DNA of 64,000 nucleotides, taken from the NCBI RefSeq assembly GCF_028369105.1, contig NZ_JAQNDO010000001.1:6914501-6978500 (forward strand). Reading direction: 5' to 3'. Below the pieces are notes generated by a model. That model was not told the origin of the DNA and ran no database searches. It saw only the letters and a program-made list of their open reading frames with translations. Positions 1 through 64,000 of the stretch are shown one piece after another (position 1 is the first letter of the stretch; the number at the start of each line of letters is the position of its first letter). Position numbers and translations under genes: made by a program. Source of the DNA: Polyangium mundeleinium. GTDB lineage: Bacteria > Myxococcota_A > Polyangia > Polyangiales > Polyangiaceae.

Positions 1-6
1 TCGGGG

Positions 7-1383
7 TCACCCCTTGGGCTTGCATTCGATCTCGGAGGGCGTGCCCTTTTTCACGTCGCACGAATAGACCGCGCTCTCCTTGCACCCGATGAGCTTGATC
101 GTGCGCTGGTATCGGGATCCCGACCTGTCCTCGGCGACGGTGATCTGCGTGCCCGCACATCCATGCGCCTTCCCGAAGTGCTCACGCGCCATCGCCCGGC
201 CCTCCACGCCGACGCGCGCGTGCATTTCGTCGAGTCCACACGTGAGGGCCTGCGTGTCCGGGTCGCGATCGCAGACGAGCCGCAGGGCCGTCGGCTCCTG
301 CCCGCAGGTGGCGTCGACGTCGACCTGCGCCACGAGCTCGCCGGGGGATACGGTTGGGGCCTGGAGCCGGCAATCGGGGCGCAGCTTGCCCAGGACCTCC
401 TGCGCTTTCGTGCGCACTTTCTCGCGGTCGAGCTTCTGCAGCGCCTCGCAGCTCACCTGCCGGGAGCGCAGCTTCCACGCGTAACAGCGCAGGGTCGCTC
501 GTCCTCGGCAGCCCTCGGCATGCCACACCTGGCTCCAGACCCCCTTCGGAGCATCGTACCCAATGGGATCCGCCCGCAGGCGCGGCGTCGCGCCCAGGGC
601 GCTGCATTGCGCCTCGTCCGCGTAATACCGCTCGGCGCGCCTCTGGCTGTCCGCCACCGCCTCGGGCATGGGAGGCTCGGGCGCGCATTGCCCTGCGTCG
701 TTCGCCGCGGCATCCAGCGCGCAGGTGATCGGCATGAGCGTCCCGCAGCCCGAGAGAAACACCTCGATCACTCCATCCTGGGGAATGGGCCCGGCGCCTT
801 GTGGGACGAGCTCGATCGTCTTGCAGCCCGTCTCGGCCTGGAAGACGGCGCGCGCGTCCGCCACCGCTGCTGCAAAGGCCTTCACCTCGGGCGGCGGGGG
901 CTCGCATTGCGGACGAATTTTGCCTGTCTCGCAAACGTACCGCGCTTCCTTGCCGCAGCCCTGCACGACCAATCGGTGGCCGTTCGAATCGGCCACCCGG
1001 AACCTCCAGGCGAGCGCGTCGTCGTCCGACGACTTCGCTTGGTCGAGCGCGCACCCCGTCTCCCGCCAGAACATCGCGCGCGCGACGAGCGACCTGTTGT
1101 GGAGCGATTGCACCTCGTCGACCTCCCGGGTGCATTCCTCCTCGTTGACCTTACCGTACAAAAGCGCGGTCTCGTACGTGCAGTTCTCCGTCACCCACAA
1201 CCCGCCGCAGGCCTGCAGCTCGCGGCCCGTTTGCACGAGCGGCGCCGAATCGACGTTGCAGGACAAGATGTCGTCGGGCGTCGTGGCCACGGGCGCCGGG
1301 CCCGAGGGCCAGACACGCCCACCGCCGCACGCCGAGGCGAACACGACGCCCGCGACGACCCACCACCCCCCATAGGTCTTCAT
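7..1383 (-). CDS. Lipoprotein with five tandem Cys modules
   Basis: Secreted lipoprotein of unknown function, 458 aa. I chose the ATG at 1383 because it gives a short basic start, a hydrophobic stretch and a lipobox-like ASAC; a longer reading from 1653 has only low-complexity Arg/Ser sequence in front. After the signal, a module occurs about five times, each with four cysteines in the pattern Cys, then about 20-30 residues to GC, then Tyr-x-Cys or an equivalent, then about 10 residues to a last Cys (for example ETGC, QGCGKEARYVC, RPQC). The even Cys count per module suggests disulfide-bonded domains outside the cytoplasm. It follows another small lipoprotein gene on the same strand by 16 bp, so the two are probably co-transcribed. 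I do not recognise the family. Confidence 0.75.
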   Translation of the reverse strand: MKTYGGWWVVAGVVFASACGGGRVWPSGPAPVATTPDDILSCNVDSAPLVQTGRELQACGGLWVTENCTYETALLYGKVNEEECTREVDEVQSLHNRSLVARAMFWRETGCALDQAKSSDDDALAWRFRVADSNGHRLVVQGCGKEARYVCETGKIRPQCEPPPPEVKAFAAAVADARAVFQAETGCKTIELVPQGAGPIPQDGVIEVFLSGCGTLMPITCALDAAANDAGQCAPEPPMPEAVADSQRRAERYYADEAQCSALGATPRLRADPIGYDAPKGVWSQVWHAEGCRGRATLRCYAWKLRSRQVSCEALQKLDREKVRTKAQEVLGKLRPDCRLQAPTVSPGELVAQVDVDATCGQEPTALRLVCDRDPDTQALTCGLDEMHARVGVEGRAMAREHFGKAHGCAGTQITVAEDRSGSRYQRTIKLIGCKESAVYSCDVKKGTPSEIECKPKG

Positions 1384-1399
1384 GACCCCCGATGCTACC

Positions 1400-1777
1400 T
1401 CAGCCCCCGGGGCCGCGCGCAACGGCGACGTAGAGGAACGCCTCCTTGCAGCCGTAGCCTTCGCGCAGCGTCGTGTCGACGCAGAGATCCCGCACGCGAT
1501 ACTGACCGCCGCCGCCGCCGTCGGGCGTCTCGATGGTGATGACGCAGTCGAGATCCACGGCTGGCGTCTGGACGGCAAAGAACTGCCCTGCGGCTCGCAT
1601 CGGCTGAAGCTTCGTCCTTTCGCCGACCGGACAGTCGATCCATACCGAAGCATCCGCGAGGGGCTCCCGAACGGGCCCCGCGCCGTCGCGCACCACGGCC
1701 ACCCGAAGGTGACCGGCGGGGTCGCAGGCCATGAGCAAGAGGGGGAGGAGCGCCCCGAGGGAGACGATTTGCTTCAC
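1400..1777 (-). CDS. Small lipoprotein, function unknown
   Basis: Predicted 125-aa lipoprotein. The GTG at 1777 gives MKQIVSLGALLPLLLMAC, a classic signal peptide with lipobox LMAC; longer readings add only Arg/Ala-rich sequence with no signal, so they were rejected. The mature part contains a short beta-rich region with Cys pairs (WIDCPVGERT, LDCVITIETP, LCVDTTLREGYGCKEAFLYV) and a Gly run near residue 95. The layout resembles a carboxypeptidase-regulatory-like or transthyretin-like fold (value, adornment, cytosolic-free Cys), but no family can be named. It is the first gene of a two-gene minus-strand unit with the Cys-module lipoprotein downstream, and it is divergent from the surface-repeat protein at 1866. 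Confidence 0.7.
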   Translation of the reverse strand: MKQIVSLGALLPLLLMACDPAGHLRVAVVRDGAGPVREPLADASVWIDCPVGERTKLQPMRAAGQFFAVQTPAVDLDCVITIETPDGGGGGQYRVRDLCVDTTLREGYGCKEAFLYVAVARGPGG

Positions 1778-1865
1778 AAGATGGGAGTACCACGGAAGCG
1801 TCGGCGTTGAGGAGGGGAACCACCTTCGCGCCGCGCCCAAGAAAGGGTACGCTCGACCCCGCGCC

Positions 1866-3110
1866 ATGACGCCGCGTCCCGACCCCACCGCCCCCACGAG
1901 GCGCACGCTCGCCGCGGCCGCCGCGCTCGCTCTCGGCCTGCTCACCGCCGTCGCGGCCGCCGACGAACCCGCGTCCGCTTCCGCCGCCGCTCCCGCTCCC
2001 GTCGCCATTCCCGCGCCCGCGCCCGCGCCTCTCCCCGACCCGGAGTATCCTCCGCCCGTCGTCGCCTCCGAGCCGAAAGCTCCATCGCCCGCGACCGTCC
2101 GGTATCAGCCCGTCAACGTCGGGTTCATGTATCCGATCGCCACGAATGCCGGCGCGCCGGACATCTTTACCCACCTCGACCTGGCCCTCGTGCTCGGCCG
2201 GATCGGTTATCTCGGCGGGTTGCAGATCGGGCCCGTGGGCTGGGTCGGGTACGATATGCGGGGCGCGCAGATCGGGCTCGCGCACGTCGTCGAGGGGCGC
2301 GCCGAGGGGCTCGAGCTCGATGGCCTCTTTTCCATTGCACGAGGCGATTTCGCGGGCGCGCAGATCGCGGGGCTCATGGGGTGGACGAGCGGGCGGATGA
2401 CCGGCCTCGCGCTCGCAGGCATGGCGAGTTACGTGTACGCCGATGTCGACGGGGTCCTCCTCGGCGGGCTCGTTTCGGTCGCCCGCGGAAAGGTCCGCGG
2501 GCTGCAAATGGCGGGGGGGACGAACATCGGGCGCGTCGACGGCCTGCAGCTCGGGATCGTGAACGTCTCGGCCGAGGTGCGCGGCGTGCAGATCGGGCTC
2601 ATCAACGTGGCGCGCCGGATCAAGGGCGTGCAGGTGGGGGTCCTGAACATCACCGACAAGCTCGAAGGCGAATCGCTCGGCCTCCTACCGATTCCGCGGC
2701 GCGGCGGCGTCCACCCGGTGGTCTGGGGGTCGAATTCGATCTTCGCGAACCTCGGCGTGAAATTCGCGAGCGCGTATGCGTATTCGATCCTCGGCATCGG
2801 CCTCCACAACCGGCCGCTCCCCGACGGGAAACGACAAGCTGCGTTCACGGCGGGGCTCACGCTGGGCGCGCGCGTGCCGATCACCGAGGGGTTCGCGGTG
2901 GCCGGGGATCTCGCGGGAAACCGGCTCTTCGCGGACGGCGTGCCGCTCACGACGCACGACGAGCTGTACAAGGCGCGCGTGCTCGTTTCGTTCGAGATTG
3001 CCAAACGGCTCGTGCCGTTCGTCGGGGGAGGCGTGGCGATGGCGGTGCAGGGATCGGATTCGCTGCGCTTTTCCTTCCTGCCGGAGGGGACGGCGGGAAT
3101 CGAGCTTTAA
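1866..3110 (+). CDS. Secreted surface-repeat protein (LA_2272-like repeats)
   Basis: Probable outer-membrane or surface protein, 414 aa. The ATG at 1866 starts an N-terminal signal peptide (Ala/Leu-rich, ending near AAADEP), followed by a Pro/Ala-rich linker. Residues about 90-270 consist of a repeating pattern of roughly 20 residues, in which short strands such as GAQIGLAHV, GLQLGIVNV, GVQIGLINV and GVQVGVLNI recur. This G-x-Q-x-G-x-x-N pattern is what I know from LA_2272-type surface repeats, which are expected to form stacked beta strands; the family assignment is from memory. A non-repetitive C-terminal part (about 290-414) ends in short amphipathic strands typical of outer-membrane beta barrels. 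Its stop codon overlaps that of the convergent gene by 3-4 bp. Confidence 0.75.
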   Translation: MTPRPDPTAPTRRTLAAAAALALGLLTAVAAADEPASASAAAPAPVAIPAPAPAPLPDPEYPPPVVASEPKAPSPATVRYQPVNVGFMYPIATNAGAPDIFTHLDLALVLGRIGYLGGLQIGPVGWVGYDMRGAQIGLAHVVEGRAEGLELDGLFSIARGDFAGAQIAGLMGWTSGRMTGLALAGMASYVYADVDGVLLGGLVSVARGKVRGLQMAGGTNIGRVDGLQLGIVNVSAEVRGVQIGLINVARRIKGVQVGVLNITDKLEGESLGLLPIPRRGGVHPVVWGSNSIFANLGVKFASAYAYSILGIGLHNRPLPDGKRQAAFTAGLTLGARVPITEGFAVAGDLAGNRLFADGVPLTTHDELYKARVLVSFEIAKRLVPFVGGGVAMAVQGSDSLRFSFLPEGTAGIEL

Positions 3111-3754
3111 CCGGCGGCCGCCGTGGCCGTCTCGCCCGGCGCGGGCAGGTTTTCCCCGGCCTGCGCCTGGTCGTGCGCGTCGAGCGCCCGGGCCGCGACG
3201 AAGAGGAGCGCCGCGTGCGCGAGCGAGACGAACGCATACGCGACGATCGGCACGATGTCGCGCTTCGGCCCACACATGACGAGGAGCGCCGCGACCAGAA
3301 GGACGTTGTGAAGGACCGACCAGCGGCCGACCCAACGGGCCCGCGCGGCGGCGTCCGGGCCGCGGCGGAGCATGAGGATGCCGAGCCCGAGCAGCGACCC
3401 GGCCACGTAGAGGCCACTTGGCGCCGAGAGCGTGAGGATGAGGACGCCGGGCTCCATGAGCTCGAGGGGCCTGCCGAGCATCTCCAGGCTGACGACGACC
3501 CCCACGAGCGCCGCGAGCGCCCCCGGGATGACCATCTGCCCGAGCAGGAAGCTCGTGATCGCCGCGAGCTTGACCGACCGCGGCGTCTTGCCGGGCACCC
3601 AGATCGGCACCTCGGCGGCGCGGTACGCGCTGCCGCCGCGCTTCTCGTACCGCGAAAGGACGAGCCCCCAGACGTCGCGCCCCGCGACACGGCCCACCAC
3701 GTACAACAGCGACGGCAGGAGCAGGGACCCCACAACGAGAATGATCTCCATCAT
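3107..3754 (-). CDS. Integral membrane protein, unknown function
   Basis: 215-aa membrane protein. The start at 3754 (Met-Met-Glu-Ile-Ile) places a transmembrane helix directly at the N terminus; an ATG 35 codons upstream (3859) would add a polar Ser/Thr-rich extension without a clear role. About five hydrophobic segments are visible: residues 2-22, about 68-90, 100-125, 140-160 and 165-190. The loop after helix 1 is basic (SRYEKRGG). The C-terminal tail is Ala/Gly/Glu-rich and probably disordered. There is no motif I can assign. It is convergent with the surface-repeat gene, with stop codons overlapping on opposite strands, so there is no room for a terminator between them. Confidence 0.7.
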   Translation of the reverse strand: MMEIILVVGSLLLPSLLYVVGRVAGRDVWGLVLSRYEKRGGSAYRAAEVPIWVPGKTPRSVKLAAITSFLLGQMVIPGALAALVGVVVSLEMLGRPLELMEPGVLILTLSAPSGLYVAGSLLGLGILMLRRGPDAAARARWVGRWSVLHNVLLVAALLVMCGPKRDIVPIVAYAFVSLAHAALLFVAARALDAHDQAQAGENLPAPGETATAAAG

Positions 3755-4014
3755 GACCTCGGCCTCGCTCGATGGACGCGCGAGGAGCGCCGAACGTTCC
3801 GTCGCGCCCGAGGAAGTAGGGTGGAGGGTTCGAGGAGACAAGGTGGCGAGCCCGGTCACGCCTCCTCCTTCACGCTCTGCGCCACGACGACACGCGGACC
3901 GGACATTTCCAGGTTCCGGTCACAAAAATTACCATATCGACGGTCCTTTCCGATCCTGGTAGACATTCGCCCCTGTCCCGGATGGTCACGAATCGGAACA
4001 AGGAGTCGTCGCCC

Positions 4015-4887
4015 ATGAAGAAGCTTGGCCTCGTGTACGGATTGCTGGCTCTCTCCGCCGCGCTCGCGACGGGTTGCGTCGCCGAGACGGGCGAGCCGGT
4101 GGACCTGGAAAACGTCGGGATGGACCTCACCTGGGAGGAGTTCAAGGCGCAGGCCTATCAGGAGCCGGAGACGGGCGTTTACATCGTCGACGGCGATACG
4201 CCGATGTTCAGCGAAGAGGAGCTCGAAGCGTTTTACCTCGAGCACGTGCAGCAAGGCCGGCTCGCGGTCATGACCTCGGGCGGCCAGGACGTGAAATGGG
4301 ATTCGGCGACGGCGCTGAACATCACGTATTGCATCAGCACTGGCTTCGGCAGCCGCTACAGCGCCGTCGTGAATGCGATGAACACGGCCACGAGCGCCTG
4401 GGAAGGCGCCGCGAACGTGAACTTCGTCCACAAGAGCGATCAGGACGCGAACTGCTCGGCGCAAAACAAGAACGTGATCTTCGACGTCCGCCCGGTGAAC
4501 GTGGGCGGGCAGTACCTCGCGCGCGCGTTCTTCCCGAACACGAGCCGCAACGGCCGCAACGTGCTCATCGACAACACGGCATTCACGTCGCAGGGCATCT
4601 CGCTCGACGGCGTCCTGCGTCACGAGCTCGGCCACGCGCTCGGCTTCCGGCACGAGCACACGCGCCCCGAGGCGGGCGCCTGCTTCGAGGACAACAACTG
4701 GCGTGGCCTCACGCCCTACGACTCGGGCTCCGTCATGCACTATCCGCAGTGCAATGGGACGAACTCCTGGGCGCTCAACCTGACGAGCCAGGACAAGGCG
4801 GGCGCGGCCCTGCTCTACGGCGCCCCGGGCAGCGGCGGCAGCGGTGGCAGCGGCGGCAGCGGCGGCGGCGGCAAGGGCAACAAGTGA
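4015..4887 (+). CDS. M57-family 'HEIGH' metallopeptidase lipoprotein
   Basis: Zinc-dependent secreted peptidase of 290 aa. The ATG at 4015 has AAGGAG nine bases upstream and gives MKKLGLVYGLLALSAALATG followed by Cys21, a lipoprotein signal. The zinc site HELGHALGFRHEHTR starts at His203 (HExxHxxGxxH of metzincins), and the Met-turn SVMHYP lies near residues 239-244. These match peptidase family M57 (dual-action HEIGH peptidases), which I know as common in myxobacteria. A propeptide-like region precedes the catalytic domain (residues 25-90). The protein ends in a Gly/Ser tail of repeated GGS, an odd extension that may be a surface linker. A strong intrinsic terminator follows 28 bp after the stop codon, so the gene is probably monocistronic. 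Confidence 0.9.
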   Translation: MKKLGLVYGLLALSAALATGCVAETGEPVDLENVGMDLTWEEFKAQAYQEPETGVYIVDGDTPMFSEEELEAFYLEHVQQGRLAVMTSGGQDVKWDSATALNITYCISTGFGSRYSAVVNAMNTATSAWEGAANVNFVHKSDQDANCSAQNKNVIFDVRPVNVGGQYLARAFFPNTSRNGRNVLIDNTAFTSQGISLDGVLRHELGHALGFRHEHTRPEAGACFEDNNWRGLTPYDSGSVMHYPQCNGTNSWALNLTSQDKAGAALLYGAPGSGGSGGSGGSGGGGKGNK

Positions 4888-4915
4888 TCGGCTGAGAGGA
4901 ATTCGAGGGAAGGGG

Positions 4916-4949
4916 AAAGGGGTCCTGGCCCGCGCCGGGACCCCTTTTT
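4916..4949. terminator. Bidirectional intrinsic terminator
   Basis: GGGGTCC (4919-4925) pairs with GGACCCC (4938-4944) and is followed by TTTTT; AAA precedes the stem, so it can also act for the opposite strand. It sits in the 66-bp gap between the convergent M57 peptidase and pyrophosphatase genes. Confidence 0.9.
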
Positions 4950-4953
4950 CATG

Positions 4954-5496
4954 TCAGGGTTTGCCCCAGGCCGCGTCCTTCCGATAGGTCGCGATCGACT
5001 CGGCGATCACGTCGAGGGCGCGCTTGCGATCGTAGAGGTCGTCGACCTCGCTGATCTTGCCCTCGAGGATCTTGTAGTCCTGAAAGAACCGCCGGATCTC
5101 GGCGAGGACGTGCGACGGCAGCTCCGTCGCTTCTTCGTAATGGGCATACGCGGGATCGTCGATTGCCACGGCGATGATCTTGTCGTCGATGCCCTTGTCG
5201 TCCCGCATGCGAAACCCGCCGACGGGCCGGGCGCGCACGATGGTCAGGGGATGCACGGGCTCCTGCATGAGGACGAGGATGTCGAGGGCATCCCCGTCGC
5301 CCGCGTGCGTCTGCGGGATGAACCCGTAGTTCGCCGGGTAGTGGACCGACGAGTAGAGGACACGGTCGAGCATGAGCAGCCCCGTGCGCTTGTCGAGCTC
5401 GTACTTGAGCTTGGATCCACGCGGGATCTCGACGACCGCAGGGACGAACTCGGCGATGGAGGAAGGGACGACGTGAATATCGTGAAGAGGGTGCAT
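4954..5496 (-). CDS. ppa: Inorganic pyrophosphatase, family I
   Basis: Cytoplasmic enzyme that hydrolyses pyrophosphate to two phosphates and so drives nucleic acid, sugar-nucleotide and lipid synthesis. The 180-aa product has the family I length. The substrate-binding segment EIPRGSKLKYELDK (residues 23-36), the tyrosine/His strip VHYPANYGFIP (51-61) and the metal-binding DGDALD (67-72, the family's DxDxxD) are all present. The start at 5496 (MHPLHDIHV) fits the family; an in-frame ATG 21 codons upstream would extend it into the terminator of the neighbouring gene. It is convergent with the M57 peptidase gene and separated from the SBBP lipoprotein gene upstream by a hairpin terminator, so it probably has its own promoter. 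Confidence 0.95.
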   Translation of the reverse strand: MHPLHDIHVVPSSIAEFVPAVVEIPRGSKLKYELDKRTGLLMLDRVLYSSVHYPANYGFIPQTHAGDGDALDILVLMQEPVHPLTIVRARPVGGFRMRDDKGIDDKIIAVAIDDPAYAHYEEATELPSHVLAEIRRFFQDYKILEGKISEVDDLYDRKRALDVIAESIATYRKDAAWGKP

Positions 5497-5540
5497 TCGT
5501 TTGGGGGTTGGGGCGTAGCTCGGCTCGCCCGAGCGTAGAA

Positions 5541-5570
5541 AAGAGGGGGGTCCGGCCAACCGAACCCCCC
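5541..5570 (-). terminator. Intrinsic terminator of the SBBP lipoprotein gene
   Basis: Read on the minus strand, GGGGGGTTCGG pairs with CCGGACCCCCC around a TTGG loop and is followed by TCTTTTC. It begins about 10 bases after the stop codon at 5581. Confidence 0.75.
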
Positions 5571-5580
5571 CGGGGAGGTA

Positions 5581-7728
5581 TCAGGGAGCGAGCTTCGCGA
5601 GGAACATGTCGGTCGCGCCGGCGGACGTGAAGGGGCCGCCGCCGAAGTCGATGATGTTTTCGAAGGTGCCCGTCACCCACGTGTTCGTCAGGGGGTCGAT
5701 CGCGACCGCCTCGCCCGACTGGTTCGTCAGCATGCCGCTGCCGTACCGCCAGAGCCAAAGCGGCGCGCCGCTCGGGTTGAGCTTGCCGACGAAGACGTCG
5801 CGCCCGCCCGCGCTCACGACCGTGTTGCCGCCGAAACTGACCTGGTTGAAGAACTCGCCCGTGATCACGATGTTGCCAAACACGTCGATCGCGAGCCCCT
5901 GGCCGCGCTGCGCGGTCAGGTTGCCGAACGACTTGCTCCAGACGTGGTTGCCCATGATGTCGAGCTTCGCGATGTACCCGTCGACGTTGGCCGTGCCGTC
6001 CGCGCACGTGAGCGTGGTGGTGCCGCCGTCGAACGAGAACGAGCCGGCATACTCGCCCGTGAGGACGACGGAGCCGTCCGTGGGATCCGTGGCCACGGCG
6101 AACGCGCGCTGGTTCGCCGCGTCGCCGAAGCTCTTGCTCCACTGGTGCGTGCCGGCGCTGTCGTACCGAGCCACCACGATGTCGTAGTCGCCCGCGCTCG
6201 TGAGCGTGTTGCCGTTGAGGAAGCTGATGGAGTTCTGGAAGGCGCCGACGAACGTGACCTGACCCGCGGGGGTCACCGAGACCTCGTAGCCGAACTGCGT
6301 GCCCGTGCCGCCAAAAGCCCTGCCCCAGACGGCGTTGCCGTTGGCGCTCGCGAACTTGAGGAGCATCGCGTCGAGCCCCGCCACGTTCGTGAGGAGCCCG
6401 GGGAAGTTGATGTCGCCCGAGAACTGGCCGGTCACGTAGGCCGCGCCCGTCGCGTCGACCGCGATGTCCATGCCCTGCTGGGTCACGGTGTTGCCGACGC
6501 TCTTCGACCAGAGATGAACGCCGTTCGTGTCGAGCTTGGCGGCGTAGAGATCGTCGCCGCCCGCGCTGTTCAGGGGGCCCCCGCCGAAGTTGATCGAGCC
6601 CTGGAACGCGCCCGTGACGTACACGTTGCCCGCGCTGTCGACCGCGATGCCGTTGCCGACCTGGGTCGCGGTGTTGCCGTACTGCTTCGCCCAGAGGACG
6701 TTGCCCATGGGGTCGTACTTCGCGACGAGGACGTCGGTGCTGCCGGCGCTCGTGAGCGTGCCGATGGCGCCGCCCATGTTGATCGAGCCCTCGAAGTGGC
6801 CGATCGTGTAGACGTTGCCCTGGGCGTCGACCGCGACGTCCAGGCCGACCTGGTTCAAGGCGCCGCCGAACGGCTTGCTCGCGACGTGGTTGCCCGTGCA
6901 AGCGAGCGCCGCGCCGCTGCAGTCCTCGTCCGCCGGGGAGGCGCAGTTGTCGAGCGAGGGAAGGACCTCGCCCATGCAGGCGCCGTAGCCCGTTCCATCC
7001 GCGAGGCAGGTCTGGCTGCCGCCCTTGCACAAGCCGACGCCGTTCGTGTTGTCGGGGCCGGTGTAGCAATTGATGCTCGTGCCCGGCGAGCACGCGCAGC
7101 CGATGCCGTCGTCCGGCGCGCCGTCGCAGTCGTCGTCCTGCATGTTGCAGACCTCGGCCGAGGGCAGGACCTGCCCGACGCACGGGCCGTAGGACTGGCC
7201 GTCGGGCGCGCAGGTGGCCTTGCCCGCCACGCAGACGCCCGTGCCGGCGGTGCCGGGGGGTCCGTCGTAGCAGTCCATCGTCTCGCCCGGCGCGCAGACG
7301 CAGCTCGGGTCGTCGTCGACGTTGCCGTCGCAGTCGTCATCGACGCCGTTGCACGTCTCGTTCGCGGGGAGGACCGCGTCGACGCACGCGCCGAACTCAC
7401 CGTTTGGCTCGCACGTCTGGACGCCGGCCTTGCAGGGGCCGACGCCCTGGGTGCCGTCGGGCCCGGCGTAACAGGGCTGCGTCGTGCCGATGGTGCAGCC
7501 GGGAGCGCCGCCGGTGCCGCCCGTCCCGCCGCCGCCCTGGCCGCCCATCCCACCGCCGCCCATCCCACCGCCGCCCATCCCGCCGCCGCCGCCCATCCCG
7601 CCGCCGCCGCCTTGCGCGATGCCTCCGGTGGTGTTGGGGGTGGGCTCGCCGCAGCCGGCGACGGCGCTGAGCAAGGCGAGCGTGATCGTGGGGAAAGATA
7701 GAGAAAGGAGTCGCGATCGGCGAAGCAT
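5581..7728 (-). CDS. MopE-type Cys/Asp repeat and SBBP-propeller lipoprotein
   Basis: Large surface lipoprotein of 715 aa. The start at 7728 gives a signal peptide ending VAGC (Cys26). Next comes a Gly/Met-rich linker (about 35-75), then three repeats (about 80-270) containing the acidic motif CNGVDDDCDG or variants (CNMQDDDCDG, CASPADEDCSG), alternating with CYxGPxxTxGVGxCKxGxQTC. These are the putative metal-binding MopE-like repeats seen in many myxobacterial surface proteins. The rest (about 280-715) is a series of about nine SBBP repeats of the type GLDVAVDAQGNVYTIGHF, which are expected to fold as a beta propeller. The motif AKxFGNxxxQxGxxIAVD recurs every 45-50 residues. It is probably a surface adhesion or ligand-binding protein with no catalytic motif. 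A terminator follows. Confidence 0.85.
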   Translation of the reverse strand: MLRRSRLLSLSFPTITLALLSAVAGCGEPTPNTTGGIAQGGGGGMGGGGGMGGGGMGGGGMGGQGGGGTGGTGGAPGCTIGTTQPCYAGPDGTQGVGPCKAGVQTCEPNGEFGACVDAVLPANETCNGVDDDCDGNVDDDPSCVCAPGETMDCYDGPPGTAGTGVCVAGKATCAPDGQSYGPCVGQVLPSAEVCNMQDDDCDGAPDDGIGCACSPGTSINCYTGPDNTNGVGLCKGGSQTCLADGTGYGACMGEVLPSLDNCASPADEDCSGAALACTGNHVASKPFGGALNQVGLDVAVDAQGNVYTIGHFEGSINMGGAIGTLTSAGSTDVLVAKYDPMGNVLWAKQYGNTATQVGNGIAVDSAGNVYVTGAFQGSINFGGGPLNSAGGDDLYAAKLDTNGVHLWSKSVGNTVTQQGMDIAVDATGAAYVTGQFSGDINFPGLLTNVAGLDAMLLKFASANGNAVWGRAFGGTGTQFGYEVSVTPAGQVTFVGAFQNSISFLNGNTLTSAGDYDIVVARYDSAGTHQWSKSFGDAANQRAFAVATDPTDGSVVLTGEYAGSFSFDGGTTTLTCADGTANVDGYIAKLDIMGNHVWSKSFGNLTAQRGQGLAIDVFGNIVITGEFFNQVSFGGNTVVSAGGRDVFVGKLNPSGAPLWLWRYGSGMLTNQSGEAVAIDPLTNTWVTGTFENIIDFGGGPFTSAGATDMFLAKLAP

Positions 7729-7950
7729 GTCTGAAGCCTCCGGCGTGGACCGAGAAGAGGGATCCCGAGTTTCCGTCACATTACTGATTGCAAGGCCATC
7801 CACAATACCCCGGCCGCTTCCCGCCGGTTCGGGCCGGAATCCTTCGGGAAATCGTGTCCGGGGCGCGGCTTGACGCCCAGGAGGGGGTCTGGTCTCCTAC
7901 GTTCCTGGATCGGCGTTCGCGAAGGACGCCGAATTCGCGGAGTTTTGCCC

Positions 7951-8892
7951 ATGCGAAGAGCCTTCTTCCTTTTTTCTTCGTTCGCCTTGTTCACCGCCTC
8001 GGCGCTCGTGCTCGGTTGCTCGGCCGCGAACACGGATGGCACGTTCAAGGGCGGGGAGGGCGGCGACGCGGGGCAAGGGCAAGGCGGCTCGGCCGGCACG
8101 GGCGGACAGGGGGGAACGGCGGGTCCGGGGGGCGCGGGCGGCGAAGGCGGCTCGGGCGGGTTCAACTTCCCGAGCGACGGCGGGACGCCCGACCCGGAGC
8201 TGCCCGGGGAGGTGTTCGGGCACAGCCCCGATCGGCTCTACAAACTCGAGCCCTACACGAAGCAGGTCTCGGTCGTGGACTACTTCGATGGCTGCGGCGA
8301 CGTCATCGACATCGCGATCGACAAGGACTCGAAGATCGTCGGGACGAGCTTCTCCGGGCTCTACTGGATCGACAAGACGACCGCGAAGTGCACGGAGATC
8401 GCGAGCGGCAGCTACCCGAACTCGCTCTCGTTCGTGCCAGCCGGCACGCTCGACGCGAACCACGAGGTGCTCGTCGGCTACCAGAACGCGACCTACGTGC
8501 GGATCGACACGGTCACCGGGAACATCACGACCGTCGGCTCGATCGGCGGCGGCTACTCGTCGAGCGGAGACATCGTGTCGGTGAAGGGCGGCGGGACGTA
8601 CCTGACGGTGAAGGGCAACGGCTGCGACGATTGCCTGATCGAGGTGAACCCGAAGACGGGCGCGCTCGTGAAGAACTGGGGCCCGGTCGGGAACTCGGAC
8701 GTCTTCGGGATCGCCTTCTGGGCAGGCAGCGTCTACGGCTTCACGAACTCGGGGTTCCTCTTCGAGCTCACCTTCAACCCGAACGGCACCAGCGTCACGT
8801 CGACGCCGATCGCGATCCCAGGGAACCCGAACCTGCAGTTCTGGGGCGCCGGCTCGACGACGTTCGCGCCCGTCGAGCCGCCGCCGAAGTAG
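7951..8892 (+). CDS. Lipoprotein with Gly linker and probable beta-propeller domain
   Basis: 313-aa surface lipoprotein of unknown function. The ATG at 7951 gives MRRAFFLFSSFALFTASALV and lipobox LGC (Cys23). Residues about 30-75 are a Gly/Gln-rich linker of the kind shared by the neighbouring lipoproteins. The remainder has repeated strands with the rhythm of a propeller (LYKLEPYTKQVSVV, LYWIDKTTAKCTEI, YVRIDTVTGNITTVG, LIEVNPKTGALVKNW, LFELTFNPNGTSV), each pairing a hydrophobic strand with a turn. A Cys pair (GCDDC) near residue 225 could bind metal or form a disulfide. It is divergent from the SBBP gene (222 bp between starts) and followed by the hairpin repeat, not by another gene. Confidence 0.75.
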   Translation: MRRAFFLFSSFALFTASALVLGCSAANTDGTFKGGEGGDAGQGQGGSAGTGGQGGTAGPGGAGGEGGSGGFNFPSDGGTPDPELPGEVFGHSPDRLYKLEPYTKQVSVVDYFDGCGDVIDIAIDKDSKIVGTSFSGLYWIDKTTAKCTEIASGSYPNSLSFVPAGTLDANHEVLVGYQNATYVRIDTVTGNITTVGSIGGGYSSSGDIVSVKGGGTYLTVKGNGCDDCLIEVNPKTGALVKNWGPVGNSDVFGIAFWAGSVYGFTNSGFLFELTFNPNGTSVTSTPIAIPGNPNLQFWGAGSTTFAPVEPPPK

Positions 8893-9030
8893 GGCTGTGT
8901 TCCACAGCGTAGCGCCGGGGTTTCACCCCGGACCCGACGAGGGGCTGTCCGCCCCTTGACCCGGACCAGGGCCAGCCCTGGACCTCTTTTGCATCGACCG
9001 CGATGCGGTCGATGCAAAAGAGGTGGGGAA
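8893..9030. repeat. Hairpin-chain repeat, variant short copy A
   Basis: Starts with the small hairpin GCTGTG-ttc-CACAGC just after the stop codon, then the family's opening module (CCGGGG-tttca-CCCCGG, about 8915-8932, and a GGGGC/GCCCC stem). In place of the usual pair of AACTGCGC palindromes it has one perfect stem with 20-bp arms: 8982-9001 pairs with 9005-9024 around the loop GAT. Lies in the convergent gap between the genes ending at 8892 and 9163, next to the 128-bp element. No coding potential is convincing. Confidence 0.8.
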
Positions 9031-9037
9031 CGCCCTC

Positions 9038-9165
9038 TAGCAGCCTGTGGAATGATCGTCGCGAGCGCCCCGAAGCTAGGGCGACGGAGCGAGGAATCCT
9101 GAAGGATTTCGAGCGATGTCGACCGACGATTCGGGGCGCGCAGCAGATAAGTCCACAGGCTGCTA
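9038..9165 (+). mobile_element. 128-bp MITE-like element, copy 1
   Basis: Non-coding element with perfect 14-bp terminal inverted repeats TAGCAGCCTGTGGA ... TCCACAGGCTGCTA. Inner inverted pairs (GCGCCCCGAA with TTCGGGGCGC, and AATCCT-ga-AGGATT in the centre) allow it to fold nearly end to end. A second copy in reverse orientation at 49162-49289 has the same length and, by my alignment, differs at 2 positions. CTAG is present at both ends (9037-9040 and 9163-9166). The last three bases, read on the minus strand, are the TAG stop codon of the zinc-ribbon gene. No transposase is present in the window. Confidence 0.8.
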
Positions 9166-9582
9166 GGCGCCGAGGGAGCGGAGTGCGTGGAGCATGCGCC
9201 GGAAGAGGCCCTCTTCCCGCGTGGGGGGCGAGGTGTCTTCGATGGGGCCGAGGGCCACGACCTCGGCGAGCGTCGTCGAGGGGATGAGGACGCCCGCGCA
9301 GCCGGGGCACCGCAGGACCTCGGGGCCGTGGCCGCGCAGGTGCTCGGGCGCGAGGGTGTCGCGGCAACGCGGGCAGGCGCGAACGCCGGGGCGCGTCTGC
9401 GGGACCGCCGGGCGGACCTCGACGGCAGCGGCGACGCTGGAGACGTCGCCGTCGAACCAGTCGATCCACACGGCGTGGCAGTCGGCGCAGACGTCGACCA
9501 CGGCGCCGGGGGTCGGTCGCTCCTGGAGCAGGCCCGCGCAGAGCGGGCACTGCGGGGAGGCGAGGCGGTATTGCTCGCTCAT
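9163..9582 (-). CDS. Double zinc-ribbon (zf-TFIIB-like) protein
   Basis: 139-aa protein with two zinc-ribbon units: CPLC...CADCHAVWIDWFD (residues about 11-43) and CPRCRDTL...CPGCAGVLIP (about 68-104). The spacing CxxC-x(18-20)-CxxC followed by an aromatic/acid segment is the zf-TFIIB pattern. A nucleic-acid or protein-binding role is possible, but the partner is unknown. The start codon overlaps the malQ stop as ATGA (9579-9582), so translation is probably coupled, and this is the last gene of the lipoprotein-lipoprotein-malQ operon. Its TAG stop lies inside the end of the 128-bp element, so the present C terminus (HALRSLGA) may have been set by the insertion. Confidence 0.8.
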   Translation of the reverse strand: MSEQYRLASPQCPLCAGLLQERPTPGAVVDVCADCHAVWIDWFDGDVSSVAAAVEVRPAVPQTRPGVRACPRCRDTLAPEHLRGHGPEVLRCPGCAGVLIPSTTLAEVVALGPIEDTSPPTREEGLFRRMLHALRSLGA

Positions 9583-11105
9583 CGCGCGGCTCCGGTGGAT
9601 GCGGGCGCGGCGAGGCGTCCGTAGAGATCGGCGAGCTCGCGCAGGCGCATGGCCATCTCGCGGCGGAAGACGTCGCCGTGCAGCAGGAAGCGCCAGTTGT
9701 CGCGGGTCGTGGCGGGGTTGTTCATGCGCGCCTCGCTGCCGCGCGAGAGCACGTCCTGCATGGGGATGATCGCGGTGTTCGCGGTGGAGGCGAACGCCGC
9801 GAGGATGAAGTCCCAGGCGATGTCTTGACCGCTCACGCGGAGGTAACGCTGCACGTGGTGGCGCACGTGCGGCGCGGCCGCATGCCAGAAGCCCACGGTG
9901 GTGTCGTTGTCGTGGGTGCCCGGGTAGACGACGTTGTCCGGCTCGTGGTTGTGGGGCAGGTGCGTGTTGTCCGCGTCGCCGCCGAACGCGAACTGCAGGA
10001 CGCGCATGCCGGGCAGGCCCGCGGCGCGGCGCAGCTCGTGGACGGCCTCGTCGATCATGCCGAGATCCTCGGCGACGAGCGGCATCTTGCCGTGACGCTC
10101 GAGCGCCTGGAAAAACGCGAGCCCGGGGCCCTTCACCCACCGGCCGCTGCGCGCGTCGGGGGCGCCGAACGGGATCTCCCAGTACGCGGCAAACGCGCGG
10201 AAGTGATCGATGCGGGCGATGTCCGTGTGCGCGAGGACGCGACGGAGGCGGGCGCGCCACCAGGAGAAGTCGTCCTCGGCCATGCGATCCCAGCGGTAGA
10301 TCGGGTTGCCCCAGAGCTGGCCGGTCTCGCTGAAGTAGTCCGGCGGCACGCCCGACACGGTCTGCGGCGTGCCGAGCTCGTCGAGGTGGAAGAGGTTTCG
10401 GTGCGCCCAGACGTCGACGCTGTTGCGATCGACGTAGATCGGCAGGTCGCCGACGATCCGCACGCCGCGGCCGTGGGCGTAGGCGCGGAGCTCATTCCAT
10501 TGGTGCTCGAAGAAAAACAGGATGGCGATCTCGCGCTCGATCTCCTTGGCGAACTCGGCGCGTGCCTTCGCGAGCGCCGCGGGCTCGCGGTCGCGCAGGG
10601 CAGGCTCCCAGTCCCACCAGGCCTTGCCGCCGTTCTTGCGCGAGAGGAGCCAGAAGAGCGCGGCGTCCTCCAGCCACGAGGCCTCGGCCTCGCGAAAGGC
10701 GGCGAGCGGCTTGCGCAGCGGGTGCTCGGGGTGCGCGAGGAGGCGCTCGGCGGCGCGATCGAGGCGCGGCTCCTTGAAGGCGCGCACGGCGTCGAAGTCG
10801 ACGAGGCTCGCGGGCGTGAACTCGTGCGCGAGGTCCGAAGCGTCGAGCAGGCCGAGCTCGTGGAGCCGGACGAGGTCGACGAGGAGCGGGTTGCCGGCGA
10901 AGGCGGACCAGCAGACGTAGGGGCAGTTGTTGCTGGTCGGGTTGAGGGGCAGGACCTGCCAGAGGCCGAGCCCGGCCTGGGCCAGCCAGTCGAGGAAGCG
11001 CCGCGCGGAGGCGCCGAGATCCCCCATGCCGTAGGGGCCGGGCAGCGAGGTCGGGTGCAGGAGGATGCCCGCCTCGCGGCGGGGTTTGTCTTGGGCCTGG
11101 GTCAT
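9579..11105 (-). CDS. malQ: 4-alpha-glucanotransferase (amylomaltase, GH77)
   Basis: Cytoplasmic enzyme that transfers maltosyl and longer glucan units between alpha-1,4-glucans in glycogen and maltodextrin metabolism. The product is 508 aa, the usual length of MalQ. GH77 landmarks are visible: the N-terminal HPTSLPGPYGMGDLG, the GDLPIYVDRNSVDVW strand, the nucleophile region ARIDHFRAF (Asp in RIDH), the acid/base region VAEDLG, and the THDNDTTVGFW loop. The start at 11105 (MTQAQDKPRREAGILLHP) matches the family's short N terminus. The gene lies 43 bp after a 1452-aa lipoprotein gene and overlaps the following zinc-ribbon gene by 4 bp, so it is within an operon whose other members have no obvious sugar role. 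Confidence 0.93.
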   Translation of the reverse strand: MTQAQDKPRREAGILLHPTSLPGPYGMGDLGASARRFLDWLAQAGLGLWQVLPLNPTSNNCPYVCWSAFAGNPLLVDLVRLHELGLLDASDLAHEFTPASLVDFDAVRAFKEPRLDRAAERLLAHPEHPLRKPLAAFREAEASWLEDAALFWLLSRKNGGKAWWDWEPALRDREPAALAKARAEFAKEIEREIAILFFFEHQWNELRAYAHGRGVRIVGDLPIYVDRNSVDVWAHRNLFHLDELGTPQTVSGVPPDYFSETGQLWGNPIYRWDRMAEDDFSWWRARLRRVLAHTDIARIDHFRAFAAYWEIPFGAPDARSGRWVKGPGLAFFQALERHGKMPLVAEDLGMIDEAVHELRRAAGLPGMRVLQFAFGGDADNTHLPHNHEPDNVVYPGTHDNDTTVGFWHAAAPHVRHHVQRYLRVSGQDIAWDFILAAFASTANTAIIPMQDVLSRGSEARMNNPATTRDNWRFLLHGDVFRREMAMRLRELADLYGRLAAPASTGAAR

Positions 11106-11148
11106 GCGAGCGTCTCCTCTCGGCGGGCCGAAAAGCGAGCGGACGATA

Positions 11149-14100
11149 TCATCGCCGCGCCTTCTGCGTGATCCTTTGCAGCGCGGCCGAGACCGCCTCG
11201 CGCGCGCGTTTGGCCCGGACCTCGGGATCGGCCTCCGGCTGACGCAGGGCCCGGACCGCCTCGCAGGCGGCCTTGTCGGCGGGCGGGAGCGTGACGCAGA
11301 AGAGATCGTACGAGCGCGAAGCAGGCTCGGCGAGGGTGGGCTCCTTCGCGAGGATGGCCACGGCGTGCGCGAGGACGAGGGCGAAGAGCGATGCATGCGG
11401 GGTGGTGTCGAGCCATCGCGAGACGAACGTGGGGCTCCTCGCGAGCTTGGCCAGCACATCCCATCGGTCACGGGTGAGGCCGAGTTCGGTCGCGAAGACG
11501 AGCACCGAGAGGTTGCGGCTGCGATCGGCGAGGGCCGTCGTGTCCGCGTCGAGCGCGGCGAGATCGTCGAGCGCGGCGTCGTCGAGGGGAGCGCAGTTGA
11601 CGGCGACGCTGAGCGTGTCGGCCCGCAGGCTCGGGCCGAGGAGCTTCGACCTGCCGATCGAGCGGGCCGCGCTGAGGAGGCTCGGGTTGCAGTGGCTCGG
11701 CTGGCGCTGGCGGGCGAGCAGGAGGGCGGCATCGTAGACACGGCCGGCCGAGGCGAGCTCGAGCGTGGCGCGGGTGAACGCGTCGGGGTCGTAGTTCTTC
11801 TGGTCCATGCCGCCAAGGAACACATCGAGGGCGGGCAGGGGGCCGGCGCACGCCTTGCCCGTGTCGCCCCGCCGGATCCGCGGGAGCTTGCGGAGCGCGC
11901 CGCCCGCGCGGAGCGAGAGGGCGAGGGCGTAGGCGTCACACGCGGGCGCCTCGTAGCCGCCGAGCTCGACCTTGTCCTCGGTGCAGGCGAGGGGCTCGCC
12001 GAGCACGGCGAGGGCACGCGCGGCACGATCGAGCAGGGGTTTTGCGGTGGGCATGCCGGCGAAGGCGACGGGCGTCGTGGAGAGGATTTCCCGCAGCGCG
12101 GCGTCGTCGGTGTCCTCGGCGAGCGTGGCGCGGACGAGCGACCAGAGATCACCGGCGAGCAAGGGCATGCCGGCGTCGGCGGCGAGGACGGCCGTGACGG
12201 CGAGGACGGCGCGCGCGTCGGCGGCGAGGGTCTTCGGATCGGCCGGGCCGAGCGATCGGCCACCGAGGCGCGCGCCGAAGATCGCGGCGTCGATCGCGCG
12301 GGACGCGGCGGAGGCGCCGCGCTCGGCGTCGCCGTCGAGGAAGTGGTAGGCGGCGGCGACGGCGGCGGCGTGCACGTAGTACCGCGCGGCCTCGGTGTCG
12401 CGCTCGGGGCCGGCGATCGGCGCGAGGCGCGCGGTGAACGAGCCCTCGGGCTTGCCGGGCGAGCGCACGCCGAGGCCCATCTGGAACGTGGAAGAACCTT
12501 CGAGCAGGCCCGCGCCGAAGGAGACGTCGAAGCTCACGTTGAAGACCTTGGAGACGGTCTTCTCGTCGTAGCGGTACGACATGCGGGGCATCACGAGGCC
12601 GCTCGACTCGGCCTTCGCGAGGAACGCGTCGAGTTTTTCGCGCGCCTTCGCGCGGTCGCCCGTGTTCGCGAGCTGCATGGCCTCCATCACGGAGACCACG
12701 GCGTCCGCGGCCCCGGGGTCCTCGCAGGCGCGCGTGACGGCGCCGCGCATGCCCTCGGCATACTCGCTCGGCCGCGGCGGCTCTCCGTGCCGCGCCCGGA
12801 AGACCTCACGCGCGAAACGCAGGGCCCAGCCGAGCTCGGAGGCGCCGCTCGATGCCGCGGCGATGGCCGCGTCGGGCGGCGGCTTGTCCGTGGCGATCGA
12901 GACGAGCACACCGCCGAGCAGGCAAAAATCGGCCTGATCCTGCTTGCCCTGGGCCCGCAAGGTGCCGGAGAGCGAGACGAGGAGCGCGTCGAGCCCGCCT
13001 TGCGTGGTCTCCACCGCGGCAGCGCGGGCGAGCGCGTCGAGCAGCCCCACCGGCGTGCCTGCGCCTTCCTCGCGGAAGATCGCGGCAAGCGCGCTGAGCA
13101 AGCTCTTCACGCGGGTCGCGTCGATCGACGAGCCTTTGGGCTCGGCGAGGTACGTCCGCACGAGGCCGTAGATCGACGTGATCGCGTCGGCGAACGCGCG
13201 CTCCTCCCACGCGGCGAGCCCGGCCGAAAAGGCGCGGTCGGCATCCGCCGCCGGGATCACGAAGGTGAAAGGCGCGGCCTTGTTCTTCCGCGGCGACGCG
13301 ACGTCGATCGCATCCGACAGGATCGTCACGACGAAGCGCGCGCGGCGGATCGTCGCGCCGTCGCCCTTGGCGTACGAGGGGCTCGCGAGGATCCGCCTCC
13401 GCACGTCGCCGATCCGCGCGAGGACGCGGCGCGTCGCGGGGCTCGGCCCGCCCTTCGCACCGCCGCACTTCGGCTCGGCTCCGGCAGGCTTGTCGAGGAG
13501 GATCGTTGCGAGCGCGGTGATCGTTTGATCCCCAAGGGTCACCACGTCGTCGAGCAGGCCCGCGGGCATCGGCTCGGCGCCGTCGCCGAGGCCGGCCAGG
13601 CTCTCGCGCAGAGCGTCCCGCGCGGCCTTGCGATCGGCGGGGAAGCGGGCCGGCTCGGCGGCGTCGGGGTCGAGCTTGCCGGCGCTGCCGAGCGCGAGGT
13701 AGCGGGCCACGCTGGCGGCGAGGCGCGCGAGCGGGCGCCGCGCGACGGACGGATCGGCGAGGGCCTGCCCGATCCGTGCCGCGGCTGCGTCGAGATCGGG
13801 TCGTTCACCGAGGAGCATGCGCACGAGCACGTCGGCGGTGAAGAGCCCGGCCACGCCCCAGCCGCTCTGGCGGGCGAGATCCCCGTCGAGCTTCTTGCGG
13901 AACGCGCCAACAAGGCCCGTGTAAAACGCGCTCTGGATGGCCGCGGGATACGCCGTCGCAGCCAGCGCGCCGGTGAAGGCAGCCTCGAAGACCTCGGAGG
14001 CGTCCTTCGCGCGCGCGAGCCGATCCTCGATCGTTCGCCGCAACAGATCCACGAGCGCGTCACGCAGCGTCGCGTCCGAGACGAGGCCAGGGGCATACGC

Positions 14101-15507
14101 GAGCGTGACCACGCTCATCGAGCGCATGCGATCGGGGTGGGCCTGGTGAAGCTGCGACAGCGCAGCGAGGTGCGCGGAGACGAGCGTCGAGGCACGCCGA
14201 TACGTGGGTGTTTGCGCGAGCGAAATCCCCGAGAGCTCGCCGCGCTGCTGCGTCAGCGCAAAGGCGTGGGTCCAGGTCGTGCGGGCCTCGTCCACCGTGC
14301 GCACGAACGCGTCGTACCGGGGCAACCACTCCGCGAGCGGCAGGAGGTTGTTCCGGGTCGTGTCGAGCGAAAGCGAGGGCGTGAGTGCGCGGCCCATCGT
14401 GTACGCGAAGGCCAGATCGTCGGGCCCCTGGAAGCTCGGCGGTGGCACGGCGACGCACGCCTCCTGCGGGCCGAAGAGCGCGCGGATCCCCTCGCGTTTG
14501 CCTTCCGGTACGGCCGCGAGGATGGCCTCGCCGACGACCTTCCAGGTCGCGCCGTCGTCCTCCGCGGCGCGGACGCGCAAGAGGTGGCCGTACGGCGTGC
14601 CATCGCGCAACGTGTCCGGCCCGGGGGGGCCACTCGAACGAGCGTGCGGGTACGGCGAGATCCATTCGCCCGCCGGAGGTTCGAGCGCGATGCCGGCGCT
14701 CTCCAGCAGCGTGAGCAAGTACCTCCCGCGGAGCACGGGCTCGGCTTCCTCGGAAGGGTGCGAGGCCTTCCGCTCGCTCGCGGCGCTGCGTCGATCGAGC
14801 AGCGTGGAAAGGCGTTCGGCCTCGCCGGCCGCGTCGACGTAACGGAAGCTGGCGGCGTGCTCGGCGGCGTGCCGGACCACCTGCGCGATCTCCAGATCGA
14901 GATCGAGGATCCCCTCGGGATCACGCGAAAAGATGTCCTGCACGACGGGCGGTAGGCCGGCCATGAACGGGCGAAGCGGATCGTTCGGGAAGATCTCCGT
15001 CAACGTCTTCGCGTCGGCCGTTACGCGCGCGATCGTCTCCCAGCCGAGCGACGCTCCCATCGCGGCAAGCAGCGCGGACGCGTCGATCGACGCCGGCCGG
15101 GGCAGCGGCCCGGTCCGGATCTCCACGGCACCTTTCCGCGCGGAGACCCGTGGTGAAGGCGTGTCGTTGCCGAGCTGCTCGCGCAAGACAACCGACTTCG
15201 CGCCGCGCGCCTTCGGCTCGGACTTCGCGTCACGCCAGAGCGAGGCCCACCGATCGGCGGCATCGCGCTCGGCCCGCGCCGCGACGTACGCGTCGAGCAG
15301 CGCCGTCGGATCCCGCTCTTCCCGCGCGGCCGCGGCGATCGCGCCCTCACACGTGGCAAGCGCGGCCTTGTCGCAGCGGAGGTCCGACGTGGCCCTCGTC
15401 TTGGGTGGAGGCGGCGCGACGCAGCTCCCGGCGGCCAGGATCAAGGCCGTCGCAGAGACGACCGCGCGCATGGCTCGTTTCCCGCGGTCCTCGCGTCGCG
15501 CCTGCAT
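11149..15507 (-). CDS. Giant (1452 aa) Ala-rich lipoprotein of unknown function
   Basis: Very large envelope protein. The ATG at 15507 is preceded by GGAGG six bases upstream and overlaps the stop of the previous gene (TGATG), which favours it over the ATG at 15471. Either start leads to a signal with lipobox AGSC near residue 28. The mature protein is strongly alpha-helical, Ala/Leu/Arg/Asp-rich and without long low-complexity stretches; I see a helical-repeat rhythm but no catalytic motif. Around residues 970-1010 there is a short beta segment (VSFDVSFGAGLLEGSSTFQMGLGVRSP region). The C-terminal third gains cysteines. It probably acts with the small lipoprotein encoded immediately upstream, with which it appears translationally coupled. 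No family is recognised. Confidence 0.8.
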   Translation of the reverse strand: MQARREDRGKRAMRAVVSATALILAAGSCVAPPPPKTRATSDLRCDKAALATCEGAIAAAAREERDPTALLDAYVAARAERDAADRWASLWRDAKSEPKARGAKSVVLREQLGNDTPSPRVSARKGAVEIRTGPLPRPASIDASALLAAMGASLGWETIARVTADAKTLTEIFPNDPLRPFMAGLPPVVQDIFSRDPEGILDLDLEIAQVVRHAAEHAASFRYVDAAGEAERLSTLLDRRSAASERKASHPSEEAEPVLRGRYLLTLLESAGIALEPPAGEWISPYPHARSSGPPGPDTLRDGTPYGHLLRVRAAEDDGATWKVVGEAILAAVPEGKREGIRALFGPQEACVAVPPPSFQGPDDLAFAYTMGRALTPSLSLDTTRNNLLPLAEWLPRYDAFVRTVDEARTTWTHAFALTQQRGELSGISLAQTPTYRRASTLVSAHLAALSQLHQAHPDRMRSMSVVTLAYAPGLVSDATLRDALVDLLRRTIEDRLARAKDASEVFEAAFTGALAATAYPAAIQSAFYTGLVGAFRKKLDGDLARQSGWGVAGLFTADVLVRMLLGERPDLDAAAARIGQALADPSVARRPLARLAASVARYLALGSAGKLDPDAAEPARFPADRKAARDALRESLAGLGDGAEPMPAGLLDDVVTLGDQTITALATILLDKPAGAEPKCGGAKGGPSPATRRVLARIGDVRRRILASPSYAKGDGATIRRARFVVTILSDAIDVASPRKNKAAPFTFVIPAADADRAFSAGLAAWEERAFADAITSIYGLVRTYLAEPKGSSIDATRVKSLLSALAAIFREEGAGTPVGLLDALARAAAVETTQGGLDALLVSLSGTLRAQGKQDQADFCLLGGVLVSIATDKPPPDAAIAAASSGASELGWALRFAREVFRARHGEPPRPSEYAEGMRGAVTRACEDPGAADAVVSVMEAMQLANTGDRAKAREKLDAFLAKAESSGLVMPRMSYRYDEKTVSKVFNVSFDVSFGAGLLEGSSTFQMGLGVRSPGKPEGSFTARLAPIAGPERDTEAARYYVHAAAVAAAYHFLDGDAERGASAASRAIDAAIFGARLGGRSLGPADPKTLAADARAVLAVTAVLAADAGMPLLAGDLWSLVRATLAEDTDDAALREILSTTPVAFAGMPTAKPLLDRAARALAVLGEPLACTEDKVELGGYEAPACDAYALALSLRAGGALRKLPRIRRGDTGKACAGPLPALDVFLGGMDQKNYDPDAFTRATLELASAGRVYDAALLLARQRQPSHCNPSLLSAARSIGRSKLLGPSLRADTLSVAVNCAPLDDAALDDLAALDADTTALADRSRNLSVLVFATELGLTRDRWDVLAKLARSPTFVSRWLDTTPHASLFALVLAHAVAILAKEPTLAEPASRSYDLFCVTLPPADKAACEAVRALRQPEADPEVRAKRAREAVSAALQRITQKARR

Positions 15508-16010
15508 CACGCACCTCCGCCCTTGTCGCACGACACCGCAGTCGTGATCGTCCGTGTCGCGCGGAGCACGCTCCCTTCACCGGCAGCGAGCGGCGCGCCC
15601 TCGTCGTCCACGACGACGATCTCCACGTCGAACGTGTCGTACCGATTCGCCACGCCGATCATCGGGAACTCCACGACCGTCCCGGAGCCACGGTTCACCA
15701 CCTTGCCGTTTGCCGAGAGCTCGAGGTGCCCGCACGTCTTCGTATCGCCGCAGTACCCAGGCGGCCGCAGCAAGAGCGCTTTGACGTCGAGCACGAAGGG
15801 AATCCGAACGTCCAGCACCTCGCCGATCGAAACGCAGGCGCCTTCCGCGGGGCTCTTGATGGAGATCGTGGGCGGGTCGGTCGCGGTCGTCTCCGTGGTG
15901 GTGTCGTCGCTCTCGTCGCTGCAGCCGGCGAGCAGGGCCGCGCAGAGGACGAGCGAACGCCCCGAAGCGCGCATGCAGCGCGCGAAGAAAGCTTGGGGGA
16001 AGCGTGTCAT
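15507..16010 (-). CDS. Small lipoprotein, coupled to the 1452-aa lipoprotein gene
   Basis: 167-aa lipoprotein; signal ends LLAGC (Cys30 from the start at 16010, or Cys18 if the ATG at 15974 is used). A Thr/Asp-rich linker follows. The mature domain (about 50-160) has beta-sandwich character: TISIKSPAEGACVSIGEVLDV, LLLRPPGYCGDTKTCGHLEL, VVEFPMIGVANRYDTFDVEI. The start of this domain resembles Ig-like or 'SPAEG' adhesion modules, and Cys residues are spaced for disulfides. Its TGA overlaps the ATG of the giant lipoprotein gene by one base, so the two proteins are probably made in step and may form a complex. Function is unknown. Confidence 0.75.
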   Translation of the reverse strand: MTRFPQAFFARCMRASGRSLVLCAALLAGCSDESDDTTTETTATDPPTISIKSPAEGACVSIGEVLDVRIPFVLDVKALLLRPPGYCGDTKTCGHLELSANGKVVNRGSGTVVEFPMIGVANRYDTFDVEIVVVDDEGAPLAAGEGSVLRATRTITTAVSCDKGGGA

Positions 16011-16075
16011 CGCGCCTTTGTAGCCCAGGCCCGAGCAAGATGGGAGGGATGCGAAATCCGGGCTAAGCTCGCCGC

Positions 16076-16399
16076 GTGTCGCGCCAAGAGAGAATCGAGC
16101 AGAAGCTCTCCGAGGCCCTCGCGCCCGTGGTCCTCACGGTCGAGAACGAGAGCAAGAACCACAACGTGCCCGCGGGCTCCGAGACGCACTTCAAGGTGCT
16201 GATCGTGAGCCCCACCTTCGAAGGCCTCGGCACGATCGAGAGGCACCGCAAGGTGCACACGGCCCTCGCCACGGAGCTGCGCTCCGGCCTGCACGCGCTC
16301 ACGATCCGCGCGCTCACGCCCGCGCAGTTCGAGGCCGAGGGCGCCCCAGGTTTCCAGTCGCCACCCTGCCTCGGCGGCTCGAAGCACGACAAGACGTGA
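16076..16399 (+). CDS. bolA: BolA family protein
   Basis: Small cytoplasmic protein of 107 aa. BolA proteins partner monothiol glutaredoxins in iron-sulfur handling and also act as DNA-binding regulators of stress and cell shape. The whole length aligns with the family: N-terminal RIEQKLSEALAPVVLTVENES, the core HNVPAGSETHFKVLIVSPTF, RHRKVHTALATEL, and the C-terminal SPPCLGG with the conserved Cys. The core His of HFKV and the later HALTIRALT strand are present. GTG at 16076 is the start because it begins the helix at the right place. The phosphoesterase gene begins 7 bp downstream, so they probably form a short operon; no glutaredoxin gene is nearby. Confidence 0.93.
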   Translation: MSRQERIEQKLSEALAPVVLTVENESKNHNVPAGSETHFKVLIVSPTFEGLGTIERHRKVHTALATELRSGLHALTIRALTPAQFEAEGAPGFQSPPCLGGSKHDKT

Positions 16400-16406
16400 G
16401 TTCGGC

Positions 16407-17216
16407 ATGCTCACGCTCGGCCTGATCACCGATCTCCACTTCGGCCCCGAAGCTGGATTCGCGGGCAAGTTGCGCAAGCTCACCCGCAGCGCGCCCGGCC
16501 TCGCCAAGGCCTTCGTCGCCCGCATGAACGAAGTCGTCCACCCCGACCTCGTCGTGAACCTCGGCGACGACATCGAAGACGAGGCCCACGACGCCGACCT
16601 CGCCCGCTACGCCGCCTGCGTAAATCTGCTCCGCGGCGCGCGCGCCGAGCTCGTGAACGTCGCAGGCAACCACGACACCGCGCACCTCGCGCCATCGGAG
16701 CTCCTCTCCGTCTGGCAGCGCCCCGATCTCGATCGGCTCTACCACGCGTTCGATCGCGGCGGCTTCCACTTCGTCGTGCTCCACACGCGCGAGCGCAAGG
16801 ATCAAGACGTCACCGTGGGCGAGGAGCAACTCCGCTGGCTACGCGAGGATCTCGCCGCCACACGCGCGCCGACGGTGGTCCTCATGCACCACAGCGCAGC
16901 CGATCAGGATCTCCGCGGCAACCGCTGGTTCGAGGGCTCGCCGCACATCTGTCTCGTCGAGGAGCGGCGCGCGCTCCGGACCATCCTGCGCGAGAGCGGC
17001 GTCGTGCGCGCCGTCTTCAACGGGCACCTGCACTGGAACCACCTCGACGTGGTCGACGGCATCCCATTCATCACGCTGCAAAGCCTCATCGAAAACCTCG
17101 ACGACGACGCCCCCGGCCGCCCCGCCGCCGCACACGCCGTCGTGCACCTCGAACCAAACCGCGTCGTCGTGAAGGTCGAAGGCGCAGAGCGCGCGACGTA
17201 TCAGTTCGAGGCGTGA
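16407..17216 (+). CDS. Calcineurin-like metallophosphoesterase
   Basis: 269-aa cytoplasmic phosphoesterase with the full metal-site set of the family: DLHF (Asp9, His11), NLGDDIED, VAGNHDTAHL, a later MHHSA (His about 157) and NGHLHWNH near residue 210. It therefore should be an active two-metal hydrolase, possibly on nucleotides or phosphodiesters (CpdA/Icc-like), but the substrate cannot be told. The start at 16407 is close to the family's first beta strand (MLTLGLITDLHF). It follows bolA by 7 bp. The 3' end runs straight into a hairpin-chain repeat whose first stem begins about 10 bases after the stop. Confidence 0.88.
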   Translation: MLTLGLITDLHFGPEAGFAGKLRKLTRSAPGLAKAFVARMNEVVHPDLVVNLGDDIEDEAHDADLARYAACVNLLRGARAELVNVAGNHDTAHLAPSELLSVWQRPDLDRLYHAFDRGGFHFVVLHTRERKDQDVTVGEEQLRWLREDLAATRAPTVVLMHHSAADQDLRGNRWFEGSPHICLVEERRALRTILRESGVVRAVFNGHLHWNHLDVVDGIPFITLQSLIENLDDDAPGRPAAAHAVVHLEPNRVVVKVEGAERATYQFEA

Positions 17217-17563
17217 AGCGTAGCGCCGGGGTTTCACCCCGGACCCGACCAGGGGTTGTCCACCCCTGGACCCGGACCAGCGCAAGCGCTGGACGCGGGG
17301 TCGATGAACTGCGCGATGCGCAGTTCATCGAACAGCCGCTGGCAAGACTGGCGACGACCCTGCCAACCAAGGCCGCAGCGCTGCAGGTTCAACCGGCAAC
17401 GTTTGCGTCGCCAGGTGGAGACACACCTGCATGGTCTTGCCACCGGCCCGGTGGAAGAACTGCGCTCCGCGCAGTTCTTCCACCTTCGGTCCAGGCCGTG
17501 CCTGGTCCGGGGTGAAGGGGGCGGACAGCCCCCTTCCGGGGTGCGGGGCAGAGCCTCGCGCGC
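17217..17563 (+). repeat. Hairpin-chain repeat, full copy B
   Basis: Fills the whole 347-bp gap between two convergent genes. Successive stems: CCGGGG/CCCCGG (17226-17242), CAGGGGT/ACCCCTG (17250-17268), CCAGCGC/GCGCTGG (17277-17292), palindrome M1 with 14-bp arms TCGATGAACTGCGC around loop GAT (17301-17331), a conserved spacer, palindrome M2 with 15-bp arms GTGGAAGAACTGCGC around loop TCC (17451-17483), then a CCAGGCC/GGCCTGG-type stem and GGGGGC/GCCCCC. Short open frames here are by-products of the repeat. Confidence 0.9.
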
Positions 17564-18946
17564 TCAAAGCTTGAAGTTCAGCGCCTTCGGCCGCGTCAGG
17601 TGCAGAAAGCCAAGCGCGGATAAGGACGAACCCTTGCCGCTGTCCTTCACCCCGGTCCAGGGCAGGGCTGGGTCGAGCGTGTCGCACTGGTTCATGTAGA
17701 CGGTGCCGACATCGAGCTGCTTCGCGAGGTGCTCGGCGCGTGCTCGGTCTCGCGTCCAGATGCTCGCTGTTAGGCCGAGATCGCTGTCGTTCGCTAGTGC
17801 CACGGCCTCCTCGTCCGAGTCCACGGACATGATCGGGAGCACGGGGCCGAACGTCTCGATCCGCATCACGTCCATGCGTGGATCGACGTTGACGAGCAGC
17901 GTGGGCTCGAAGAAACGCCCGCGCCCGTCGACCTGCGTTCGTTTGCCTCCCAAGAGAACCCGCGCGCCTGCGGCGACCGCGCGATCGATCTGCCCCTGGA
18001 TGAACGCTGGGTGATGCGGCTGCGCGATCGGGCCCATGTTCGTCTCGGCGGCCGTGGGATCGCCGAGACGGTAGGCTTTCATGAGCGCGAGACACCCCTC
18101 GACGAACTTCTCGTACAGGCTCCGGTGCACGTACGCGCGCTCGACTGCGCAACAGCTCTGGCCTGCGTTGTAACAGGCGCCGTCGACGATGTTCTCGATC
18201 GCCTTGTCGAGGTCGGCGTCCGCTGCCACGTACGCCGCGTCCTTGCCGCCGAGTTCGAGCCCCACGTCCACGAAGCGCGCTGCCGCGGCCGCTGCGTACA
18301 CCTTGTGCCCGCCCGCGACCGAGCCTGTGAACGCTACGTGATCCACGCGTGGATCGGCCACGATGCGCCCCGCCATCTCGTGATCGCAGTGCAGCGCCTG
18401 GACGAGCCCGGCCGGCGCCCCCGCGTCACGCAGCGCGTCGGCAAAGTGCTCTCCGCAGAGCGGCGACCGCGGCGAGTGCTTCAGGAGCACCGCGTTTCCT
18501 GCGAGCACGGCCGGGATCACCACGTTCACGGCTGTGAGCAGCGGATAGTTCCATGCGGGCAGGTTGAACACGACCCCCAGCGGGGCCCGCGCGATCCGCC
18601 GCTCGAAACCCTCTTGGGGCGGCAAGACCGTGTCTGCGAGCGACGCCTCGGCGATGCTCGCCATGTACCGGGCTCGCTTGGCCATCCCGCCTACCTCGCC
18701 ACGCGCTTGACGCAGGGGCTTGCCCATCATGGCCGTGATGTCGGCCGCGATCGCCTCGGCCCGCTCTTCCATCCGCGCGATGGCCGCGAGGCAGAGGGCC
18801 ACCCGGTCCTTCACGGGTGTCCCGGCGAAGGCCCGGGCGGCGGCCTGGGCGGCGTCCAGGGCCTGGTCCACCTCACCGGCTTCGGCGAGCGGGCGTCTGA
18901 CGGCCACGTCGAGGGTGTAGGGGTTGTCGACCACGAGCTCCAGCAT
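17564..18946 (-). CDS. Aldehyde dehydrogenase, NAD(P)-dependent
   Basis: 460-aa enzyme of the ALDH superfamily that oxidises aldehydes to acids. Visible landmarks: FNLPAWNYPL (the cofactor-side NxPAWN), KHSPRSP, FTGSVAGG, the ELGGKDAAYV segment with the general-base Glu, the catalytic loop GQSCCAVERAYVH (catalytic Cys is one of the two adjacent cysteines), ETFGPVLPI, and the C-terminal PWTGVKDSGKG. Length is slightly short of 475-490. The substrate is not evident; the set of motifs is close to succinate-semialdehyde-type enzymes. I chose the start at 18946 (MLELVVDNPYTL), since upstream codons are unrelated low-complexity sequence. It is divergent from the PP2C gene with 58 bp between, and its stop borders hairpin-repeat copy B. 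Confidence 0.92.
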   Translation of the reverse strand: MLELVVDNPYTLDVAVRRPLAEAGEVDQALDAAQAAARAFAGTPVKDRVALCLAAIARMEERAEAIAADITAMMGKPLRQARGEVGGMAKRARYMASIAEASLADTVLPPQEGFERRIARAPLGVVFNLPAWNYPLLTAVNVVIPAVLAGNAVLLKHSPRSPLCGEHFADALRDAGAPAGLVQALHCDHEMAGRIVADPRVDHVAFTGSVAGGHKVYAAAAAARFVDVGLELGGKDAAYVAADADLDKAIENIVDGACYNAGQSCCAVERAYVHRSLYEKFVEGCLALMKAYRLGDPTAAETNMGPIAQPHHPAFIQGQIDRAVAAGARVLLGGKRTQVDGRGRFFEPTLLVNVDPRMDVMRIETFGPVLPIMSVDSDEEAVALANDSDLGLTASIWTRDRARAEHLAKQLDVGTVYMNQCDTLDPALPWTGVKDSGKGSSLSALGFLHLTRPKALNFKL

Positions 18947-19004
18947 GGGGAGCAAGCTTAGGACCTGTTCGTCGGCCAGGAAATGTACGTACAATACCCG
19001 GCGG

Positions 19005-19781
19005 ATGCGAGCAGTCGCGGCAGGCCTATCCGACGTGGGCAGACAGCGGCACCACAACGAGGACCGCTTCATCCTTCTGCCGGAGTTCAACGTGTTCGTC
19101 GTGGCCGACGGCATGGGTGGACATCAGTCCGGCGAGGTGGCGAGCCGGATGGCCGCGAGTTCCATCGCCAAGTACTTCCGCAACGAGTGCAAGCCCGACG
19201 TAACCGTCGGCCAGCGCCTGCGCGCCGCCGTGCTCGAAGCGAACGCGAAGATCTTCGCCCGCGCTGACGACTCGCGCTTGCACCGCGGCATGGGCACGAC
19301 CGTCGTCGCGGGCGCGTACGCGCAGGATGATCGCACCTTCTTCGTCGCGCACGCGGGCGACAGCCGCTGCTACCGCCTGCGCGGCGACGAGCTCAAGCAG
19401 CTCACGCGCGACCACTCGCTCATCTCGGACGCGCTGCTCGAGCGGCCCGATCTCACCGAGCTCGATCTCAAGTACCTGCCGAAGAACGTCATCACGCGCG
19501 CGCTCGGCATCAGCCCCACGGTCGACGTCGACCTGCGCGCCGAGCGCGTCGAGCCACACGACGTCTTCGTCCTCTGCTCGGACGGCTTGCACGGGCTCGT
19601 GTCCGATGAGGAGATCGCGCTCATCGTGCGCGAGAGCGACATCCTCACCGAGGCGTGCACGCGCCTCATCGACACGGCGAACGCGAACGGCGGACGAGAC
19701 AACATCACGGTCGTGCTGGTCCGCATCGAGCCCGACGATCCGCCCTGGGCCGGCCGTCGCGCGAACTACACGCGCGCCTGA
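19005..19781 (+). CDS. PP2C-type Ser/Thr protein phosphatase
   Basis: 258-aa cytoplasmic phosphatase that reverses Ser/Thr kinase signalling. All PP2C metal and phosphate motifs are visible: GLSDVGRQRHHNEDR (RxxNED), VVADGMGGHQSGEVAS (DGMGG), GMGTTVV, FFVAHAGDSRCYRLR (GDSR), LCSDGLHGLV (SDG) and GGRDNITVVLV (DN). ATG at 19005 starts right before the first motif; an earlier start at 18924 would overlap the aldehyde dehydrogenase promoter. The full set of acidic ligands suggests it is active. Likely partners are the Ser/Thr kinases of the genome, including those at 53.8 and 60.3 kb, but nothing in the local context fixes which one. Confidence 0.94.
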   Translation: MRAVAAGLSDVGRQRHHNEDRFILLPEFNVFVVADGMGGHQSGEVASRMAASSIAKYFRNECKPDVTVGQRLRAAVLEANAKIFARADDSRLHRGMGTTVVAGAYAQDDRTFFVAHAGDSRCYRLRGDELKQLTRDHSLISDALLERPDLTELDLKYLPKNVITRALGISPTVDVDLRAERVEPHDVFVLCSDGLHGLVSDEEIALIVRESDILTEACTRLIDTANANGGRDNITVVLVRIEPDDPPWAGRRANYTRA

Positions 19782-19784
19782 AGC

Positions 19785-19958
19785 TCAAGGCCTCCGGCCG
19801 ATCGTCCCGGCCCGGAAGTACCAGGCGAGCGCGAGCACGGCGATCACCAGCAAGACCACCCAGAACCACGGCGATCGGGTCCTGGGGTTGGCCGTCTCGT
19901 CCACCATCTGCGCCGCGAAGAGGTTCGCGGCGGCGAGGATCGCGGTCGGTGCGTTCAT
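19785..19958 (-). CDS. Small single-pass membrane protein
   Basis: 57-aa predicted protein starting at 19958 (MNAPTAILAAANLFAAQMVDE), with GGGAGGGG-type ribosome binding sequence just upstream. One transmembrane helix (SPWFWVVLLVIAVLALAWYF, residues about 31-50) is followed by a short basic tail (RAGTIGRRP). The function is unknown. It is convergent with PP2C, with only 3 bp between stop codons, and lies downstream of the DUF2169 gene on the same strand, so it may be the end of that transcript. Confidence 0.6.
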   Translation of the reverse strand: MNAPTAILAAANLFAAQMVDETANPRTRSPWFWVVLLVIAVLALAWYFRAGTIGRRP

Positions 19959-20022
19959 CTTCCCCTCCCGCCGCTCACGTTGGGCCGGCGGGCGAGGCGT
20001 CAATCTTCACGCTGCGGTCACG

Positions 20023-22461
20023 TTATCGATCACTCGATCGTGGCCGCGAGGGCGTGGCTGCCTCGGCGTAGGTCGCGCCGCCGCGACCATCGGGGCTCAC
20101 CCGCGCGTACGCCCTGCGTGCCGAGGCGAGCGCTTCCCGCACCCGCGCGCGGAAGGCAGGATCGGCCTCCATGCGCTCCTGCCAGACGCGCTCGATCCGC
20201 ACGAGGCAGGTGCGCGCGAGGCCGAGCTCCGCGAGCACCACGTCGGCGTCGCTGTGCTCCACCGAGAACATCAGCCGAGCGTAGTCGGCGATCTCCAGCG
20301 CGCCTCGCTCGATCTCGAGCTGCTGCACGTACGCTCGATCGTAGGCGAGCCGGAGCTCGCTTCGCCCTTGCTCGGTCTCGGCGCGGATCGCGCCCACCCA
20401 CGTCCGCTCGGTTGACACCCAGCGCGGCTCGGACAAACCCATCTCCGACAGGATGCGCGCGCGGTCCTCGGGGCGGCGATCGATGCGTGCGGCCACGCAT
20501 GCGCAGAGCTCGAGCGGCAGGTCCGCGGTCATCAGCAGCGGCGAGGCCATGCTCGACGTCGAGGGCTTGCGACCGGCGCCGGACGGGCGCGGGGTCTCGA
20601 CCGACACGACCGAAGGCTTCGGCGACGGTGTGGCTGGCGCGGAGGGCAGGGCGGGGCCCGACGACGCCGCGGCCGACGCCGTGAAGAAGGCTGCGTTCTC
20701 TGCCGGCGAGACGGGCGACGTGGTCGTCGTGGAGGCGGCCCCCGCGACGGGCATGTAGCCCTTCGGCTCGGACCACGACAAAAGCCCCGGTGCGCGCTGC
20801 GTCGTGGGCGGGGCGTCGAGCAGGCGCGCGCTCGCGGCGACGGCCCCGCCGGGCAACGTGGGAGGCGGCGCGAGCGTCCCCGTCTTGCGCGTGCTTGGCA
20901 CCAGCGTCGGCGGCGCGACCGAATCGCGCTCCGTGATCACGCCGAAGCTCTCGGCCGGCGGCGGGCTCGTCGTGCCCGTGCGCGCGGTCGCGGGTGCGCG
21001 GTCGGCCGGATCTTCTTCCTCTTCGCCTCGTGCTTGCTCGCCCTGCGGCACGCTCGTCGGCGTGGGCGGGGGCGGCAGCCGCATCGCGGCCGCGTCGCCG
21101 GGCCAAACGTCCGTCTCCCACGAAGCCTCGACCTGCGCGGGCCTCTCGTCCTCGACCTCCGCGCGTGCTGCGCGCTCGACGAGCTGGCTCGGCCCGGGGA
21201 AGGCCGCGTCCACGACGAACCGCGACGACGCGCGATCCTCGATGAGGCGCTCGCCCGACGGCGGAATCGGCACCGAGCTGTCGCGCGGCCGCGCGGGCAG
21301 GCTCCCGCCCAGCGCGAGTGGCTCGACGGGCAGCGGAGTCGGCTCCTCCGGCGTGGGCTGCACGGGGGCCGACGGCAGGAGCGTGTACCCCTCGTCTTCC
21401 GCGATTTCGCCTTCGAAGGGGCGCGGGAGGATCGGCCGCGGGCTCGAATCCTCGGGCGCGATGGGAGGCGACTCCACGTCTTCGAGGCTCACCGTCATCT
21501 CGGGGCTCTCGGAGGCCACGATGATCCGGCCGAGCGCGTGCTCGTCGGGCTCGGACACCGGCGTCGACCCGCGCCAGGAAAGCACGGCCACGAGGCGCAC
21601 GCCGTCGATCCAGATCGTGTCGAGACGCACGTCGACCTCGAAAGGCCGCGCCGAACCCTGGTGCGCGTAAAACACGCGCGGGCGGATGTTCGGCAGACGC
21701 GACTCGAGGCGCGGCGCCTTGCGGGTCAGGTGCTCGAGCACGATGTTCGGCGCGGGCTCCAGCTCGTCGATCTGTTGCTCGCTCGGCGCGCAGTTGAAGA
21801 GCGAGAAGGGAAGCGACGCGGGGGCTGGGGCGTGCTCGGAGCGGATGCGGCGCGCGAACATGACGGCGTCGTCCGGGGCGCCGCGGTGCTCGGCGCGCCA
21901 GCGGATCGGCAGCGGGCCAAAGCCCGGCGTCGCGTTCGGCGGGCACGTCTCGCTCGTCTCGATGCGCGGCAAGGGCCAGCCTGCGCTCCCGGCGCCCGAG
22001 GGGATGCCGCTCATGTTCTCGCCTTGCATCGCGGCGAGCTCGTAGCGGAGCGGGATCGCGGAAAAACGCTCCGGCGCGCTCGGACGCAGGCTGCCCGTAT
22101 GACCCGGCATCCACACGCGTGGCCCACAGACGCGCAGCGACTTGTCGAAATGGCCCACGCGGAGGCGCGGCGTAAGAATCTCGGTCGGCATGCCGCCGGG
22201 AGCGAACGCGCGGCCCGAGAACGCGACGTCGATCTTCGGCTTGTACGGGACGAAGTCACTCGGCGCGAAGAGCGCCGCTTGCGGGTTGTGATCCCAGGAG
22301 ATATCGCCGTGGGCCGTGTCCTGCTTCGGCGCGAGGAGCGCCGTCTCGCCGTGGACCAGCGTGAACGTCGCCTTCACCCCGATCGTGAGGCGATAGCCGC
22401 CGGGGCGCTCTTCCCACACCACGGTGGCGACGCTGAATGGGCAGAGTCGGACGATCTCCAA
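20023..22461 (-). CDS. DUF2169 domain protein with Pro-rich linker
   Basis: 812-aa protein. Residues 1-300 match the DUF2169 layout as I know it: VEERPGGYRLTIGVKATFTL, the DISWDHNP segment, PYKPKIDVAFSGRAFAPGG, RLRVGHFDKSLRVCGPRVW and the Pro/Cys-rich NATPGFGPLP stretch. In other bacteria this domain occurs near type VI secretion and pentapeptide-repeat effector genes; none is seen here, so that link is family knowledge only. Residues about 300-640 form a long Pro/Ser/Thr linker; the last 170 residues contain two similar helical units (SEMGLSEPRWVSTERTW and LAELGLARTCLVRIERVW). The start is TTG at 22461, with an in-frame stop seven codons upstream; its RBS is poor. A perfect TGTGA-N6-TCACA palindrome lies 95 bp upstream. 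Confidence 0.8.
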   Translation of the reverse strand: MEIVRLCPFSVATVVWEERPGGYRLTIGVKATFTLVHGETALLAPKQDTAHGDISWDHNPQAALFAPSDFVPYKPKIDVAFSGRAFAPGGMPTEILTPRLRVGHFDKSLRVCGPRVWMPGHTGSLRPSAPERFSAIPLRYELAAMQGENMSGIPSGAGSAGWPLPRIETSETCPPNATPGFGPLPIRWRAEHRGAPDDAVMFARRIRSEHAPAPASLPFSLFNCAPSEQQIDELEPAPNIVLEHLTRKAPRLESRLPNIRPRVFYAHQGSARPFEVDVRLDTIWIDGVRLVAVLSWRGSTPVSEPDEHALGRIIVASESPEMTVSLEDVESPPIAPEDSSPRPILPRPFEGEIAEDEGYTLLPSAPVQPTPEEPTPLPVEPLALGGSLPARPRDSSVPIPPSGERLIEDRASSRFVVDAAFPGPSQLVERAARAEVEDERPAQVEASWETDVWPGDAAAMRLPPPPTPTSVPQGEQARGEEEEDPADRAPATARTGTTSPPPAESFGVITERDSVAPPTLVPSTRKTGTLAPPPTLPGGAVAASARLLDAPPTTQRAPGLLSWSEPKGYMPVAGAASTTTTSPVSPAENAAFFTASAAASSGPALPSAPATPSPKPSVVSVETPRPSGAGRKPSTSSMASPLLMTADLPLELCACVAARIDRRPEDRARILSEMGLSEPRWVSTERTWVGAIRAETEQGRSELRLAYDRAYVQQLEIERGALEIADYARLMFSVEHSDADVVLAELGLARTCLVRIERVWQERMEADPAFRARVREALASARRAYARVSPDGRGGATYAEAATPSRPRSSDR

Positions 22462-23023
22462 TGCGGGGAGGGTAGCTTAACGCGAGCAGGTTGGGAAAGA
22501 TTTCCTCGGGGGATCCCCGGATCTTTCGTGCCTTGGGCTCTTCCGCTCGATCGAGTGTGACAATTGTCACAAGTTCGCGGAGAGTAGGGATTTGCCCGAG
22601 CCAACGGAGACGCGCGCGACCTGACGCTGCGGTGCGTCGGTGCGAATGCGGCCGCGACCGACCGCCTTCACGTCTGCGACAACCCATTGGCGGACGGCCG
22701 GTCCGTCCATGGTGGCCTAACCTCCCCGTTTCTCTCGTCCCCCTCGGGCGCGCCCGTCGGTCGAGATCCGTTCAGGCGGGAGGAAGCCCCGGGGGGACCG
22801 CCGCGCCTCGCGCCGCCGCATGCCCATTGCCAGCGCGTGCGGGGCGACGCACGGGCGCGCCGACCATTGAAGGATTTCCACGACGACCGCGGATTTCGTT
22901 TGGATGGCGGGGCGCGTACTGGTCATCCGAGTGACCAGAAAATGGCATGTTCACGACAGAAAAAGAGCGCGCGTGCGGGGAGCCGGGACGATAGTCTGAC
23001 GCCCCTGTCGAAAGGAGACATTC
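22462..23023. other. 562-bp divergent intergenic region
   Basis: Gap between the divergent DUF2169 gene and the small Cys-rich lipoprotein gene. Contains a CRP-like perfect palindrome (22556-22571) and, at its right end, a GAAAGGAG ribosome binding site for the gene at 23024. The open frames in it are Arg/Ser/Pro-rich with no start-site or domain support, so I see no gene. Confidence 0.7.
22556..22571. promoter_or_regulatory. CRP/FNR-type operator palindrome
   Basis: Perfect 16-bp palindrome TGTGACAATTGTCACA, that is TGTGA-N6-TCACA, the textbook half-sites of CRP-family regulators. Located 84-95 bp before the TTG start of the DUF2169 gene and about 450 bp before the divergent lipoprotein gene, so it more probably controls the former. 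Confidence 0.6.
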
Positions 23024-23287
23024 ATGCTCAAAAATAGCCTCGTCGCGCTGGCGCTCGCTTCCTTCACCACCGTTCTGCTTGCATGTTCCGCGGCAGAGGT
23101 GGGGGAGCCATGCGAAACCGAGGGAGCGGCGGACGAATGTGTCGACGACGCGATCTGCGGAAAGCCGACCGATACGGCCACGGAGCCGCAGTGCCTCAAG
23201 GTCTGCACGCAGGATTCGGATTGCGCCGCGAGCGAGTCCTGCAACGGCGTGACGGGGAGCAGCACCAAGGCCTGCCGCATCAAGTAA
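23024..23287 (+). CDS. Small Cys-rich lipoprotein
   Basis: 87-aa secreted protein with lipobox LLAC (Cys21) after MLKNSLVALALASFTTVL. The mature part has ten cysteines, including CETEGAADECVDDAIC and CLKVCTQDSDCAASESC, a knot-like pattern common in short myxobacterial surface proteins and probably fully disulfide-bonded. GAAAGGAG lies at a good distance before the ATG. The last 66 bases overlap, in another frame, the likely start of the outer-membrane protein gene downstream, which suggests translational coupling. Confidence 0.8.
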   Translation: MLKNSLVALALASFTTVLLACSAAEVGEPCETEGAADECVDDAICGKPTDTATEPQCLKVCTQDSDCAASESCNGVTGSSTKACRIK

Positions 23288-24384
23288 TCGCCTGCGCCGC
23301 GGCCCTCGCCACGCTCCTCGCCGCAGCGCCCGTGCGCGCCGAGGCGGCGCCTGGCGGAGGCGCCGCGGCGCGCACCCTCGAAGGCCACAGGTTCCAGCCG
23401 CCCGTGCTGCTCGAAGGCCCCTTCACGACCACCCACGTGGGAATCGACACCTCGATGGGCCTGCGCGTCCAGGACGGCGTCGGCGCCCCACCCGCGGCCC
23501 TGATGGGCCTGCCGCTCCCCACCTACGACGGCCAGAAGCTTTTTCTGTTCGAGGAGCGGCTCGCCGTGGGAATTTCGCCGGTGCGCGGCGCGGAAATCGG
23601 GGCGCGCGCGGCCTTTCAAATGGGCGTCGGCGGCGACGCGGCGACGACCTATCTTTACGGAATCCGCGCGGGCTACGAAATCCGCCCGCATGTCGGCTTC
23701 GAGGTCCTGCACAGCGAGGTGCTCGGCCTTTCGGTCGGCCTGCGGGCCGGCCTCGTCCTCGCCGGCGGGGTGCGCGCGCGGCCGTCCGGGCTCGTGGACG
23801 CCATGATGCGCGAGGCGGACGCCGTGATGCGGGAGCCGGCGCGATTCATCTGCCTCCGCGCCGGGGATCTCGGCTGCGCGTTCAAGACCTTCGACGGGGC
23901 GGGGGCGCTGCACGTGGACGAGCGGAGCTTCGGCGTCCACGCGCTCGCGAGCGCGGCGAAGTCGTTCGGGCAGCACGTGGGCATTCAGGCCTCGTTCGGG
24001 GGCGAGGCGCTCGATACACGCCTGCGCGGCGGCCCAGGCCTCGATTCCCGCACGGCGCCGCGCGCGTATGCGGCGTCCGTCGCGGCCTCGGTCGACCTCG
24101 CGCCCCTCGCGCCCGTGGGGGCGATGCTCGAAGCGGGGATCGAGCGCGGCGAAAACCGTGGCCTCGATCGCCGCAATGCGGAGATCCTCGGCGCCGCCCC
24201 CATGGCCTACACGACCGAGCGCGTCGCGGCGGGCGTCTATTACACGGGGCGCGACGCGCTCACGCTGGGGTTCGTCGGGACCTACGGCTTCACGCAGGCG
24301 AGGCGCGCCGCGGGGGACACGGCCTCGCCCGGCCCCCCCACGCGCGCCCTCGGCGGCCGCCTGGCGTTCCGCTACTTCTTCTGA
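23221..24384 (+). CDS. Probable outer-membrane beta-barrel protein, start uncertain
   Basis: Envelope protein of about 387 aa. The reading frame enters the preceding lipoprotein gene; the signal peptide (VIACAAALATLLAAAPVRAEA) begins near 23284, but no ATG or GTG precedes it closely. The nearest start candidates are TTG at 23221, used here, and CTG at 23239 or 23272. The mature part has repeated amphipathic strands (LFLFEERLAVGISPV, EIGARAAFQMGVGG, GYEIRPHVGFEVLH, LSVGLRAGLVLAGG) and ends in GGRLAFRYFF, with the terminal Phe typical of barrel proteins. It is probably translated by coupling with the lipoprotein gene. Convergent with the glycosyltransferase gene with no gap between stops. Confidence 0.65.
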   Translation: MRRERVLQRRDGEQHQGLPHQVIACAAALATLLAAAPVRAEAAPGGGAAARTLEGHRFQPPVLLEGPFTTTHVGIDTSMGLRVQDGVGAPPAALMGLPLPTYDGQKLFLFEERLAVGISPVRGAEIGARAAFQMGVGGDAATTYLYGIRAGYEIRPHVGFEVLHSEVLGLSVGLRAGLVLAGGVRARPSGLVDAMMREADAVMREPARFICLRAGDLGCAFKTFDGAGALHVDERSFGVHALASAAKSFGQHVGIQASFGGEALDTRLRGGPGLDSRTAPRAYAASVAASVDLAPLAPVGAMLEAGIERGENRGLDRRNAEILGAAPMAYTTERVAAGVYYTGRDALTLGFVGTYGFTQARRAAGDTASPGPPTRALGGRLAFRYFF

Positions 24385-25464
<1,080 letters not shown>

Positions 25465-25514
25465 GGCCGTCGAGTTTATCGATCCACACCACGAGGGTCG
25501 AGGGGGCGGAGACG

Positions 25515-26507
<993 letters not shown>

Positions 26508-26527
26508 GGGCACCATCCGGCGTCCCG

Positions 26528-27121
26528 ATGTCGAAGCCCAGGATCGTACAAGCCGGTAGCCCCGTCCTCCGCGCCGCCGCCGCCCCCGTCGCGAGGGATC
26601 AGATCACGAGCCGCGACACCCGCCTGCTCGTGAAAAAGATGGTCGAGACGATGCGCCAGGCGCCCGGCGTGGGCCTCGCCGCCCCGCAGATCGGCGTGAG
26701 CCTCCAGGTGATCGTGCTCGAGGACGACAACACCCGCATGGCGCGCCTCACGAAAGAGCAACGCGAAGAGCGCGGCCGCGCCCCGTTCCCGCTGACCGTC
26801 GTCTTCAATCCCGAGCTCCGCGTGATCGGCGATGAAAAAGCGACCTACTTCGAGGGATGTCTGTCCGTCGCGGGGTACATGGCGCTCGTCGAGCGGCATT
26901 TTGCCGTGGAGGTGACGGGCCTCGACGAGAAAGGCGAGCCGCTCCGCTGGGAGGCGAGGGGCTGGCCCGCGCGCATCCTCCAGCACGAGGTGGATCACCT
27001 GCGCGGCGTGCTCTACGTGGATCGCATGATCACGCGGACGCTCGCGTGCAACGACGAGATGGGCGCGCGCTGGCTCGAAGCGCCCGTCGCGGAGGTGAAG
27101 AAGGTGTTTGGCGTGGAGTGA
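26528..27121 (+). CDS. def: Peptide deformylase
   Basis: Cytoplasmic metalloenzyme that removes the formyl group from nascent N-terminal Met. The three family motifs are intact: GVGLAAPQIG (motif 1), EGCLSV (Glu109-Gly-Cys111) and QHEVDHLRG (His153, Glu154, His157), which bind the metal and act in catalysis. Length of 197 aa is usual; the loop with KEQREERGRAPF between motifs 1 and 2 is longer than in E. coli but is seen in other type I/II enzymes. ATG at 26528 gives MSKPRIVQAGSPVLR, the conserved N terminus. It is probably co-transcribed with the hypothetical gene 20 bp upstream. No fmt gene is adjacent, which differs from the classic def-fmt pairing. Confidence 0.96.
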   Translation: MSKPRIVQAGSPVLRAAAAPVARDQITSRDTRLLVKKMVETMRQAPGVGLAAPQIGVSLQVIVLEDDNTRMARLTKEQREERGRAPFPLTVVFNPELRVIGDEKATYFEGCLSVAGYMALVERHFAVEVTGLDEKGEPLRWEARGWPARILQHEVDHLRGVLYVDRMITRTLACNDEMGARWLEAPVAEVKKVFGVE

Positions 27122-27161
27122 GGGCGCGCGGCCCTTGGTTTGACCCGAGGTACGCGCGCCC
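27122..27161. terminator. GC hairpin in convergent gap
   Basis: GGGCGCGCG (27122-27130) pairs with CGCGCGCCC (27153-27161) around a 22-base loop, directly after the peptide deformylase stop and before the M4 protease stop on the other strand. No T-run, so the role as terminator is inferred. Confidence 0.45.
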
Positions 27162-27169
27162 GTCCGGGA

Positions 27170-28966
27170 TCACTGGGCGGAGTAGGTCTTCAGCGTGATG
27201 CCCGACGAGGACGAGTAGCCGTAGAGCTTGATGTAGTACGTGCCGCTCTGCGGCGGGGTGAACTCGCAGACCTCGTTGTTGCCCTCGAGGTACGGGCGGC
27301 AGGCGTAGCTCGACGTGGTGGGCGCGCTGCCGAAGCGCACGTAGAGATCCGCGTCGCCCGTGCCGCCGGAGATCTCGATCTTCAGCGACTTGGAGCCGGC
27401 CGGCGTCACCTGCGTGTAGTTCGAGCTCCACTTCTTCGAGCCGACCGAGATGTTGCTCACCGTGCCGAGCAGCGAGTACGTCGGAGCGGCGCCCACGCCG
27501 ACGGCGGTCCAGGCGTCGCCGATCGTCGTGGCGGCGGCCGCGCCGTAGAGCGAGTTCGCCGCCGCGATCGTGCAGGCGCGGGCGTCGCTGAACTTGGCGC
27601 TCGGGCCGAGGCAGGCCGTGTTCGCTTGATAGAAGATCGCCGCGCCCTTCTGGATGCTCTCCAGGGCGTTCGACGCGAGCGGGGTCACCACGTTGCTCGT
27701 CTTGCCGCGCGGGTGCGAGCCGCCGGCGACCGCGAGGTAGAACGCGAGGTTCGCGATGCCCGAGTTCCAGTGCACGCCGCCGTTGTCCTGCGTCCCCGTG
27801 TAGCGCGTCGGGTAGTAGTCGTAATCACCCGCGATCGCCGGGTCGTTCATGTAGCGGAGCGCGTCGCCCGCCGTGCCCGGCGTCCAGCACTCCTCGCCGA
27901 TCTTCCAGGTGTTCCCCGAGACCGCGCCGTCGCGGTAGGCCTCGATCGAGGCGCCGAAGATGTCGGAGAAGGCCTCGTTCAGCGCGCCGGACTCGTTCTG
28001 GTAGATGAGGCCCGAGGCGTACTCCGTGACCGCGTGCGTGAGCTCGTGGCCCACGACGTCGAGCACCGTGAGCGCCGAGGCGTTGGTGCCGTCGCCGTCG
28101 CCGTACACCATCTGGTTGCCGTCCCAGTAGGCGTTCACGTAGCTGTTGCTGTAGTGGACGCTCGACGTGAGGGTGGCGCCCGAACCGTTGTAGCTGTCGC
28201 GGCCGAAGTTGTTGAAATAGAAGTCGTACGTGATGCCCGCGTTGTCGTGCGCCGCGTTGACGACGGCGTCGGCGACGGCGGCCTGGCCCTCGGAGCGCTG
28301 GAGCGTGCCCGGGATGGTCGTCTTCTGCGAGCCGCTCGCCGTGTACGTCTTGCGGTTCTTCGCGGTCTGGAGGTTGTCGTAGCTGTTCACGACCTCGCCC
28401 GTCCGCGCATCCACGAAGATCACGGGCAGCGAGGGCATGCCGTCGTGGTCCGTCGCCTCGAGCTGGATCCGGTGCGTCACCACCGCGCCGAGCTGCTTGC
28501 GCGCGAGGATCTGCTTGTCCGCCGCGCGCGTGCGCGAGACCACGCCGTCCACGGCGCCGTAGGCGATCTTGATCGCGTCGGCCTCGGAGATCGTGGCCGG
28601 CTCGACGCGCAGGTCGCGCTCCAGGTAATCGTGCACATCTTTCACCCCGCCGCGCGTGTCGAGCTCGACGACGGCCTGGGCGCCGAAGACCGGGATTCCG
28701 TCGATCGACTGCGCGACGCGCGTGACGGCCTCGCCGCTCTCGTCGATGTGCACGCGCTCGACCTTGAGGTCGCCGGCGCCCCGGGCGATGTCGCGCTCGG
28801 CGACCTTCTCGATGCCGATGTCGCCGGCGAGCTTCTTCGCCTGCTCGTCGCGACTGGCGAATACGTCCTGGGAAACGGCCTGATTATCGACGTCCTGACC
28901 GTCGACGGCGCAGGCGGCGAGGAGGAACGTCAGGGGAGCGAGCGTGGCAAGGCGACGATGACGCAT
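27170..28966 (-). CDS. Thermolysin-family (M4) metalloprotease lipoprotein
   Basis: Secreted zinc protease, 598 aa. Signal peptide MRHRRLATLAPLTFLLAAC with lipobox LAAC. Then an FTP-type propeptide (about 35-200; RVAQSIDGIPVFGAQAVVEL, SLPVIFVDARTGEVVNSYD). The M4 catalytic domain carries VVGHELTHAV (His307-Glu-Leu-Thr-His311), the third ligand segment ESGALNEAFSDIFG, and the proton-donor segment GGVHWNSGIANLAFY. The C-terminal 115 residues form a PPC (pre-peptidase C-terminal) beta domain (GDADLYVRFGSAPT, GTYYIKLYGYS), usually removed after secretion. The mature enzyme probably degrades protein prey or matrix. The start at 28966 is the first Met, with the charged n-region expected of a signal. 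Regulatory sequence lies upstream in 28967-29205. Confidence 0.95.
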   Translation of the reverse strand: MRHRRLATLAPLTFLLAACAVDGQDVDNQAVSQDVFASRDEQAKKLAGDIGIEKVAERDIARGAGDLKVERVHIDESGEAVTRVAQSIDGIPVFGAQAVVELDTRGGVKDVHDYLERDLRVEPATISEADAIKIAYGAVDGVVSRTRAADKQILARKQLGAVVTHRIQLEATDHDGMPSLPVIFVDARTGEVVNSYDNLQTAKNRKTYTASGSQKTTIPGTLQRSEGQAAVADAVVNAAHDNAGITYDFYFNNFGRDSYNGSGATLTSSVHYSNSYVNAYWDGNQMVYGDGDGTNASALTVLDVVGHELTHAVTEYASGLIYQNESGALNEAFSDIFGASIEAYRDGAVSGNTWKIGEECWTPGTAGDALRYMNDPAIAGDYDYYPTRYTGTQDNGGVHWNSGIANLAFYLAVAGGSHPRGKTSNVVTPLASNALESIQKGAAIFYQANTACLGPSAKFSDARACTIAAANSLYGAAAATTIGDAWTAVGVGAAPTYSLLGTVSNISVGSKKWSSNYTQVTPAGSKSLKIEISGGTGDADLYVRFGSAPTTSSYACRPYLEGNNEVCEFTPPQSGTYYIKLYGYSSSSGITLKTYSAQ

Positions 28967-29116
28967 GGGCTGACACCTCGAAATGGGAAAGGTCGTGGCG
29001 GGGGCTTCCGGGAACCCGGAGAATGCCGACCTTCCTTTTTTTCGCGATTGGTGTCAATGCCGAACTGTGTCACCGCCGAAAATCGTCCGTAATGGGTAAA
29101 TTTTCCCACCAATTCA

Positions 29117-29133
29117 ATGCAACAGCGTTGCAT
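29117..29133. promoter_or_regulatory. Palindrome in the M4 protease promoter region
   Basis: Perfect hairpin ATGCAAC-agc-GTTGCAT, about 150 bp before the protease start, within an unusually AT-rich 240-bp gap for this window. It could be an operator; no regulator is known. Confidence 0.4.
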
Positions 29134-29205
29134 CTACCGATCTTGTCGCACTCGTTCACCCGAGCTGCAACGTCGGAGGTGCACTCTCGAATGACCAGGG
29201 GTGCA

Positions 29206-29838
29206 CTAGGGAACGACCACGGTGTCATTCGTCAGGAGCGGCAAATTCTCGCGGAGATCCCCGCCCTTCACCACGGCCGTGAACGCGAACGGGATCCGCC
29301 GCTCGCCATGCGCGTCTTTGCGCACGATGACAATTTCGTTCGGCGCGGCAAACCGCGTGAATCCACCGGCGAGCGCGATCGCCTGCAGCACCGTGACTTG
29401 CCCCGTCGGCGTGAACTCGCCCGGCCGCGTGACCTCGCCCAGCACGTAAATACGATAGCTGTGGAGCTCGGCGACCTCGACGGAGACGACCAGCGGCTCC
29501 GTGTAGAACTGCTGGCCCTTTTCGGTGATCTCCTTGCCGATCTGCTCCACGGTCTTTCCACCACAAACGATATCGCCGACGAGCGGGAGCGTGATGAATC
29601 CGTCGGGGCGCACCGTGACCCTGCGGCTGAGCTGTTCGTTGTGCCAGACGCGCACCTCGAGCACATCCCCGGGCCCCACGGTGTACGTCCGCATCACGCG
29701 CAGCTCCGTCGTGTAATCGTAGGTCGGGCGCGCGCCGCCGCAGCTCGCCGAGGCCCAGAGCCCCAGTAAAGCCAGGCATCCCCGCACGAACCGTCCTTTC
29801 ACGCCCCGGGCGATTCTCTTCTTTTCGTGCACATCCAT
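29206..29838 (-). CDS. Polysaccharide export protein, Wza-like
   Basis: 210-aa lipoprotein of the outer-membrane polysaccharide export (OPX) family. Lipobox SASC (Cys33). The Poly_export domain starts at YTVGPGDVLEVRVWHN and includes SRRVTVRPDGFITLPLVGDI; one SLBB-type domain follows (YRIYVLGEVTRPGEFTP, TVLQAIALAGG). It lacks a long C-terminal helical part of E. coli Wza, so it is a short OPX protein that probably needs a separate outer-membrane partner. The start at 29838 has GGAGGA six bases upstream. It is divergent from the Wzy/WaaL-like gene (131 bp between starts), which suggests shared regulation of the exopolysaccharide cluster. Confidence 0.9.
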   Translation of the reverse strand: MDVHEKKRIARGVKGRFVRGCLALLGLWASASCGGARPTYDYTTELRVMRTYTVGPGDVLEVRVWHNEQLSRRVTVRPDGFITLPLVGDIVCGGKTVEQIGKEITEKGQQFYTEPLVVSVEVAELHSYRIYVLGEVTRPGEFTPTGQVTVLQAIALAGGFTRFAAPNEIVIVRKDAHGERRIPFAFTAVVKGGDLRENLPLLTNDTVVVP

Positions 29839-29969
29839 GGCATTCCTCCGACGAGCAGCTTCACCCGTGGCAAAGGGTGATCCCGAATGCTCGGAGCGCC
29901 GACCCCTGCTACGAAAGAGGCCACGCGCGCCGCGGGAAAGCCATCCGCGAAGGCGCGCCCTCGGGGGAC

Positions 29970-31424
29970 ATGGCCTCGATCATCGTGTGCGTGCTCTGCG
30001 CGCTCGTCGTCTTGAAGCCCCAGGAGTTCGTGCCGGCCCTCGCCGGGCTGCCGCTCCTCTACATCGTGTTCGCGCTCTTCACCGTGGCATTCGTCGTGGA
30101 CGTCCTGCGCGGTCGCGCCCGGGTCGATTTCCCGCCGCACGCCCCCTTCGTCCTCGCGTTTTTCCTGTGGGGAGCGCTCGTCACGCTCGTGCGCAGACCC
30201 GCGGTCCTGCAGAAGGAGGGGACCGAGCTCGCCATCGTGCTCTGCATCTTCGGCGTGATTTCGCTCGGCCTGGGCACGACGAAGGGCCTGCGGCGTTTTT
30301 GCTGGACGCTCCTCGTTTGCATGATTTTCGCCTCGACGGTCGCGCTCCTCCAGTCCCAGGGGCCCTTCGGCTGCATGATCGCCGAGAAGAGCGACTGGGA
30401 GGGCAAAGGCGAGCTCCAGTACGACGGGCGCGGCTGCGAGAACGCGCTCGATTGTCGAAAGGACGGCCTGCCGGACGTGAATTACCGTTGCGAGCGGGTC
30501 GGTCCGTTCGGCACGGCCACGATCGGCGGCCGCGTACGTTATCGCGGCACGCTCGCCGATCCGAACGAGCTCTCGCTCGCCGCCGTGATGGCCTTGCCTT
30601 TCGCGCTCGCGTTCGCCGAGCGAAAACGATCGTCCCGGGATCCGAACCAGAAGCCGACCGCGGCGTCGCTCCGGCTCCCCATTCTGCTCACGGACGGATT
30701 GCTCGCCGGCATCGCGTCCATCTTCCGCGTCGTCCCGGCGCTCGTCGTCGCATTCGCGTTCGCCGTGATGATCGTCCTTTCCCAATCACGCATGGGTGTC
30801 CTCGTCTTCCTCGTCGTGATGGGGCTCGCCTTCATCCGGCGCGCGGGGATCTTCGGCGTCGTCATTGGCTGCATCGCATTTCCGCCCGTGCTCCTGCTCG
30901 GCGGACGGAGCGGGGCGGAGGCCGAGGCGTCCGCGGACGAGCGGCTCGATCTCGTGGCCGAGGCGCTCACGATGATCCGAAAGTCGAAGGGAATCGGCTT
31001 CGGCGTCGGCCAGTTCGCCGACGAATCGACGCGCGGGCTCACGGCGCACAACAGCTACCTGCTCGCGGCGGCGGAGACGGGGATCATCGGGGCTTGCCTC
31101 TTTTCGCTCGTGCTCTACGGCGCCCTCAAGGTGCCCTTGAAATTGTGGTTCGGCTCGTACGACGTGGACGCGGAGCTCCGTCGTCTCGCGCCGGCGCTCG
31201 CGATCTCGCTCGGCGGGGCGTACGTCGGGATCTTTTTCCTTTCGTGGTCGTACAAGGAATTTCTTTACATGCTGCTCGGCGCCTCCGCGGCGCTCTACCA
31301 GGCCGCGCGCGCGGCGGATCCGCGGTTCTCGGTGCGCATCGACGCGCGCGAGGCCGCGACCGTCTGCGCGGCGTGCCTCCTGCTCTTCCCGATCGTGTGG
31401 GTCGTGCTGCACGTGATGGGCTGA
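29970..31424 (+). CDS. O-antigen ligase / Wzy-type polymerase
   Basis: 484-aa polytopic inner-membrane protein with about ten helices. It joins or polymerises surface polysaccharide repeat units. Start at 29970 (MASIIVCVLCALVVLKPQEF) opens with a helix, and a GGGGG-type purine stretch lies just upstream. The family hallmark is a large periplasmic loop: residues about 145-200 here contain four cysteines (CMIAEKSDWEG, CENALDC) and the conserved RYRGTLADPNELSL, followed by LSQSRMGVLVFL and HNSYLLAAAETGIIG, where the RxG and HN-S segments are typical of Wzy_C proteins. The Cys-rich loop is not usual in the family. It leads into the Wzc-like gene 91 bp downstream. Confidence 0.88.
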   Translation: MASIIVCVLCALVVLKPQEFVPALAGLPLLYIVFALFTVAFVVDVLRGRARVDFPPHAPFVLAFFLWGALVTLVRRPAVLQKEGTELAIVLCIFGVISLGLGTTKGLRRFCWTLLVCMIFASTVALLQSQGPFGCMIAEKSDWEGKGELQYDGRGCENALDCRKDGLPDVNYRCERVGPFGTATIGGRVRYRGTLADPNELSLAAVMALPFALAFAERKRSSRDPNQKPTAASLRLPILLTDGLLAGIASIFRVVPALVVAFAFAVMIVLSQSRMGVLVFLVVMGLAFIRRAGIFGVVIGCIAFPPVLLLGGRSGAEAEASADERLDLVAEALTMIRKSKGIGFGVGQFADESTRGLTAHNSYLLAAAETGIIGACLFSLVLYGALKVPLKLWFGSYDVDAELRRLAPALAISLGGAYVGIFFLSWSYKEFLYMLLGASAALYQAARAADPRFSVRIDAREAATVCAACLLLFPIVWVVLHVMG

Positions 31425-31515
31425 ATCGTATGTTCTCGACAACCCAAAGGAGCGAGGAGGCGCCGAGCATGGTCATTGCCGGAAGGCTCCTCGCGCCCGA
31501 GCGCGGAGGGAGCAG

Positions 31516-34245
31516 ATGGTCCGCTTGAGCACCGAGAGCACACCACGCGAGCGACTCGCGCGGCTCGTCGTCCTCATGAAACGAACGCGCGGGTATGCGC
31601 GGAGCACGATCGCCATCGCCGCGACGCTCGTCCTCGCTTCGCTCTTGCTCGCGCTTTCCACGAAGCGGATTTACCGGAGCGAGGCGACGGTCGTGTACCG
31701 CGAGGTCGTGCGCGCCGGCCGGGAAGGCGAGAGCGCGGCCCAGCGCGCGGCGCGGCTCGGCCCGCGATTGAAGGAGATCGTCCTCTCGCGCGGCACGCTC
31801 TCGTCGATCATCCAGGAGTTCGATCTTTATCCCGAGCTCGCGGAAAAATCGATGCTCGAGGCCGTGGCGGAGATGCAGAAAAACGTCTCCTTCCGCGCCC
31901 GCACCCAGGACACGTTCGCGCTCTCGTTCTCGCACCACGATCCGGCCACGGCGCAGTCCGTCACGAAGCGCATCGCCGAGGTGATGATCGCGGACTACAG
32001 CAAAGACAACCTCACGACGGCCGCGCTGAACCACGACGTCTTGCGCCGCGAGCTCGACGAGGCCAATCACGCGGTCGAGGACGCGAGCCGGGCGCTCGCG
32101 CGGTTCCTCGCCAAACACCCGCAATTCACGTGGGGCATCAACGACTCGCCCTACGCCCCGACAGCGCCGCAGCCCGGCGCGGCGCTTCCGGTCGCGCCGG
32201 CGAATCCGGTGCATCGTTCGCCCCAGGCGAGCCGAGAAAAAGCGCCCGCGGATCCTGTGCTCGCGCGGCTCCTGCAGAGACTCGCGCAGATCGACGCCGA
32301 GCTCGCCGGCCCGGGAAAGCCGGGCGCGCCGCCGCCGCCGTTGCCCGTGAACGTGAGCGACGCGCAGAAGCAAAGGGACGCGGCCGCGGCCGCGCTCGCC
32401 GCGGCGGAGACGGATCTCGCGACGAAATTGCAAAAGGTCACGCCCGTGCACCCGGACGCGATCTCCGCGCAATCGAAGGTGTCGCGGGCGCGGAGCGCGC
32501 TCGCCACGGCCGAAAAGACGCTCGATCTCTTGCGAACGGGCGGGGTCGCGCCGCCGCCGGTCGAGGGCGAGGGAATCGATCCGGCCCGTCGCGCGGCGCT
32601 GGAGGAGGAGCGTCGCGCGATCGCCGCGCAGATCTCGGCCCGAAGGACGGTCGCGCCGCGCGGCAGGTCGGTGGTCACGAGTCCGGGCCCGAACACCGGG
32701 ACCGCGCTCGGCACGGGCGCAGGGGCGGCGACGGCGCCCGAGACGACCGATCCCGAAATCGTGGAGCTCGAGACCGAGTGGCACAAGCTGCGGCTCGATC
32801 TGGAGCGGGCGCGGGACCATTTCCGCAAGGTGCAGGACAAGGAGCGCGGCGCGAGCCTGACCGCGTCGGCCGCCGAGGAGGAAGCCCAGGAGGCGCTCGT
32901 CGTGGTGGATCCGGCCTACCTACCGGTGAAGCCGGACCGCGGGCGCGGGCGCGTGTTCTTCGCCGGATCGTTCGTCGCGTTGTTCCTCGCGCTCGGGTAT
33001 GCGGGCGCGCGCGTCCTCCTGTGCGAGACGATCCTCGACGAGGGCGATGTCGAGGCGCTCGGCGAGCCGCCATTGCTCGTGTCGGTGCCCCACATCCCCG
33101 AGCCGAAGACGAGCACCGCGCTCGTGACGCGGGATGCGTCGGGGCCGCCGCCGCCATCGTCTCGAAGGCCCGCCGACGCAGGGCCGAAGAGCCGGCCGCC
33201 GGACAGCGGCTCCGTTGAAATTCGATTCGAGGAGGCAGAAGCGCCGCTGACCGACGAGCCCGTCGTCATGCCGCTCGGCGCGCCGCCGTCCACCCCGGAG
33301 GCCGCAGACGAGCCTCTGCCGTCCAAGCGGATCCGCATGCAAACGCTGCCCTACGGCGCGACGCTCGCGGACTACCTCGCGAAGGCGAAGAGCGAGCCGC
33401 CGCCGGCCGAGGACCCGACGGACGAGGAGCTGCCTGCCGAGGCGATCGACGAAGGCGCCGTGGACGAGCCGGCGCCGGAGAGCGAGCCGGTCGCGCTCTC
33501 GCTGCGGAACCCGAACGCGGGCGTGATGTCGATCGCGCCGGAGGTCGAGGTCGTGGGGATGCCCTTCGACCCCGAGAACGAAGGGGCGCTCGAGCTCGTG
33601 CGAGGCGCGCCACCCGCGGTGCTCGGCGCGCTCCGCGTACTCCGGCACCGGCTGGAGCAAAAGCGAGGCGAGAGCCCGCTCGTGCTGAGCGTGCTCTCCC
33701 CAGGGATCGGCGAGGGCAAGAGCGCGGTCGCGGCGCGGCTCGCGATGACCCTGGCCGAGGCGGAGCGGGCGCGGGTCGTGCTGGTCGAGGGCAACCTCGG
33801 CCGGCCACGTCTCGCCTCGATGCTGCGCCTGCGCGTGCCCGAGGAGATGGGCTTCTCGGCGCAGCTCCGCCGGCACATGAGCGGCCGCTGGGAGCCCTGG
33901 AGCGTGCTCCGGATTGGCGCCTCGCTCTACGTGCTCGCCGAGCCGGCGACGGAGGCGGCATTCCCAACGGCGCTGCATTCGACGTGGTTCGAGGGGGCCG
34001 TGCACGCGCTGAAGGAGAGCTACGATTACGTGGTCATCGACGGCTGCGCAGTGCTCGGCTCCGGAGACGCGAACGTGCTCGAGGACGTGAGCGACGTCTG
34101 CATCCTGCTCGCACGCGCGGGCATGACGAAGGGCAGCGAGCTCGCGCGCGCGGCCAAGCAGCTCGGCGACCGGCGCATGTTCGGGGTCGTGCTGAACGAC
34201 GTGCGCACGTGGAGCGGCGCGCCGAAGGGGAGGGCGAGCGCATGA
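31516..34245 (+). CDS. Wzc-like polysaccharide co-polymerase with degenerate BY-kinase domain
   Basis: 909-aa inner-membrane protein that controls chain length in polysaccharide export. An N-terminal helix (STIAIAATLVLASLLLALS, about 29-48) begins a Wzz domain with a long periplasmic coiled coil (150-430), and a second helix lies near VFFAGSFVALFLALGYAG (about 480). A 200-residue Pro/Glu-rich linker precedes the cytoplasmic P-loop domain: GIGEGKS (730-736) is an intact Walker A. However, Walker A' reads VVLVEGNLGRP (Glu758 in place of the usual Asp-x-Asp), Walker B reads YVVIDG (Asp842), and there is no C-terminal Tyr cluster. It is therefore probably not an active tyrosine kinase. The ATG of the next gene overlaps its stop. 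Confidence 0.88.
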   Translation: MVRLSTESTPRERLARLVVLMKRTRGYARSTIAIAATLVLASLLLALSTKRIYRSEATVVYREVVRAGREGESAAQRAARLGPRLKEIVLSRGTLSSIIQEFDLYPELAEKSMLEAVAEMQKNVSFRARTQDTFALSFSHHDPATAQSVTKRIAEVMIADYSKDNLTTAALNHDVLRRELDEANHAVEDASRALARFLAKHPQFTWGINDSPYAPTAPQPGAALPVAPANPVHRSPQASREKAPADPVLARLLQRLAQIDAELAGPGKPGAPPPPLPVNVSDAQKQRDAAAAALAAAETDLATKLQKVTPVHPDAISAQSKVSRARSALATAEKTLDLLRTGGVAPPPVEGEGIDPARRAALEEERRAIAAQISARRTVAPRGRSVVTSPGPNTGTALGTGAGAATAPETTDPEIVELETEWHKLRLDLERARDHFRKVQDKERGASLTASAAEEEAQEALVVVDPAYLPVKPDRGRGRVFFAGSFVALFLALGYAGARVLLCETILDEGDVEALGEPPLLVSVPHIPEPKTSTALVTRDASGPPPPSSRRPADAGPKSRPPDSGSVEIRFEEAEAPLTDEPVVMPLGAPPSTPEAADEPLPSKRIRMQTLPYGATLADYLAKAKSEPPPAEDPTDEELPAEAIDEGAVDEPAPESEPVALSLRNPNAGVMSIAPEVEVVGMPFDPENEGALELVRGAPPAVLGALRVLRHRLEQKRGESPLVLSVLSPGIGEGKSAVAARLAMTLAEAERARVVLVEGNLGRPRLASMLRLRVPEEMGFSAQLRRHMSGRWEPWSVLRIGASLYVLAEPATEAAFPTALHSTWFEGAVHALKESYDYVVIDGCAVLGSGDANVLEDVSDVCILLARAGMTKGSELARAAKQLGDRRMFGVVLNDVRTWSGAPKGRASA

Positions 34246-35417
34246 AGGTGGAGGCCGCGCACAAAGCGGTGGCGGGGCGGATCGCGCCGTGGGCCGAGAA
34301 GCTCGCGCCATGGATGGGGAGCTGGGCCGAGGCGCGGCTCGTCCGCAGCGTCGAGCGGATCGTCTTCGGCGAGGTCGTGCGGCCAAAGCACGTGCTCGTG
34401 GCGATCTGCGATCACTTCGAGCCGCTCTGGACCGGCGACGCGAAATCCCCGGGCGCAGCGCCGCTCTCGCGCGGGCTCACCCGGGTCGCGGCCTGGCGGC
34501 GTGGTTATCCCGCGCTCGCCGCGTCGCTGCGCGACGCGAATGGAAGGCCCCCGCGGCACACGTTTTTTTATCCAGGCGACCAGTACGATCCGGCGCTCGT
34601 CGAGCCCATCGCCGAGCTCGTGGCGATGGGGCTCGGCGAGGTGGAGGTGCACCTGCACCACGACCGGGACACGCGGAGCACGCTGCGGGAGAAATTCGAG
34701 GAGACGCTCGTCTCGCTCGGCCGGCACGGCCTCGTGCCGCGGGTGCATGGCGCAGATCGATGGTCGTTCATCCACGGCAACTGGTGCCTGGCAAATTCGC
34801 GCGCCGACGGCGCCCATTGCGGCGTGGACGACGAGCTCGATCTGCTGCACGAGCTCGGCTGTTATGCCGACTTCACGTTCCCGTCAGCGCCGGACCGGAC
34901 GCAGCCGCGGATCGTGAACAGCATCTATTATCCGTCCGGCGACGTGAAGCGTCGCAAAGCGCACGAGCGAGGAAGGCCAGCAAGCGTGGGCGACGGGCGC
35001 ATGGAGCGGGTGCTCTGCATGCAGGGTCCACTCGCGCTCTCCTTGCGGCAGGGCCCAGGGCTGCCGCTGCGGATCGACGCGGGCGCATTGACGGCGCGGG
35101 ATCCAGCAACGCTGCCGCGGCTCGAGAGCTGGATCGACCAGGGCGTGTCGGTGCGAGGCAAGCCAGAATGGGTCTTCGTCAAGCTGTCGACGCACGGCGC
35201 CCCCGAGCGCGAAGCCGAGAGCCTGCTCGGCGCCCCGCAGCGGCGCTTTCACGAAGCACTCGCGTGGCTGGGAAAGCAGGAAGGTTTCCGGGTGCATTAC
35301 GTGACAGCGCGGGAGATGTACAACATCGCCCGCGCCGCCATGGATGGCCGGCTCGGAGATCCGTTCGAGTTCCGTGACTACGAGGTTCCGCCAGCAGCGC
35401 GGGCCTGTCAGGCCTGA
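34242..35417 (+). CDS. Polysaccharide deacetylase-like protein of the EPS cluster
   Basis: 391-aa protein, translationally coupled to the Wzc-like gene through an ATGA overlap. Features resemble the NodB/polysaccharide deacetylase fold: an early acidic strand HVLVAICDHFEPLW, HTFFYPGDQYDP, EVEVHLHHDRDT (an H-x-x-H-D pattern suited to metal binding), FIHGNWCLANS and ADFTFPSAPDRTQPR. Similar proteins occur in Wzx/Wzy-type clusters, where they may remove acetyl groups. No signal peptide or TM helix is visible, so it may act at the cytoplasmic face. The assignment rests on pattern resemblance only. Confidence 0.65.
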   Translation: MKVEAAHKAVAGRIAPWAEKLAPWMGSWAEARLVRSVERIVFGEVVRPKHVLVAICDHFEPLWTGDAKSPGAAPLSRGLTRVAAWRRGYPALAASLRDANGRPPRHTFFYPGDQYDPALVEPIAELVAMGLGEVEVHLHHDRDTRSTLREKFEETLVSLGRHGLVPRVHGADRWSFIHGNWCLANSRADGAHCGVDDELDLLHELGCYADFTFPSAPDRTQPRIVNSIYYPSGDVKRRKAHERGRPASVGDGRMERVLCMQGPLALSLRQGPGLPLRIDAGALTARDPATLPRLESWIDQGVSVRGKPEWVFVKLSTHGAPEREAESLLGAPQRRFHEALAWLGKQEGFRVHYVTAREMYNIARAAMDGRLGDPFEFRDYEVPPAARACQA

Positions 35418-35424
35418 GTTCTCC

Positions 35425-35790
35425 GGCAGCCGTTTCGCTGGGGCTTTGCCCCAGGCCCCACCCGGGGCTGTCCGCCCCGGGACCCGGACCAGCGCAAGCG
35501 CTGGACTCGGGGTCGATGAACTGCGCTCCGCGCAGTTCATCGAACAGCCGCTGACAAGACCAGCGACGATCCTGCCAGCCAAGACGGCGACGCTGCAGGT
35601 TCCACCAGCAGCGTGCCCGCCGCCGGCTTGAAATCCCCCTTCATGGTCTTGCCACCGGCCCGTTGGAAGAACTGCGCATCGCGCAGTTCTTCCAACGTCG
35701 GTCCAGGCCGTGCCTGGTTCGGGTCGAGGGGCGAACAGCCCCCGCGGGGTCCGGGGCAGCGCCCCGGCGCGACGCCTCCCGACGAGACCT
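35425..35790 (+). repeat. Hairpin-chain repeat, full copy C
   Basis: Same orientation as copy B, filling the 377-bp convergent gap. M1: arms TCGATGAACTGCGC around loop TCC (35513-35543). M2: 16-bp arms GTTGGAAGAACTGCGC around loop ATC (35662-35696). Flanking stems GGGGC/GCCCC, CCAGCGC/GCGCTGG and CCAGGCC/GCCTGG match copy B. The spacer between M1 and M2 is conserved with copy B (CTGCAGGTT and GGTCTTGCCACCGGCCCG are shared). Confidence 0.9.
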
Positions 35791-35794
35791 GCGC

Positions 35795-36430
35795 TCAGAT
35801 ATCGATGAGACCGGCCCGGACGGCGAGACGGGTCAGGTCGGCGACGCTGTGGGTCGCGACCTTTGCGCAGAGGCGTGCGCGGTGGGTCTCGACGGTCTTT
35901 ACGCTGATGGCGAGGTGCGCGGCCACCTCCTTTGCGCTGCTGCCCATCGCGAGCAGCCGTAAGACCTGACGCTCGCGCTCGGAGAGCGACGCGAGCACAT
36001 CGCCGCGGGCGGCGTCGCGCCGCTGGAGCGCGCGCACCATGGCTGCGCTCACGTCGGGTGAGACTGCGGTGCGGCCCTTGGCGACGGTGCGTATTGCGTC
36101 GATGAGCTCCTTCATGCGGCAGCGCTTCGACAGATACCCGTCGGCGCCCGCGCGCATCGCCTCGCCCACGCGGAACTCGTCACGGAAGGTGGAGAGCACG
36201 AGCACGCGCGTCTCGCCGAACGACTTGAGCTGCCGGATGAGCTCGGTCCCGCAACGGTCCGCGAGCGACAGCTCGATCACGACGACGTCGAAGGGCTGCC
36301 GGTTCTTCTGCGAGAGCGCGTCACGCGCGCTCTCCGCCTCCACGACGAGCGTGACATCGGGCTCGTCCCGCAGGGCCTTGGCCAGCGATTCCCGTACGAC
36401 ATTCTGATCATCGACCAGCAAGAGCTTCAT
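35795..36430 (-). CDS. NarL/FixJ response regulator lacking the phospho-acceptor Asp
   Basis: 211-aa transcription regulator with an N-terminal receiver (1-120) and a C-terminal LuxR-type helix-turn-helix (SLSERERQVLRLLAMGSSAK, then EVAAHLAISVKTVETHRARL). Acidic pocket residues Asp7-Asp8, the switch Ser80 and Lys102 are present, but the acceptor position reads VVVIEL, with Glu53 where an Asp is expected. This resembles a phosphomimetic state and suggests a response not driven by a histidine kinase. The start at 36430 (MKLLLVDDQNVV) begins at the first receiver strand. It is divergent from the acyltransferase gene, and the gap holds a 23-bp triple iteron. No sensor kinase gene is adjacent. Confidence 0.9.
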   Translation of the reverse strand: MKLLLVDDQNVVRESLAKALRDEPDVTLVVEAESARDALSQKNRQPFDVVVIELSLADRCGTELIRQLKSFGETRVLVLSTFRDEFRVGEAMRAGADGYLSKRCRMKELIDAIRTVAKGRTAVSPDVSAAMVRALQRRDAARGDVLASLSERERQVLRLLAMGSSAKEVAAHLAISVKTVETHRARLCAKVATHSVADLTRLAVRAGLIDI

Positions 36431-36574
36431 GGTTTTTCCCCCTCGCCCCACCATTACCGTGAGAACCCCCTCGAAACGAACCCGCTTTTGGGGTCGGGTT
36501 TGCCCCGTCAGGAGGGAAAAAACCTATCCGGACGTGACGAAACGCCCGGACGAACCACCGGGCAAACCCTCTTG

Positions 36575-36643
36575 CCTGTACACACGCGCCGGCCGCACCT
36601 GTACACATGCGCCGGTTTCACCTGTACACATGCGCCGCCCCGC
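36575..36643. promoter_or_regulatory. Three 23-bp direct repeats with TGTACA core
   Basis: CCTGTACACA-type units begin at 36575, 36598 and 36621, exactly 23 bp apart, each continuing with [AT]GCGCCG. TGTACA is itself a palindrome. The 341-bp gap between divergent regulator and acyltransferase genes otherwise shows nothing coding. A binding array for a dimeric regulator, possibly the adjacent NarL-type protein, is inferred. Confidence 0.55.
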
Positions 36644-36771
36644 GCACCCGACCGACATCGTCTTCCGCCTCCGCGACCACGCCCGCCCCGGCGTCCGCTC
36701 CCGCTGCGGCCCGCGTCTCCGTTCCCCCTGACATCTTCCCGCGAGCTGCTAATGCAGGGGGCGAGCTCCCC

Positions 36772-37665
36772 ATGCAGAGCGGCATCCGGCACATCGCGGA
36801 GGAGCTCCGCTCCGACTCCGCGTTCCTCCGTCGGCTGATGGTCAAGGTCGTGACGAACGGCCCCGAAGCGCTGCTCCGCTACGGCCCGCTGCTCTTCGGC
36901 CCCGCCTTCGCCGCCGGCCTGCACGAAAAACGCGAGAACGTGCGCCGCAACCTGCGCCGCATCCTCGGCCCACGCCCCCCCCTCGACGAGCTCGTCGACA
37001 TCGCCGCCGTCTTCACGAACTACGCGAGCTGCATGACCGAAGCGATGCTGCTCGGAACCCCGCGCGGCCGGGCGCTAGGGCTGCTCTCGAACGCGATCGG
37101 CGTCGACAACTACGAGGCATGCGCCGCCGCAGGGAAGGGCATCGTCATCGCCACAGCGCACCTCGGCGGCTGGGAGGTGGCAGGTCCGATGCTGCACAAG
37201 GTGCACGCAAAAAACGTGGTCGTGGTGATGGCCCGCGAACGCGACGAGCAAGCACGCGCGATGCAAGACGAGCTACGCGAGCGATCAGGCGTCAAGGTCG
37301 TGCACATCGGCGAGACAGCCTTCGACGCGTTGCCGCTGCTCCGGCACCTGCAGCAGGACGACGTCGTAGCCATGCAGATCGATCGCGTGCCCCCCAGGAT
37401 GCGCGCGCGCTCCGTCACACTCTGCGGCGCCCCCTTCCAGGTGCCCGAGGGCCCGCTGATGATCGCCGCACTGAGCGGCGCACCCATCATGCCCGTCTTC
37501 ACCCGCCGTCTCGGCTTCATGCACTACGAAGCCAACGTCCGCGCCCCCATCCACGTCCCCCGCCGGCCCACCGCACACGACCTCGACACAGCCGCGCAGC
37601 GCCTGATGGACGACCTCGGCGCGTTCCTGCAAGACAACCCCACGCAGTGGTTTCACTTCGTCTGA
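36772..37665 (+). CDS. LpxL/HtrB-type lysophospholipid acyltransferase
   Basis: 297-aa acyltransferase, membrane-associated, that probably adds an acyl chain to lipid A or a glycolipid. The catalytic HxxxxE box is HLGGWE (His130 to Glu135), and the conserved QIDRVPPRM and PEGPLMIAALSGAPIMPVF segments of the family follow. The C-terminal DNPTQWFHFV is also conserved. There is no long N-terminal transmembrane helix as in E. coli LpxL, but residues 20-45 are hydrophobic. I chose the ATG at 36772 by alignment with the family's start; a longer reading adds only a Pro/Arg-rich stretch. The 3' end adjoins hairpin-chain copy D. Confidence 0.85.
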   Translation: MQSGIRHIAEELRSDSAFLRRLMVKVVTNGPEALLRYGPLLFGPAFAAGLHEKRENVRRNLRRILGPRPPLDELVDIAAVFTNYASCMTEAMLLGTPRGRALGLLSNAIGVDNYEACAAAGKGIVIATAHLGGWEVAGPMLHKVHAKNVVVVMARERDEQARAMQDELRERSGVKVVHIGETAFDALPLLRHLQQDDVVAMQIDRVPPRMRARSVTLCGAPFQVPEGPLMIAALSGAPIMPVFTRRLGFMHYEANVRAPIHVPRRPTAHDLDTAAQRLMDDLGAFLQDNPTQWFHFV

Positions 37666-37689
37666 CGGGACGACGCTCTCGCCAGGGTC

Positions 37690-38065
37690 TCCTCCTCGTG
37701 GGGCGTCGCGCCGGGGCGCTGCCCCGGTCCCCGCGGGGGCTGTTCGCCCCTCGACCCGAACCAGGCACGGCCTGGACCGAGGGTGGAAGAACTGCGCTCC
37801 GCGCAGTTCTTCCAACGGGCCGGTGGCAAGACCATGGAGGTGCGTCTCAAGCTGGCGGCGGGCGCGTTGCTGGTGGAACCTGCAGCGCCGCGGTCGCTGT
37901 TGGCAGGATCGTCGCCGGTCTTGACTTGCGGCTGTTCGATGAACTGCGCGGAGCGCAGTTCATCGACCCCGCGTCCAGCGCTTGCGCTGGTCCGGGTCCA
38001 GGGGCGGACAGCCCCGGTGGGGCCTGGGGCAAAGCCCCAGCTCCGCGCCCCCAAGCGAAAACCCA
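37690..38065 (-). repeat. Hairpin-chain repeat, full copy D (reverse orientation)
   Basis: Fills the 418-bp gap between the acyltransferase and ABC ATPase genes, in the opposite orientation to copies B, C and E. In plus-strand reading the M2-type palindrome comes first (arms TGGAAGAACTGCGC, loop TCC, 37784-37814) and the M1-type palindrome second (arms GATGAACTGCGC, loop GGA, about 37938-37964), followed by CCAGCGC/GCGCTGG and the GGGGC-type stems. It therefore lies in reverse but still in a convergent gap. Confidence 0.9.
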
Positions 38066-38083
38066 CGGCTCAGCAGAACCTGC

Positions 38084-38833
38084 TTACAGGGGTCCCTCGG
38101 TCAACCCGTGGACGAACTGCCGGACGTAGGGGTCTTCGCTTGTTTTGGCTTCTTCGGTTGTGCCGTCGAACACGAGGCGACCGCGGTAGAGCATGCCGAC
38201 GCGATCGGTCACGGTGAGCAGCCGATCGAGATCGCTCGACACCATCACGACGGTTGCTCCTGCGGCGCGTTGCTCGTCGCGGAGCAGCTCGAAGATTCGC
38301 TGTGACGTCACGGGATCGAGACCTGCTGCGGGCTCGTCGTAGAGCACGATCTCTGCCTTTGTGATCGTTGCTCGTGCCACGCCTACGCGCTTCTTCTGGC
38401 CGCCGGAGAGCCCTGCGGGCAGACGATCCTCGAAGCCGGGCAGCGACACCACGCGCAGCCGCTCGGCGACTCGCTCGGCGATCTCTTCGTCGGGAAGATT
38501 GAAAAGCCGGCGTAGTGGGAACGCGATGTTCTCGCCCACGGTCATGTAGTCGAAGAGCGCGTTGTTCTGGAACAACATGCCGAACCGCAGACGGAACTTC
38601 TGCAGCTCGAGATCGCTCATCTGGTGCACGTCTGCTCCCTCGACGAGGATGCGCCCTGCGTCGGGCTGGTAGAGCCCTGTGATGAGCTTGAGCAAGACGC
38701 TCTTGCCCGAGGCGCCGGGGCCGATGAGACCGTACAGACAGCCGCGCGGGATGGAGAGGTTCACGCCGCGAAGTACGGTCCGTGGGCCGAAGCTCTTCGT
38801 GATGTCTTCGATGCGGATGAGCGGCTCGGTCAT
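38084..38833 (-). CDS. ABC transporter ATPase (MlaF-like) with altered H-loop
   Basis: 249-aa nucleotide-binding subunit. Walker A GPGASGKS (38-45), Q-loop LFQNN, signature LSGGQKKR and Walker B IVLYDEP are intact. The usual H-loop histidine position reads VMVSSD (Ser200 where S-H-D is expected), which would weaken hydrolysis. Family shape is that of MlaF-type lipid transport ATPases (QKKR, FPLRRLFNLPDEEIAERV), but no permease or MCE protein gene is adjacent. It follows the pseudokinase-fusion gene by 17 bp on the same strand, so they may be co-transcribed. The partner permease, if any, must be elsewhere. The 3' end adjoins hairpin-chain copy D. Confidence 0.87.
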   Translation of the reverse strand: MTEPLIRIEDITKSFGPRTVLRGVNLSIPRGCLYGLIGPGASGKSVLLKLITGLYQPDAGRILVEGADVHQMSDLELQKFRLRFGMLFQNNALFDYMTVGENIAFPLRRLFNLPDEEIAERVAERLRVVSLPGFEDRLPAGLSGGQKKRVGVARATITKAEIVLYDEPAAGLDPVTSQRIFELLRDEQRAAGATVVMVSSDLDRLLTVTDRVGMLYRGRLVFDGTTEEAKTSEDPYVRQFVHGLTEGPL

Positions 38834-38850
38834 GGGACGGCCGCGTCGGG

Positions 38851-40413
38851 CTAGTTCGCGGCGAACGTCGTTTGCGTCACGTCGAGACGCGGGTGCGCTG
38901 GGAACGAGAGCGCGCGCACCTGACCGGCGACGCAGGAGTTGATGCCTGGGTTCGAGGGCTTCGACGTCACGGTCACGCCGACGGCGCGACCGTTCTGGAT
39001 GGCCGCGCAGATGCTCACCTCGGTCGAGGGCGGCACGCTGCACGAGTTGAGGTAGTTGCCTCGGTTCAGCACGTTGCCGAACGAGCCTGCGCTGAGATCG
39101 GGCGGTGCGTCCTTGCTGTAGTCCTCGATGTACTTCGAGCGCGCGCCCTCGCAGCTCATGCCGCCGCCGAGCACCGGGTACTTGCCGCCGCCGCCGCCCA
39201 GGGCGCCGCCGCCTGCGGGGCCGCCTTTGCCCTTGCCGAGCCCGGCGTCGACTTCGACGGCGACCACGCTGTCGCCCTGCACCTCTTTCGTCTCGTTCTT
39301 GCTGCCGCGCACGCTGAGCAGCCACCCGGCGAAACCTGCGCCGAGCACGCCGATCACGGCGAGACCGATGAGCGCCTTGTATTGCGTGCCCTTGCGCTCG
39401 GCGACGACGACGGCTTCGAGGTTCTTCTTCTCCTGCTTGATGTCGCGGTTCAGCTTCGCCTGCTCGGCGTACGGGGCAAACTGCTCCCAGTCCTTGATGA
39501 ACCGCTCCTCGTTCAGGATTGAATCGCGCAGCGGGTTCTCCCCGAGGAAGTTGCCCGTGGCGATCTGCTGCAGGACCTCGACGGCGCTGAACGGCCCGTG
39601 ATCCATGCCGTCCTTGATGACGACGTAACGCGGACGCGGATCGGACTCGAGCGCGGCCTTGAGGTCGGCGAGGCGCTGGGTGGGGTCGTTCGCGTTGCGC
39701 GCCTCGGGCGCCTTCACGACGGTGATGGGGAAGGGCCCGTCGTTCACGGGTGCTGCGGGTCGTGCCTGGACGGCGGGCGCGCCGGGGATGTTGGGGGCTC
39801 TCGGCGCGGCGGGGATGGCGACGCCGCCGGTCGTCGTGGCGGGCGGGATGAGGGACATTGCCACATCGACATCGACGCCGTCGTCGAGGCCTGCGTCCGT
39901 GGGCGGCGGCGCGATGGAGGCGCCGGGCGCGACGTTGTGCAGGGCCTGCGCGAGCGCGCCGAGATCGGCGGGGCGGTGCTTCGCGTCGGCGACGAGGGCC
40001 TTGCCGAGGATCATTTCGAGCGAGGCGGGCAGGTCGGGTACGACGTCCGTGGGCCGCTTCATGCCCGGACCAACGCTGCCGCCGGTGAGCATCTCGTAGA
40101 GGATGGAGCCGATGCTGAAGACGCTCGCGCGCGCGTCGCCGGGCGTGCCCTTGCGAGACTCGGGCGCGATGCAGGCGCGATCGGACGGCAGCACGGGGAG
40201 TGCCTCGGCCTTGTCCTCGAGCAGGCTGACGGTGGAGCCCGTGTAGAGGATGGCGGAGGGGTGAATGAAGAGCGCTTTGCCCTCGCGATGCAGCTCCTGG
40301 ATTTCTGTGCAGAGCGGCACGAGGACGGAGAGCGACTCTCTCAGATCGAAGGTGCGTCCGGAGGCTCGACGCGCCTCCAACTCGGCTCGGAGTGTACCGG
40401 GCGTGATGGACAT
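38851..40413 (-). CDS. Membrane-anchored pseudokinase fusion with GYF-like domain
   Basis: 520-aa protein. Residues 1-165 read like the C-lobe of a Ser/Thr kinase: LHREGKALFIHPSAIL aligns with the catalytic loop but lacks His-Arg-Asp, LLED replaces Asp-Phe-Gly, then CIAPESR (APE) and SVFSIGSILYEMLTG (helix F). The glycine loop and catalytic Lys of the N-lobe are missing, so it should be catalytically dead. A Pro/Ala linker leads to YVVIKDGMDHGPFSAVEVLQ, a GYF_2-like domain (about 260-310). A transmembrane helix (LIGLAVIGVLGAGFAGWLL) follows, then a Gly-rich stretch and a C-terminal beta domain with Cys (LNSCSVPPSTEVSIC). The start at 40413 was preferred because upstream residues are unrelated. 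It lies upstream of the ABC ATPase gene. Confidence 0.8.
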   Translation of the reverse strand: MSITPGTLRAELEARRASGRTFDLRESLSVLVPLCTEIQELHREGKALFIHPSAILYTGSTVSLLEDKAEALPVLPSDRACIAPESRKGTPGDARASVFSIGSILYEMLTGGSVGPGMKRPTDVVPDLPASLEMILGKALVADAKHRPADLGALAQALHNVAPGASIAPPPTDAGLDDGVDVDVAMSLIPPATTTGGVAIPAAPRAPNIPGAPAVQARPAAPVNDGPFPITVVKAPEARNANDPTQRLADLKAALESDPRPRYVVIKDGMDHGPFSAVEVLQQIATGNFLGENPLRDSILNEERFIKDWEQFAPYAEQAKLNRDIKQEKKNLEAVVVAERKGTQYKALIGLAVIGVLGAGFAGWLLSVRGSKNETKEVQGDSVVAVEVDAGLGKGKGGPAGGGALGGGGGKYPVLGGGMSCEGARSKYIEDYSKDAPPDLSAGSFGNVLNRGNYLNSCSVPPSTEVSICAAIQNGRAVGVTVTSKPSNPGINSCVAGQVRALSFPAHPRLDVTQTTFAAN

Positions 40414-40548
40414 CGGCGCCACCTTAGCGCCGAAGGCCAGCGGCACTCAACATGAGCCGGGGGTGGTCGTTACGGTGAGGGCGATCCGAGGGAGGATCGT
40501 GCCCGTGGGGGGAGGGGGGGAGAGTGGTCGCCGGAGTTGCCAGGCGGC

Positions 40549-40773
40549 TCAGGAGAGCTGGGTGGGGGGCGGCTTGTGGCTGCGCTCTTCCTCCACGAGG
40601 ATCGTGAAGACGAGACCGGCGCCGATGACGGGCAGGAGCCAGATGAGCTGGGTCTGAAGGATCTTCTGCTTGCGCTCGAAGAGACGGCTCTTGAAAACCC
40701 GGATCGTGAGCCAGGTCTGGAAAGCCACGAGAGCCAGGAGAAGGGCGCCGAGGATGCCGTCGAAGAGGTCCAT
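40549..40773 (-). CDS. Small membrane protein, two helices
   Basis: 74-aa protein starting at MDLFDGILGALLLALVAFQ. Helix 1 spans about 3-24; a basic linker (FKSRLFERKQKI) lies between; helix 2 is LIWLLPVIGAGLVFTILVEE. The second segment recalls PLDc_N-type helices, but nothing confirms that. It lies 135 bp upstream of the pseudokinase gene on the same strand and so may be its promoter-proximal partner, and it is divergent from the ATPase-PIN pair. Function is unknown. Confidence 0.6.
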   Translation of the reverse strand: MDLFDGILGALLLALVAFQTWLTIRVFKSRLFERKQKILQTQLIWLLPVIGAGLVFTILVEEERSHKPPPTQLS

Positions 40774-40916
40774 GAGGGTCGGGGGAACGTAGCCAGTCGG
40801 CCTGGGCTTTCAAGGTGGGGGGCGGGTGATTTCGGGATCGAGGGCGCGGACGGTGGGGCAGGCGGCCATAGAGGTTGTCTCTTGACCCCGTTTCCGGGCG
40901 TTGCTGAGCTTCACGC

Positions 40917-42257
40917 GTGATTCCCCGCACCACGCCATCGCTCCGCATCTCCCGGCTGGTCGTGCAGAACTTCCGCACGTTTCAGGGTCCGACCGAGATC
41001 CCGCTCGCGTCGGGAGGCGTGGCGGACGAGGTCGCGGTCTTCCATGGAGGGAACGGGAGCGGCAAGTCGAACGCGCTGGCGGCGCTGGAGTTGTTCTTTC
41101 GGGCGCTTGGTTTCTGGATGGTCGCGCGTCGCGCGTGTGATGCCGACAGCATCCTGCGCGGATGGGAGCAGCTCGAGGACGCGTCGGGCCTCATCGTCTC
41201 GCATCGGGACTGGCCGCCGGGCATCCGCGATCCCCTTCAGATCGACGTTCATCTGGCGGATGGGCAAAAATTTTCCGCGATCTTCACGCAAGCAGGCAAC
41301 CAGGTGACCCTTCGTGTCGATGGAGCGTGGGCAGGGAGGGAAAACGAGGTGCCCATGCCCGCGAAGAAGGCCACGGCCATTGCAACGAACGAGAAGGGTC
41401 TGAGCCCCCTTCAAGAACAGCAGCTCGCGTCGACCCTGGGTCGGCTCGATGCCCCGATGGGTCCGGGCAGCCGGCCCCTCTTTCGGTTCGACGCGCGCCG
41501 CCGCGCGTACCTGTACCCGAGCGACGAGAGGCGGCGGGCCGATGCGCCCGCGTCCCCGCTGTCCGCCGAGCTTGCCGCCCGCCTGCTCGAGCTCGCGAAC
41601 TCTCTCGAACCCGCGGACATCGAGCGATGGCGCGCGTTCACAGAGCTCCTCTCGCGCTTCAAGACGCTGTCCGGCCGCGAGGTCAACGTCGTGCGCCAGC
41701 CCGACGGAGACGCAGACCTGCGCTTCGAGCTCCGCCGCAAGCAGATCCTCCGCGTCTCGGAGCTCAGCTCGGGCGAGCAGCAGGTGGTCGCGCTCTGCGC
41801 CGCGGTGCTCACTTCGCGCGCGGCCATCGTGGCCATCGAGGAGCCGGAGATCAGCCTGGATCCGAGTTATCAGGAGCTCCTGCGCGACGTGCTGCGCGAG
41901 CAGGTGCGGAACGGGCTCGTCGACCAGATCATCCTGGAGAGCCACGTCCCGATGTTCGATGGCCCGGAGGTCATCCGCTTCAGCCGCTCGCCGGAGGGCG
42001 TGACCTCGGTCGCGCGACAGCCCTCCGAAGCGCACGACGAGCTTCGCGAACGTGCGCGAGGGAGCGGGGCCGAGGATCAGTGGGTGACCCCCGAGGGGTA
42101 CACGAAGCTGCCGAAGCTGATGCTCGACGACCTCGGGCTTCAGGCAGGCGGCTACCTCTGGTTCGTACGCTCCAAGCCTGCCGGGCGCTGGGAGGCCTGG
42201 AAGACGGAGGAGATCGACCAAGCCCTCGGGCTTCCTGGCGACGACGCCGAGGGCTAG
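40917..42257 (+). CDS. SMC/RecF/OLD-like ATPase of an ATPase-PIN pair
   Basis: 446-aa ATPase of the ABC/SMC type. The N terminus SLRISRLVVQNFRTF is the typical first strand; Walker A is GGNGSGKS (44-51). After a helical insert (60-270), the signature LSSGEQQ (283-289), Walker B AIVAIEEPEISLDP (from 303; catalytic Glu309) and the switch ESHVPMF (341-347) are all intact. No TOPRIM or HNH domain is fused, unlike many OLD and Septu proteins. The nuclease is instead a separate PIN protein beginning 3 bp downstream, which suggests one functional unit. Start GTG at 40917 was chosen because it is directly before the first strand; the RBS is poor. Defence-type function is inferred only. Confidence 0.85.
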   Translation: MIPRTTPSLRISRLVVQNFRTFQGPTEIPLASGGVADEVAVFHGGNGSGKSNALAALELFFRALGFWMVARRACDADSILRGWEQLEDASGLIVSHRDWPPGIRDPLQIDVHLADGQKFSAIFTQAGNQVTLRVDGAWAGRENEVPMPAKKATAIATNEKGLSPLQEQQLASTLGRLDAPMGPGSRPLFRFDARRRAYLYPSDERRRADAPASPLSAELAARLLELANSLEPADIERWRAFTELLSRFKTLSGREVNVVRQPDGDADLRFELRRKQILRVSELSSGEQQVVALCAAVLTSRAAIVAIEEPEISLDPSYQELLRDVLREQVRNGLVDQIILESHVPMFDGPEVIRFSRSPEGVTSVARQPSEAHDELRERARGSGAEDQWVTPEGYTKLPKLMLDDLGLQAGGYLWFVRSKPAGRWEAWKTEEIDQALGLPGDDAEG

Positions 42258-42260
42258 CCC

Positions 42261-42782
42261 GTGCTTCGCCTCTGGATCGACACGAACTGCGCGCGCAGCG
42301 CGAAGAAGCTGCGCTTGCTGCTGCCGCTCGCGCGCAAGAAGGGCGTCACCATCGTCATTCACCCGCAGGTCTACCTGGAGCGGCGGCGCCAGATGCGGGT
42401 GGAGAAGGGGGCGGCTTTCTCGTCCCAACTGTTCGACGACCTCCTTGCCCAGCTCGGCATCGAGGTCTCTCGGCTCGAGCTCGACCAGGCGCTCGCCGCG
42501 GGCTGGGCGGATACGTTGTATGAGCGCTATCCGACGAGCGGCGGGTGGGAAGAGGCCAAGCAGCGGACCCTCGGCGGCCTGCTGCGTCAGGGCTTCGAGG
42601 TCCTCCCAGGCGACATGCCGATGACCACCGACTGGCTCATCGCTCTCCTCGTGGAGGAGGAACCATCCGCGCGCGCCATCACCCACGACGGCGGCGAGGA
42701 GTGGAAGGTGCTCCGTGAATCCCACCGCCTGTTCTCCTGGAACGAGGCGATCGCGTGGCTCGAGAGCCTGCCCTCCGTCTGA
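42261..42782 (+). CDS. PIN-domain nuclease, partner of the upstream ATPase
   Basis: 173-aa protein with a full PIN catalytic set: LWIDTN (Asp7), the helix VYLERRRQ (Glu40), MTTDWLIALLVEEE (Asp124) and AITHDGGEEW (Asp143). The last two segments follow the usual D-x-x-I-A ... T-x-D pattern, so the fold is almost certainly PIN and the metal site looks intact. PIN proteins usually cut RNA and often serve as toxins. There is no small antitoxin-like gene adjacent; instead the ATPase gene ends 3 bp upstream, so this is probably a two-gene effector unit. GTG at 42261 is the start. The degenerate 42-43 bp tandem array begins about 50 bp after its stop. Confidence 0.82.
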   Translation: MLRLWIDTNCARSAKKLRLLLPLARKKGVTIVIHPQVYLERRRQMRVEKGAAFSSQLFDDLLAQLGIEVSRLELDQALAAGWADTLYERYPTSGGWEEAKQRTLGGLLRQGFEVLPGDMPMTTDWLIALLVEEEPSARAITHDGGEEWKVLRESHRLFSWNEAIAWLESLPSV

Positions 42783-42830
42783 ACCTGCCTCCCAGACGTG
42801 GGAACACTCCCCACCTCGCCGCAACGCGCG

Positions 42831-43128
42831 TTCCCTTTTCTCGCAACGCTCCCGGATCCGAAGCGAGGGGCGGTTCCGACGCCTCTCAACGCCCGCGGAT
42901 CCGAAGCGACGCGTGTTCCCCTTTCTCGCAACGTGCCCCGCTTTGAAGGAACACGCGTTTCGGAATCTTCGTAACGCTCCCGGATCCCGATCCAGAAGCG
43001 TTCCCACATCTCGCAACCGCTCGCGCATCCGAATCCAAGACGATTCCCCCTTGTCGTAACGCGGTCGTGATCCGGATCCAGGCACGTTCCCCTTTTTTGG
43101 AACGCCCGCTTCTCCGTTTCGCGGTGCG
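42831..43128 (+). repeat. Degenerate 42-43 bp tandem array
   Basis: About seven units begin with TTCC or TTCGG at 42831, 42874, 42916, 42959, 43001, 43044 and 43087 (spacings 43, 42, 43, 42, 43, 43). Each then has a CGCAACG/CGTAACG box at about +10 and a GGATCC/GATCCG box at about +23 in most units. The partial unit before 42831 shows the same tail. Units diverge strongly, more like an old array than a CRISPR. Period 43 is not a multiple of three, so it does not encode a repeat protein. It fills the gap between the PIN gene and the next gene. Confidence 0.75.
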
Positions 43129-43170
43129 TTGACGCTTCGCGGAGCGCGCTTCTTGGCTAGAGTGTCGCCC

Positions 43171-44274
43171 GTGCGGCTCCGGATTTTCGCCTGCGCGCTC
43201 GCTCTCGCCGCGCCGCTCGCTTTCGCATCGCTCGTCGGCGCGGGGTGCTCGCTTCCTTCCTCCGATGTAGACGGCGGAGATCTGCACGGCGTCTTCGATC
43301 GCGACGCGGGAGCCGCCGATGCCACGGCGAGCGACGCGAGCGCCAAAGATGGAGGGCGCAAGGACGGCGGGGCCGCGCCCTTGCCCGCCATGACAGCGTC
43401 GGCCGCGGCCAAGCCCGTGACGCGCCCGCCCACCGAAGGGAGCTGCGTCGCGGTCGATGGGCTGCCCGATCGCGACATCAAGCGCACGCTCGGGAGGCCG
43501 CCCTGTCCCGGCGCCGAGGTCCTCGAGTGGAAGGACGCCGCTGGCGCGCCGCGCTACGCGTGCGTCATCACGCCCAAGGGCATCGAGACGCGTGCTCCCT
43601 TGCCGCTCCTCGTCTTCTTCCACGATGCCGGCGACAACCCGCGCAGCGTCGACAAGGAGACGTCCCTGCGCAAGCTCGCCGCCCGCTTCGATCTGACCGG
43701 CGACCCGGCGCACGCGGGCTTCATCGTGCTCTCCCCGCAAGGCCGCGCCCTGCACGGCAACCGCGAGGGCGCGATGTTCGACGTCGACTACACCGGCGAG
43801 GACAACGTCGACGTCGCGACCACGGACCACTTCGTGTCGGTGCTCGCGACGCGTGGACACGTCGATCGGCGCAGGATCTACGCCGTCGGCGCCGGGCACG
43901 GGGGGCACATGGCCGCGACGTACGCGATGATGCGCGCCGATCGGGTCGCGGCGTTCGCCACGTACGGCAGCGACGCGCCGCGCGCCGCGTGGTCGTGCCC
44001 GGGTCCGCCGCCGCCGGCGTTCGTGATGTACCGGGCGTGTGATCAGATCGCGCCTTGCGCCTCGGTCGAGCGCTGGCTCCGGGCGCGCGACGCGATCGCG
44101 GCCGAGACGACCGGGCTCCGCCTCGGCGCGGCGAACGCCGAGGAGCCGTCGTGCGCGATCGACAAGAAGTGCACGAAGATCGTCGGGACCGCGCTCCACC
44201 GGCGCTGGCCCAAGGGGCGCGAGGAGGACCTGCTCCGGTTCCTGTCGCGACGCACGCTCTCCGTCGCGCCCTGA
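43171..44274 (+). CDS. PHB-depolymerase-like lipoprotein with lost nucleophile
   Basis: 367-aa secreted lipoprotein. GTG at 43171 gives MRLRIFACALALAAPLAFAS and a lipobox ending GAGC; earlier starts (TTG at 43129) were rejected because they put 14 polar residues before the signal. Residues about 30-80 are Asp/Ala/Lys-rich. The rest is an alpha/beta hydrolase of the polyhydroxybutyrate-depolymerase (feruloyl-esterase) type: PLPLLVFFHDAGDNPRSVD, IVLSPQGRALHG and DHFVSVLATRGHVDRRRIY. The nucleophile elbow reads VGAGHGGHM (239-247), so Gly242 stands where the family has Ser; a hydrolytic function is thus doubtful. Cys residues in the C-terminal half may form disulfides. It is followed 56 bp later by the GGDEF-like gene. 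Confidence 0.78.
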   Translation: MRLRIFACALALAAPLAFASLVGAGCSLPSSDVDGGDLHGVFDRDAGAADATASDASAKDGGRKDGGAAPLPAMTASAAAKPVTRPPTEGSCVAVDGLPDRDIKRTLGRPPCPGAEVLEWKDAAGAPRYACVITPKGIETRAPLPLLVFFHDAGDNPRSVDKETSLRKLAARFDLTGDPAHAGFIVLSPQGRALHGNREGAMFDVDYTGEDNVDVATTDHFVSVLATRGHVDRRRIYAVGAGHGGHMAATYAMMRADRVAAFATYGSDAPRAAWSCPGPPPPAFVMYRACDQIAPCASVERWLRARDAIAAETTGLRLGAANAEEPSCAIDKKCTKIVGTALHRRWPKGREEDLLRFLSRRTLSVAP

Positions 44275-44330
44275 TCCCAGAGCCTCGAAGTTGGGCCGGA
44301 CCGAGTTCCGGGTGGTACCTTTCGAAGGCG

Positions 44331-45293
44331 ATGTCGTTGCGACCGACGAACTCCCTGGACCTCGCGCTCGAAACGCTGCTCGACGTCCTCGACGAGGCGG
44401 TGCTCGTGTTCGACGAAGGGCTCGTGTGCCGCGCCGCCGGGCGCCGCGCCGCCGCGCTGCTCGGGCTCGATCCGGGATCGTGCGTGGGGCAGGGACGCGC
44501 GCGTCTGCTCGGGCAGATCCAAAAGGACGCGCCCGAGCTCGCAGGGCCGCTTTTGGTGCTCGAAGGCAGCGCGCTCTCGCCGGAGCGCGTGGAGATCGAT
44601 CCGCTGGAGATCACGGGGCCGCCGTCGCGCACGTTCGTGTGGACGAGCGCGCCCGTCGTGAAGGGCGGCGTGGTGGTGGGGCGGATCGACGTCGTGCGTG
44701 ATCAGAGCGCGTCGGCGGCGATGGCGCGCAAGCTCGACGAGGTGTCGCGGGTCGACACGCTGACGGGGCTCTCGAACCGGCGTCGTTTCGAGGAGGAGTG
44801 CGAGCGCGAGCATCGGCGCGCGCAACGCGTGTGGGACTCGTACGCCGTCGCGCGCGTGGACGTCGACGGCATGGGCGCGGTGAACGAGGCGCTCGGGAGG
44901 GAGAAGGGCGACGCGCTCCTCCGGCTGCTCGGCGAGGCGCTGCGTGCGTCGCGGCGGCAGTACGACGTGGTCGCGCGGTGGGGCGACGACGACTTCGCGT
45001 TGCTCTTGCCCTGCGTGGATCACGCCGCCGTGAAGAGCGTGCTCACGCGGGCCGCGGCGCACATGGCCGCCGCGGCGAAGGACGCGGGGTATGCGATCAC
45101 GCTGAGCGTCGGCGTGGCCGTGTGGAGGCCGCCTTCGGCCGACAGCGCCGCGGACGTCCTCGGCCGCGCCACGGCTGCCCTCGACGCAGCCAAGCGCCGC
45201 GGGCCCGGGGCGATCCTCGTGGATCTTGGCGGGACAAACATCAAGAGCGACCTGGAGAGCGTCGCGGTCGAACCTCCCGAGCGCGTCGAATGA
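44331..45293 (+). CDS. GGDEF-domain protein with degenerate active site
   Basis: 320-aa protein. The N-terminal part (1-140) is PAS-like (ALETLLDVLDEAVLVFDEG, then RTFVWTSAPVVKGGVVVGRIDVVRD). The GGDEF domain begins at VSRVDTLTGLSNRR and has the metal/GTP-binding DVDGMGAVNEALG, but the A-site motif reads RWGDDDF (216-222) in place of R-[GS]-G-D/E-E-F. Loss of the second Gly and the Glu suggests that c-di-GMP synthesis is lost or altered. A possible role is as a receptor for c-di-GMP or GTP, which is inference. Start ATG at 44331 (MSLRPTNSLDLALET). No EAL domain follows. Confidence 0.82.
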   Translation: MSLRPTNSLDLALETLLDVLDEAVLVFDEGLVCRAAGRRAAALLGLDPGSCVGQGRARLLGQIQKDAPELAGPLLVLEGSALSPERVEIDPLEITGPPSRTFVWTSAPVVKGGVVVGRIDVVRDQSASAAMARKLDEVSRVDTLTGLSNRRRFEEECEREHRRAQRVWDSYAVARVDVDGMGAVNEALGREKGDALLRLLGEALRASRRQYDVVARWGDDDFALLLPCVDHAAVKSVLTRAAAHMAAAAKDAGYAITLSVGVAVWRPPSADSAADVLGRATAALDAAKRRGPGAILVDLGGTNIKSDLESVAVEPPERVE

Positions 45294-45352
45294 GCCCGTA
45301 GCGCCCCGCGCACGCCGCGAAGCTGTGGTACGAACTGCGGCAGGGGTGGGGC

Positions 45353-46714
45353 ATGGGTGGAGCGTCGTACGACGAGCTCTTGGGGGAGCTCGAAGGGCGG
45401 GGGGTTCGACGTGCGAAGATCGGCGGGTTCGACGTCGATGGCGTGCTTCGAGGGAAGTACGTGTCGATGGAGAAGCTGCGCTCGGCGCTGTCGTGCGGGT
45501 TCGGGTTCTGTGACGTCATCTTCGGCTGGGATATCGGCGACGTCCTCTACGACAACGCGCGCGTGACCGGCTGGCACACGGGCTACCCCGACGCGCACGC
45601 CGTGCTCGATCCTTCGACGAAGCGCCTCGTGCCGTGGGAGCCCGGCACCGTGGCGATGCTCGCGGACTTCCGCGACGCGGACGGCGGCCCGCACCCGGCG
45701 TGCCCGCGCTCGGCGCTGAAGCGCGTGATCACGCACGCGGCGTCGCTCGGCTACCAGGCGAAGCTCTCGGCCGAGTACGAGTTCTTTCTGTTCAAAGAGA
45801 CGCCCGCGTCGCTTCACGAAAAACGGTTCCAGAAGCTCGAATCACTCTCGCCGGGGATGTTCGGCTACTCGTGGGTGCGCGAGGGCCAGCAGAAGGAGCT
45901 GATGGCCGCGATCTACGACGGCATGCGCGCCTTCGACATCGAGCTCGAAGGGCTGCACACGGAGACAGGGCCGGGCGTGTACGAGGCGGCGATCCGGTAC
46001 GACGACGCCCTGCGCGCGGCGGACAAGGCGGCGCTGTTCAAGGTCGCGATGAAGCAGATCGCCTACGAGCACGGGCTCAGCGTGACGTTCATGGCGAAGT
46101 GGAACGCGAGCCTGCCGGGCTCGTCCGGCCACCTGCACCAGAGCCTCTGGAAGGACGGGGAGAACGTGTTCCAGGGGCCGCCGTCCGAGGGCGGGATCTC
46201 GCGGCCGATGCGGCACTACATCGGCGGTCAGCTCGCGTGCATGCGAGAGATGACGGCGCTCGTGTCGCCGACGATCAACGCGTACAAGCGCTACGTGCCC
46301 GGCGTGTGGGCGCCGCTCACGGCGACGTGGGGCTTCGAGAACCGCACGACGGCGCTGCGGATCGTGGGCGCCGGGACGAAGGCCGCGCGGGTCGAGGTGC
46401 GGCAGGGGGCGGCCGACATCAACCCGTACATCGCGATGGCAGCGACGCTCGGCGCGGGGATCTACGGCATCGAGAACGCGATCGAACCCGACGCGCCGAT
46501 CACGGGCAACGCGGGCGAGGGCGGCGAGGGGCGCGATCGGCTGCCGCGCACGCTGGCCGAGGCCACGGCGCTGCTCGCGGAGAGCCAGCGCATGCGGAGG
46601 ATCCTCGGCGACGGGTTCGTTGATCACTACGTGCGCACCCGGCAGTGGGAGGTGCGCCAGTACGAGCGAGCGGTCACCGACTGGGAGCTCGCGCGGTATT
46701 TCGAGGCCATCTGA
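45353..46714 (+). CDS. Glutamine-synthetase-family gamma-glutamyl ligase
   Basis: 453-aa enzyme of the glutamine synthetase superfamily. Visible: SAEYEFFLFKE (metal-binding E-x-E), the ETGPGVYEAAI segment, FMAKWNASLPGSSGHLHQSL (the N-x-x-x-x-G-x-H loop), KRYVPGVWAPLTATWGFENRT (ATP-binding R region) and ARVEVRQGAADINPYIAMA. The unusual N-terminal length and the EVRQGAADINPY ending are those of PuuA-like or type III-like ligases rather than GlnA, so the substrate may be an amine or polyamine rather than ammonia. It is followed 21 bp later by an iron-dependent alcohol dehydrogenase. The start ATG at 45353 was chosen with GGGGTGGGG before it. Confidence 0.88.
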   Translation: MGGASYDELLGELEGRGVRRAKIGGFDVDGVLRGKYVSMEKLRSALSCGFGFCDVIFGWDIGDVLYDNARVTGWHTGYPDAHAVLDPSTKRLVPWEPGTVAMLADFRDADGGPHPACPRSALKRVITHAASLGYQAKLSAEYEFFLFKETPASLHEKRFQKLESLSPGMFGYSWVREGQQKELMAAIYDGMRAFDIELEGLHTETGPGVYEAAIRYDDALRAADKAALFKVAMKQIAYEHGLSVTFMAKWNASLPGSSGHLHQSLWKDGENVFQGPPSEGGISRPMRHYIGGQLACMREMTALVSPTINAYKRYVPGVWAPLTATWGFENRTTALRIVGAGTKAARVEVRQGAADINPYIAMAATLGAGIYGIENAIEPDAPITGNAGEGGEGRDRLPRTLAEATALLAESQRMRRILGDGFVDHYVRTRQWEVRQYERAVTDWELARYFEAI

Positions 46715-46735
46715 GAGGACGAAGGCGACAAGCGC

Positions 46736-47878
46736 ATGGGACAACTGTCGATCTGGAGCTTCCCGACGCGGATCGTGTTCGGGGCCGGTGCAGCGAAGCA
46801 GACGGGCGCCGAGGCCAAGCGGCTCGGCAGCAAGCACGCGCTCGTCGTGACGGACAAGGGGGTCGTCGGCGCAGGGCTGCTCGCGCCAATCGAGGCGTCA
46901 CTGCGCGAGGCGGGGATCCCGTGGACGGTCTTCGACGGCGTGCTCGGCAATCCTGTCGAGGCGAACGTGCACGACGGCGTGCGCGCGTTCCGGACGTCGG
47001 GCGCGGACCTCGTGATCGCGGTCGGCGGCGGCTCGCCGCTCGACGTGGGCAAGCTCGTGCGCCTCGGCATCCACCACCACCGGCCGCTCGCCGAGTACGA
47101 CGACGCGATCGGCGGCGACCAGCACATCACGGCAAACGTGCCGCCGATGCTCGCGCTGCCCACGACGGCAGGGACGGGCAGCGAGGTCGGGCGCTCGGGC
47201 GTGGTGACGCTCGACGTCAACCACCGGAAGACCGTCATCTTTTCGCCGCACCTGCTCGCGAACGCCGCGCTCCTCGATCCCGAGCTGACGCGCTCGATGC
47301 CAGCGTTCCTCACGGCCGCGACGGGCATCGATGCGCTCACGCACTGCCTGGAGGCGTACGTGGCGAAGGGGGATCACCCGATGGCGGACGGCATCGCGCT
47401 CGAAGGGATCCGGCACGTCGGGCGGTACCTCGAGCGGGCCGTGAAGCACGGCGTCGACCTCGAGGCGCGCGGCGGGATGATGAAGGCCGCGATGATGGGC
47501 GCGGTCGCGTTCCAGAAGGGGCTCGGCGCGTGCCACTCGCTCGCGCATCCGCTGTCGAGTGAACACGGGACGCACCACGGGCTCGCCAACGCGCTGTGCC
47601 TGCCGGCGGTCTGCGCGTTCAACGCGGAGGTCGCGAGGACGCGCCTCGCGGAGGTCTCGGTCCTGCTCGGCGGCGAGGCGAGCCCGGCCGGCTGCGTCGA
47701 GGCCGTGCGCCGGCTGCGCGAGCGGATCGGCTTGCCGGCGACCCTCTCGCAGGCGGGCGTGCCACGCGAGAACCTCGATCGCCTCGCCGATCTCGCCTTC
47801 CAGGACGCCTGCCACACGTCGAACCCGCGGCCCTGCACCCGGGACGACCTCCGCGCGCTCTACGAAGCGTCTTTCTGA
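46736..47878 (+). CDS. Iron-containing alcohol dehydrogenase
   Basis: 380-aa NAD(P)-dependent dehydrogenase of the iron-activated (group III) type. Signatures: VIAVGGGSPLDVGK (cofactor loop), ALPTTAGTGSEVGRSGVVT, FLTAATGIDALTHCLEAYV (first iron-binding Asp/His region) and GACHSLAHPLSSEHGTHHGLANALCLPAV (the His-rich metal site, in two parts). Length and order match the family. With the glutamine-synthetase-like enzyme directly upstream, it could reduce or oxidise an aminoaldehyde in the same pathway, but the direction is unknown. ATG at 46736 gives MGQLSIWSFPTRIVFG, the usual N terminus. A 254-bp gap with no feature I can support follows. Confidence 0.92.
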   Translation: MGQLSIWSFPTRIVFGAGAAKQTGAEAKRLGSKHALVVTDKGVVGAGLLAPIEASLREAGIPWTVFDGVLGNPVEANVHDGVRAFRTSGADLVIAVGGGSPLDVGKLVRLGIHHHRPLAEYDDAIGGDQHITANVPPMLALPTTAGTGSEVGRSGVVTLDVNHRKTVIFSPHLLANAALLDPELTRSMPAFLTAATGIDALTHCLEAYVAKGDHPMADGIALEGIRHVGRYLERAVKHGVDLEARGGMMKAAMMGAVAFQKGLGACHSLAHPLSSEHGTHHGLANALCLPAVCAFNAEVARTRLAEVSVLLGGEASPAGCVEAVRRLRERIGLPATLSQAGVPRENLDRLADLAFQDACHTSNPRPCTRDDLRALYEASF

Positions 47879-48132
47879 GCCTTTGCCCCGCGCCCCTCAG
47901 GTGCGACGCGAAGGATGTTTCGTCGCCCGGCTCCCTCGGGTCGCACCTCGACTCTGCAGCACAAGCTCCCGAAATCACTCCTTGATTCGCCGAAGCGTCT
48001 TCCGCGCGCCTCGGACCTCGCCGCGCGCTGGCGCGGCGGTCCCGGAAAGGTGTTCCAGGTCTCGGTTCGCCAGGGTTTGCGCGCCTTGCGTACTCTGGCG
48101 ATTCTGCCCGGAATGCGTTAGGTGTCGGGTCG

Positions 48133-48762
48133 ATGGTAGCCATGGCCCCGGATCGCGTCGGCGGATCGTCCAAACCGGCCACCTGCCGGATGTTCGAGAC
48201 CCCGCTCATCGAGCGGTTTTCCCGCATCCACCCGGCGACGCCGTTCCTGTTCTGGCTCCCGGTCTACGGCTACCTCGCGTTCCGTGCCTACGAGAACGGA
48301 ACCGGGCTCGTCATCGGTTTGTCGCTCGGCTTCCTCGGCCTGTTCGTGTGGACGCTCGCCGAGTACGTGCTGCACCGCTGGGTCTTCCACTATGTGGGGC
48401 CACGGCTCTGGCAACGGCGCGTGCATTTCGTCCTGCACGGGGTCCACCACGACTTCCCGCAGGACGCGGATCGGCTCGTGTTCCCACTCGGGGCGAGCAT
48501 CCCGTTCGGCGTGGTGTTTTACCTGCTCTTCCGCGCGATCGTGGGGCCCGTGCTCGTGGATCCGCTCTTCGTGGGCTTCGGGCTCGGCTACCTCGTGTAC
48601 GACGGCACCCACTACGCGATCCACCACTTCCGGATGAGCTCGCGCTGGGGCAAGTGGATCAAGCGGCACCACATGATCCACCACCACACCGGCGCCCACG
48701 CGCGCTGGGGCGTCTCGTCGCCGCTCTGGGACTACGTGTTCGGGACGATGAAGTCCCCCTGA
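48133..48762 (+). CDS. Fatty-acid hydroxylase / sterol desaturase-family protein
   Basis: 209-aa integral membrane di-iron enzyme. The His clusters are clear: EYVLHRWVFH, HGVHHDFPQD, HYAIHHF and KRHHMIHHHTGAH. These match the fatty acid 2-hydroxylase type, which adds a hydroxyl group to acyl chains such as those of sphingolipids, known in Sorangium relatives. Four hydrophobic segments (about 35-55, 55-75, 115-135 and 140-155) fit the family. Alternative starts (48142, 48190) exist; I used the first ATG because the Ala/Ser-rich lead could still be read. Its neighbours are metabolic genes, so the setting says little. The small TPR-like gene follows by 45 bp. Confidence 0.9.
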   Translation: MVAMAPDRVGGSSKPATCRMFETPLIERFSRIHPATPFLFWLPVYGYLAFRAYENGTGLVIGLSLGFLGLFVWTLAEYVLHRWVFHYVGPRLWQRRVHFVLHGVHHDFPQDADRLVFPLGASIPFGVVFYLLFRAIVGPVLVDPLFVGFGLGYLVYDGTHYAIHHFRMSSRWGKWIKRHHMIHHHTGAHARWGVSSPLWDYVFGTMKSP

Positions 48763-48807
48763 ACGGCCGCGCCGGCGGTTGGAACGGGCCCTGCTGGAAG
48801 GGCCGCC

Positions 48808-49164
48808 ATGAGCCGGAGAGGTGGTCGAAGCGTGCGCGCCCACGTGGGCGTTCGCGAAGGACGGACGGTGCATCGGCCGGATGGGGAGCTCGATGCCGTC
48901 GAAGGGTTGATCTATCGGTCGCGGAAGCTACGTCGGCGCGGCGATACGCGGGGCGCGCTCGTGCTGCTGCGGCAGGCGTGCTCGCAGGACGAGTGGCGCG
49001 CGCGAACGTTCACGCTGTTCGGCGCGCTCCTGTCGGAGGAAGGTCACCACGACGAGGCGGCGAAGGCACTTTTGCACGCGCGCTGGCTACGGCAGCGGGC
49101 CGGCGAGGCGCCACGCGCGGAGGTGACGGCGCGGCTGCTCGAAGCGGAGCTGGCCGCGCGTTAG
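48808..49164 (+). CDS. Small TPR-like protein ending in the 128-bp element
   Basis: 118-aa basic protein. Residues 30-105 have two to three helix pairs with TPR-type spacing (LIYRSRKLRRRGDTRGALVL, TFTLFGALLSEEGHHDEAAK, LLHARWLRQRAGEAPRAEVT). The N terminus is Arg-rich. GGAAGGG lies before the ATG. The TAG stop at 49162-49164 is the first three bases of the second 128-bp element, so the true original C terminus may have been lost; the protein ends LEAELAAR. Function is unknown. Confidence 0.65.
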   Translation: MSRRGGRSVRAHVGVREGRTVHRPDGELDAVEGLIYRSRKLRRRGDTRGALVLLRQACSQDEWRARTFTLFGALLSEEGHHDEAAKALLHARWLRQRAGEAPRAEVTARLLEAELAAR

Positions 49165-49289
49165 TAGCCTGTGGACTTATCTGCTGCGCGCCCCGGATCG
49201 TCGGTCGACATCGCTCGAAATCCTTCAGGATTCCTCGCTCCGTCGCCCTAGCTTCGGGGCGCTCGCGACGATCATTCCACAGGCTGCTA
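49162..49289 (-). mobile_element. 128-bp MITE-like element, copy 2 (inverted)
   Basis: Reverse-orientation copy of the element at 9038-9165. Left end TAGTAGCCTGTGGA (one mismatch to the consensus TAGCAGCCTGTGGA) and right end TCCACAGGCTGCTA. The interior matches copy 1 apart from one base (TTCGGGG versus CCGGGG), making 2 differences in 128. The first three bases are the stop of the TPR-like gene, and the last three are, on the minus strand, the TAG stop of the zinc-ribbon gene at 49287. Both flanking genes therefore terminate inside it. Confidence 0.8.
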
Positions 49290-49532
49290 GGACGCCGCGC
49301 GGACGGGGCGCAAGGCGCCCACATAGAACGAGCGGAGGGTGTTGCGGCCGCAGAAGGGGCAGGCCCACCCGATGTCGAAGCGCTCGCCCGAGGCCCCGAT
49401 GCTGTGGGCCGGCGCGACCTCGCGCGCTCGCCCTCGCGACGCCGTGCCGGTGACGACGTGATGTTTCTCGTCGAGCGTCGCAAGAAGGATCGCCTGGCAC
49501 TCGCATCGGCTCTGCACGCTGAACTGGCTCAT
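49287..49532 (-). CDS. Short Cys-pair (zinc-ribbon-like) protein
   Basis: 81-aa protein from the ATG at 49532 (MSQFSVQSRCECQAILLATL). It has CEC near the N terminus and CPFCGRNTLRS later, so a four-Cys zinc ribbon is likely. An HSIGASGERFDIGW segment precedes the second pair. The stop lies within the right end of the 128-bp element, so the C-terminal part may have been changed by insertion. A longer reading from 50189 runs through unrelated low-complexity sequence and was not used. Function is unknown; it parallels the zinc-ribbon gene that ends in copy 1 of the element. Confidence 0.65.
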   Translation of the reverse strand: MSQFSVQSRCECQAILLATLDEKHHVVTGTASRGRAREVAPAHSIGASGERFDIGWACPFCGRNTLRSFYVGALRPVRAAS

Positions 49533-49734
49533 GGATCTCCTGCGTCGGCGAGCCGCCCCGGACGTGTGGGACCTCGGCGCGGCCGGTGATTCGCCCGGGG
49601 CGCTTATAAGGCCTGACGAAAAATGGCTCAAGGGGGTTCGGGGGCGCCGCGGGGCGCGTCGGGCGTAGCCCTCGGGCGTCGAATGAGGGTACGCTCGGCC
49701 CAGAAGTCGGTCGCTTCTCGGGAGGGGTGGGAAT

Positions 49735-50241
49735 ATGGGGGCGCTTGAGGGGTTCCGAGCGACGATGATCGATGCACGAACCGACGTCGCGCCGCGGAGC
49801 CGCCGGATCCTGGTGGCAAGAGATCCGCGGCTCTCGACGTGTGATGCGCTCGTCCAGGGGCTCGAGCCGCTGATCGAGGATGTCGAGCTGGTCGAGGCGT
49901 ACTCCGTGGAGGCGGCGCGCTCGTGGGCGAAGGGCGGGCCCTTCGATCTCTGCCTCGTTTGTCTGGATCTGCCGCCGGCGCCGCGCGGCGGGGCGAGGCT
50001 CGCCAGGGAGCTCATGGGGCGCGGCAAGAAGGTCGTTTTGATCACGCGGAGCCTGCGGTGGCTGCCGGCGGAGGACCTGGAGCTGCGCAGCTTGCCCTGG
50101 ATCGTGCCCGAGGCAGATCCGACGAGCGTGCTCGCGTTCCTCCAGAAGGAGGCGGCGCCCGTCGTCTCCCAGGCCCGCACGCGCGCCAAGACGCTCCCGC
50201 CGATGACGGAGCGCGAGCGGCCCGCGGCGAACGAGACCTAA
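49735..50241 (+). CDS. Receiver-like protein without a standard acceptor Asp
   Basis: 168-aa stand-alone protein with the fold pattern of a response-regulator receiver: RILVARDPRLST (strand 1, normally DD), FDLCLVCLDLPPAP (strand 3) and KKVVLITR (strand 4). The usual acceptor position seems to be Cys (LVC), with an Asp two residues later, and only one of the first acidic pair is present. Phosphorylation is therefore uncertain. A tail of 35 residues is polar. GGAGGGG lies before the ATG. It is convergent with the large lipoprotein gene, with a 4-bp overlap of the ends. No kinase or output domain is attached. Confidence 0.6.
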   Translation: MGALEGFRATMIDARTDVAPRSRRILVARDPRLSTCDALVQGLEPLIEDVELVEAYSVEAARSWAKGGPFDLCLVCLDLPPAPRGGARLARELMGRGKKVVLITRSLRWLPAEDLELRSLPWIVPEADPTSVLAFLQKEAAPVVSQARTRAKTLPPMTERERPAANET

Positions 50242-51578
50242 TCTGAGCCGACGGGCAGGAGCTCGATGGACTGGATCGTCGATGAGCCCGGTCCATCGAG
50301 CCCGATGACGAGCTCGGTGTCTTCCTTCCCATTCAGATCGAGGCTGCGACCCCCTTCGAGCGAGAGGGTGCGAATCCTGGCGCGTTCGCCCGCGGGCGTC
50401 TTGAGCGCAAGGTAGAGGTGGCCCTTGGGCTGGCCGAGAACGAGTTTGTCCCCGTCGCCCGACTCGCAGAGGAACGAGGCCTTGCCCGCGAGCGCCTTCT
50501 TCTTGTTCGTGCTGCAGCTCGACACGAGGTGCGGCTCGCTCGCCGACTCGGCGCGGGCCGCGGCGATCACGGCGTTCTGGCGCACGAGCTCCACGTCGTC
50601 GAACTCGACGTTGCCGGCGCCGCGCGCGCTGATGCCCACGTAAAACCCGCTCGATCCGGGCGTGGCGGTGAGCGTCGTGCTCTCCGTCCCCGTGCCCGCG
50701 GCGACGCGGAAGACGATCGTGCTCTCGACCGCGTCGGGATCCTCGAGCGAGCGCAGCGCGACGTGGAGCTCGCCCGCCTGCGTCGCGCGGTACTTGAAGC
50801 GGATGGTGAGCTCGTCACCGGCCGCGATGAGCGGCGCTGTCGAGGGCGTGTACGAGCCGAAGATACGCACGCGCATGCGACCCCCGCCGCCGCGCAGCTC
50901 CTCGGCGGCGGCGCGGAGCGCGTCGTGCGCGCCCGCGGCCGTCGAGGTGATCGTGACGTTGCCATCGGACGTGGTGAACTTGAGCCCCGCGCCCTCGATC
51001 CGCGCGAGCGCCTCGCCGCGCACGGTCTTCTTCGCGGGTTTGACCACGACCGGCGCGCCGCCCTCCGCGCTCGGGACCGCGGTCGTTCCGTCGAGCTTGC
51101 CAGCGATCTTCGTGACGCCTGCGCGGAAGCGGACGACGTCATCCGCGTTCAGGAACTTGCGCGCGTCCCAGGTATCGATGAGCTCCTTCATGAGGCCCGC
51201 GAGGCGTTGATCCTCGGCCGCGTGCTCGGCGGGTTTCGTCTTGCACGTGTTGTAGGATTCGCAGAGCGCGACGCGGCGCTCCTTGAGCTTGGCCGCGAGA
51301 TCGGCGGCGGCGCGGATCGCCTCGATGCGTACCTCGGCGCCGCGGCTCGCGCCGGCGAGCTTGAGGGAGCTCGAGACGTCGAAGGAGCCGAAGTCGTCGG
51401 CGATCTCGGCGCAGCTCTCCCGCGGGATCGTTCCGATCGGATCCGGGCACTCGACCTCGGCGCTCTGCGCAGGCGTGCCGCCTGGAGGAACCTGAGGACC
51501 ACCGCAGCTCGCGGTCGCGAGAGCGAGGGTGGGGACGAACAGCGCTGCCGCGAGAAAACGGAGACGAGCGGGAGGCAC
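50238..51578 (-). CDS. Lipoprotein with beta-sandwich domain, unknown function
   Basis: 446-aa lipoprotein; GTG at 51578 gives MPPARLRFLAAALFVPTLAL and lipobox ASC. A helical region (about 85-150) with Cys pairs (SYNTCKTK) is followed by a Gly/Val-rich linker. The central and C-terminal parts look like two beta sandwiches: RMRVRIFGSYTPSTAPLIAA, LTIRFKYRATQAGELHVAL, GFYVGISARGAGNVEFDDVE and SLDLNGKEDTELVIGLDG. The latter resemble carbohydrate-binding-module folds, which is inference from strand rhythm. An unpaired-looking SCSTNKKK segment lies late. It overlaps the convergent receiver-like gene by 4 bp. No catalytic motif seen. Confidence 0.7.
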   Translation of the reverse strand: MPPARLRFLAAALFVPTLALATASCGGPQVPPGGTPAQSAEVECPDPIGTIPRESCAEIADDFGSFDVSSSLKLAGASRGAEVRIEAIRAAADLAAKLKERRVALCESYNTCKTKPAEHAAEDQRLAGLMKELIDTWDARKFLNADDVVRFRAGVTKIAGKLDGTTAVPSAEGGAPVVVKPAKKTVRGEALARIEGAGLKFTTSDGNVTITSTAAGAHDALRAAAEELRGGGGRMRVRIFGSYTPSTAPLIAAGDELTIRFKYRATQAGELHVALRSLEDPDAVESTIVFRVAAGTGTESTTLTATPGSSGFYVGISARGAGNVEFDDVELVRQNAVIAAARAESASEPHLVSSCSTNKKKALAGKASFLCESGDGDKLVLGQPKGHLYLALKTPAGERARIRTLSLEGGRSLDLNGKEDTELVIGLDGPGSSTIQSIELLPVGSD

Positions 51579-51735
51579 GGAGCGAAGGTAATACAGGTCG
51601 GAACGGCGCGGGGGGCTCGGGCGCGTGGATCGAGGAGGTGACCGGGCATCCGGTCGTCAGCCGGGGCGGAAACGTTGCGAGCGCGCAAGGTCTTGCCAAG
51701 CTCCGCGAGATTGGCTAGACATGCGTTCGCAGTTC

Positions 51736-51808
51736 GCGGGACTAGCTCAGTTGGTAGAGCATCAGCTTCCCAAGCTGAGGGTCGCGAGTTCGAATCTCGT
51801 GTCCCGCT
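51736..51808 (+). tRNA. tRNA-Gly (anticodon CCC)
   Basis: Cloverleaf is readable: acceptor GCGGGAC pairs with GTCCCGC (51801-51807), D-arm CTCAGTTGGTAGAG, anticodon stem TCAGC/GCTGA with loop TTCCCAA (anticodon CCC), and T-arm GCGAGTTCGAATCTCGT. The length of 73 nt plus a missing encoded CCA is normal. It is an isolated tRNA, transcribed on the plus strand. Confidence 0.93.
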
Positions 51809-51850
51809 CAAAGCAGAAGTCGTGGTGTCCCGGGAAAACACCACGCAAGC

Positions 51851-51894
51851 AGCAAAACGTGGCGGCTCCGGCCGCCATGTTGCTTTTGTGGTCC
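51851..51894 (+). terminator. Hairpin terminator after tRNA-Gly
   Basis: ACGTGGCGGC pairs with GCCGCCATGT around TCCG (51857-51880); an outer AGCAA/TTGCT extension and a following TTTT (51884-51887) strengthen the call. It begins about 43 bases after the tRNA. Confidence 0.7.
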
Positions 51895-51978
51895 TGAGAA
51901 GCCCGAGCGCTCGCACGACGCGAGGGGACTTCGAGCATCGAAGCGTCAGTCCGCTGTCGCGGAGCGGGGGCGCGCAGG

Positions 51979-53427
51979 ATGCACCAGGGACAAAGGGTGG
52001 CGTGGAACGCCGCCTTGATGATCGCAAAGCAGGCCATCATGGCCGTCCTGAGCGTCGTCTACGTGGGCTACCTGGCGCGACGGCTGGGCGTGGCCGCGTG
52101 GGGGGAGCTGCAGGCGTCGCTGGCGATCGCTTCGATGGCCGCCGTGGTCGCCGGCCTCGGCGTGCGCGGGTATCTCGCGCGCGAGATCGCGGTGACGCCG
52201 GAGCTCGGGCCGAGGCACCTCGGCGCAGCGCTCGTCGTGCGCGGCGCGATGGGCACGACGACGCTGCTCTGCGCGACGTTGTTCACGTTGGCGACACGAG
52301 CGGGGGAGGGCGCGACGCTCGTGGTGATCGCGGCCGCGTCGCAGCTCGCCACGGTCCTCTACACGACGATGTGGCTGAGCTTCGAAGCGCACGAGCGCTT
52401 CCAGTACATCCTGTACGTCGAGCTCGGCGCGCGGCTCTTCGTGATCGGGTTGTCGGTGGCGCTCGTCGCGTCGGGCTTCGGCGTGCTCGCGGCGGCAGGC
52501 GCGCTCGCGCTCGGCAACGCGATCGAGCTCGCGCTGACGTACCACTTCCTGCGCACGCGGCTCTATCAGCCGAGGCTCGAAGTGGGCCTCGGCGAGCTCG
52601 TGGCGATCGCAAAGAAGAGCATCCCGCTCGGGCTCATCGGCGCGCTGCTCGGCGTGATCCGGCAGGCCGATCGCGTGATCCTGCGCTGGCTCGACGGCGA
52701 GTCGGCCGTCGGCGTGTTCAGCGCGGCGTGGGTGCTCATCGAGCAGCTCGAGCTGATCTCCGATCTCGTGCTCGGCGCCGCATTCGCAGCCGGGATGCGG
52801 CTCTACGCGCATGATCAGCCAGGCTTCGTGAAACTCTTCCGGACGGCGCTCGTGGTGGCGACAGCGCTCGGGCTCCCGCTCGCCACGGGCGTGAGCCTCG
52901 TCGCGCCGGACGTGGTCGCGCTCGTGTACGAGGGGCGCGACTTCGCAGGTACGTCGGACGTGCTCCGGGTGCTCGCGTGGCACGTGCCGGCGACGTTCGC
53001 GTTCCAGGTCGCGGCGCTGCCGCTGCTCGCTTCGAAGCGCGAGCGGCAGCTCGGCGCGGTGCTCGGGCCGGCGCTCGTGGCGAACGTCGCGCTCGACATG
53101 TGGCTCGTGCCGCAGCACGGCGCGCTCGGAGCGGCCTTCGCGGCGCTCGTGACCTCCGTGGGCACGCTCGTCGCGACGGGGATCCTCGTGCTGCGATACG
53201 TGCGCGAAGCGCCGATCGGGCGGCTCGGCGGGGCCACGCTCGCGACGGTGGTCATGACGTTCGTCGCGCTCGTCGCGCTGAAGACGCTGGGGCTCTGGGC
53301 CGCGGTGATCGCGGGCGCGATCACGCACGCAGGGCTGCTCCTCGCGCTCCGCGTGGTGACACTCGCCGAGGTCCGCGCGCTCGCGCGGCGCAAGCCGGAG
53401 AAGAACCGGCAAGCCGCAGCGACATGA
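51979..53427 (+). CDS. Wzx-type polysaccharide flippase (MOP superfamily)
   Basis: 482-aa polytopic inner-membrane protein with about 12-14 helices that flips lipid-linked polysaccharide units. The N-terminal run AKQAIMAVLSVVYVGYLARR, GVAAWGELQASLAIASM and VRGYLAREIAV matches polysaccharide biosynthesis proteins, and the IRQADRVILRWLDG segment and the A-x-x-Q-x-A-A-L-P-L-L turn are also seen in them. The C-terminal end is basic and rich in Lys/Arg (LARRKPEKNRQ). It is unlinked from the 29-35 kb cluster but could serve it. Start ATG at 51979 is preceded by GCAGG. A possible terminator hairpin lies 40 bp after the stop. Confidence 0.85.
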   Translation: MHQGQRVAWNAALMIAKQAIMAVLSVVYVGYLARRLGVAAWGELQASLAIASMAAVVAGLGVRGYLAREIAVTPELGPRHLGAALVVRGAMGTTTLLCATLFTLATRAGEGATLVVIAAASQLATVLYTTMWLSFEAHERFQYILYVELGARLFVIGLSVALVASGFGVLAAAGALALGNAIELALTYHFLRTRLYQPRLEVGLGELVAIAKKSIPLGLIGALLGVIRQADRVILRWLDGESAVGVFSAAWVLIEQLELISDLVLGAAFAAGMRLYAHDQPGFVKLFRTALVVATALGLPLATGVSLVAPDVVALVYEGRDFAGTSDVLRVLAWHVPATFAFQVAALPLLASKRERQLGAVLGPALVANVALDMWLVPQHGALGAAFAALVTSVGTLVATGILVLRYVREAPIGRLGGATLATVVMTFVALVALKTLGLWAAVIAGAITHAGLLLALRVVTLAEVRALARRKPEKNRQAAAT

Positions 53428-53467
53428 GGCGCGGAGGCGCGGACGGACTTCGTTCGCGTGGCAAGGC

Positions 53468-53484
53468 GCGTGCTCGGAGCACGC
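53468..53484 (+). terminator. Possible terminator hairpin after the flippase gene
   Basis: GCGTGCT-cgg-AGCACGC, 41 bases after the stop, without a T-run. The remaining bases up to 53788 show no gene I can support; the open frame there is an Arg/Ser-rich leader read-through into the kinase. Confidence 0.4.
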
Positions 53485-53788
53485 GATGCACCCCGCGGAC
53501 GGCGCGCACAGCAGCACGAACATCGCGCGCCGTCCTGCCTCGTTCTCACGTTTGGATCGAGCAAGCGAGCCTACGAATGACGCTGGCGAGCGGGGGAGCT
53601 TGCGCCATGATGCTCTCGTGGCGGAGGGGGGTGAGTTCAAGGTGCGACCAAGGCGGAGGCGCGATCGCGGTCCGAGCCGAGCACGCACGATGGACAGGCG
53701 ATCGCGCCCGACGACGTCGGCCTCGGCGAGGTGGCCCTTCCCCGCGTCGAAGGCGGGTTCACGCGGGAGCTTGCCGGAGCGGCTGCCG

Positions 53789-55168
53789 ATGGGCGCCGGG
53801 GGCTACGAGCTCGCCGAGCAGCTCGGCAGCGGCGGGATGGCGGAGGTCTTCCTCGCGCGGCGGCGCGGGCTCTACGCCATCGAGCACACGGTGGTGGTGA
53901 AGCGGCTGCGCGACGAGTTCCGCGCGGCGCCGGCGGTGGTGAAGATGTTCGCGTGGGAGGCGTGGATCTCGGCGCGCCTGCGTCATCCGAACATCGCGCG
54001 GTTCTACGATTTCGTGTCGCACCGAGGACGTGATCACCTGGTGCTCGAGCACGTGCGTGGCCCGGATCTCGCGACGCTCGGGCGCGCGCTGCAGGCGACC
54101 GGTCGATCGTTCCCGTTCGGCGCGGTGATCGAGGTCGGCGCCGCGGCCGCGCGCGCGCTCGCGCATGCCCACGCGCTCCAGGATGATGATGGCGTGCCGA
54201 TCGGCCTCGTCCATCGCGACGTGAGCCCGCAGAACATCCTCGTGTCCGTCGACGGCGAGATCAAGCTGATCGATTTCGGCGTGGCGAAGACGACGAGCGC
54301 GCACGTGCCGCGCGACACGGCGCCCGGTCTGGTGAAGGGGAAAATGGGGTACATCGCGCCGGAACATCTGCGCGGGCAGCCGCTCGACGCGCGCGGCGAC
54401 GTGTACGCGCTCGGCGTGGTGCTCTTCGAGATGCTGACGGGGCGCCCGCTCTTCCGGCGCGGTGCGGACGTGGAGATGATCCGGCAAGCGCTCGACGCAG
54501 AGATCCCGCCGCTTGCGACGCTGCGATGGGACTGCCCGCCCGCGCTCGAAGCGGTCGTGCAGCGCGCGCTGGCGCAGGATCCGCGCGATCGGTTCGAGAG
54601 CGCGACGGCGATGGAGCAGGCGCTCCGCGCAGCGGGATCCGCGCTCTCGATCGAGGGCGGTCCGGTCGCGCTGGCGGAGCTCGCCGAGCTCGCGCGCGAG
54701 GTCTACGCAGGGGAGCAGGCGGGCGGGCCGGACACGTGGCGGGAGCCGATGTCGCCGCAGTTGATGACGTCGCCCGCGAGGTCGGCGGCGCCGATCGAGG
54801 AGCCCCCCGCGGAGGACACGCGTCCCGAAGGTGTTCGGCGTCCACGGATCCTGGCGCGTGATCCCGGTGCAATCGTCTCCGCGACGAGCGCGCGGTGCGA
54901 CGCGACGCGGCCCGAGGTGCCTATACAGGTCGACGAGGCGGCGACGAGCATCGCGGCCCCGCCGCTGCTCCGGCACCGCGCCTTCTCGCCGCGCGTCGTG
55001 CCGCTCGTGGTGGCGTTCGTGATGGGACTGCTCGTCGCGGCGGCCGCGCGCGGCAGCACGCTGCCCGAGGGGGTGGGTCCGGCGCGCGACGCGGCCCCGG
55101 GATCGAGGGCGACAGAGCGGACGTCGCAGATCGATCTCGACGGGAACACTTCGAGTACAAACGAATGA
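53789..55168 (+). CDS. Membrane-anchored Ser/Thr protein kinase
   Basis: 459-aa Hanks-type kinase. The P-loop LGSGGMAEVF, catalytic Lys38 (VVVKRL), HRDVSPQNIL (His142, Asp144), IDFGVAK (Asp162) and GYIAPEHLRG (APE) are all intact, so it should be active. A juxtamembrane Pro/Glu/Arg-rich region (about 300-400) leads to a helix VVPLVVAFVMGLLVAAAARG and a short outer tail. ATG at 53789 is directly before the kinase domain and has GGAG nine bases upstream; an ATG at 53690 would add 33 Arg/Ser-rich residues. It is followed by a hairpin and a convergent small membrane gene. The sequence HRDVSPQN is typical of myxobacterial kinases. Confidence 0.9.
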   Translation: MGAGGYELAEQLGSGGMAEVFLARRRGLYAIEHTVVVKRLRDEFRAAPAVVKMFAWEAWISARLRHPNIARFYDFVSHRGRDHLVLEHVRGPDLATLGRALQATGRSFPFGAVIEVGAAAARALAHAHALQDDDGVPIGLVHRDVSPQNILVSVDGEIKLIDFGVAKTTSAHVPRDTAPGLVKGKMGYIAPEHLRGQPLDARGDVYALGVVLFEMLTGRPLFRRGADVEMIRQALDAEIPPLATLRWDCPPALEAVVQRALAQDPRDRFESATAMEQALRAAGSALSIEGGPVALAELAELAREVYAGEQAGGPDTWREPMSPQLMTSPARSAAPIEEPPAEDTRPEGVRRPRILARDPGAIVSATSARCDATRPEVPIQVDEAATSIAAPPLLRHRAFSPRVVPLVVAFVMGLLVAAAARGSTLPEGVGPARDAAPGSRATERTSQIDLDGNTSSTNE

Positions 55169-55170
55169 AA

Positions 55171-55207
55171 CGCGCCCCGCGCGGGACTCCTCCCGCCGCG
55201 GGGCGCG
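55171..55207. terminator. GC hairpin in convergent gap
   Basis: CGCGCCCCGCGCGGGA and TCCCGCCGCGGGGCGCG form a long stem with one bulge around CTCC, directly after the kinase stop and before the stop of the minus gene at 55239. Probably a bidirectional terminator, without a clear T-run. Confidence 0.6.
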
Positions 55208-55238
55208 CCTCCGAACCACGTACGCTGGTGACGCGGCT

Positions 55239-55496
55239 CTAGGCGGTGCGACGTTTCGTGGCGATGTTGTAGATTGCGAGGATCACGATCGCGCCGATGA
55301 TCGACATGATGAAGCCGCCGGTCGACTGGTACGTCGGGTAGATCCCGAGCACGCGTCCGAGGAAGCCGCCCAGGAGCGCGCCGCCGATGCCGAGCAGCGC
55401 CGTGATGATGAACCCTCCGGGCTCGCGACCCGGCGTCAGAAGCTTCGCGATCACGCCCACGACGAGACCGAACAGAATCCAGAGCAGAATCGACAT
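55239..55496 (-). CDS. GlsB/YeaQ/YmgE-family stress membrane protein
   Basis: 85-aa protein with three glycine-rich membrane helices: MSILLWILFGLVVGVIAKLL, GFIITALLGIGGALLGGFLG and GGFIMSIIGAIVILAIYNIA. The LTPGREPGG motif between helices 1 and 2 is the hallmark of the YeaQ/YmgE transglycosylase-associated family. Members are small inner-membrane proteins induced by stress; the biochemical role is unclear. The gene is convergent with the kinase gene. Confidence 0.92.
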   Translation of the reverse strand: MSILLWILFGLVVGVIAKLLTPGREPGGFIITALLGIGGALLGGFLGRVLGIYPTYQSTGGFIMSIIGAIVILAIYNIATKRRTA

Positions 55497-55643
55497 GCTC
55501 TCCTACCTCCCTCTCGCGCGGCACGCGCGGCGCACACGTCGTGCCGCGCAGGCGGGGTAACGCCGCGAGGACGTCCGCCCGCATTCCCTCCATGCAGCCT
55601 GCGTGCCGGGCAGAGCGTGCACGCCGTCGGAGCAACACGAATC

Positions 55644-56096
55644 TCAGGGTTTTTCCGGATCCGCCGGCTTGTCCAAGGACGCCTGATCACAAGGGGGCGT
55701 GCTCTCGGTCCCGCACGCAGGCGCGTCGCCCGGGCTCGTGGGCCCGCCATGCCCAGGGCCGTAGCCGTGCGAGGAGCCGTAGCCTTGATCGATCTCCTCG
55801 CCACGCGGGCGCGCGCGGCGCGACGTGCTTCGTCGCTTGGAATGCGCGCGCATCTGGATCTCGTGCGCGCCGGCCGGCAACGTGCCCGCGACGAGCTCGG
55901 CGCCACACGCGCATCGCGGTGCGGCCGTCGCGCCCTCCGCGGCCACGACGAGAAAGACGCGGCTGCACTGGGGGCAACGGAACACGTGCCCCACCGAGGG
56001 GATCACCTGGCCCTCGACGAGGGGTCGTGTCGGGCCGGTTCGCCCGGAGTCCTTGCCCTCCGAGCCTGGATTCAACGAGCGGGTCATGCTGGACAT
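55644..56096 (-). CDS. Short zinc-ribbon protein
   Basis: 150-aa protein with one clear zinc ribbon: GHVFRCPQCSRVFLVVAAEG...PRCACGAELVAG. A basic Lys/Arg run (HSKRRSTSRRARPRG) and a Gly/Pro/Ser-rich tail follow; the last 35 residues look disordered. The start is uncertain (56096 or the Met at 56087). It lies between the trehalose synthase gene and the YeaQ-type gene on the same strand, with 94 and 147 bp gaps, so it need not be in an operon. Function is unknown; it may be a DNA- or RNA-binding small protein. Confidence 0.6.
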   Translation of the reverse strand: MSSMTRSLNPGSEGKDSGRTGPTRPLVEGQVIPSVGHVFRCPQCSRVFLVVAAEGATAAPRCACGAELVAGTLPAGAHEIQMRAHSKRRSTSRRARPRGEEIDQGYGSSHGYGPGHGGPTSPGDAPACGTESTPPCDQASLDKPADPEKP

Positions 56097-56190
56097 GAGG
56101 CACGAGGGTTCAGCACGTCCGGTGCCATCCGCCCTCGTGCGTCCCGATCACGGCCGCTCCGTCCGCGCATGGCGCGCACGAGGCAGCTCG

Positions 56191-57642
56191 TCAGCGCGCG
56201 CGTGTGACACGCACGGACGCAGCAAAGCGCGTCTCCCGTGCCCGCGCAGGCACGCGCTCCTCCGTCACCTGTTCGAGCCGCGCGAGGAAGCCCGAGGCCC
56301 ACGTTTCGACGGAGAGCCGGGAGACCCTGGCCTGGAGCGCAGCCATCCGCGTGATGTCACTCGAAGTCTCCGGCGCGAGGGCCACGTGCCCCAGCGCCGA
56401 CACGAGTCCCTCTTCGTCGTAGGGGTTGACGAGGTGCGCCTCGGGCAGCACGTCGGCCGCGCCCGCGGTCGTGCTCAGCAAGAGCCGGCCGTTCGGCCTC
56501 GGCCGCGTGGCGACGTACTCGAAGGCGACGAGGTTCATGCCGTCGCGCTTCGGCGTGACGATCGCGGCGTCGGCCGCGAGGTAATACGCGGCGAGCTCGG
56601 TCGAATCCAAGGTCCGCGCGAAGAGGTGCACGGGCTTTCTCCGGGGCCCGCCGAAGCGGCCCTGGATGCGGCCGACCGTGGCCTCGATCCGCTGCCGGAG
56701 GTCACGATACGCCGCCACCGTCTCGCGGCTCGGCACACCGATCTGCACGAGCGTGACGTGCTGGCGGACCTCGGCGCTCTGCTCGAGCAGCCGCTCGAAG
56801 GCTTCGAGCCGCTCGACGATGCCCTTCGCGTAGTCCATGCGATCGACCGAGAGCAGCACGCGGCCGCCGCCGAGATCCGAGGTGATGCGCGCGGCCTCCG
56901 CGGCCACGCTCTCGTCGCGCCCGAGCGAGGCCCAGCCCTCGACGTCGATGCCGATCGGCCACGCTTCGACCCGCGCGTGGCGCGCGCCTCGCGGGACGAC
57001 GATGCCTCCGTCTTCGATCACGTACGCGACGCCGAGCTCGTCGAGCGCGTCGCGGAAGGCGCGCACGTACCGCGGCACGTGCAGGCCCACGAGATCCGCG
57101 CCGAGCAGGCCGTCGACGAGCTCGGAGGCCCAGGGGAGCACACGCAGGTTGTCGGCGGCGGGCCAGGGGATGTGCCAGAAGAAGCCGATCGTGAGGTCGG
57201 GCCTCCGCGCCCGGAGCAGGGCAGGGACGAGCGCGAGCTGGTAGTCGTGGATCCACACGACGGCGCCCGGAGGCGCGTGCTCGGCGACGGCCTCCGCGGC
57301 CGCACGGCACACCTCGAAGTAAGCGCGTGCCTGCTCGGCGCGGAAACGACACACCTCGACGAAGCCATGCGAGAGCGGCCAGAGCGCGCCGTTCGAGGCG
57401 CCTGCATACCAGGCCGAGCGGGTCTCCGAAGGGAGGGAGAGGGCACGCACGCGGAAGGGCAGCTCGCTCGCCTCGCAAGCGTCCCGGTCGGCGCCCGCCG
57501 CGATCCAGGTGCCGCGTGACCTGCGCATGAGCGGCAGAAGCGCGGAGATCAAGCCGCCTGGCGCGCGGACGATGCCGTTCGGCGTACTCACGAACGGCGC
57601 CCGCGCGCTCACGATGACCAGGCGGGGGGAGCGGGTTTTCAT
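56191..57642 (-). CDS. otsA: Trehalose-6-phosphate synthase (GT20)
   Basis: 483-aa retaining glycosyltransferase that makes trehalose-6-phosphate from UDP-glucose and glucose-6-phosphate, an osmoprotection step. Family segments visible: [43 protein letters not shown] and [17 protein letters not shown]; the D-G-M-N-L-V-A-x-E motif binds the donor. Start at 57642 ([16 protein letters not shown]) begins the first Rossmann strand; an earlier start would add only a low-complexity lead. No trehalose phosphatase gene (otsB) is adjacent. The divergent PEGA/TPR-type gene starts 124 bp away. Confidence 0.95.
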
Positions 57643-57766
57643 GAGATCCGCCCATGCGAAAGCAATGCCGTCGTGGGCGGTCTCGCGGACGAAGCCCGCG
57701 CGGCGCGGGATTTGCTCGATGCGCCTGCTCGTGTGGTAGGGTCGGAGTTCGAGGAGATTACGTCCC

Positions 57767-58804
57767 GTGCGCCTCCATCGTCTCGCTCCGCTCGCCGCCG
57801 CCGCCACTGTCGCGCTCGCGCTCCTTTCGCCGGGGACTGCTTCCTCGCAGACGGCCGAGGAGAAGGCGGCCGCGCGTTCCCTGGCGCAACAAGGCGCCGA
57901 GGCCCTGCAAAAGAAGGACTACGCCGAGGCGATCGATCTCCTCAGCCGCGCCGAGGCGATCATCCACGCGCCGCCGCACCTTCTGCTGATCGGGCGCGGG
58001 CAGGTGGGTCTCGGCAAGCTGGTTGCCGCGCGCGAGTCGTTTCTCAAGATCATCCGCGAGGAGTTGCCCGCGAGCGCGCCCGCCGCGTTCAAGCGAGCCC
58101 AGGAGGACGCGAGGACCGAGCTTGCCGCGATCGAGCCCCGCATCGGCTCGCTGCGCATCGTGCTCACCGGTCCGGGCGCGACCGATCCCGCGAAGGTGAC
58201 GGTCAAGCTCGACGAGCAGGGCGTCACGTCCGCGCTCATCGGTGTGCACCGGCCGATCGATCCGGGCAAACACGTGGTGACAGCGACCGCGGCCGGGCGG
58301 AGCCCCGTCACGCAAGAGGTCTCGCTCGGAGACGGCGAGAAGAAAGAAGTGTCGCTCGAAGTGGAGGCGCCGGCGGCGGGCGCTGCGTTGCCGGACGGGA
58401 GCGGACAAACCGGCGGCGGCGGTGGGCCGGTGGGCCCGGAGAAACCGCAGGGCACGAGCCCGCTGAAGTACGTGGGCATCGCGGGCATGGGCCTCGGCGG
58501 CGCGGGGATCATCGCCGGGACGATCTTCACGGTGATGTTCGTGAGCAAGTCGGGCGACGCGGACGCCGCGTTCAAGGCCTGTCCGAAGCCGTGCCCCGAC
58601 GACCAGCAGGCGAACATCACCGCGCTCGACGAGGCGGCGGCCTCGCGCGGGACGGGCGCGATCGTGGGCTTCGCGGCGGGCGCGGCGCTGGCCGGCGCCG
58701 GCGTCGCGTTGTTCCTGATCGGGGGCAAGCAGGACAAACCAGCCGGCGCGAGCGTCATGCCGTACGTCGCGCCGAACGGCGCTGGGCTCGTCGGTCGGTT
58801 CTGA
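57767..58804 (+). CDS. PEGA-domain protein with TPR-like start and transmembrane helices
   Basis: 345-aa exported protein. GTG at 57767 has GAGGAG about ten bases upstream and starts a signal peptide (MRLHRLAPLAAAATVALALL). A TPR-like helical part (SLAQQGAEALQKKDYAEAID and following) is followed by a PEGA-type beta domain (about 125-200: RIGSLRIVLTG, VTVKLDEQGV, HRPIDPGKHVVTATAAGRSP). After a Gly/Pro linker, two hydrophobic helices (about 235-258 and 293-318) lie around a Cys-Pro segment (KACPKPCPDDQQ). Such proteins are common next to myxobacterial Ser/Thr kinases, and the kinase gene is the convergent neighbour. Function is unknown. Confidence 0.8.
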   Translation: MRLHRLAPLAAAATVALALLSPGTASSQTAEEKAAARSLAQQGAEALQKKDYAEAIDLLSRAEAIIHAPPHLLLIGRGQVGLGKLVAARESFLKIIREELPASAPAAFKRAQEDARTELAAIEPRIGSLRIVLTGPGATDPAKVTVKLDEQGVTSALIGVHRPIDPGKHVVTATAAGRSPVTQEVSLGDGEKKEVSLEVEAPAAGAALPDGSGQTGGGGGPVGPEKPQGTSPLKYVGIAGMGLGGAGIIAGTIFTVMFVSKSGDADAAFKACPKPCPDDQQANITALDEAAASRGTGAIVGFAAGAALAGAGVALFLIGGKQDKPAGASVMPYVAPNGAGLVGRF

Positions 58805-58820
58805 ACGGCGTCCCCCCCAG

Positions 58821-58843
58821 CCCCTCTCCTGCTGGGAGAGGGG
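58821..58843. terminator. GC-rich hairpin in convergent gap
   Basis: CCCCTCTCC (58821-58829) pairs with GGAGAGGGG (58835-58843), in the 65-bp gap between the PEGA and kinase genes. A similar sequence occurs as a dispersed hairpin in many genomes; here it may act as a terminator on both strands. Confidence 0.55.
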
Positions 58844-58869
58844 TGGCGGGCGCTGGTTTCCCGCGTCGT

Positions 58870-60354
58870 TCAGTATCCGAAGTCGCCGCCCGTCGTGCCG
58901 CCCTTGTTCGGCTTGTTCGTCGACGTCGCGGAGGGCTTGGGGAGAGGACCGCCGAGTTTCACCGAGGGGGTCCCGAGCGGAGCCGCCGAGGTCGTCGGGG
59001 TCGGCGCCGCGCTCGTGGCGGGCTCCGCCGTCTTCGTGTCCGGCGGCGTGGGGTCGACGTCCGCGGCGCTCGGGGTCGGCGGCGTGGCCGGCGTGGCCGC
59101 GGTCGTCGGGGCGAGCGGGGCGACGCTCGCGGATGGGATCGAGCCTCCGGCTTGCGTCGACTCTTTCTTGCCGAGCATCAGGTACCCGGCGACGCCGAGG
59201 CCCGAGAGCAGGACGAGCCCGACAAGCCCGCCCACGACCGCGCCCGCGCGGGACGGCTTCGGCGTGGCCGTGCCCGAGGTGTGGCCCCACGCGTTCGCCG
59301 TGCCTTGCGAGCCGTCGAGCGAGGTGCCGGTTTGTCCGGTCACGCCCATGCCGGGCACGCCAGGCGGCTGCGTCGTCATCCCGACGCCCGGGATCACGCC
59401 GGGCAGCGGCGTCGCCGTCAACGGGCCGGGGGCGGCGAGCACGCCGGGGGGCTGCGTCGGCAAACGCGGGCCAGGGACGATGCTTTGTCCACCACGCGCG
59501 GCTTGCCAGGCGAGGAGCGTCTCCTTGAACTCGGCGCACGACTGGAAGCGGTGCACCTGTTCGCGGGCCATGGCGCGCTGGATGATCAGGGAGAACTCGG
59601 GATCGAGGTCCGGGACGAACTGCTGCGGCGGAGGCGGCAGTTCGAGCGCGATCTTGAAGAGCAGCTCGTTGAAGGTCTCGGCGCGGAAGGGGACCTGTCC
59701 CGTCGTCGCCTGGTAGAGCACGACGCCGAGCGCGTAGATGTCGCTGCGCGCGTCGACGACGGCCATGCCGCGTGCTTGCTCGGGCGACATGTAGTAGGGC
59801 GTGCCGACGACCGAGCCGGCCCGCGTCACGTTCATCTCTTCGCCGCCGATCTGCGAGAACTTCGAGACGCCGAAGTCGAGGATCTTGATGAAGTCGACGC
59901 GGCCCGCCTTGTTCGGCAGGATGAAGATGTTGTCGGGCTTGAGATCGCGATGGATGATCCCCGCGGCGTGCGCGGCGCCGAGCGCGTCGAGGACCTGCGC
60001 CATGAGCGGGATGCTCTGCGCCGGCGGGAGGCGGCCCGAGCGCTTGATCCGCGCGCTCAAGGTCTCGCCATCGAGGTACTCCATGACCATGTAGCGCGAC
60101 TGGTCGGGGAGAACGCCGAGGTCGAGCACCTCGCAAATGTGCTCCGAGCCGATGCGCCCCGCGGCCTGCGCTTCGCGCTCGAAACGCGCGACGGTCTCGC
60201 CGGAGCCGGAGACGCTCGCGTGCAGGACCTTGATGGCGACGCGGCGCTTGATCCGCGTGTTCTCACCCTCGAAGACCGCGCCCATCCCTCCCGTGCCGAG
60301 GAGGCGGACGATGCGGTACTTGTCGTCGATGACTTGGCCGGGGGTGAGCGTCAT
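58870..60354 (-). CDS. Ser/Thr protein kinase with Pro-rich tail and one helix
   Basis: 494-aa Hanks-type kinase. LGTGGMGAVFEG (P-loop), VAIKVL (Lys42), HRDLKPDNIF (from His135, Asp137), LDFGVSK and MSPEQARG are intact, so it should be active. Residues 295-370 are Gly/Pro/Thr-rich, a transmembrane helix (AGAVVGGLVGLVLLSGLGVAGYLM) follows, and the tail is Pro/Ala/Thr-rich and probably extracytoplasmic. I used the start at 60354 (MTLTPGQVIDDKYRIVR), which is where myxobacterial kinases begin. It is divergent from the Hsp70-fold gene (182 bp between starts), and a shared regulatory region is likely. Confidence 0.92.
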   Translation of the reverse strand: MTLTPGQVIDDKYRIVRLLGTGGMGAVFEGENTRIKRRVAIKVLHASVSGSGETVARFEREAQAAGRIGSEHICEVLDLGVLPDQSRYMVMEYLDGETLSARIKRSGRLPPAQSIPLMAQVLDALGAAHAAGIIHRDLKPDNIFILPNKAGRVDFIKILDFGVSKFSQIGGEEMNVTRAGSVVGTPYYMSPEQARGMAVVDARSDIYALGVVLYQATTGQVPFRAETFNELLFKIALELPPPPQQFVPDLDPEFSLIIQRAMAREQVHRFQSCAEFKETLLAWQAARGGQSIVPGPRLPTQPPGVLAAPGPLTATPLPGVIPGVGMTTQPPGVPGMGVTGQTGTSLDGSQGTANAWGHTSGTATPKPSRAGAVVGGLVGLVLLSGLGVAGYLMLGKKESTQAGGSIPSASVAPLAPTTAATPATPPTPSAADVDPTPPDTKTAEPATSAAPTPTTSAAPLGTPSVKLGGPLPKPSATSTNKPNKGGTTGGDFGY

Positions 60355-60536
60355 CGGATCATCGCTCGCGAGAAGCGGAAGGAATCCAACACGTCTCGAG
60401 CTTACCACGGGTGCCGGGCGCGAGCCCAGGAGGCGGGTGGGGGAAAAGGCGGGGGCGCTCTGCGGGCCGCGGGGGTCACGGATGCCCCAAAGGGCCTTTG
60501 CCGACCGCCTGCATGTTCGTGTTAAGGTCGCCCCGT

Positions 60537-63062
60537 ATGTCGCTCTACGAGCTGTCGATCGACGACGCCCACCTTCGCGAGGCCGAGAGGCTCACTTCGC
60601 TCGAGGGGAGGGGCTTTCCGACGCTGGTGACAAGGTGGGAGTCGCGCCTGTTCGATCAGCCTTGGTCCACCACGCTTGTGCTCGATTACACGATCCCCCT
60701 GCCTCCACTGCCAGCCTCGCAGTCGTTCATCGAGGTGCGGATCGCGGCGTATGTGGGCGGCGCGCCGACGAAGTTCCTCTACTTCGGCACCGAGATGAAC
60801 GCGAGCGTGCCCCGCATCGGCCCCGAGATGGAAAACCAGATCGGGTGGACGAAGCAGTACCAGGAGTACAGGCTCGACGAACACACCTCGCCCGTCCCGT
60901 ACCTCAAGCTGATCCAGACGACACCGCGCATCTACGGCGCAGGCGCGCAGGACTACTACAGCCCCGCGATCAAGGTGGAGCGGTACGACGGCGCGGCGTC
61001 GAGTGATCAGCTCGCCGATCTGTTCCCGACGGTGGTGGCGAACCTGCCCTGCGTGAAAGGGCACCTGCTCACGGATCCCTCGGCCGGGCTCTGGAACGGC
61101 GCGCGGTACGTGGGGCAGACGGCGATCGCGATCCTGCGCCAGGGGAAGGTCGTCGGTATCCATCGGCGGATCGGGCGCACGGACAAGGACGCAGTGCCGC
61201 CCGAGGTGAAGCGGCGCGATCCGAAGCACGACGTGCTGAAGGAGTGGGTGTCGATCGATCTCGGATCGAGCACGACGGTCGTCGCCCTGCGCGGCGATCG
61301 CAGCGCGCCGGAGCTCGTGCGCATCGGCGCGACGAGCGCGCCCGTGGTGTCGGCCGACTACGAGAACCCGAGCGAGATCTCGTTCGAGCAGCTCGGACGG
61401 ACGCTGAAGGCGTGGCGGGATCGCGTGATCCTGCCGATGACACGCTGGGGCGAGGTGACGATCGGGCACGCGGCACGCACCGCGCGCAAGCGAGGCGGCG
61501 AGGAGTCGCTCGCGCTCAGCGCCGCGACGCTGACGCACCTGCCGATGCTGCGCGAGCGCGTGGACCGCAAGGAGAAGATCTCGCTGCGCGGGCGCGGGGA
61601 TCCCGAGACGCAAGAGACGCTCAAGAAGCCGGCGCCGCCCATCATCGACGAGGACGGGATCGGCGCGCATGATCCCTTCGATCCGATCGAGCTCTACGCC
61701 TACTACATCGGCCTGCACGTGAACCACAGGACGCGCGGTATCCACACGCGTTACCTCGTGGCGATGCCCTCGGGCTGGAACGAGGATCGGCGCAAGAGCG
61801 CGCTCGTCGCCGTGCGTCGCGGCATCTTCCGCAGCCTGCCCGCCGGGATGCTCGAGTTCCACGACATGGACATGCTGAACGTGGTCGACGCAGGCCCCGC
61901 AGCGATCCCGTTCGCAGCCTTCGCATTCCGCGCATTCGCCGTGCAACCGAAGCCCGATCCGGTGCCCTTCGTGGCGCTCGACGCGGGCGCGAGCGAGACG
62001 GGCGTGGTCTTCGGTCTGTTCCGCAACGCCAAACCCGATGAGCAGATGGAGGGCGGCCACGAGCGGATGATCGAGTACCTGGAGCCGACGAGCATCCCGT
62101 GGTTCGGCGGCGAGCGGCTCCTGCACAGGCTCGCCTACCGGATCTACGTGGCCGCGGAGGCGAGCGTGAACGCGGCGCGCGTGCCCTTTGATCGGCCGAG
62201 CGAGGAGACCCCCGTGGGCGCGCTCGAGCACCTGCTCGTCGCAAGTCCGGAAGGGCGTGCGAACGCCGAGGTCTTGAAGGACGCGATCCGGCCGCTGCTC
62301 GAAGGCGGCGACGCGCGCCCGCCCAAGTCGATCAAGCTCGCCACGCTCGACGGTCCGTTCTTCGACTTCCCGCTCGAAGTGGATCGGCAGGCGATCGCGG
62401 CAGAGATCGACGGCTGGTTCTCCGAGGCCGTGGAGGAGGTGCGCGTGGGCCTGGAGAAGGCGCTCGAGAAGATCGGGCGCGATCCGGATCCCTACGACGG
62501 CCTGCGCGTGATGCTCGGCGGTCGCATGAGCATGCACCCGGCGCTGCTCGACAAACTCACGGCGACCTTGCCGAAGAACGTGAAGATCCACCGGTTCATC
62601 GAGCCCGATCGGCTGAACCTCGGCGCGCCAACCGTGAAGACGGCCTGCGCACTCGGCGCCCTCGCGATGCGCTTCGAACGCATCGGCGCAAGCGTGCGCG
62701 CCGAGAAGCGCGACACCTTCAAGTACCGCGTGGGCCGCAACCGCCACGGCCAGCTCGCCGACGTGCTCGATCCGTCCGTCGAGTACGACGTGTGGCGCGA
62801 GGTCGGCGCATGCACGAAGCCAAACGTCGAGGTGCTGTACATGCGCGCCGAGGACGACGGCGAAGTCGCAGCCGACGATCCGCGCGTGGAGATCGCAATC
62901 TGCAAGCTCGGCGCGACAGCCGTCGGGCAGCGCATCTACATGCGCGCAGTGGGTCCGATCCGCGTCGAGGTGAGCGTCGGGCCGCCCGGCGGCGAGCCCG
63001 CCGCAGGCGCGCCGGTGTGGTGGATCGATCTGAAGGAAAACCTCGCGCGGCCGAAGGCGTAG
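60537..63062 (+). CDS. Large Hsp70/actin-fold ATPase-like protein
   Basis: 841-aa protein. Residues 1-225 form a beta-rich N-terminal extension (TLVLDYTIPLPPLPASQSF, QSFIEVRIAAYVGGAPTKFL) seen in no DnaK. The ATPase core starts at EWVSIDLGSSTTVVAL (phosphate-1 loop, Asp241-Leu-Gly-Ser-Ser-Thr-Thr), continues with VPFVALDAGASETGVVF (phosphate-2, Asp482-Ala-Gly) and LRVMLGGRMSMHP (adenosine-type loop, Met659-Leu-Gly-Gly). No substrate-binding domain of DnaK type is recognised; the C terminus (about 740-841) is another beta region. The start ATG at 60537 (MSLYELSIDDAHLREAE) was chosen; longer readings are low complexity. The kinase gene is divergent, so the two may act together. Function is unknown. 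Confidence 0.8.
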   Translation: MSLYELSIDDAHLREAERLTSLEGRGFPTLVTRWESRLFDQPWSTTLVLDYTIPLPPLPASQSFIEVRIAAYVGGAPTKFLYFGTEMNASVPRIGPEMENQIGWTKQYQEYRLDEHTSPVPYLKLIQTTPRIYGAGAQDYYSPAIKVERYDGAASSDQLADLFPTVVANLPCVKGHLLTDPSAGLWNGARYVGQTAIAILRQGKVVGIHRRIGRTDKDAVPPEVKRRDPKHDVLKEWVSIDLGSSTTVVALRGDRSAPELVRIGATSAPVVSADYENPSEISFEQLGRTLKAWRDRVILPMTRWGEVTIGHAARTARKRGGEESLALSAATLTHLPMLRERVDRKEKISLRGRGDPETQETLKKPAPPIIDEDGIGAHDPFDPIELYAYYIGLHVNHRTRGIHTRYLVAMPSGWNEDRRKSALVAVRRGIFRSLPAGMLEFHDMDMLNVVDAGPAAIPFAAFAFRAFAVQPKPDPVPFVALDAGASETGVVFGLFRNAKPDEQMEGGHERMIEYLEPTSIPWFGGERLLHRLAYRIYVAAEASVNAARVPFDRPSEETPVGALEHLLVASPEGRANAEVLKDAIRPLLEGGDARPPKSIKLATLDGPFFDFPLEVDRQAIAAEIDGWFSEAVEEVRVGLEKALEKIGRDPDPYDGLRVMLGGRMSMHPALLDKLTATLPKNVKIHRFIEPDRLNLGAPTVKTACALGALAMRFERIGASVRAEKRDTFKYRVGRNRHGQLADVLDPSVEYDVWREVGACTKPNVEVLYMRAEDDGEVAADDPRVEIAICKLGATAVGQRIYMRAVGPIRVEVSVGPPGGEPAAGAPVWWIDLKENLARPKA

Positions 63063-63065
63063 ATT

Positions 63066-63440
63066 TTAGGCGCTGCGCCGGGGTTTCACCCCGGGGCCCC
63101 GACCAGGGGTTGTCCACCCCTGGACCCGGACCAGCGCAAGCGCTGGACGCGGGGTCGATGAACTGCGCATCGCGCAGTTCATCGAACAGCCAGGGTCAAG
63201 ACCGGCGACGATCCTGCCAACCAACACGGCAGCGCTGCAGGTTCAACCAGCAACGCGCCCGCTGCCGGCTTGAAATCCACCTTCAAGGTCTTGCCACCGG
63301 CCCGTTGGAAGAACTGCGCGGAGCGCAGTTCTTCCACCCTCGGTCCAGGCCGTGCCTGGTTCGGGTCGAGGGGCGAACAGCCCCCGCGGGGTCCGGGGCA
63401 GCGCCCCGGCGCAGCGGCCCCAAGAAGCTCCCCATCCTCA
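63066..63440 (+). repeat. Hairpin-chain repeat, full copy E
   Basis: Same orientation as copies B and C, in the 402-bp gap between the Hsp70-fold gene and the last gene. M1: arms TCGATGAACTGCGC around loop ATC (63155-63185). M2: arms GGAAGAACTGCGC around loop GGA (about 63307-63335). The opening CCGGGG/CCCCGG stem and CAGGGGT/ACCCCTG follow copy B. The conserved GGTCTTGCCACCGGCCCG precedes M2. Confidence 0.9.
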
Positions 63441-63464
63441 GCCCTCGCGGAAGAGGGACAAACC

Positions 63465-64000
63465 TCACGGGCTGCGGCGCGTGACGTAGAAGAAGTCGCG
63501 CGGGGAGGGGTCCTTCACGTAGTCGTGTGCGCGGTAGTCGACGTGCGGCACGAGGGATGAGGCGACGCGGCGCTCTGCGGCGGGCGGGTGCTCGAAGAGC
63601 AAGAAGCGCGGATAGGCGTAGTTCACGTCGAGCTGCGCTGCGTCGCGCGCGCCTGCGGCCTTCATCGCGCGCGCCAAGGATTGCGCCGTGACGGCCTCGC
63701 CGAGTGCGTAGAAGAGCGTGCGCCCTGCGGCGTCGATGCCGATCGCGGACCTGCGGATCACCGTCTCGCCGCTGACCGTCGCGCCCCAGTTCTTGTTGTA
63801 CTCGGTGAGCTTCGTGTTGAGCTCGCCGCCTTCGACGAGGCATGCGGGCGTTTGCCGGTACGCTGCCATCTGCGCCTCGGTGGGCGCGAGCGTGGGCCAG
63901 GTGCCGATGCGGATCGTGTTGTCGCGGTAGAGCCCCACCGTGCAGGCGATGTCGCGTGGGGGCAGGAACGTCTTGCCCCCGATCATCATCCCGTATTGCC
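63465..64000 (-). CDS. Partial gene, phosphodiester-glycosidase (NAGPA)-like
   Basis: C-terminal part of a gene cut by the window end; the frame stays open to the last base, so the Met at 63989 is probably internal. The visible part (about 178 aa) reads QYGMMIGGKTFLPPRDIACT, then GLYRDNTIRIGTWP, RTLFYALGEAVTAQSLARAM and AAQLDVNYAYPRFLLFE. The TV-x-x-Y-x-x-N-x-I-x-I-G-x-W rhythm and the Asp of LDVN recall the C-terminal half of phosphodiester glycosidase/exopolysaccharide-type proteins, where an Asp follows a strand. The terminal DFFYVTRRSP is short. I cannot judge the signal or active site because the 5' part is missing. Confidence 0.55.
   Translation of the reverse strand, partial: QYGMMIGGKTFLPPRDIACTVGLYRDNTIRIGTWPTLAPTEAQMAAYRQTPACLVEGGELNTKLTEYNKNWGATVSGETVIRRSAIGIDAAGRTLFYALGEAVTAQSLARAMKAAGARDAAQLDVNYAYPRFLLFEHPPAAERRVASSLVPHVDYRAHDYVKDPSPRDFFYVTRRSP

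What the first reader, a model, noticed from the sequence alone, without database searches (positions are those of the whole stretch)
17217..63440. Hairpin-chain repeat family restricted to convergent gene gaps
Four full copies (17217, 35425, 37690, 63066) and one variant copy (8893) each consist of six to eight consecutive stems. All sit between convergent genes. Every convergent gap over 100 bp contains this or the 128-bp element, whereas short convergent gaps use simple hairpins or overlapping stops. No divergent or co-directional gap has one. This suggests a bidirectional terminator or transcription insulator, or a mobile repeat selected for such sites.
Basis: partly seen in the sequence, partly recalled or inferred. 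Interest (0 to 1): 0.8.

Follow-up and report, generated by a model that had tools for sequence, protein, structure and literature searches.

The report
Mobile hairpin chains between convergent genes
A short piece of DNA made of eight hairpins has spread to about a hundred or more places in a soil bacterium's chromosome, mostly just behind the ends of genes, and it appears to be a passenger of a Tn5-like jumping gene that in turn uses those same hairpins as its landing site.

Summary
The repeats are real: four full copies (~340 bp, eight hairpins) and one short variant, all in convergent gaps of the window. The absolute restriction is not: in 2.0 Mb of the same chromosome 37 of 285 convergent, 25 of 952 co-directional and 2 of 285 divergent gaps hold a copy, and only 37 of 83 convergent gaps over 100 bp do. 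What holds is placement behind stop codons and avoidance of promoter-side gaps. Five congeners (Polyangium) differ in presence, even where two stop codons overlap. A minority of copies keep an outer inverted repeat, CTGAGCAYKGGTCTCATC, that also ends a 1.5-kb insertion sequence with a Tn5-like transposase and 9-bp target duplications. That IS lands in the element's own hairpins: 20 of 22 sites in three genomes. Local stems covary; the alternative long fold-back does not. Best reading: a non-autonomous, MITE-like family of Tn5-like ends that doubles as landing pad for the IS and perhaps serves as a two-way 3'-end barrier. Only one element copy shows a clean duplication, and termination is untested. 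IS insertion into palindromic repeats is known (ISRm22); the combination is a new variant.

The parts
17217..17560 (+). full hairpin-chain element, between stops of genes ending 17216 (+) and 17564 (-)
   Evidence: also present in G056, G060, G061 and, in two matched pieces, in G062; G014 has a 21-bp gap here
35429..35798 (+). full element; right end keeps a degenerate terminal repeat 35781-35798 whose TCA is the stop codon of the minus-strand gene
37685..38073 (-). full element in minus orientation with degenerate terminal-repeat remnants on both sides (read by eye); gap is 1 bp in G014 and G056
63067..63420 (+). full element between genes ending 63062 (+) and 63465 (-)
8903..9022 (+). short variant: H1-H3 followed by a different long hairpin (8984-9022, read by eye)
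   Evidence: orthologous gap 5 bp in G014 and G056; short variants in G061 and G062, a full copy in G060
17494..17502 (+). H6 hairpin top GGCCGTGCC, the type of site in which the IS lands in other copies (empty here)
35706..35714 (+). H6 hairpin top GGCCGTGCC, IS landing-site type (empty here)
37764..37772 (-). H6 hairpin top (GGCACGGCC on +), IS landing-site type (empty here)
63348..63356 (+). H6 hairpin top GGCCGTGCC, IS landing-site type (empty here)

Best explanation
A Polyangium family of non-autonomous mobile elements (about 340 bp, about 395 bp in the one short-core copy with both terminal repeats, about 1 kb in long-core variants) that share their outer inverted repeats with a resident 1504-bp Tn5-like (IS4 family) insertion sequence and are most likely moved by that transposase or a close relative. 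Shown: copies are present or absent at orthologous sites; a minority of ends keep the IS-type terminal repeat; the IS makes 9-bp duplications and lands almost only in the small H3/H6 hairpins (twice in H2) of these elements; one intact long-core element sits, with a perfect 9-bp duplication, in the apex of a simple hairpin between convergent genes; the local stems are kept paired. Inferred: the transposase prefers the tops of GC-rich palindromes, so elements and IS nest in each other and in terminator-like hairpins, and purifying selection removes insertions in genes and promoters; together this gives the 3'-end and convergent placement. Inferred, weaker (about 0.4): once there, the chain acts as a two-way transcript-end barrier (terminator without U-tract, or 3'-end stabiliser), which is why hairpins persist while terminal repeats are lost.
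For: Presence/absence in five congeners on the gene tree (G014,((G056,G062),(G061,(own,G060)))), rooted by me on the most distant genome: gaps 37665/38084, 50241/50238 and 58804/58870 each need two gains, or one gain and a loss that restored the empty gap. Terminal repeat running straight into H1 in many of the loci; within 45 nt of 106 outer element ends, 15 hold it with at most 4 edits against 16 of 2000 random windows. IS with near-identical ends (1-2 differences of 18 to the element ends, by eye), 475-aa transposase: PF14706, PF01609, PF02281, NF033590, Tn5 chain 1mus E 4.5e-36. Target duplications: of 4 complete IS copies in this genome two 9/9, one 8/9, one none; the G061 copy 9/9; element 2855429-2856439 9/9 CCGGCCAGG. 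IS sites inside the element: 20 of 22, the element being 18.9 kb of 2.0 Mb (binomial 8e-39). All 11 sites whose adjacent 9-mer is GGCCGTGCC or GGCACGGCC lie in elements, though in the sample those 9-mers occur 113 times outside and 47 times inside; the surrounding 15-bp palindrome occurs 44 times, all inside. Local stems: 98.7% of cells paired, 39 cells changed on both sides against 11.2 in shuffles (0 of 500 reach it); the fold-back equals its shuffles.
Against: Only 1 of 7 two-ended element candidates (repeats with up to 4 substitutions) shows a 9-bp duplication. Most copies have no recognisable terminal repeat: 8 of 106 ends with at most 2 substitutions. Apart from the ends the element has no convincing similarity to the IS (best of 41 copies: 17 nt, E 0.005), so it is not a simple deletion derivative. 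G056 has 183 palindromes but no IS match. The empty site at 50241/50238 shows no obvious hairpin, so hairpin targeting does not explain every gain. In one search, 58 of 68 pairs never vary; the double changes are in H1, H2, H3 and H5 only, and shuffles there are not probabilities. Fifteen more distant Tn5-like IS loci gave no recognisable ends. Nothing here measures transcription.
Confidence: 0.75

Rival explanations
1. Placement is produced by selection alone: the element inserts at random and survives only where it harms nothing, chiefly between convergent genes.
For: Divergent gaps are almost empty (2 of 285) and co-directional copies hug the upstream stop, which selection alone would give; some filled sites show no obvious hairpin in congeners.
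Against: Available convergent sequence is small (33.8 kb against 120.6 kb co-directional) yet holds more copies (37 against 25); the same short gaps were probably hit more than once among six species (precise loss is the alternative); the IS with the same ends is clearly target-specific.
Confidence: 0.3
2. A host-maintained bidirectional terminator/insulator sequence, spread and kept for that function, whose link with the IS is incidental (the IS merely exploits an existing palindromic repeat).
For: Local stems kept paired with compensatory changes; copies without a recognisable terminal repeat are the majority; the element stands where three of six genomes have a simple hairpin at 58804/58870.
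Against: Terminal repeats match the IS ends at the expected place in a minority of copies; one copy has a perfect 9-bp duplication; 46 of 83 long convergent gaps lack it; no run of five T or A in 30 of 30 copies; terminator-like calls around two copies are at shuffle level (2 found, 1.6 expected; one of them touches the outer edge of the 37690 copy at 38067-38080).
Confidence: 0.15
3. A REP/BIME-type family moved by a RAYT (Y1 tyrosine) transposase.
For: Short palindromes, over 100 copies, 3'-end placement and IS landing in palindromes resemble REPs; the 17217 copy and several short variants begin with GCGTAGCGCC, which holds GTAG at the foot of H1.
Against: No Y1_Tnp match in the own genome (6 candidates scored, none a match); 3 of the other 5 congeners have one; GTAG/CTAC in only 1 of 30 aligned copies; terminal repeats point to a Tn5-like enzyme.
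Confidence: 0.04
4. The perfect pairing of each stem reflects DNA-level correction of palindromes (template switching, gene conversion between copies), not selection for hairpin RNA.
For: H4/H5 loop triplets occur as reverse-complement pairs (GAT/ATC, TCC/GGA, ACC/GGT), as if hairpins invert; the best 29 other copies are 87-91% identical to the query and may convert each other.
Against: Nothing here excludes it; it also leaves the mobile-element reading untouched.
Confidence: 0.35

Closest known systems
ISRm22 and REP elements of Sinorhizobium meliloti (Tobes and Pareja 2006, PMC1525189; passages read)
   Same: IS4-family IS inserted in palindromic intergenic repeats (its nine copies there), palindromic targets discussed with Tn5, repeats frequent between convergent genes
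   Different: Here the repeat shares its own outer inverted repeats with the IS, so target and passenger are one family; the chain has eight stems and a variable core; no RAYT in this genome
Bacterial MITEs (review PMC10969869; passages read), including pneumococcal BOX/RUP/SPRITE clusters
   Same: non-coding, IS-like terminal inverted repeats, stable secondary structure, elements inserting into one another
   Different: GC-rich (the review calls MITEs typically AT-rich), Tn5-like ends, most copies without recognisable terminal repeats, hairpins reused as IS landing site
REP/BIME palindromes
   Same: high copy number, 3'-end and convergent placement, IS targets
   Different: no Y1 transposase in this genome; GTAG only at the edge of some copies
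Tn5/IS50
   Same: transposase domains, CTG-starting ends (IS50 end recalled), 9-bp duplication
   Different: strong preference for one hairpin family (Tn5's looser targeting is recalled, not looked up)
Mycobacterial MIRUs (recalled, not looked up)
   Same: insertion at overlapping gene ends so that both reading frames survive
   Different: MIRUs at co-directional stop/start overlaps; here also at convergent stop/stop overlaps

Membership tests
MITE of a Tn5-like (IS50-group) IS | terminal inverted repeats shared with an autonomous IS | tested here: met
   in a minority of copies (15 of 106 ends with at most 4 edits)
MITE of a Tn5-like (IS50-group) IS | target-site duplication of the IS length (9 bp) | tested here: inconclusive
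   1 of 7 two-ended candidates, 9/9
MITE of a Tn5-like (IS50-group) IS | no transposase gene inside | tested here: met
   longest ORF in 30 copies 78 aa; long-core variants not tested
MITE of a Tn5-like (IS50-group) IS | internal sequence derived from the IS by deletion | tested here: not met
   no convincing match to 41 copies; this feature is, from general knowledge, not required of all MITEs
MITE of a Tn5-like (IS50-group) IS | mobilisation in trans by the transposase | not testable with these tools
   needs a transposition assay
REP/BIME | associated RAYT (Y1 transposase) in the genome | tested here: not met
   own genome; 3 of the other 5 congeners have a Y1_Tnp match
REP/BIME | GTAG/GGAG-type tetranucleotide at the stem base | tested here: inconclusive
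   GTAG or CTAC in 1 of 30 aligned copies, but GCGTAGCGCC at the edge of the 17217 copy and of short variants; GGAG not tested
IS4 family, Tn5 group (the 1504-bp IS) | Tn5-type DNA-binding, DDE and dimerisation domains | tested here: met
IS4 family, Tn5 group (the 1504-bp IS) | 9-bp duplication and CTG ends | tested here: met
intrinsic terminator | GC-rich stem followed by a U-tract | tested here: not met
   no run of 5 T or A in 30 copies; at shuffle level; U-less terminators are not excluded
bidirectional terminator/insulator | stops transcripts from both sides | not testable with these tools
   no expression data held

The most novel reading that the evidence does not exclude
A self-sustaining pair in which a Tn5-like IS has evolved to recognise the hairpins of its own non-autonomous passenger: the passenger colonises 3' ends, brings ready-made harmless landing pads for the IS, and pays its way by acting as a selected two-way transcript-end barrier between convergent genes.
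Probability: 0.3. Interest if true: 0.8.

Novelty: new variant of a known kind. Interest (0 to 1): 0.55.

Why it matters
It turns an anonymous repeat into a testable system: a Tn5 relative with a natural, narrow target, and about a hundred or more natural hairpin chains placed behind genes. If the barrier role holds, it is a case of a mobile element supplying transcript ends in a 13-Mb GC-rich genome; if not, it is a clean example of how target choice plus selection shapes where mobile DNA survives.

Tried and rejected
RAYT/REP membership: no Y1_Tnp match in the own genome. CTAG or stop-codon targeting: suggested by CTAG/CTAA on the two sides at 50241/50238 but dropped because most of the 35 full copies have other flanks and because a 9-bp duplication spanning overlapping stops gives the same picture. 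Known RNA family: the window's only Rfam match at gathering score is the tRNA. Global fold-back as the conserved structure: no better than shuffles. Exact terminal repeat in viral contigs: 0. Ends and duplications of 15 more distant Tn5-like IS loci in other genomes of the family: none found by a simple end finder, so the generality of hairpin targeting is open. Literature: searches listed no title that reports this repeat (several lists were cut: 15 of 75, 15 of 42, 8 of 682; one search found none); PMC1525189 and PMC10969869 were read as passages only, the rest seen as search listings.

Rows dropped or limited: in the IS-site count (22) I left out L205 and L210 (70-74% identical IS in G062, flanks not in the element) and L206, L209, L218, L221 (no IS end reached); L214 is a right end and may be the partner of L220, L226 or L228, which would make it 19 of 21; for L204 only the right flank matched the profile; the G060 end pairs L217/L231 and L211/L223 are paired by identical 9-mers, not by assembly. 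In one search an eighth non-IS pair (L197 1406-3003, a repeat paired with an IS end) was not counted, and of the seven counted L180 ends at an IS remnant. The 30 aligned copies are the best-scoring ones of 40 scored out of 234 candidates, so they lean to the query's subfamily. The two structures were both drawn from one copy (L013). Gene calls come from my own codon-score gene finder.

Full report
What was reported and what is there. The finding describes a repeat made of six to eight hairpins at four places plus a variant, confined to convergent gaps. The four full copies align end to end: hairpins H1 to H4, a core of about 120 nt, then H5 to H8. The short variant at 8893 has H1 to H3 and a different long hairpin, and is followed by the unrelated 128-bp element. 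Each strand of the 63070 copy can also fold as one long hairpin, far below shuffled controls. Rfam has no match for it at gathering score.

Where copies lie. The window is 6.91-6.98 Mb of a 13.24-Mb contig. The H4 palindrome with up to two mismatches occurs 118 times and the inner palindrome GAACTGCGC-NNN-GCGCAGTTC 177 times in this genome, 183 and 37 times in two congeners, and once in 1 of the 57 other family genomes searched. In 2.0 Mb of this chromosome a profile found 75 matches in 62 clusters. With my own gene calls, 37 of 285 convergent, 25 of 952 co-directional and 2 of 285 divergent gaps carry it. So 'enriched in convergent gaps' is right (p 1.1e-12), 'never elsewhere' is wrong, and 'every long convergent gap' is wrong: 46 of 83 gaps over 100 bp lack it. 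Co-directional copies are nearer the upstream stop in 19 of 25 gaps, and in loci of named Polyangium genomes in 17 of 17. The common rule is: behind a stop codon, not in front of a start.

It comes and goes. Five congeners were compared across the window. At 50241/50238 the two stop codons overlap by 4 bp in this genome, G060 and G014, while G056, G061 and G062 carry an element there, in G062 in the other orientation. At 37665/38084 G014 and G056 have 1 bp, the others an element (in G062 a short variant). At 58804/58870 this genome, G060 and G014 have a simple hairpin and the other three an element (in G056 a partial one). At 19781/19785 only G061 has one, a short variant. On the gene tree of about 12 kb, rooted by me on G014, the first three cases need two gains each, or one gain plus a loss that restored the empty gap. 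In G060 and G061 at 17216/17564 the plus-strand reading frame, read by eye, now ends at a TAG at the element's edge.

What moves it. Beyond the profile, a minority of ends continue into CTGAGCAYKGGTCTCATC: 15 of 106 outer ends with at most four edits, against 16 of 2000 random windows; only 8 of 106 with at most two substitutions. Searching the genome for this end turned up four pairs 1.5 kb apart: a 1504-bp insertion sequence with a 475-aa transposase carrying the Tn5 DNA-binding, DDE and dimerisation domains and matching Tn5 transposase structures. Two of the four complete copies have perfect 9-bp duplications, one 8 of 9, one none. One long-core element with intact ends, 2855429-2856439, has a perfect 9-bp duplication CCGGCCAGG; its empty site reads cccctctCCGGCCAGGagagggg, the apex of a simple hairpin between convergent genes. 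Six other two-ended candidates show no duplication, so transposition of the element by this enzyme rests on one clean case plus shared ends. The element's interior is not derived from the IS, and G056 has many palindromes but no IS match.

Where the IS lands. The IS is multicopy in G060, where 15 contigs end inside it, and present in G061. Of 22 distinct sites for copies at least 86% identical, 20 lie in a hairpin element: 18 at the small hairpin H6 or its counterpart H3 (15 of these at profile positions 275-283 or next to them), two in H2. In 11 of the 18 the adjacent 9-mer is GGCCGTGCC or GGCACGGCC; both flanks were seen for only some sites, because most G060 sites are contig ends. The element makes up 18.9 kb of the 2.0-Mb sample. 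The bare 9-mer is commoner outside elements (113) than inside (47), but the 15-bp palindrome around it occurs only in elements (44 of 44), so the wider hairpin or element context matters. The two sites outside are L216 in this genome and L211/L223 in G060.

What is conserved. In the 30 best-matching copies the eight local stems pair in 98.7% of cells, with 39 cells changed on both sides against 11.2 in shuffles, none of 500 reaching it; 58 of 68 pairs never vary, and the double changes lie in H1, H2, H3 and H5. The long fold-back pairs in 91.6%, the same as its shuffles. The cause may be selection for hairpins or correction of palindromes at DNA level; loop triplets that occur as reverse complements favour at least some of the latter.

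How it most likely works. A Tn5-like transposase that favours tops of GC-rich palindromes inserts both its IS and this passenger; purifying selection removes insertions that break genes or promoters; what remains lies behind stops, above all between convergent genes, and nests within itself. The hairpins then plausibly serve as two-way transcript ends. The last step is inference: no run of five T or A in 30 copies, terminator-like calls at shuffle level, and no expression data.

Relation to what is known. IS4-family insertion into palindromic repeats was described for ISRm22 in S. meliloti, with the remark that such repeats are frequent between convergent genes (PMC1525189, passages), and MITEs that insert into one another are reviewed in PMC10969869 (passages). 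New here, as far as the listings show, is a repeat that is at once the likely passenger and the preferred target of a Tn5-like IS, in a myxobacterium. Hence 'new variant of a known kind'.

Noticed in passing
window 9037-9165 and 49162-49290: 128-bp inverted-repeat element with ends TAGCAGCCTGTGGA. The 49164/49287 copy sits at a gap whose stops overlap by 4 bp in G014, G056, G060 and G062; G061 has an unrelated 102-bp hairpin-like insertion at the same gap. Three copies in the 2.0-Mb sample, all in convergent gaps.
   Followed up: partly
G000:C1 whole contig: Of 94 H4-flank matches (up to 1 mismatch), 93 lie between 2.3 and 9.5 Mb and one at 10.0 Mb, while the only DnaA C-terminal domain match is at 11.65 Mb: the subfamily looks nearly absent from the origin side. 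One further H4 palindrome lies at 1.31 Mb.
   Followed up: partly
G000:C1:6.8-8.03 Mb and 8.03-9.5 Mb: Element orientation comes in blocks: 19 of 23 plus in the first stretch, 1 of 12 in the second; runs test by permutation p 0.009, stretches chosen after seeing the data. Unexplained.
   Followed up: no
G000:C1:6418162-6419142, 6279318-6280182, 2855460-2856412, 7262839-7263634: Long-core variants: the two arms are separated by roughly 400-550 nt with short degenerate tandem repeats.
   Followed up: no
H4 and H5 loops of the copies: Loop triplets come as reverse-complement pairs (GAT/ATC, TCC/GGA, ACC/GGT), as if single hairpins invert.
   Followed up: no
G060 contig ends (L207, L211, L214, L217, L220, L222-L232): Fifteen contigs of this congener end inside the 1504-bp IS (one at both ends), so the IS, which mostly sits in hairpin elements, breaks the assembly there.
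   Followed up: yes
L198 (G000:C1:11488555-11488632): A much shorter palindrome with the same kind of ends (TGCGCATGGGTCTCATC ... GATGAGACCCATGCAAA, about 78 bp) and no hairpin chain, on the origin side of the chromosome.
   Followed up: no
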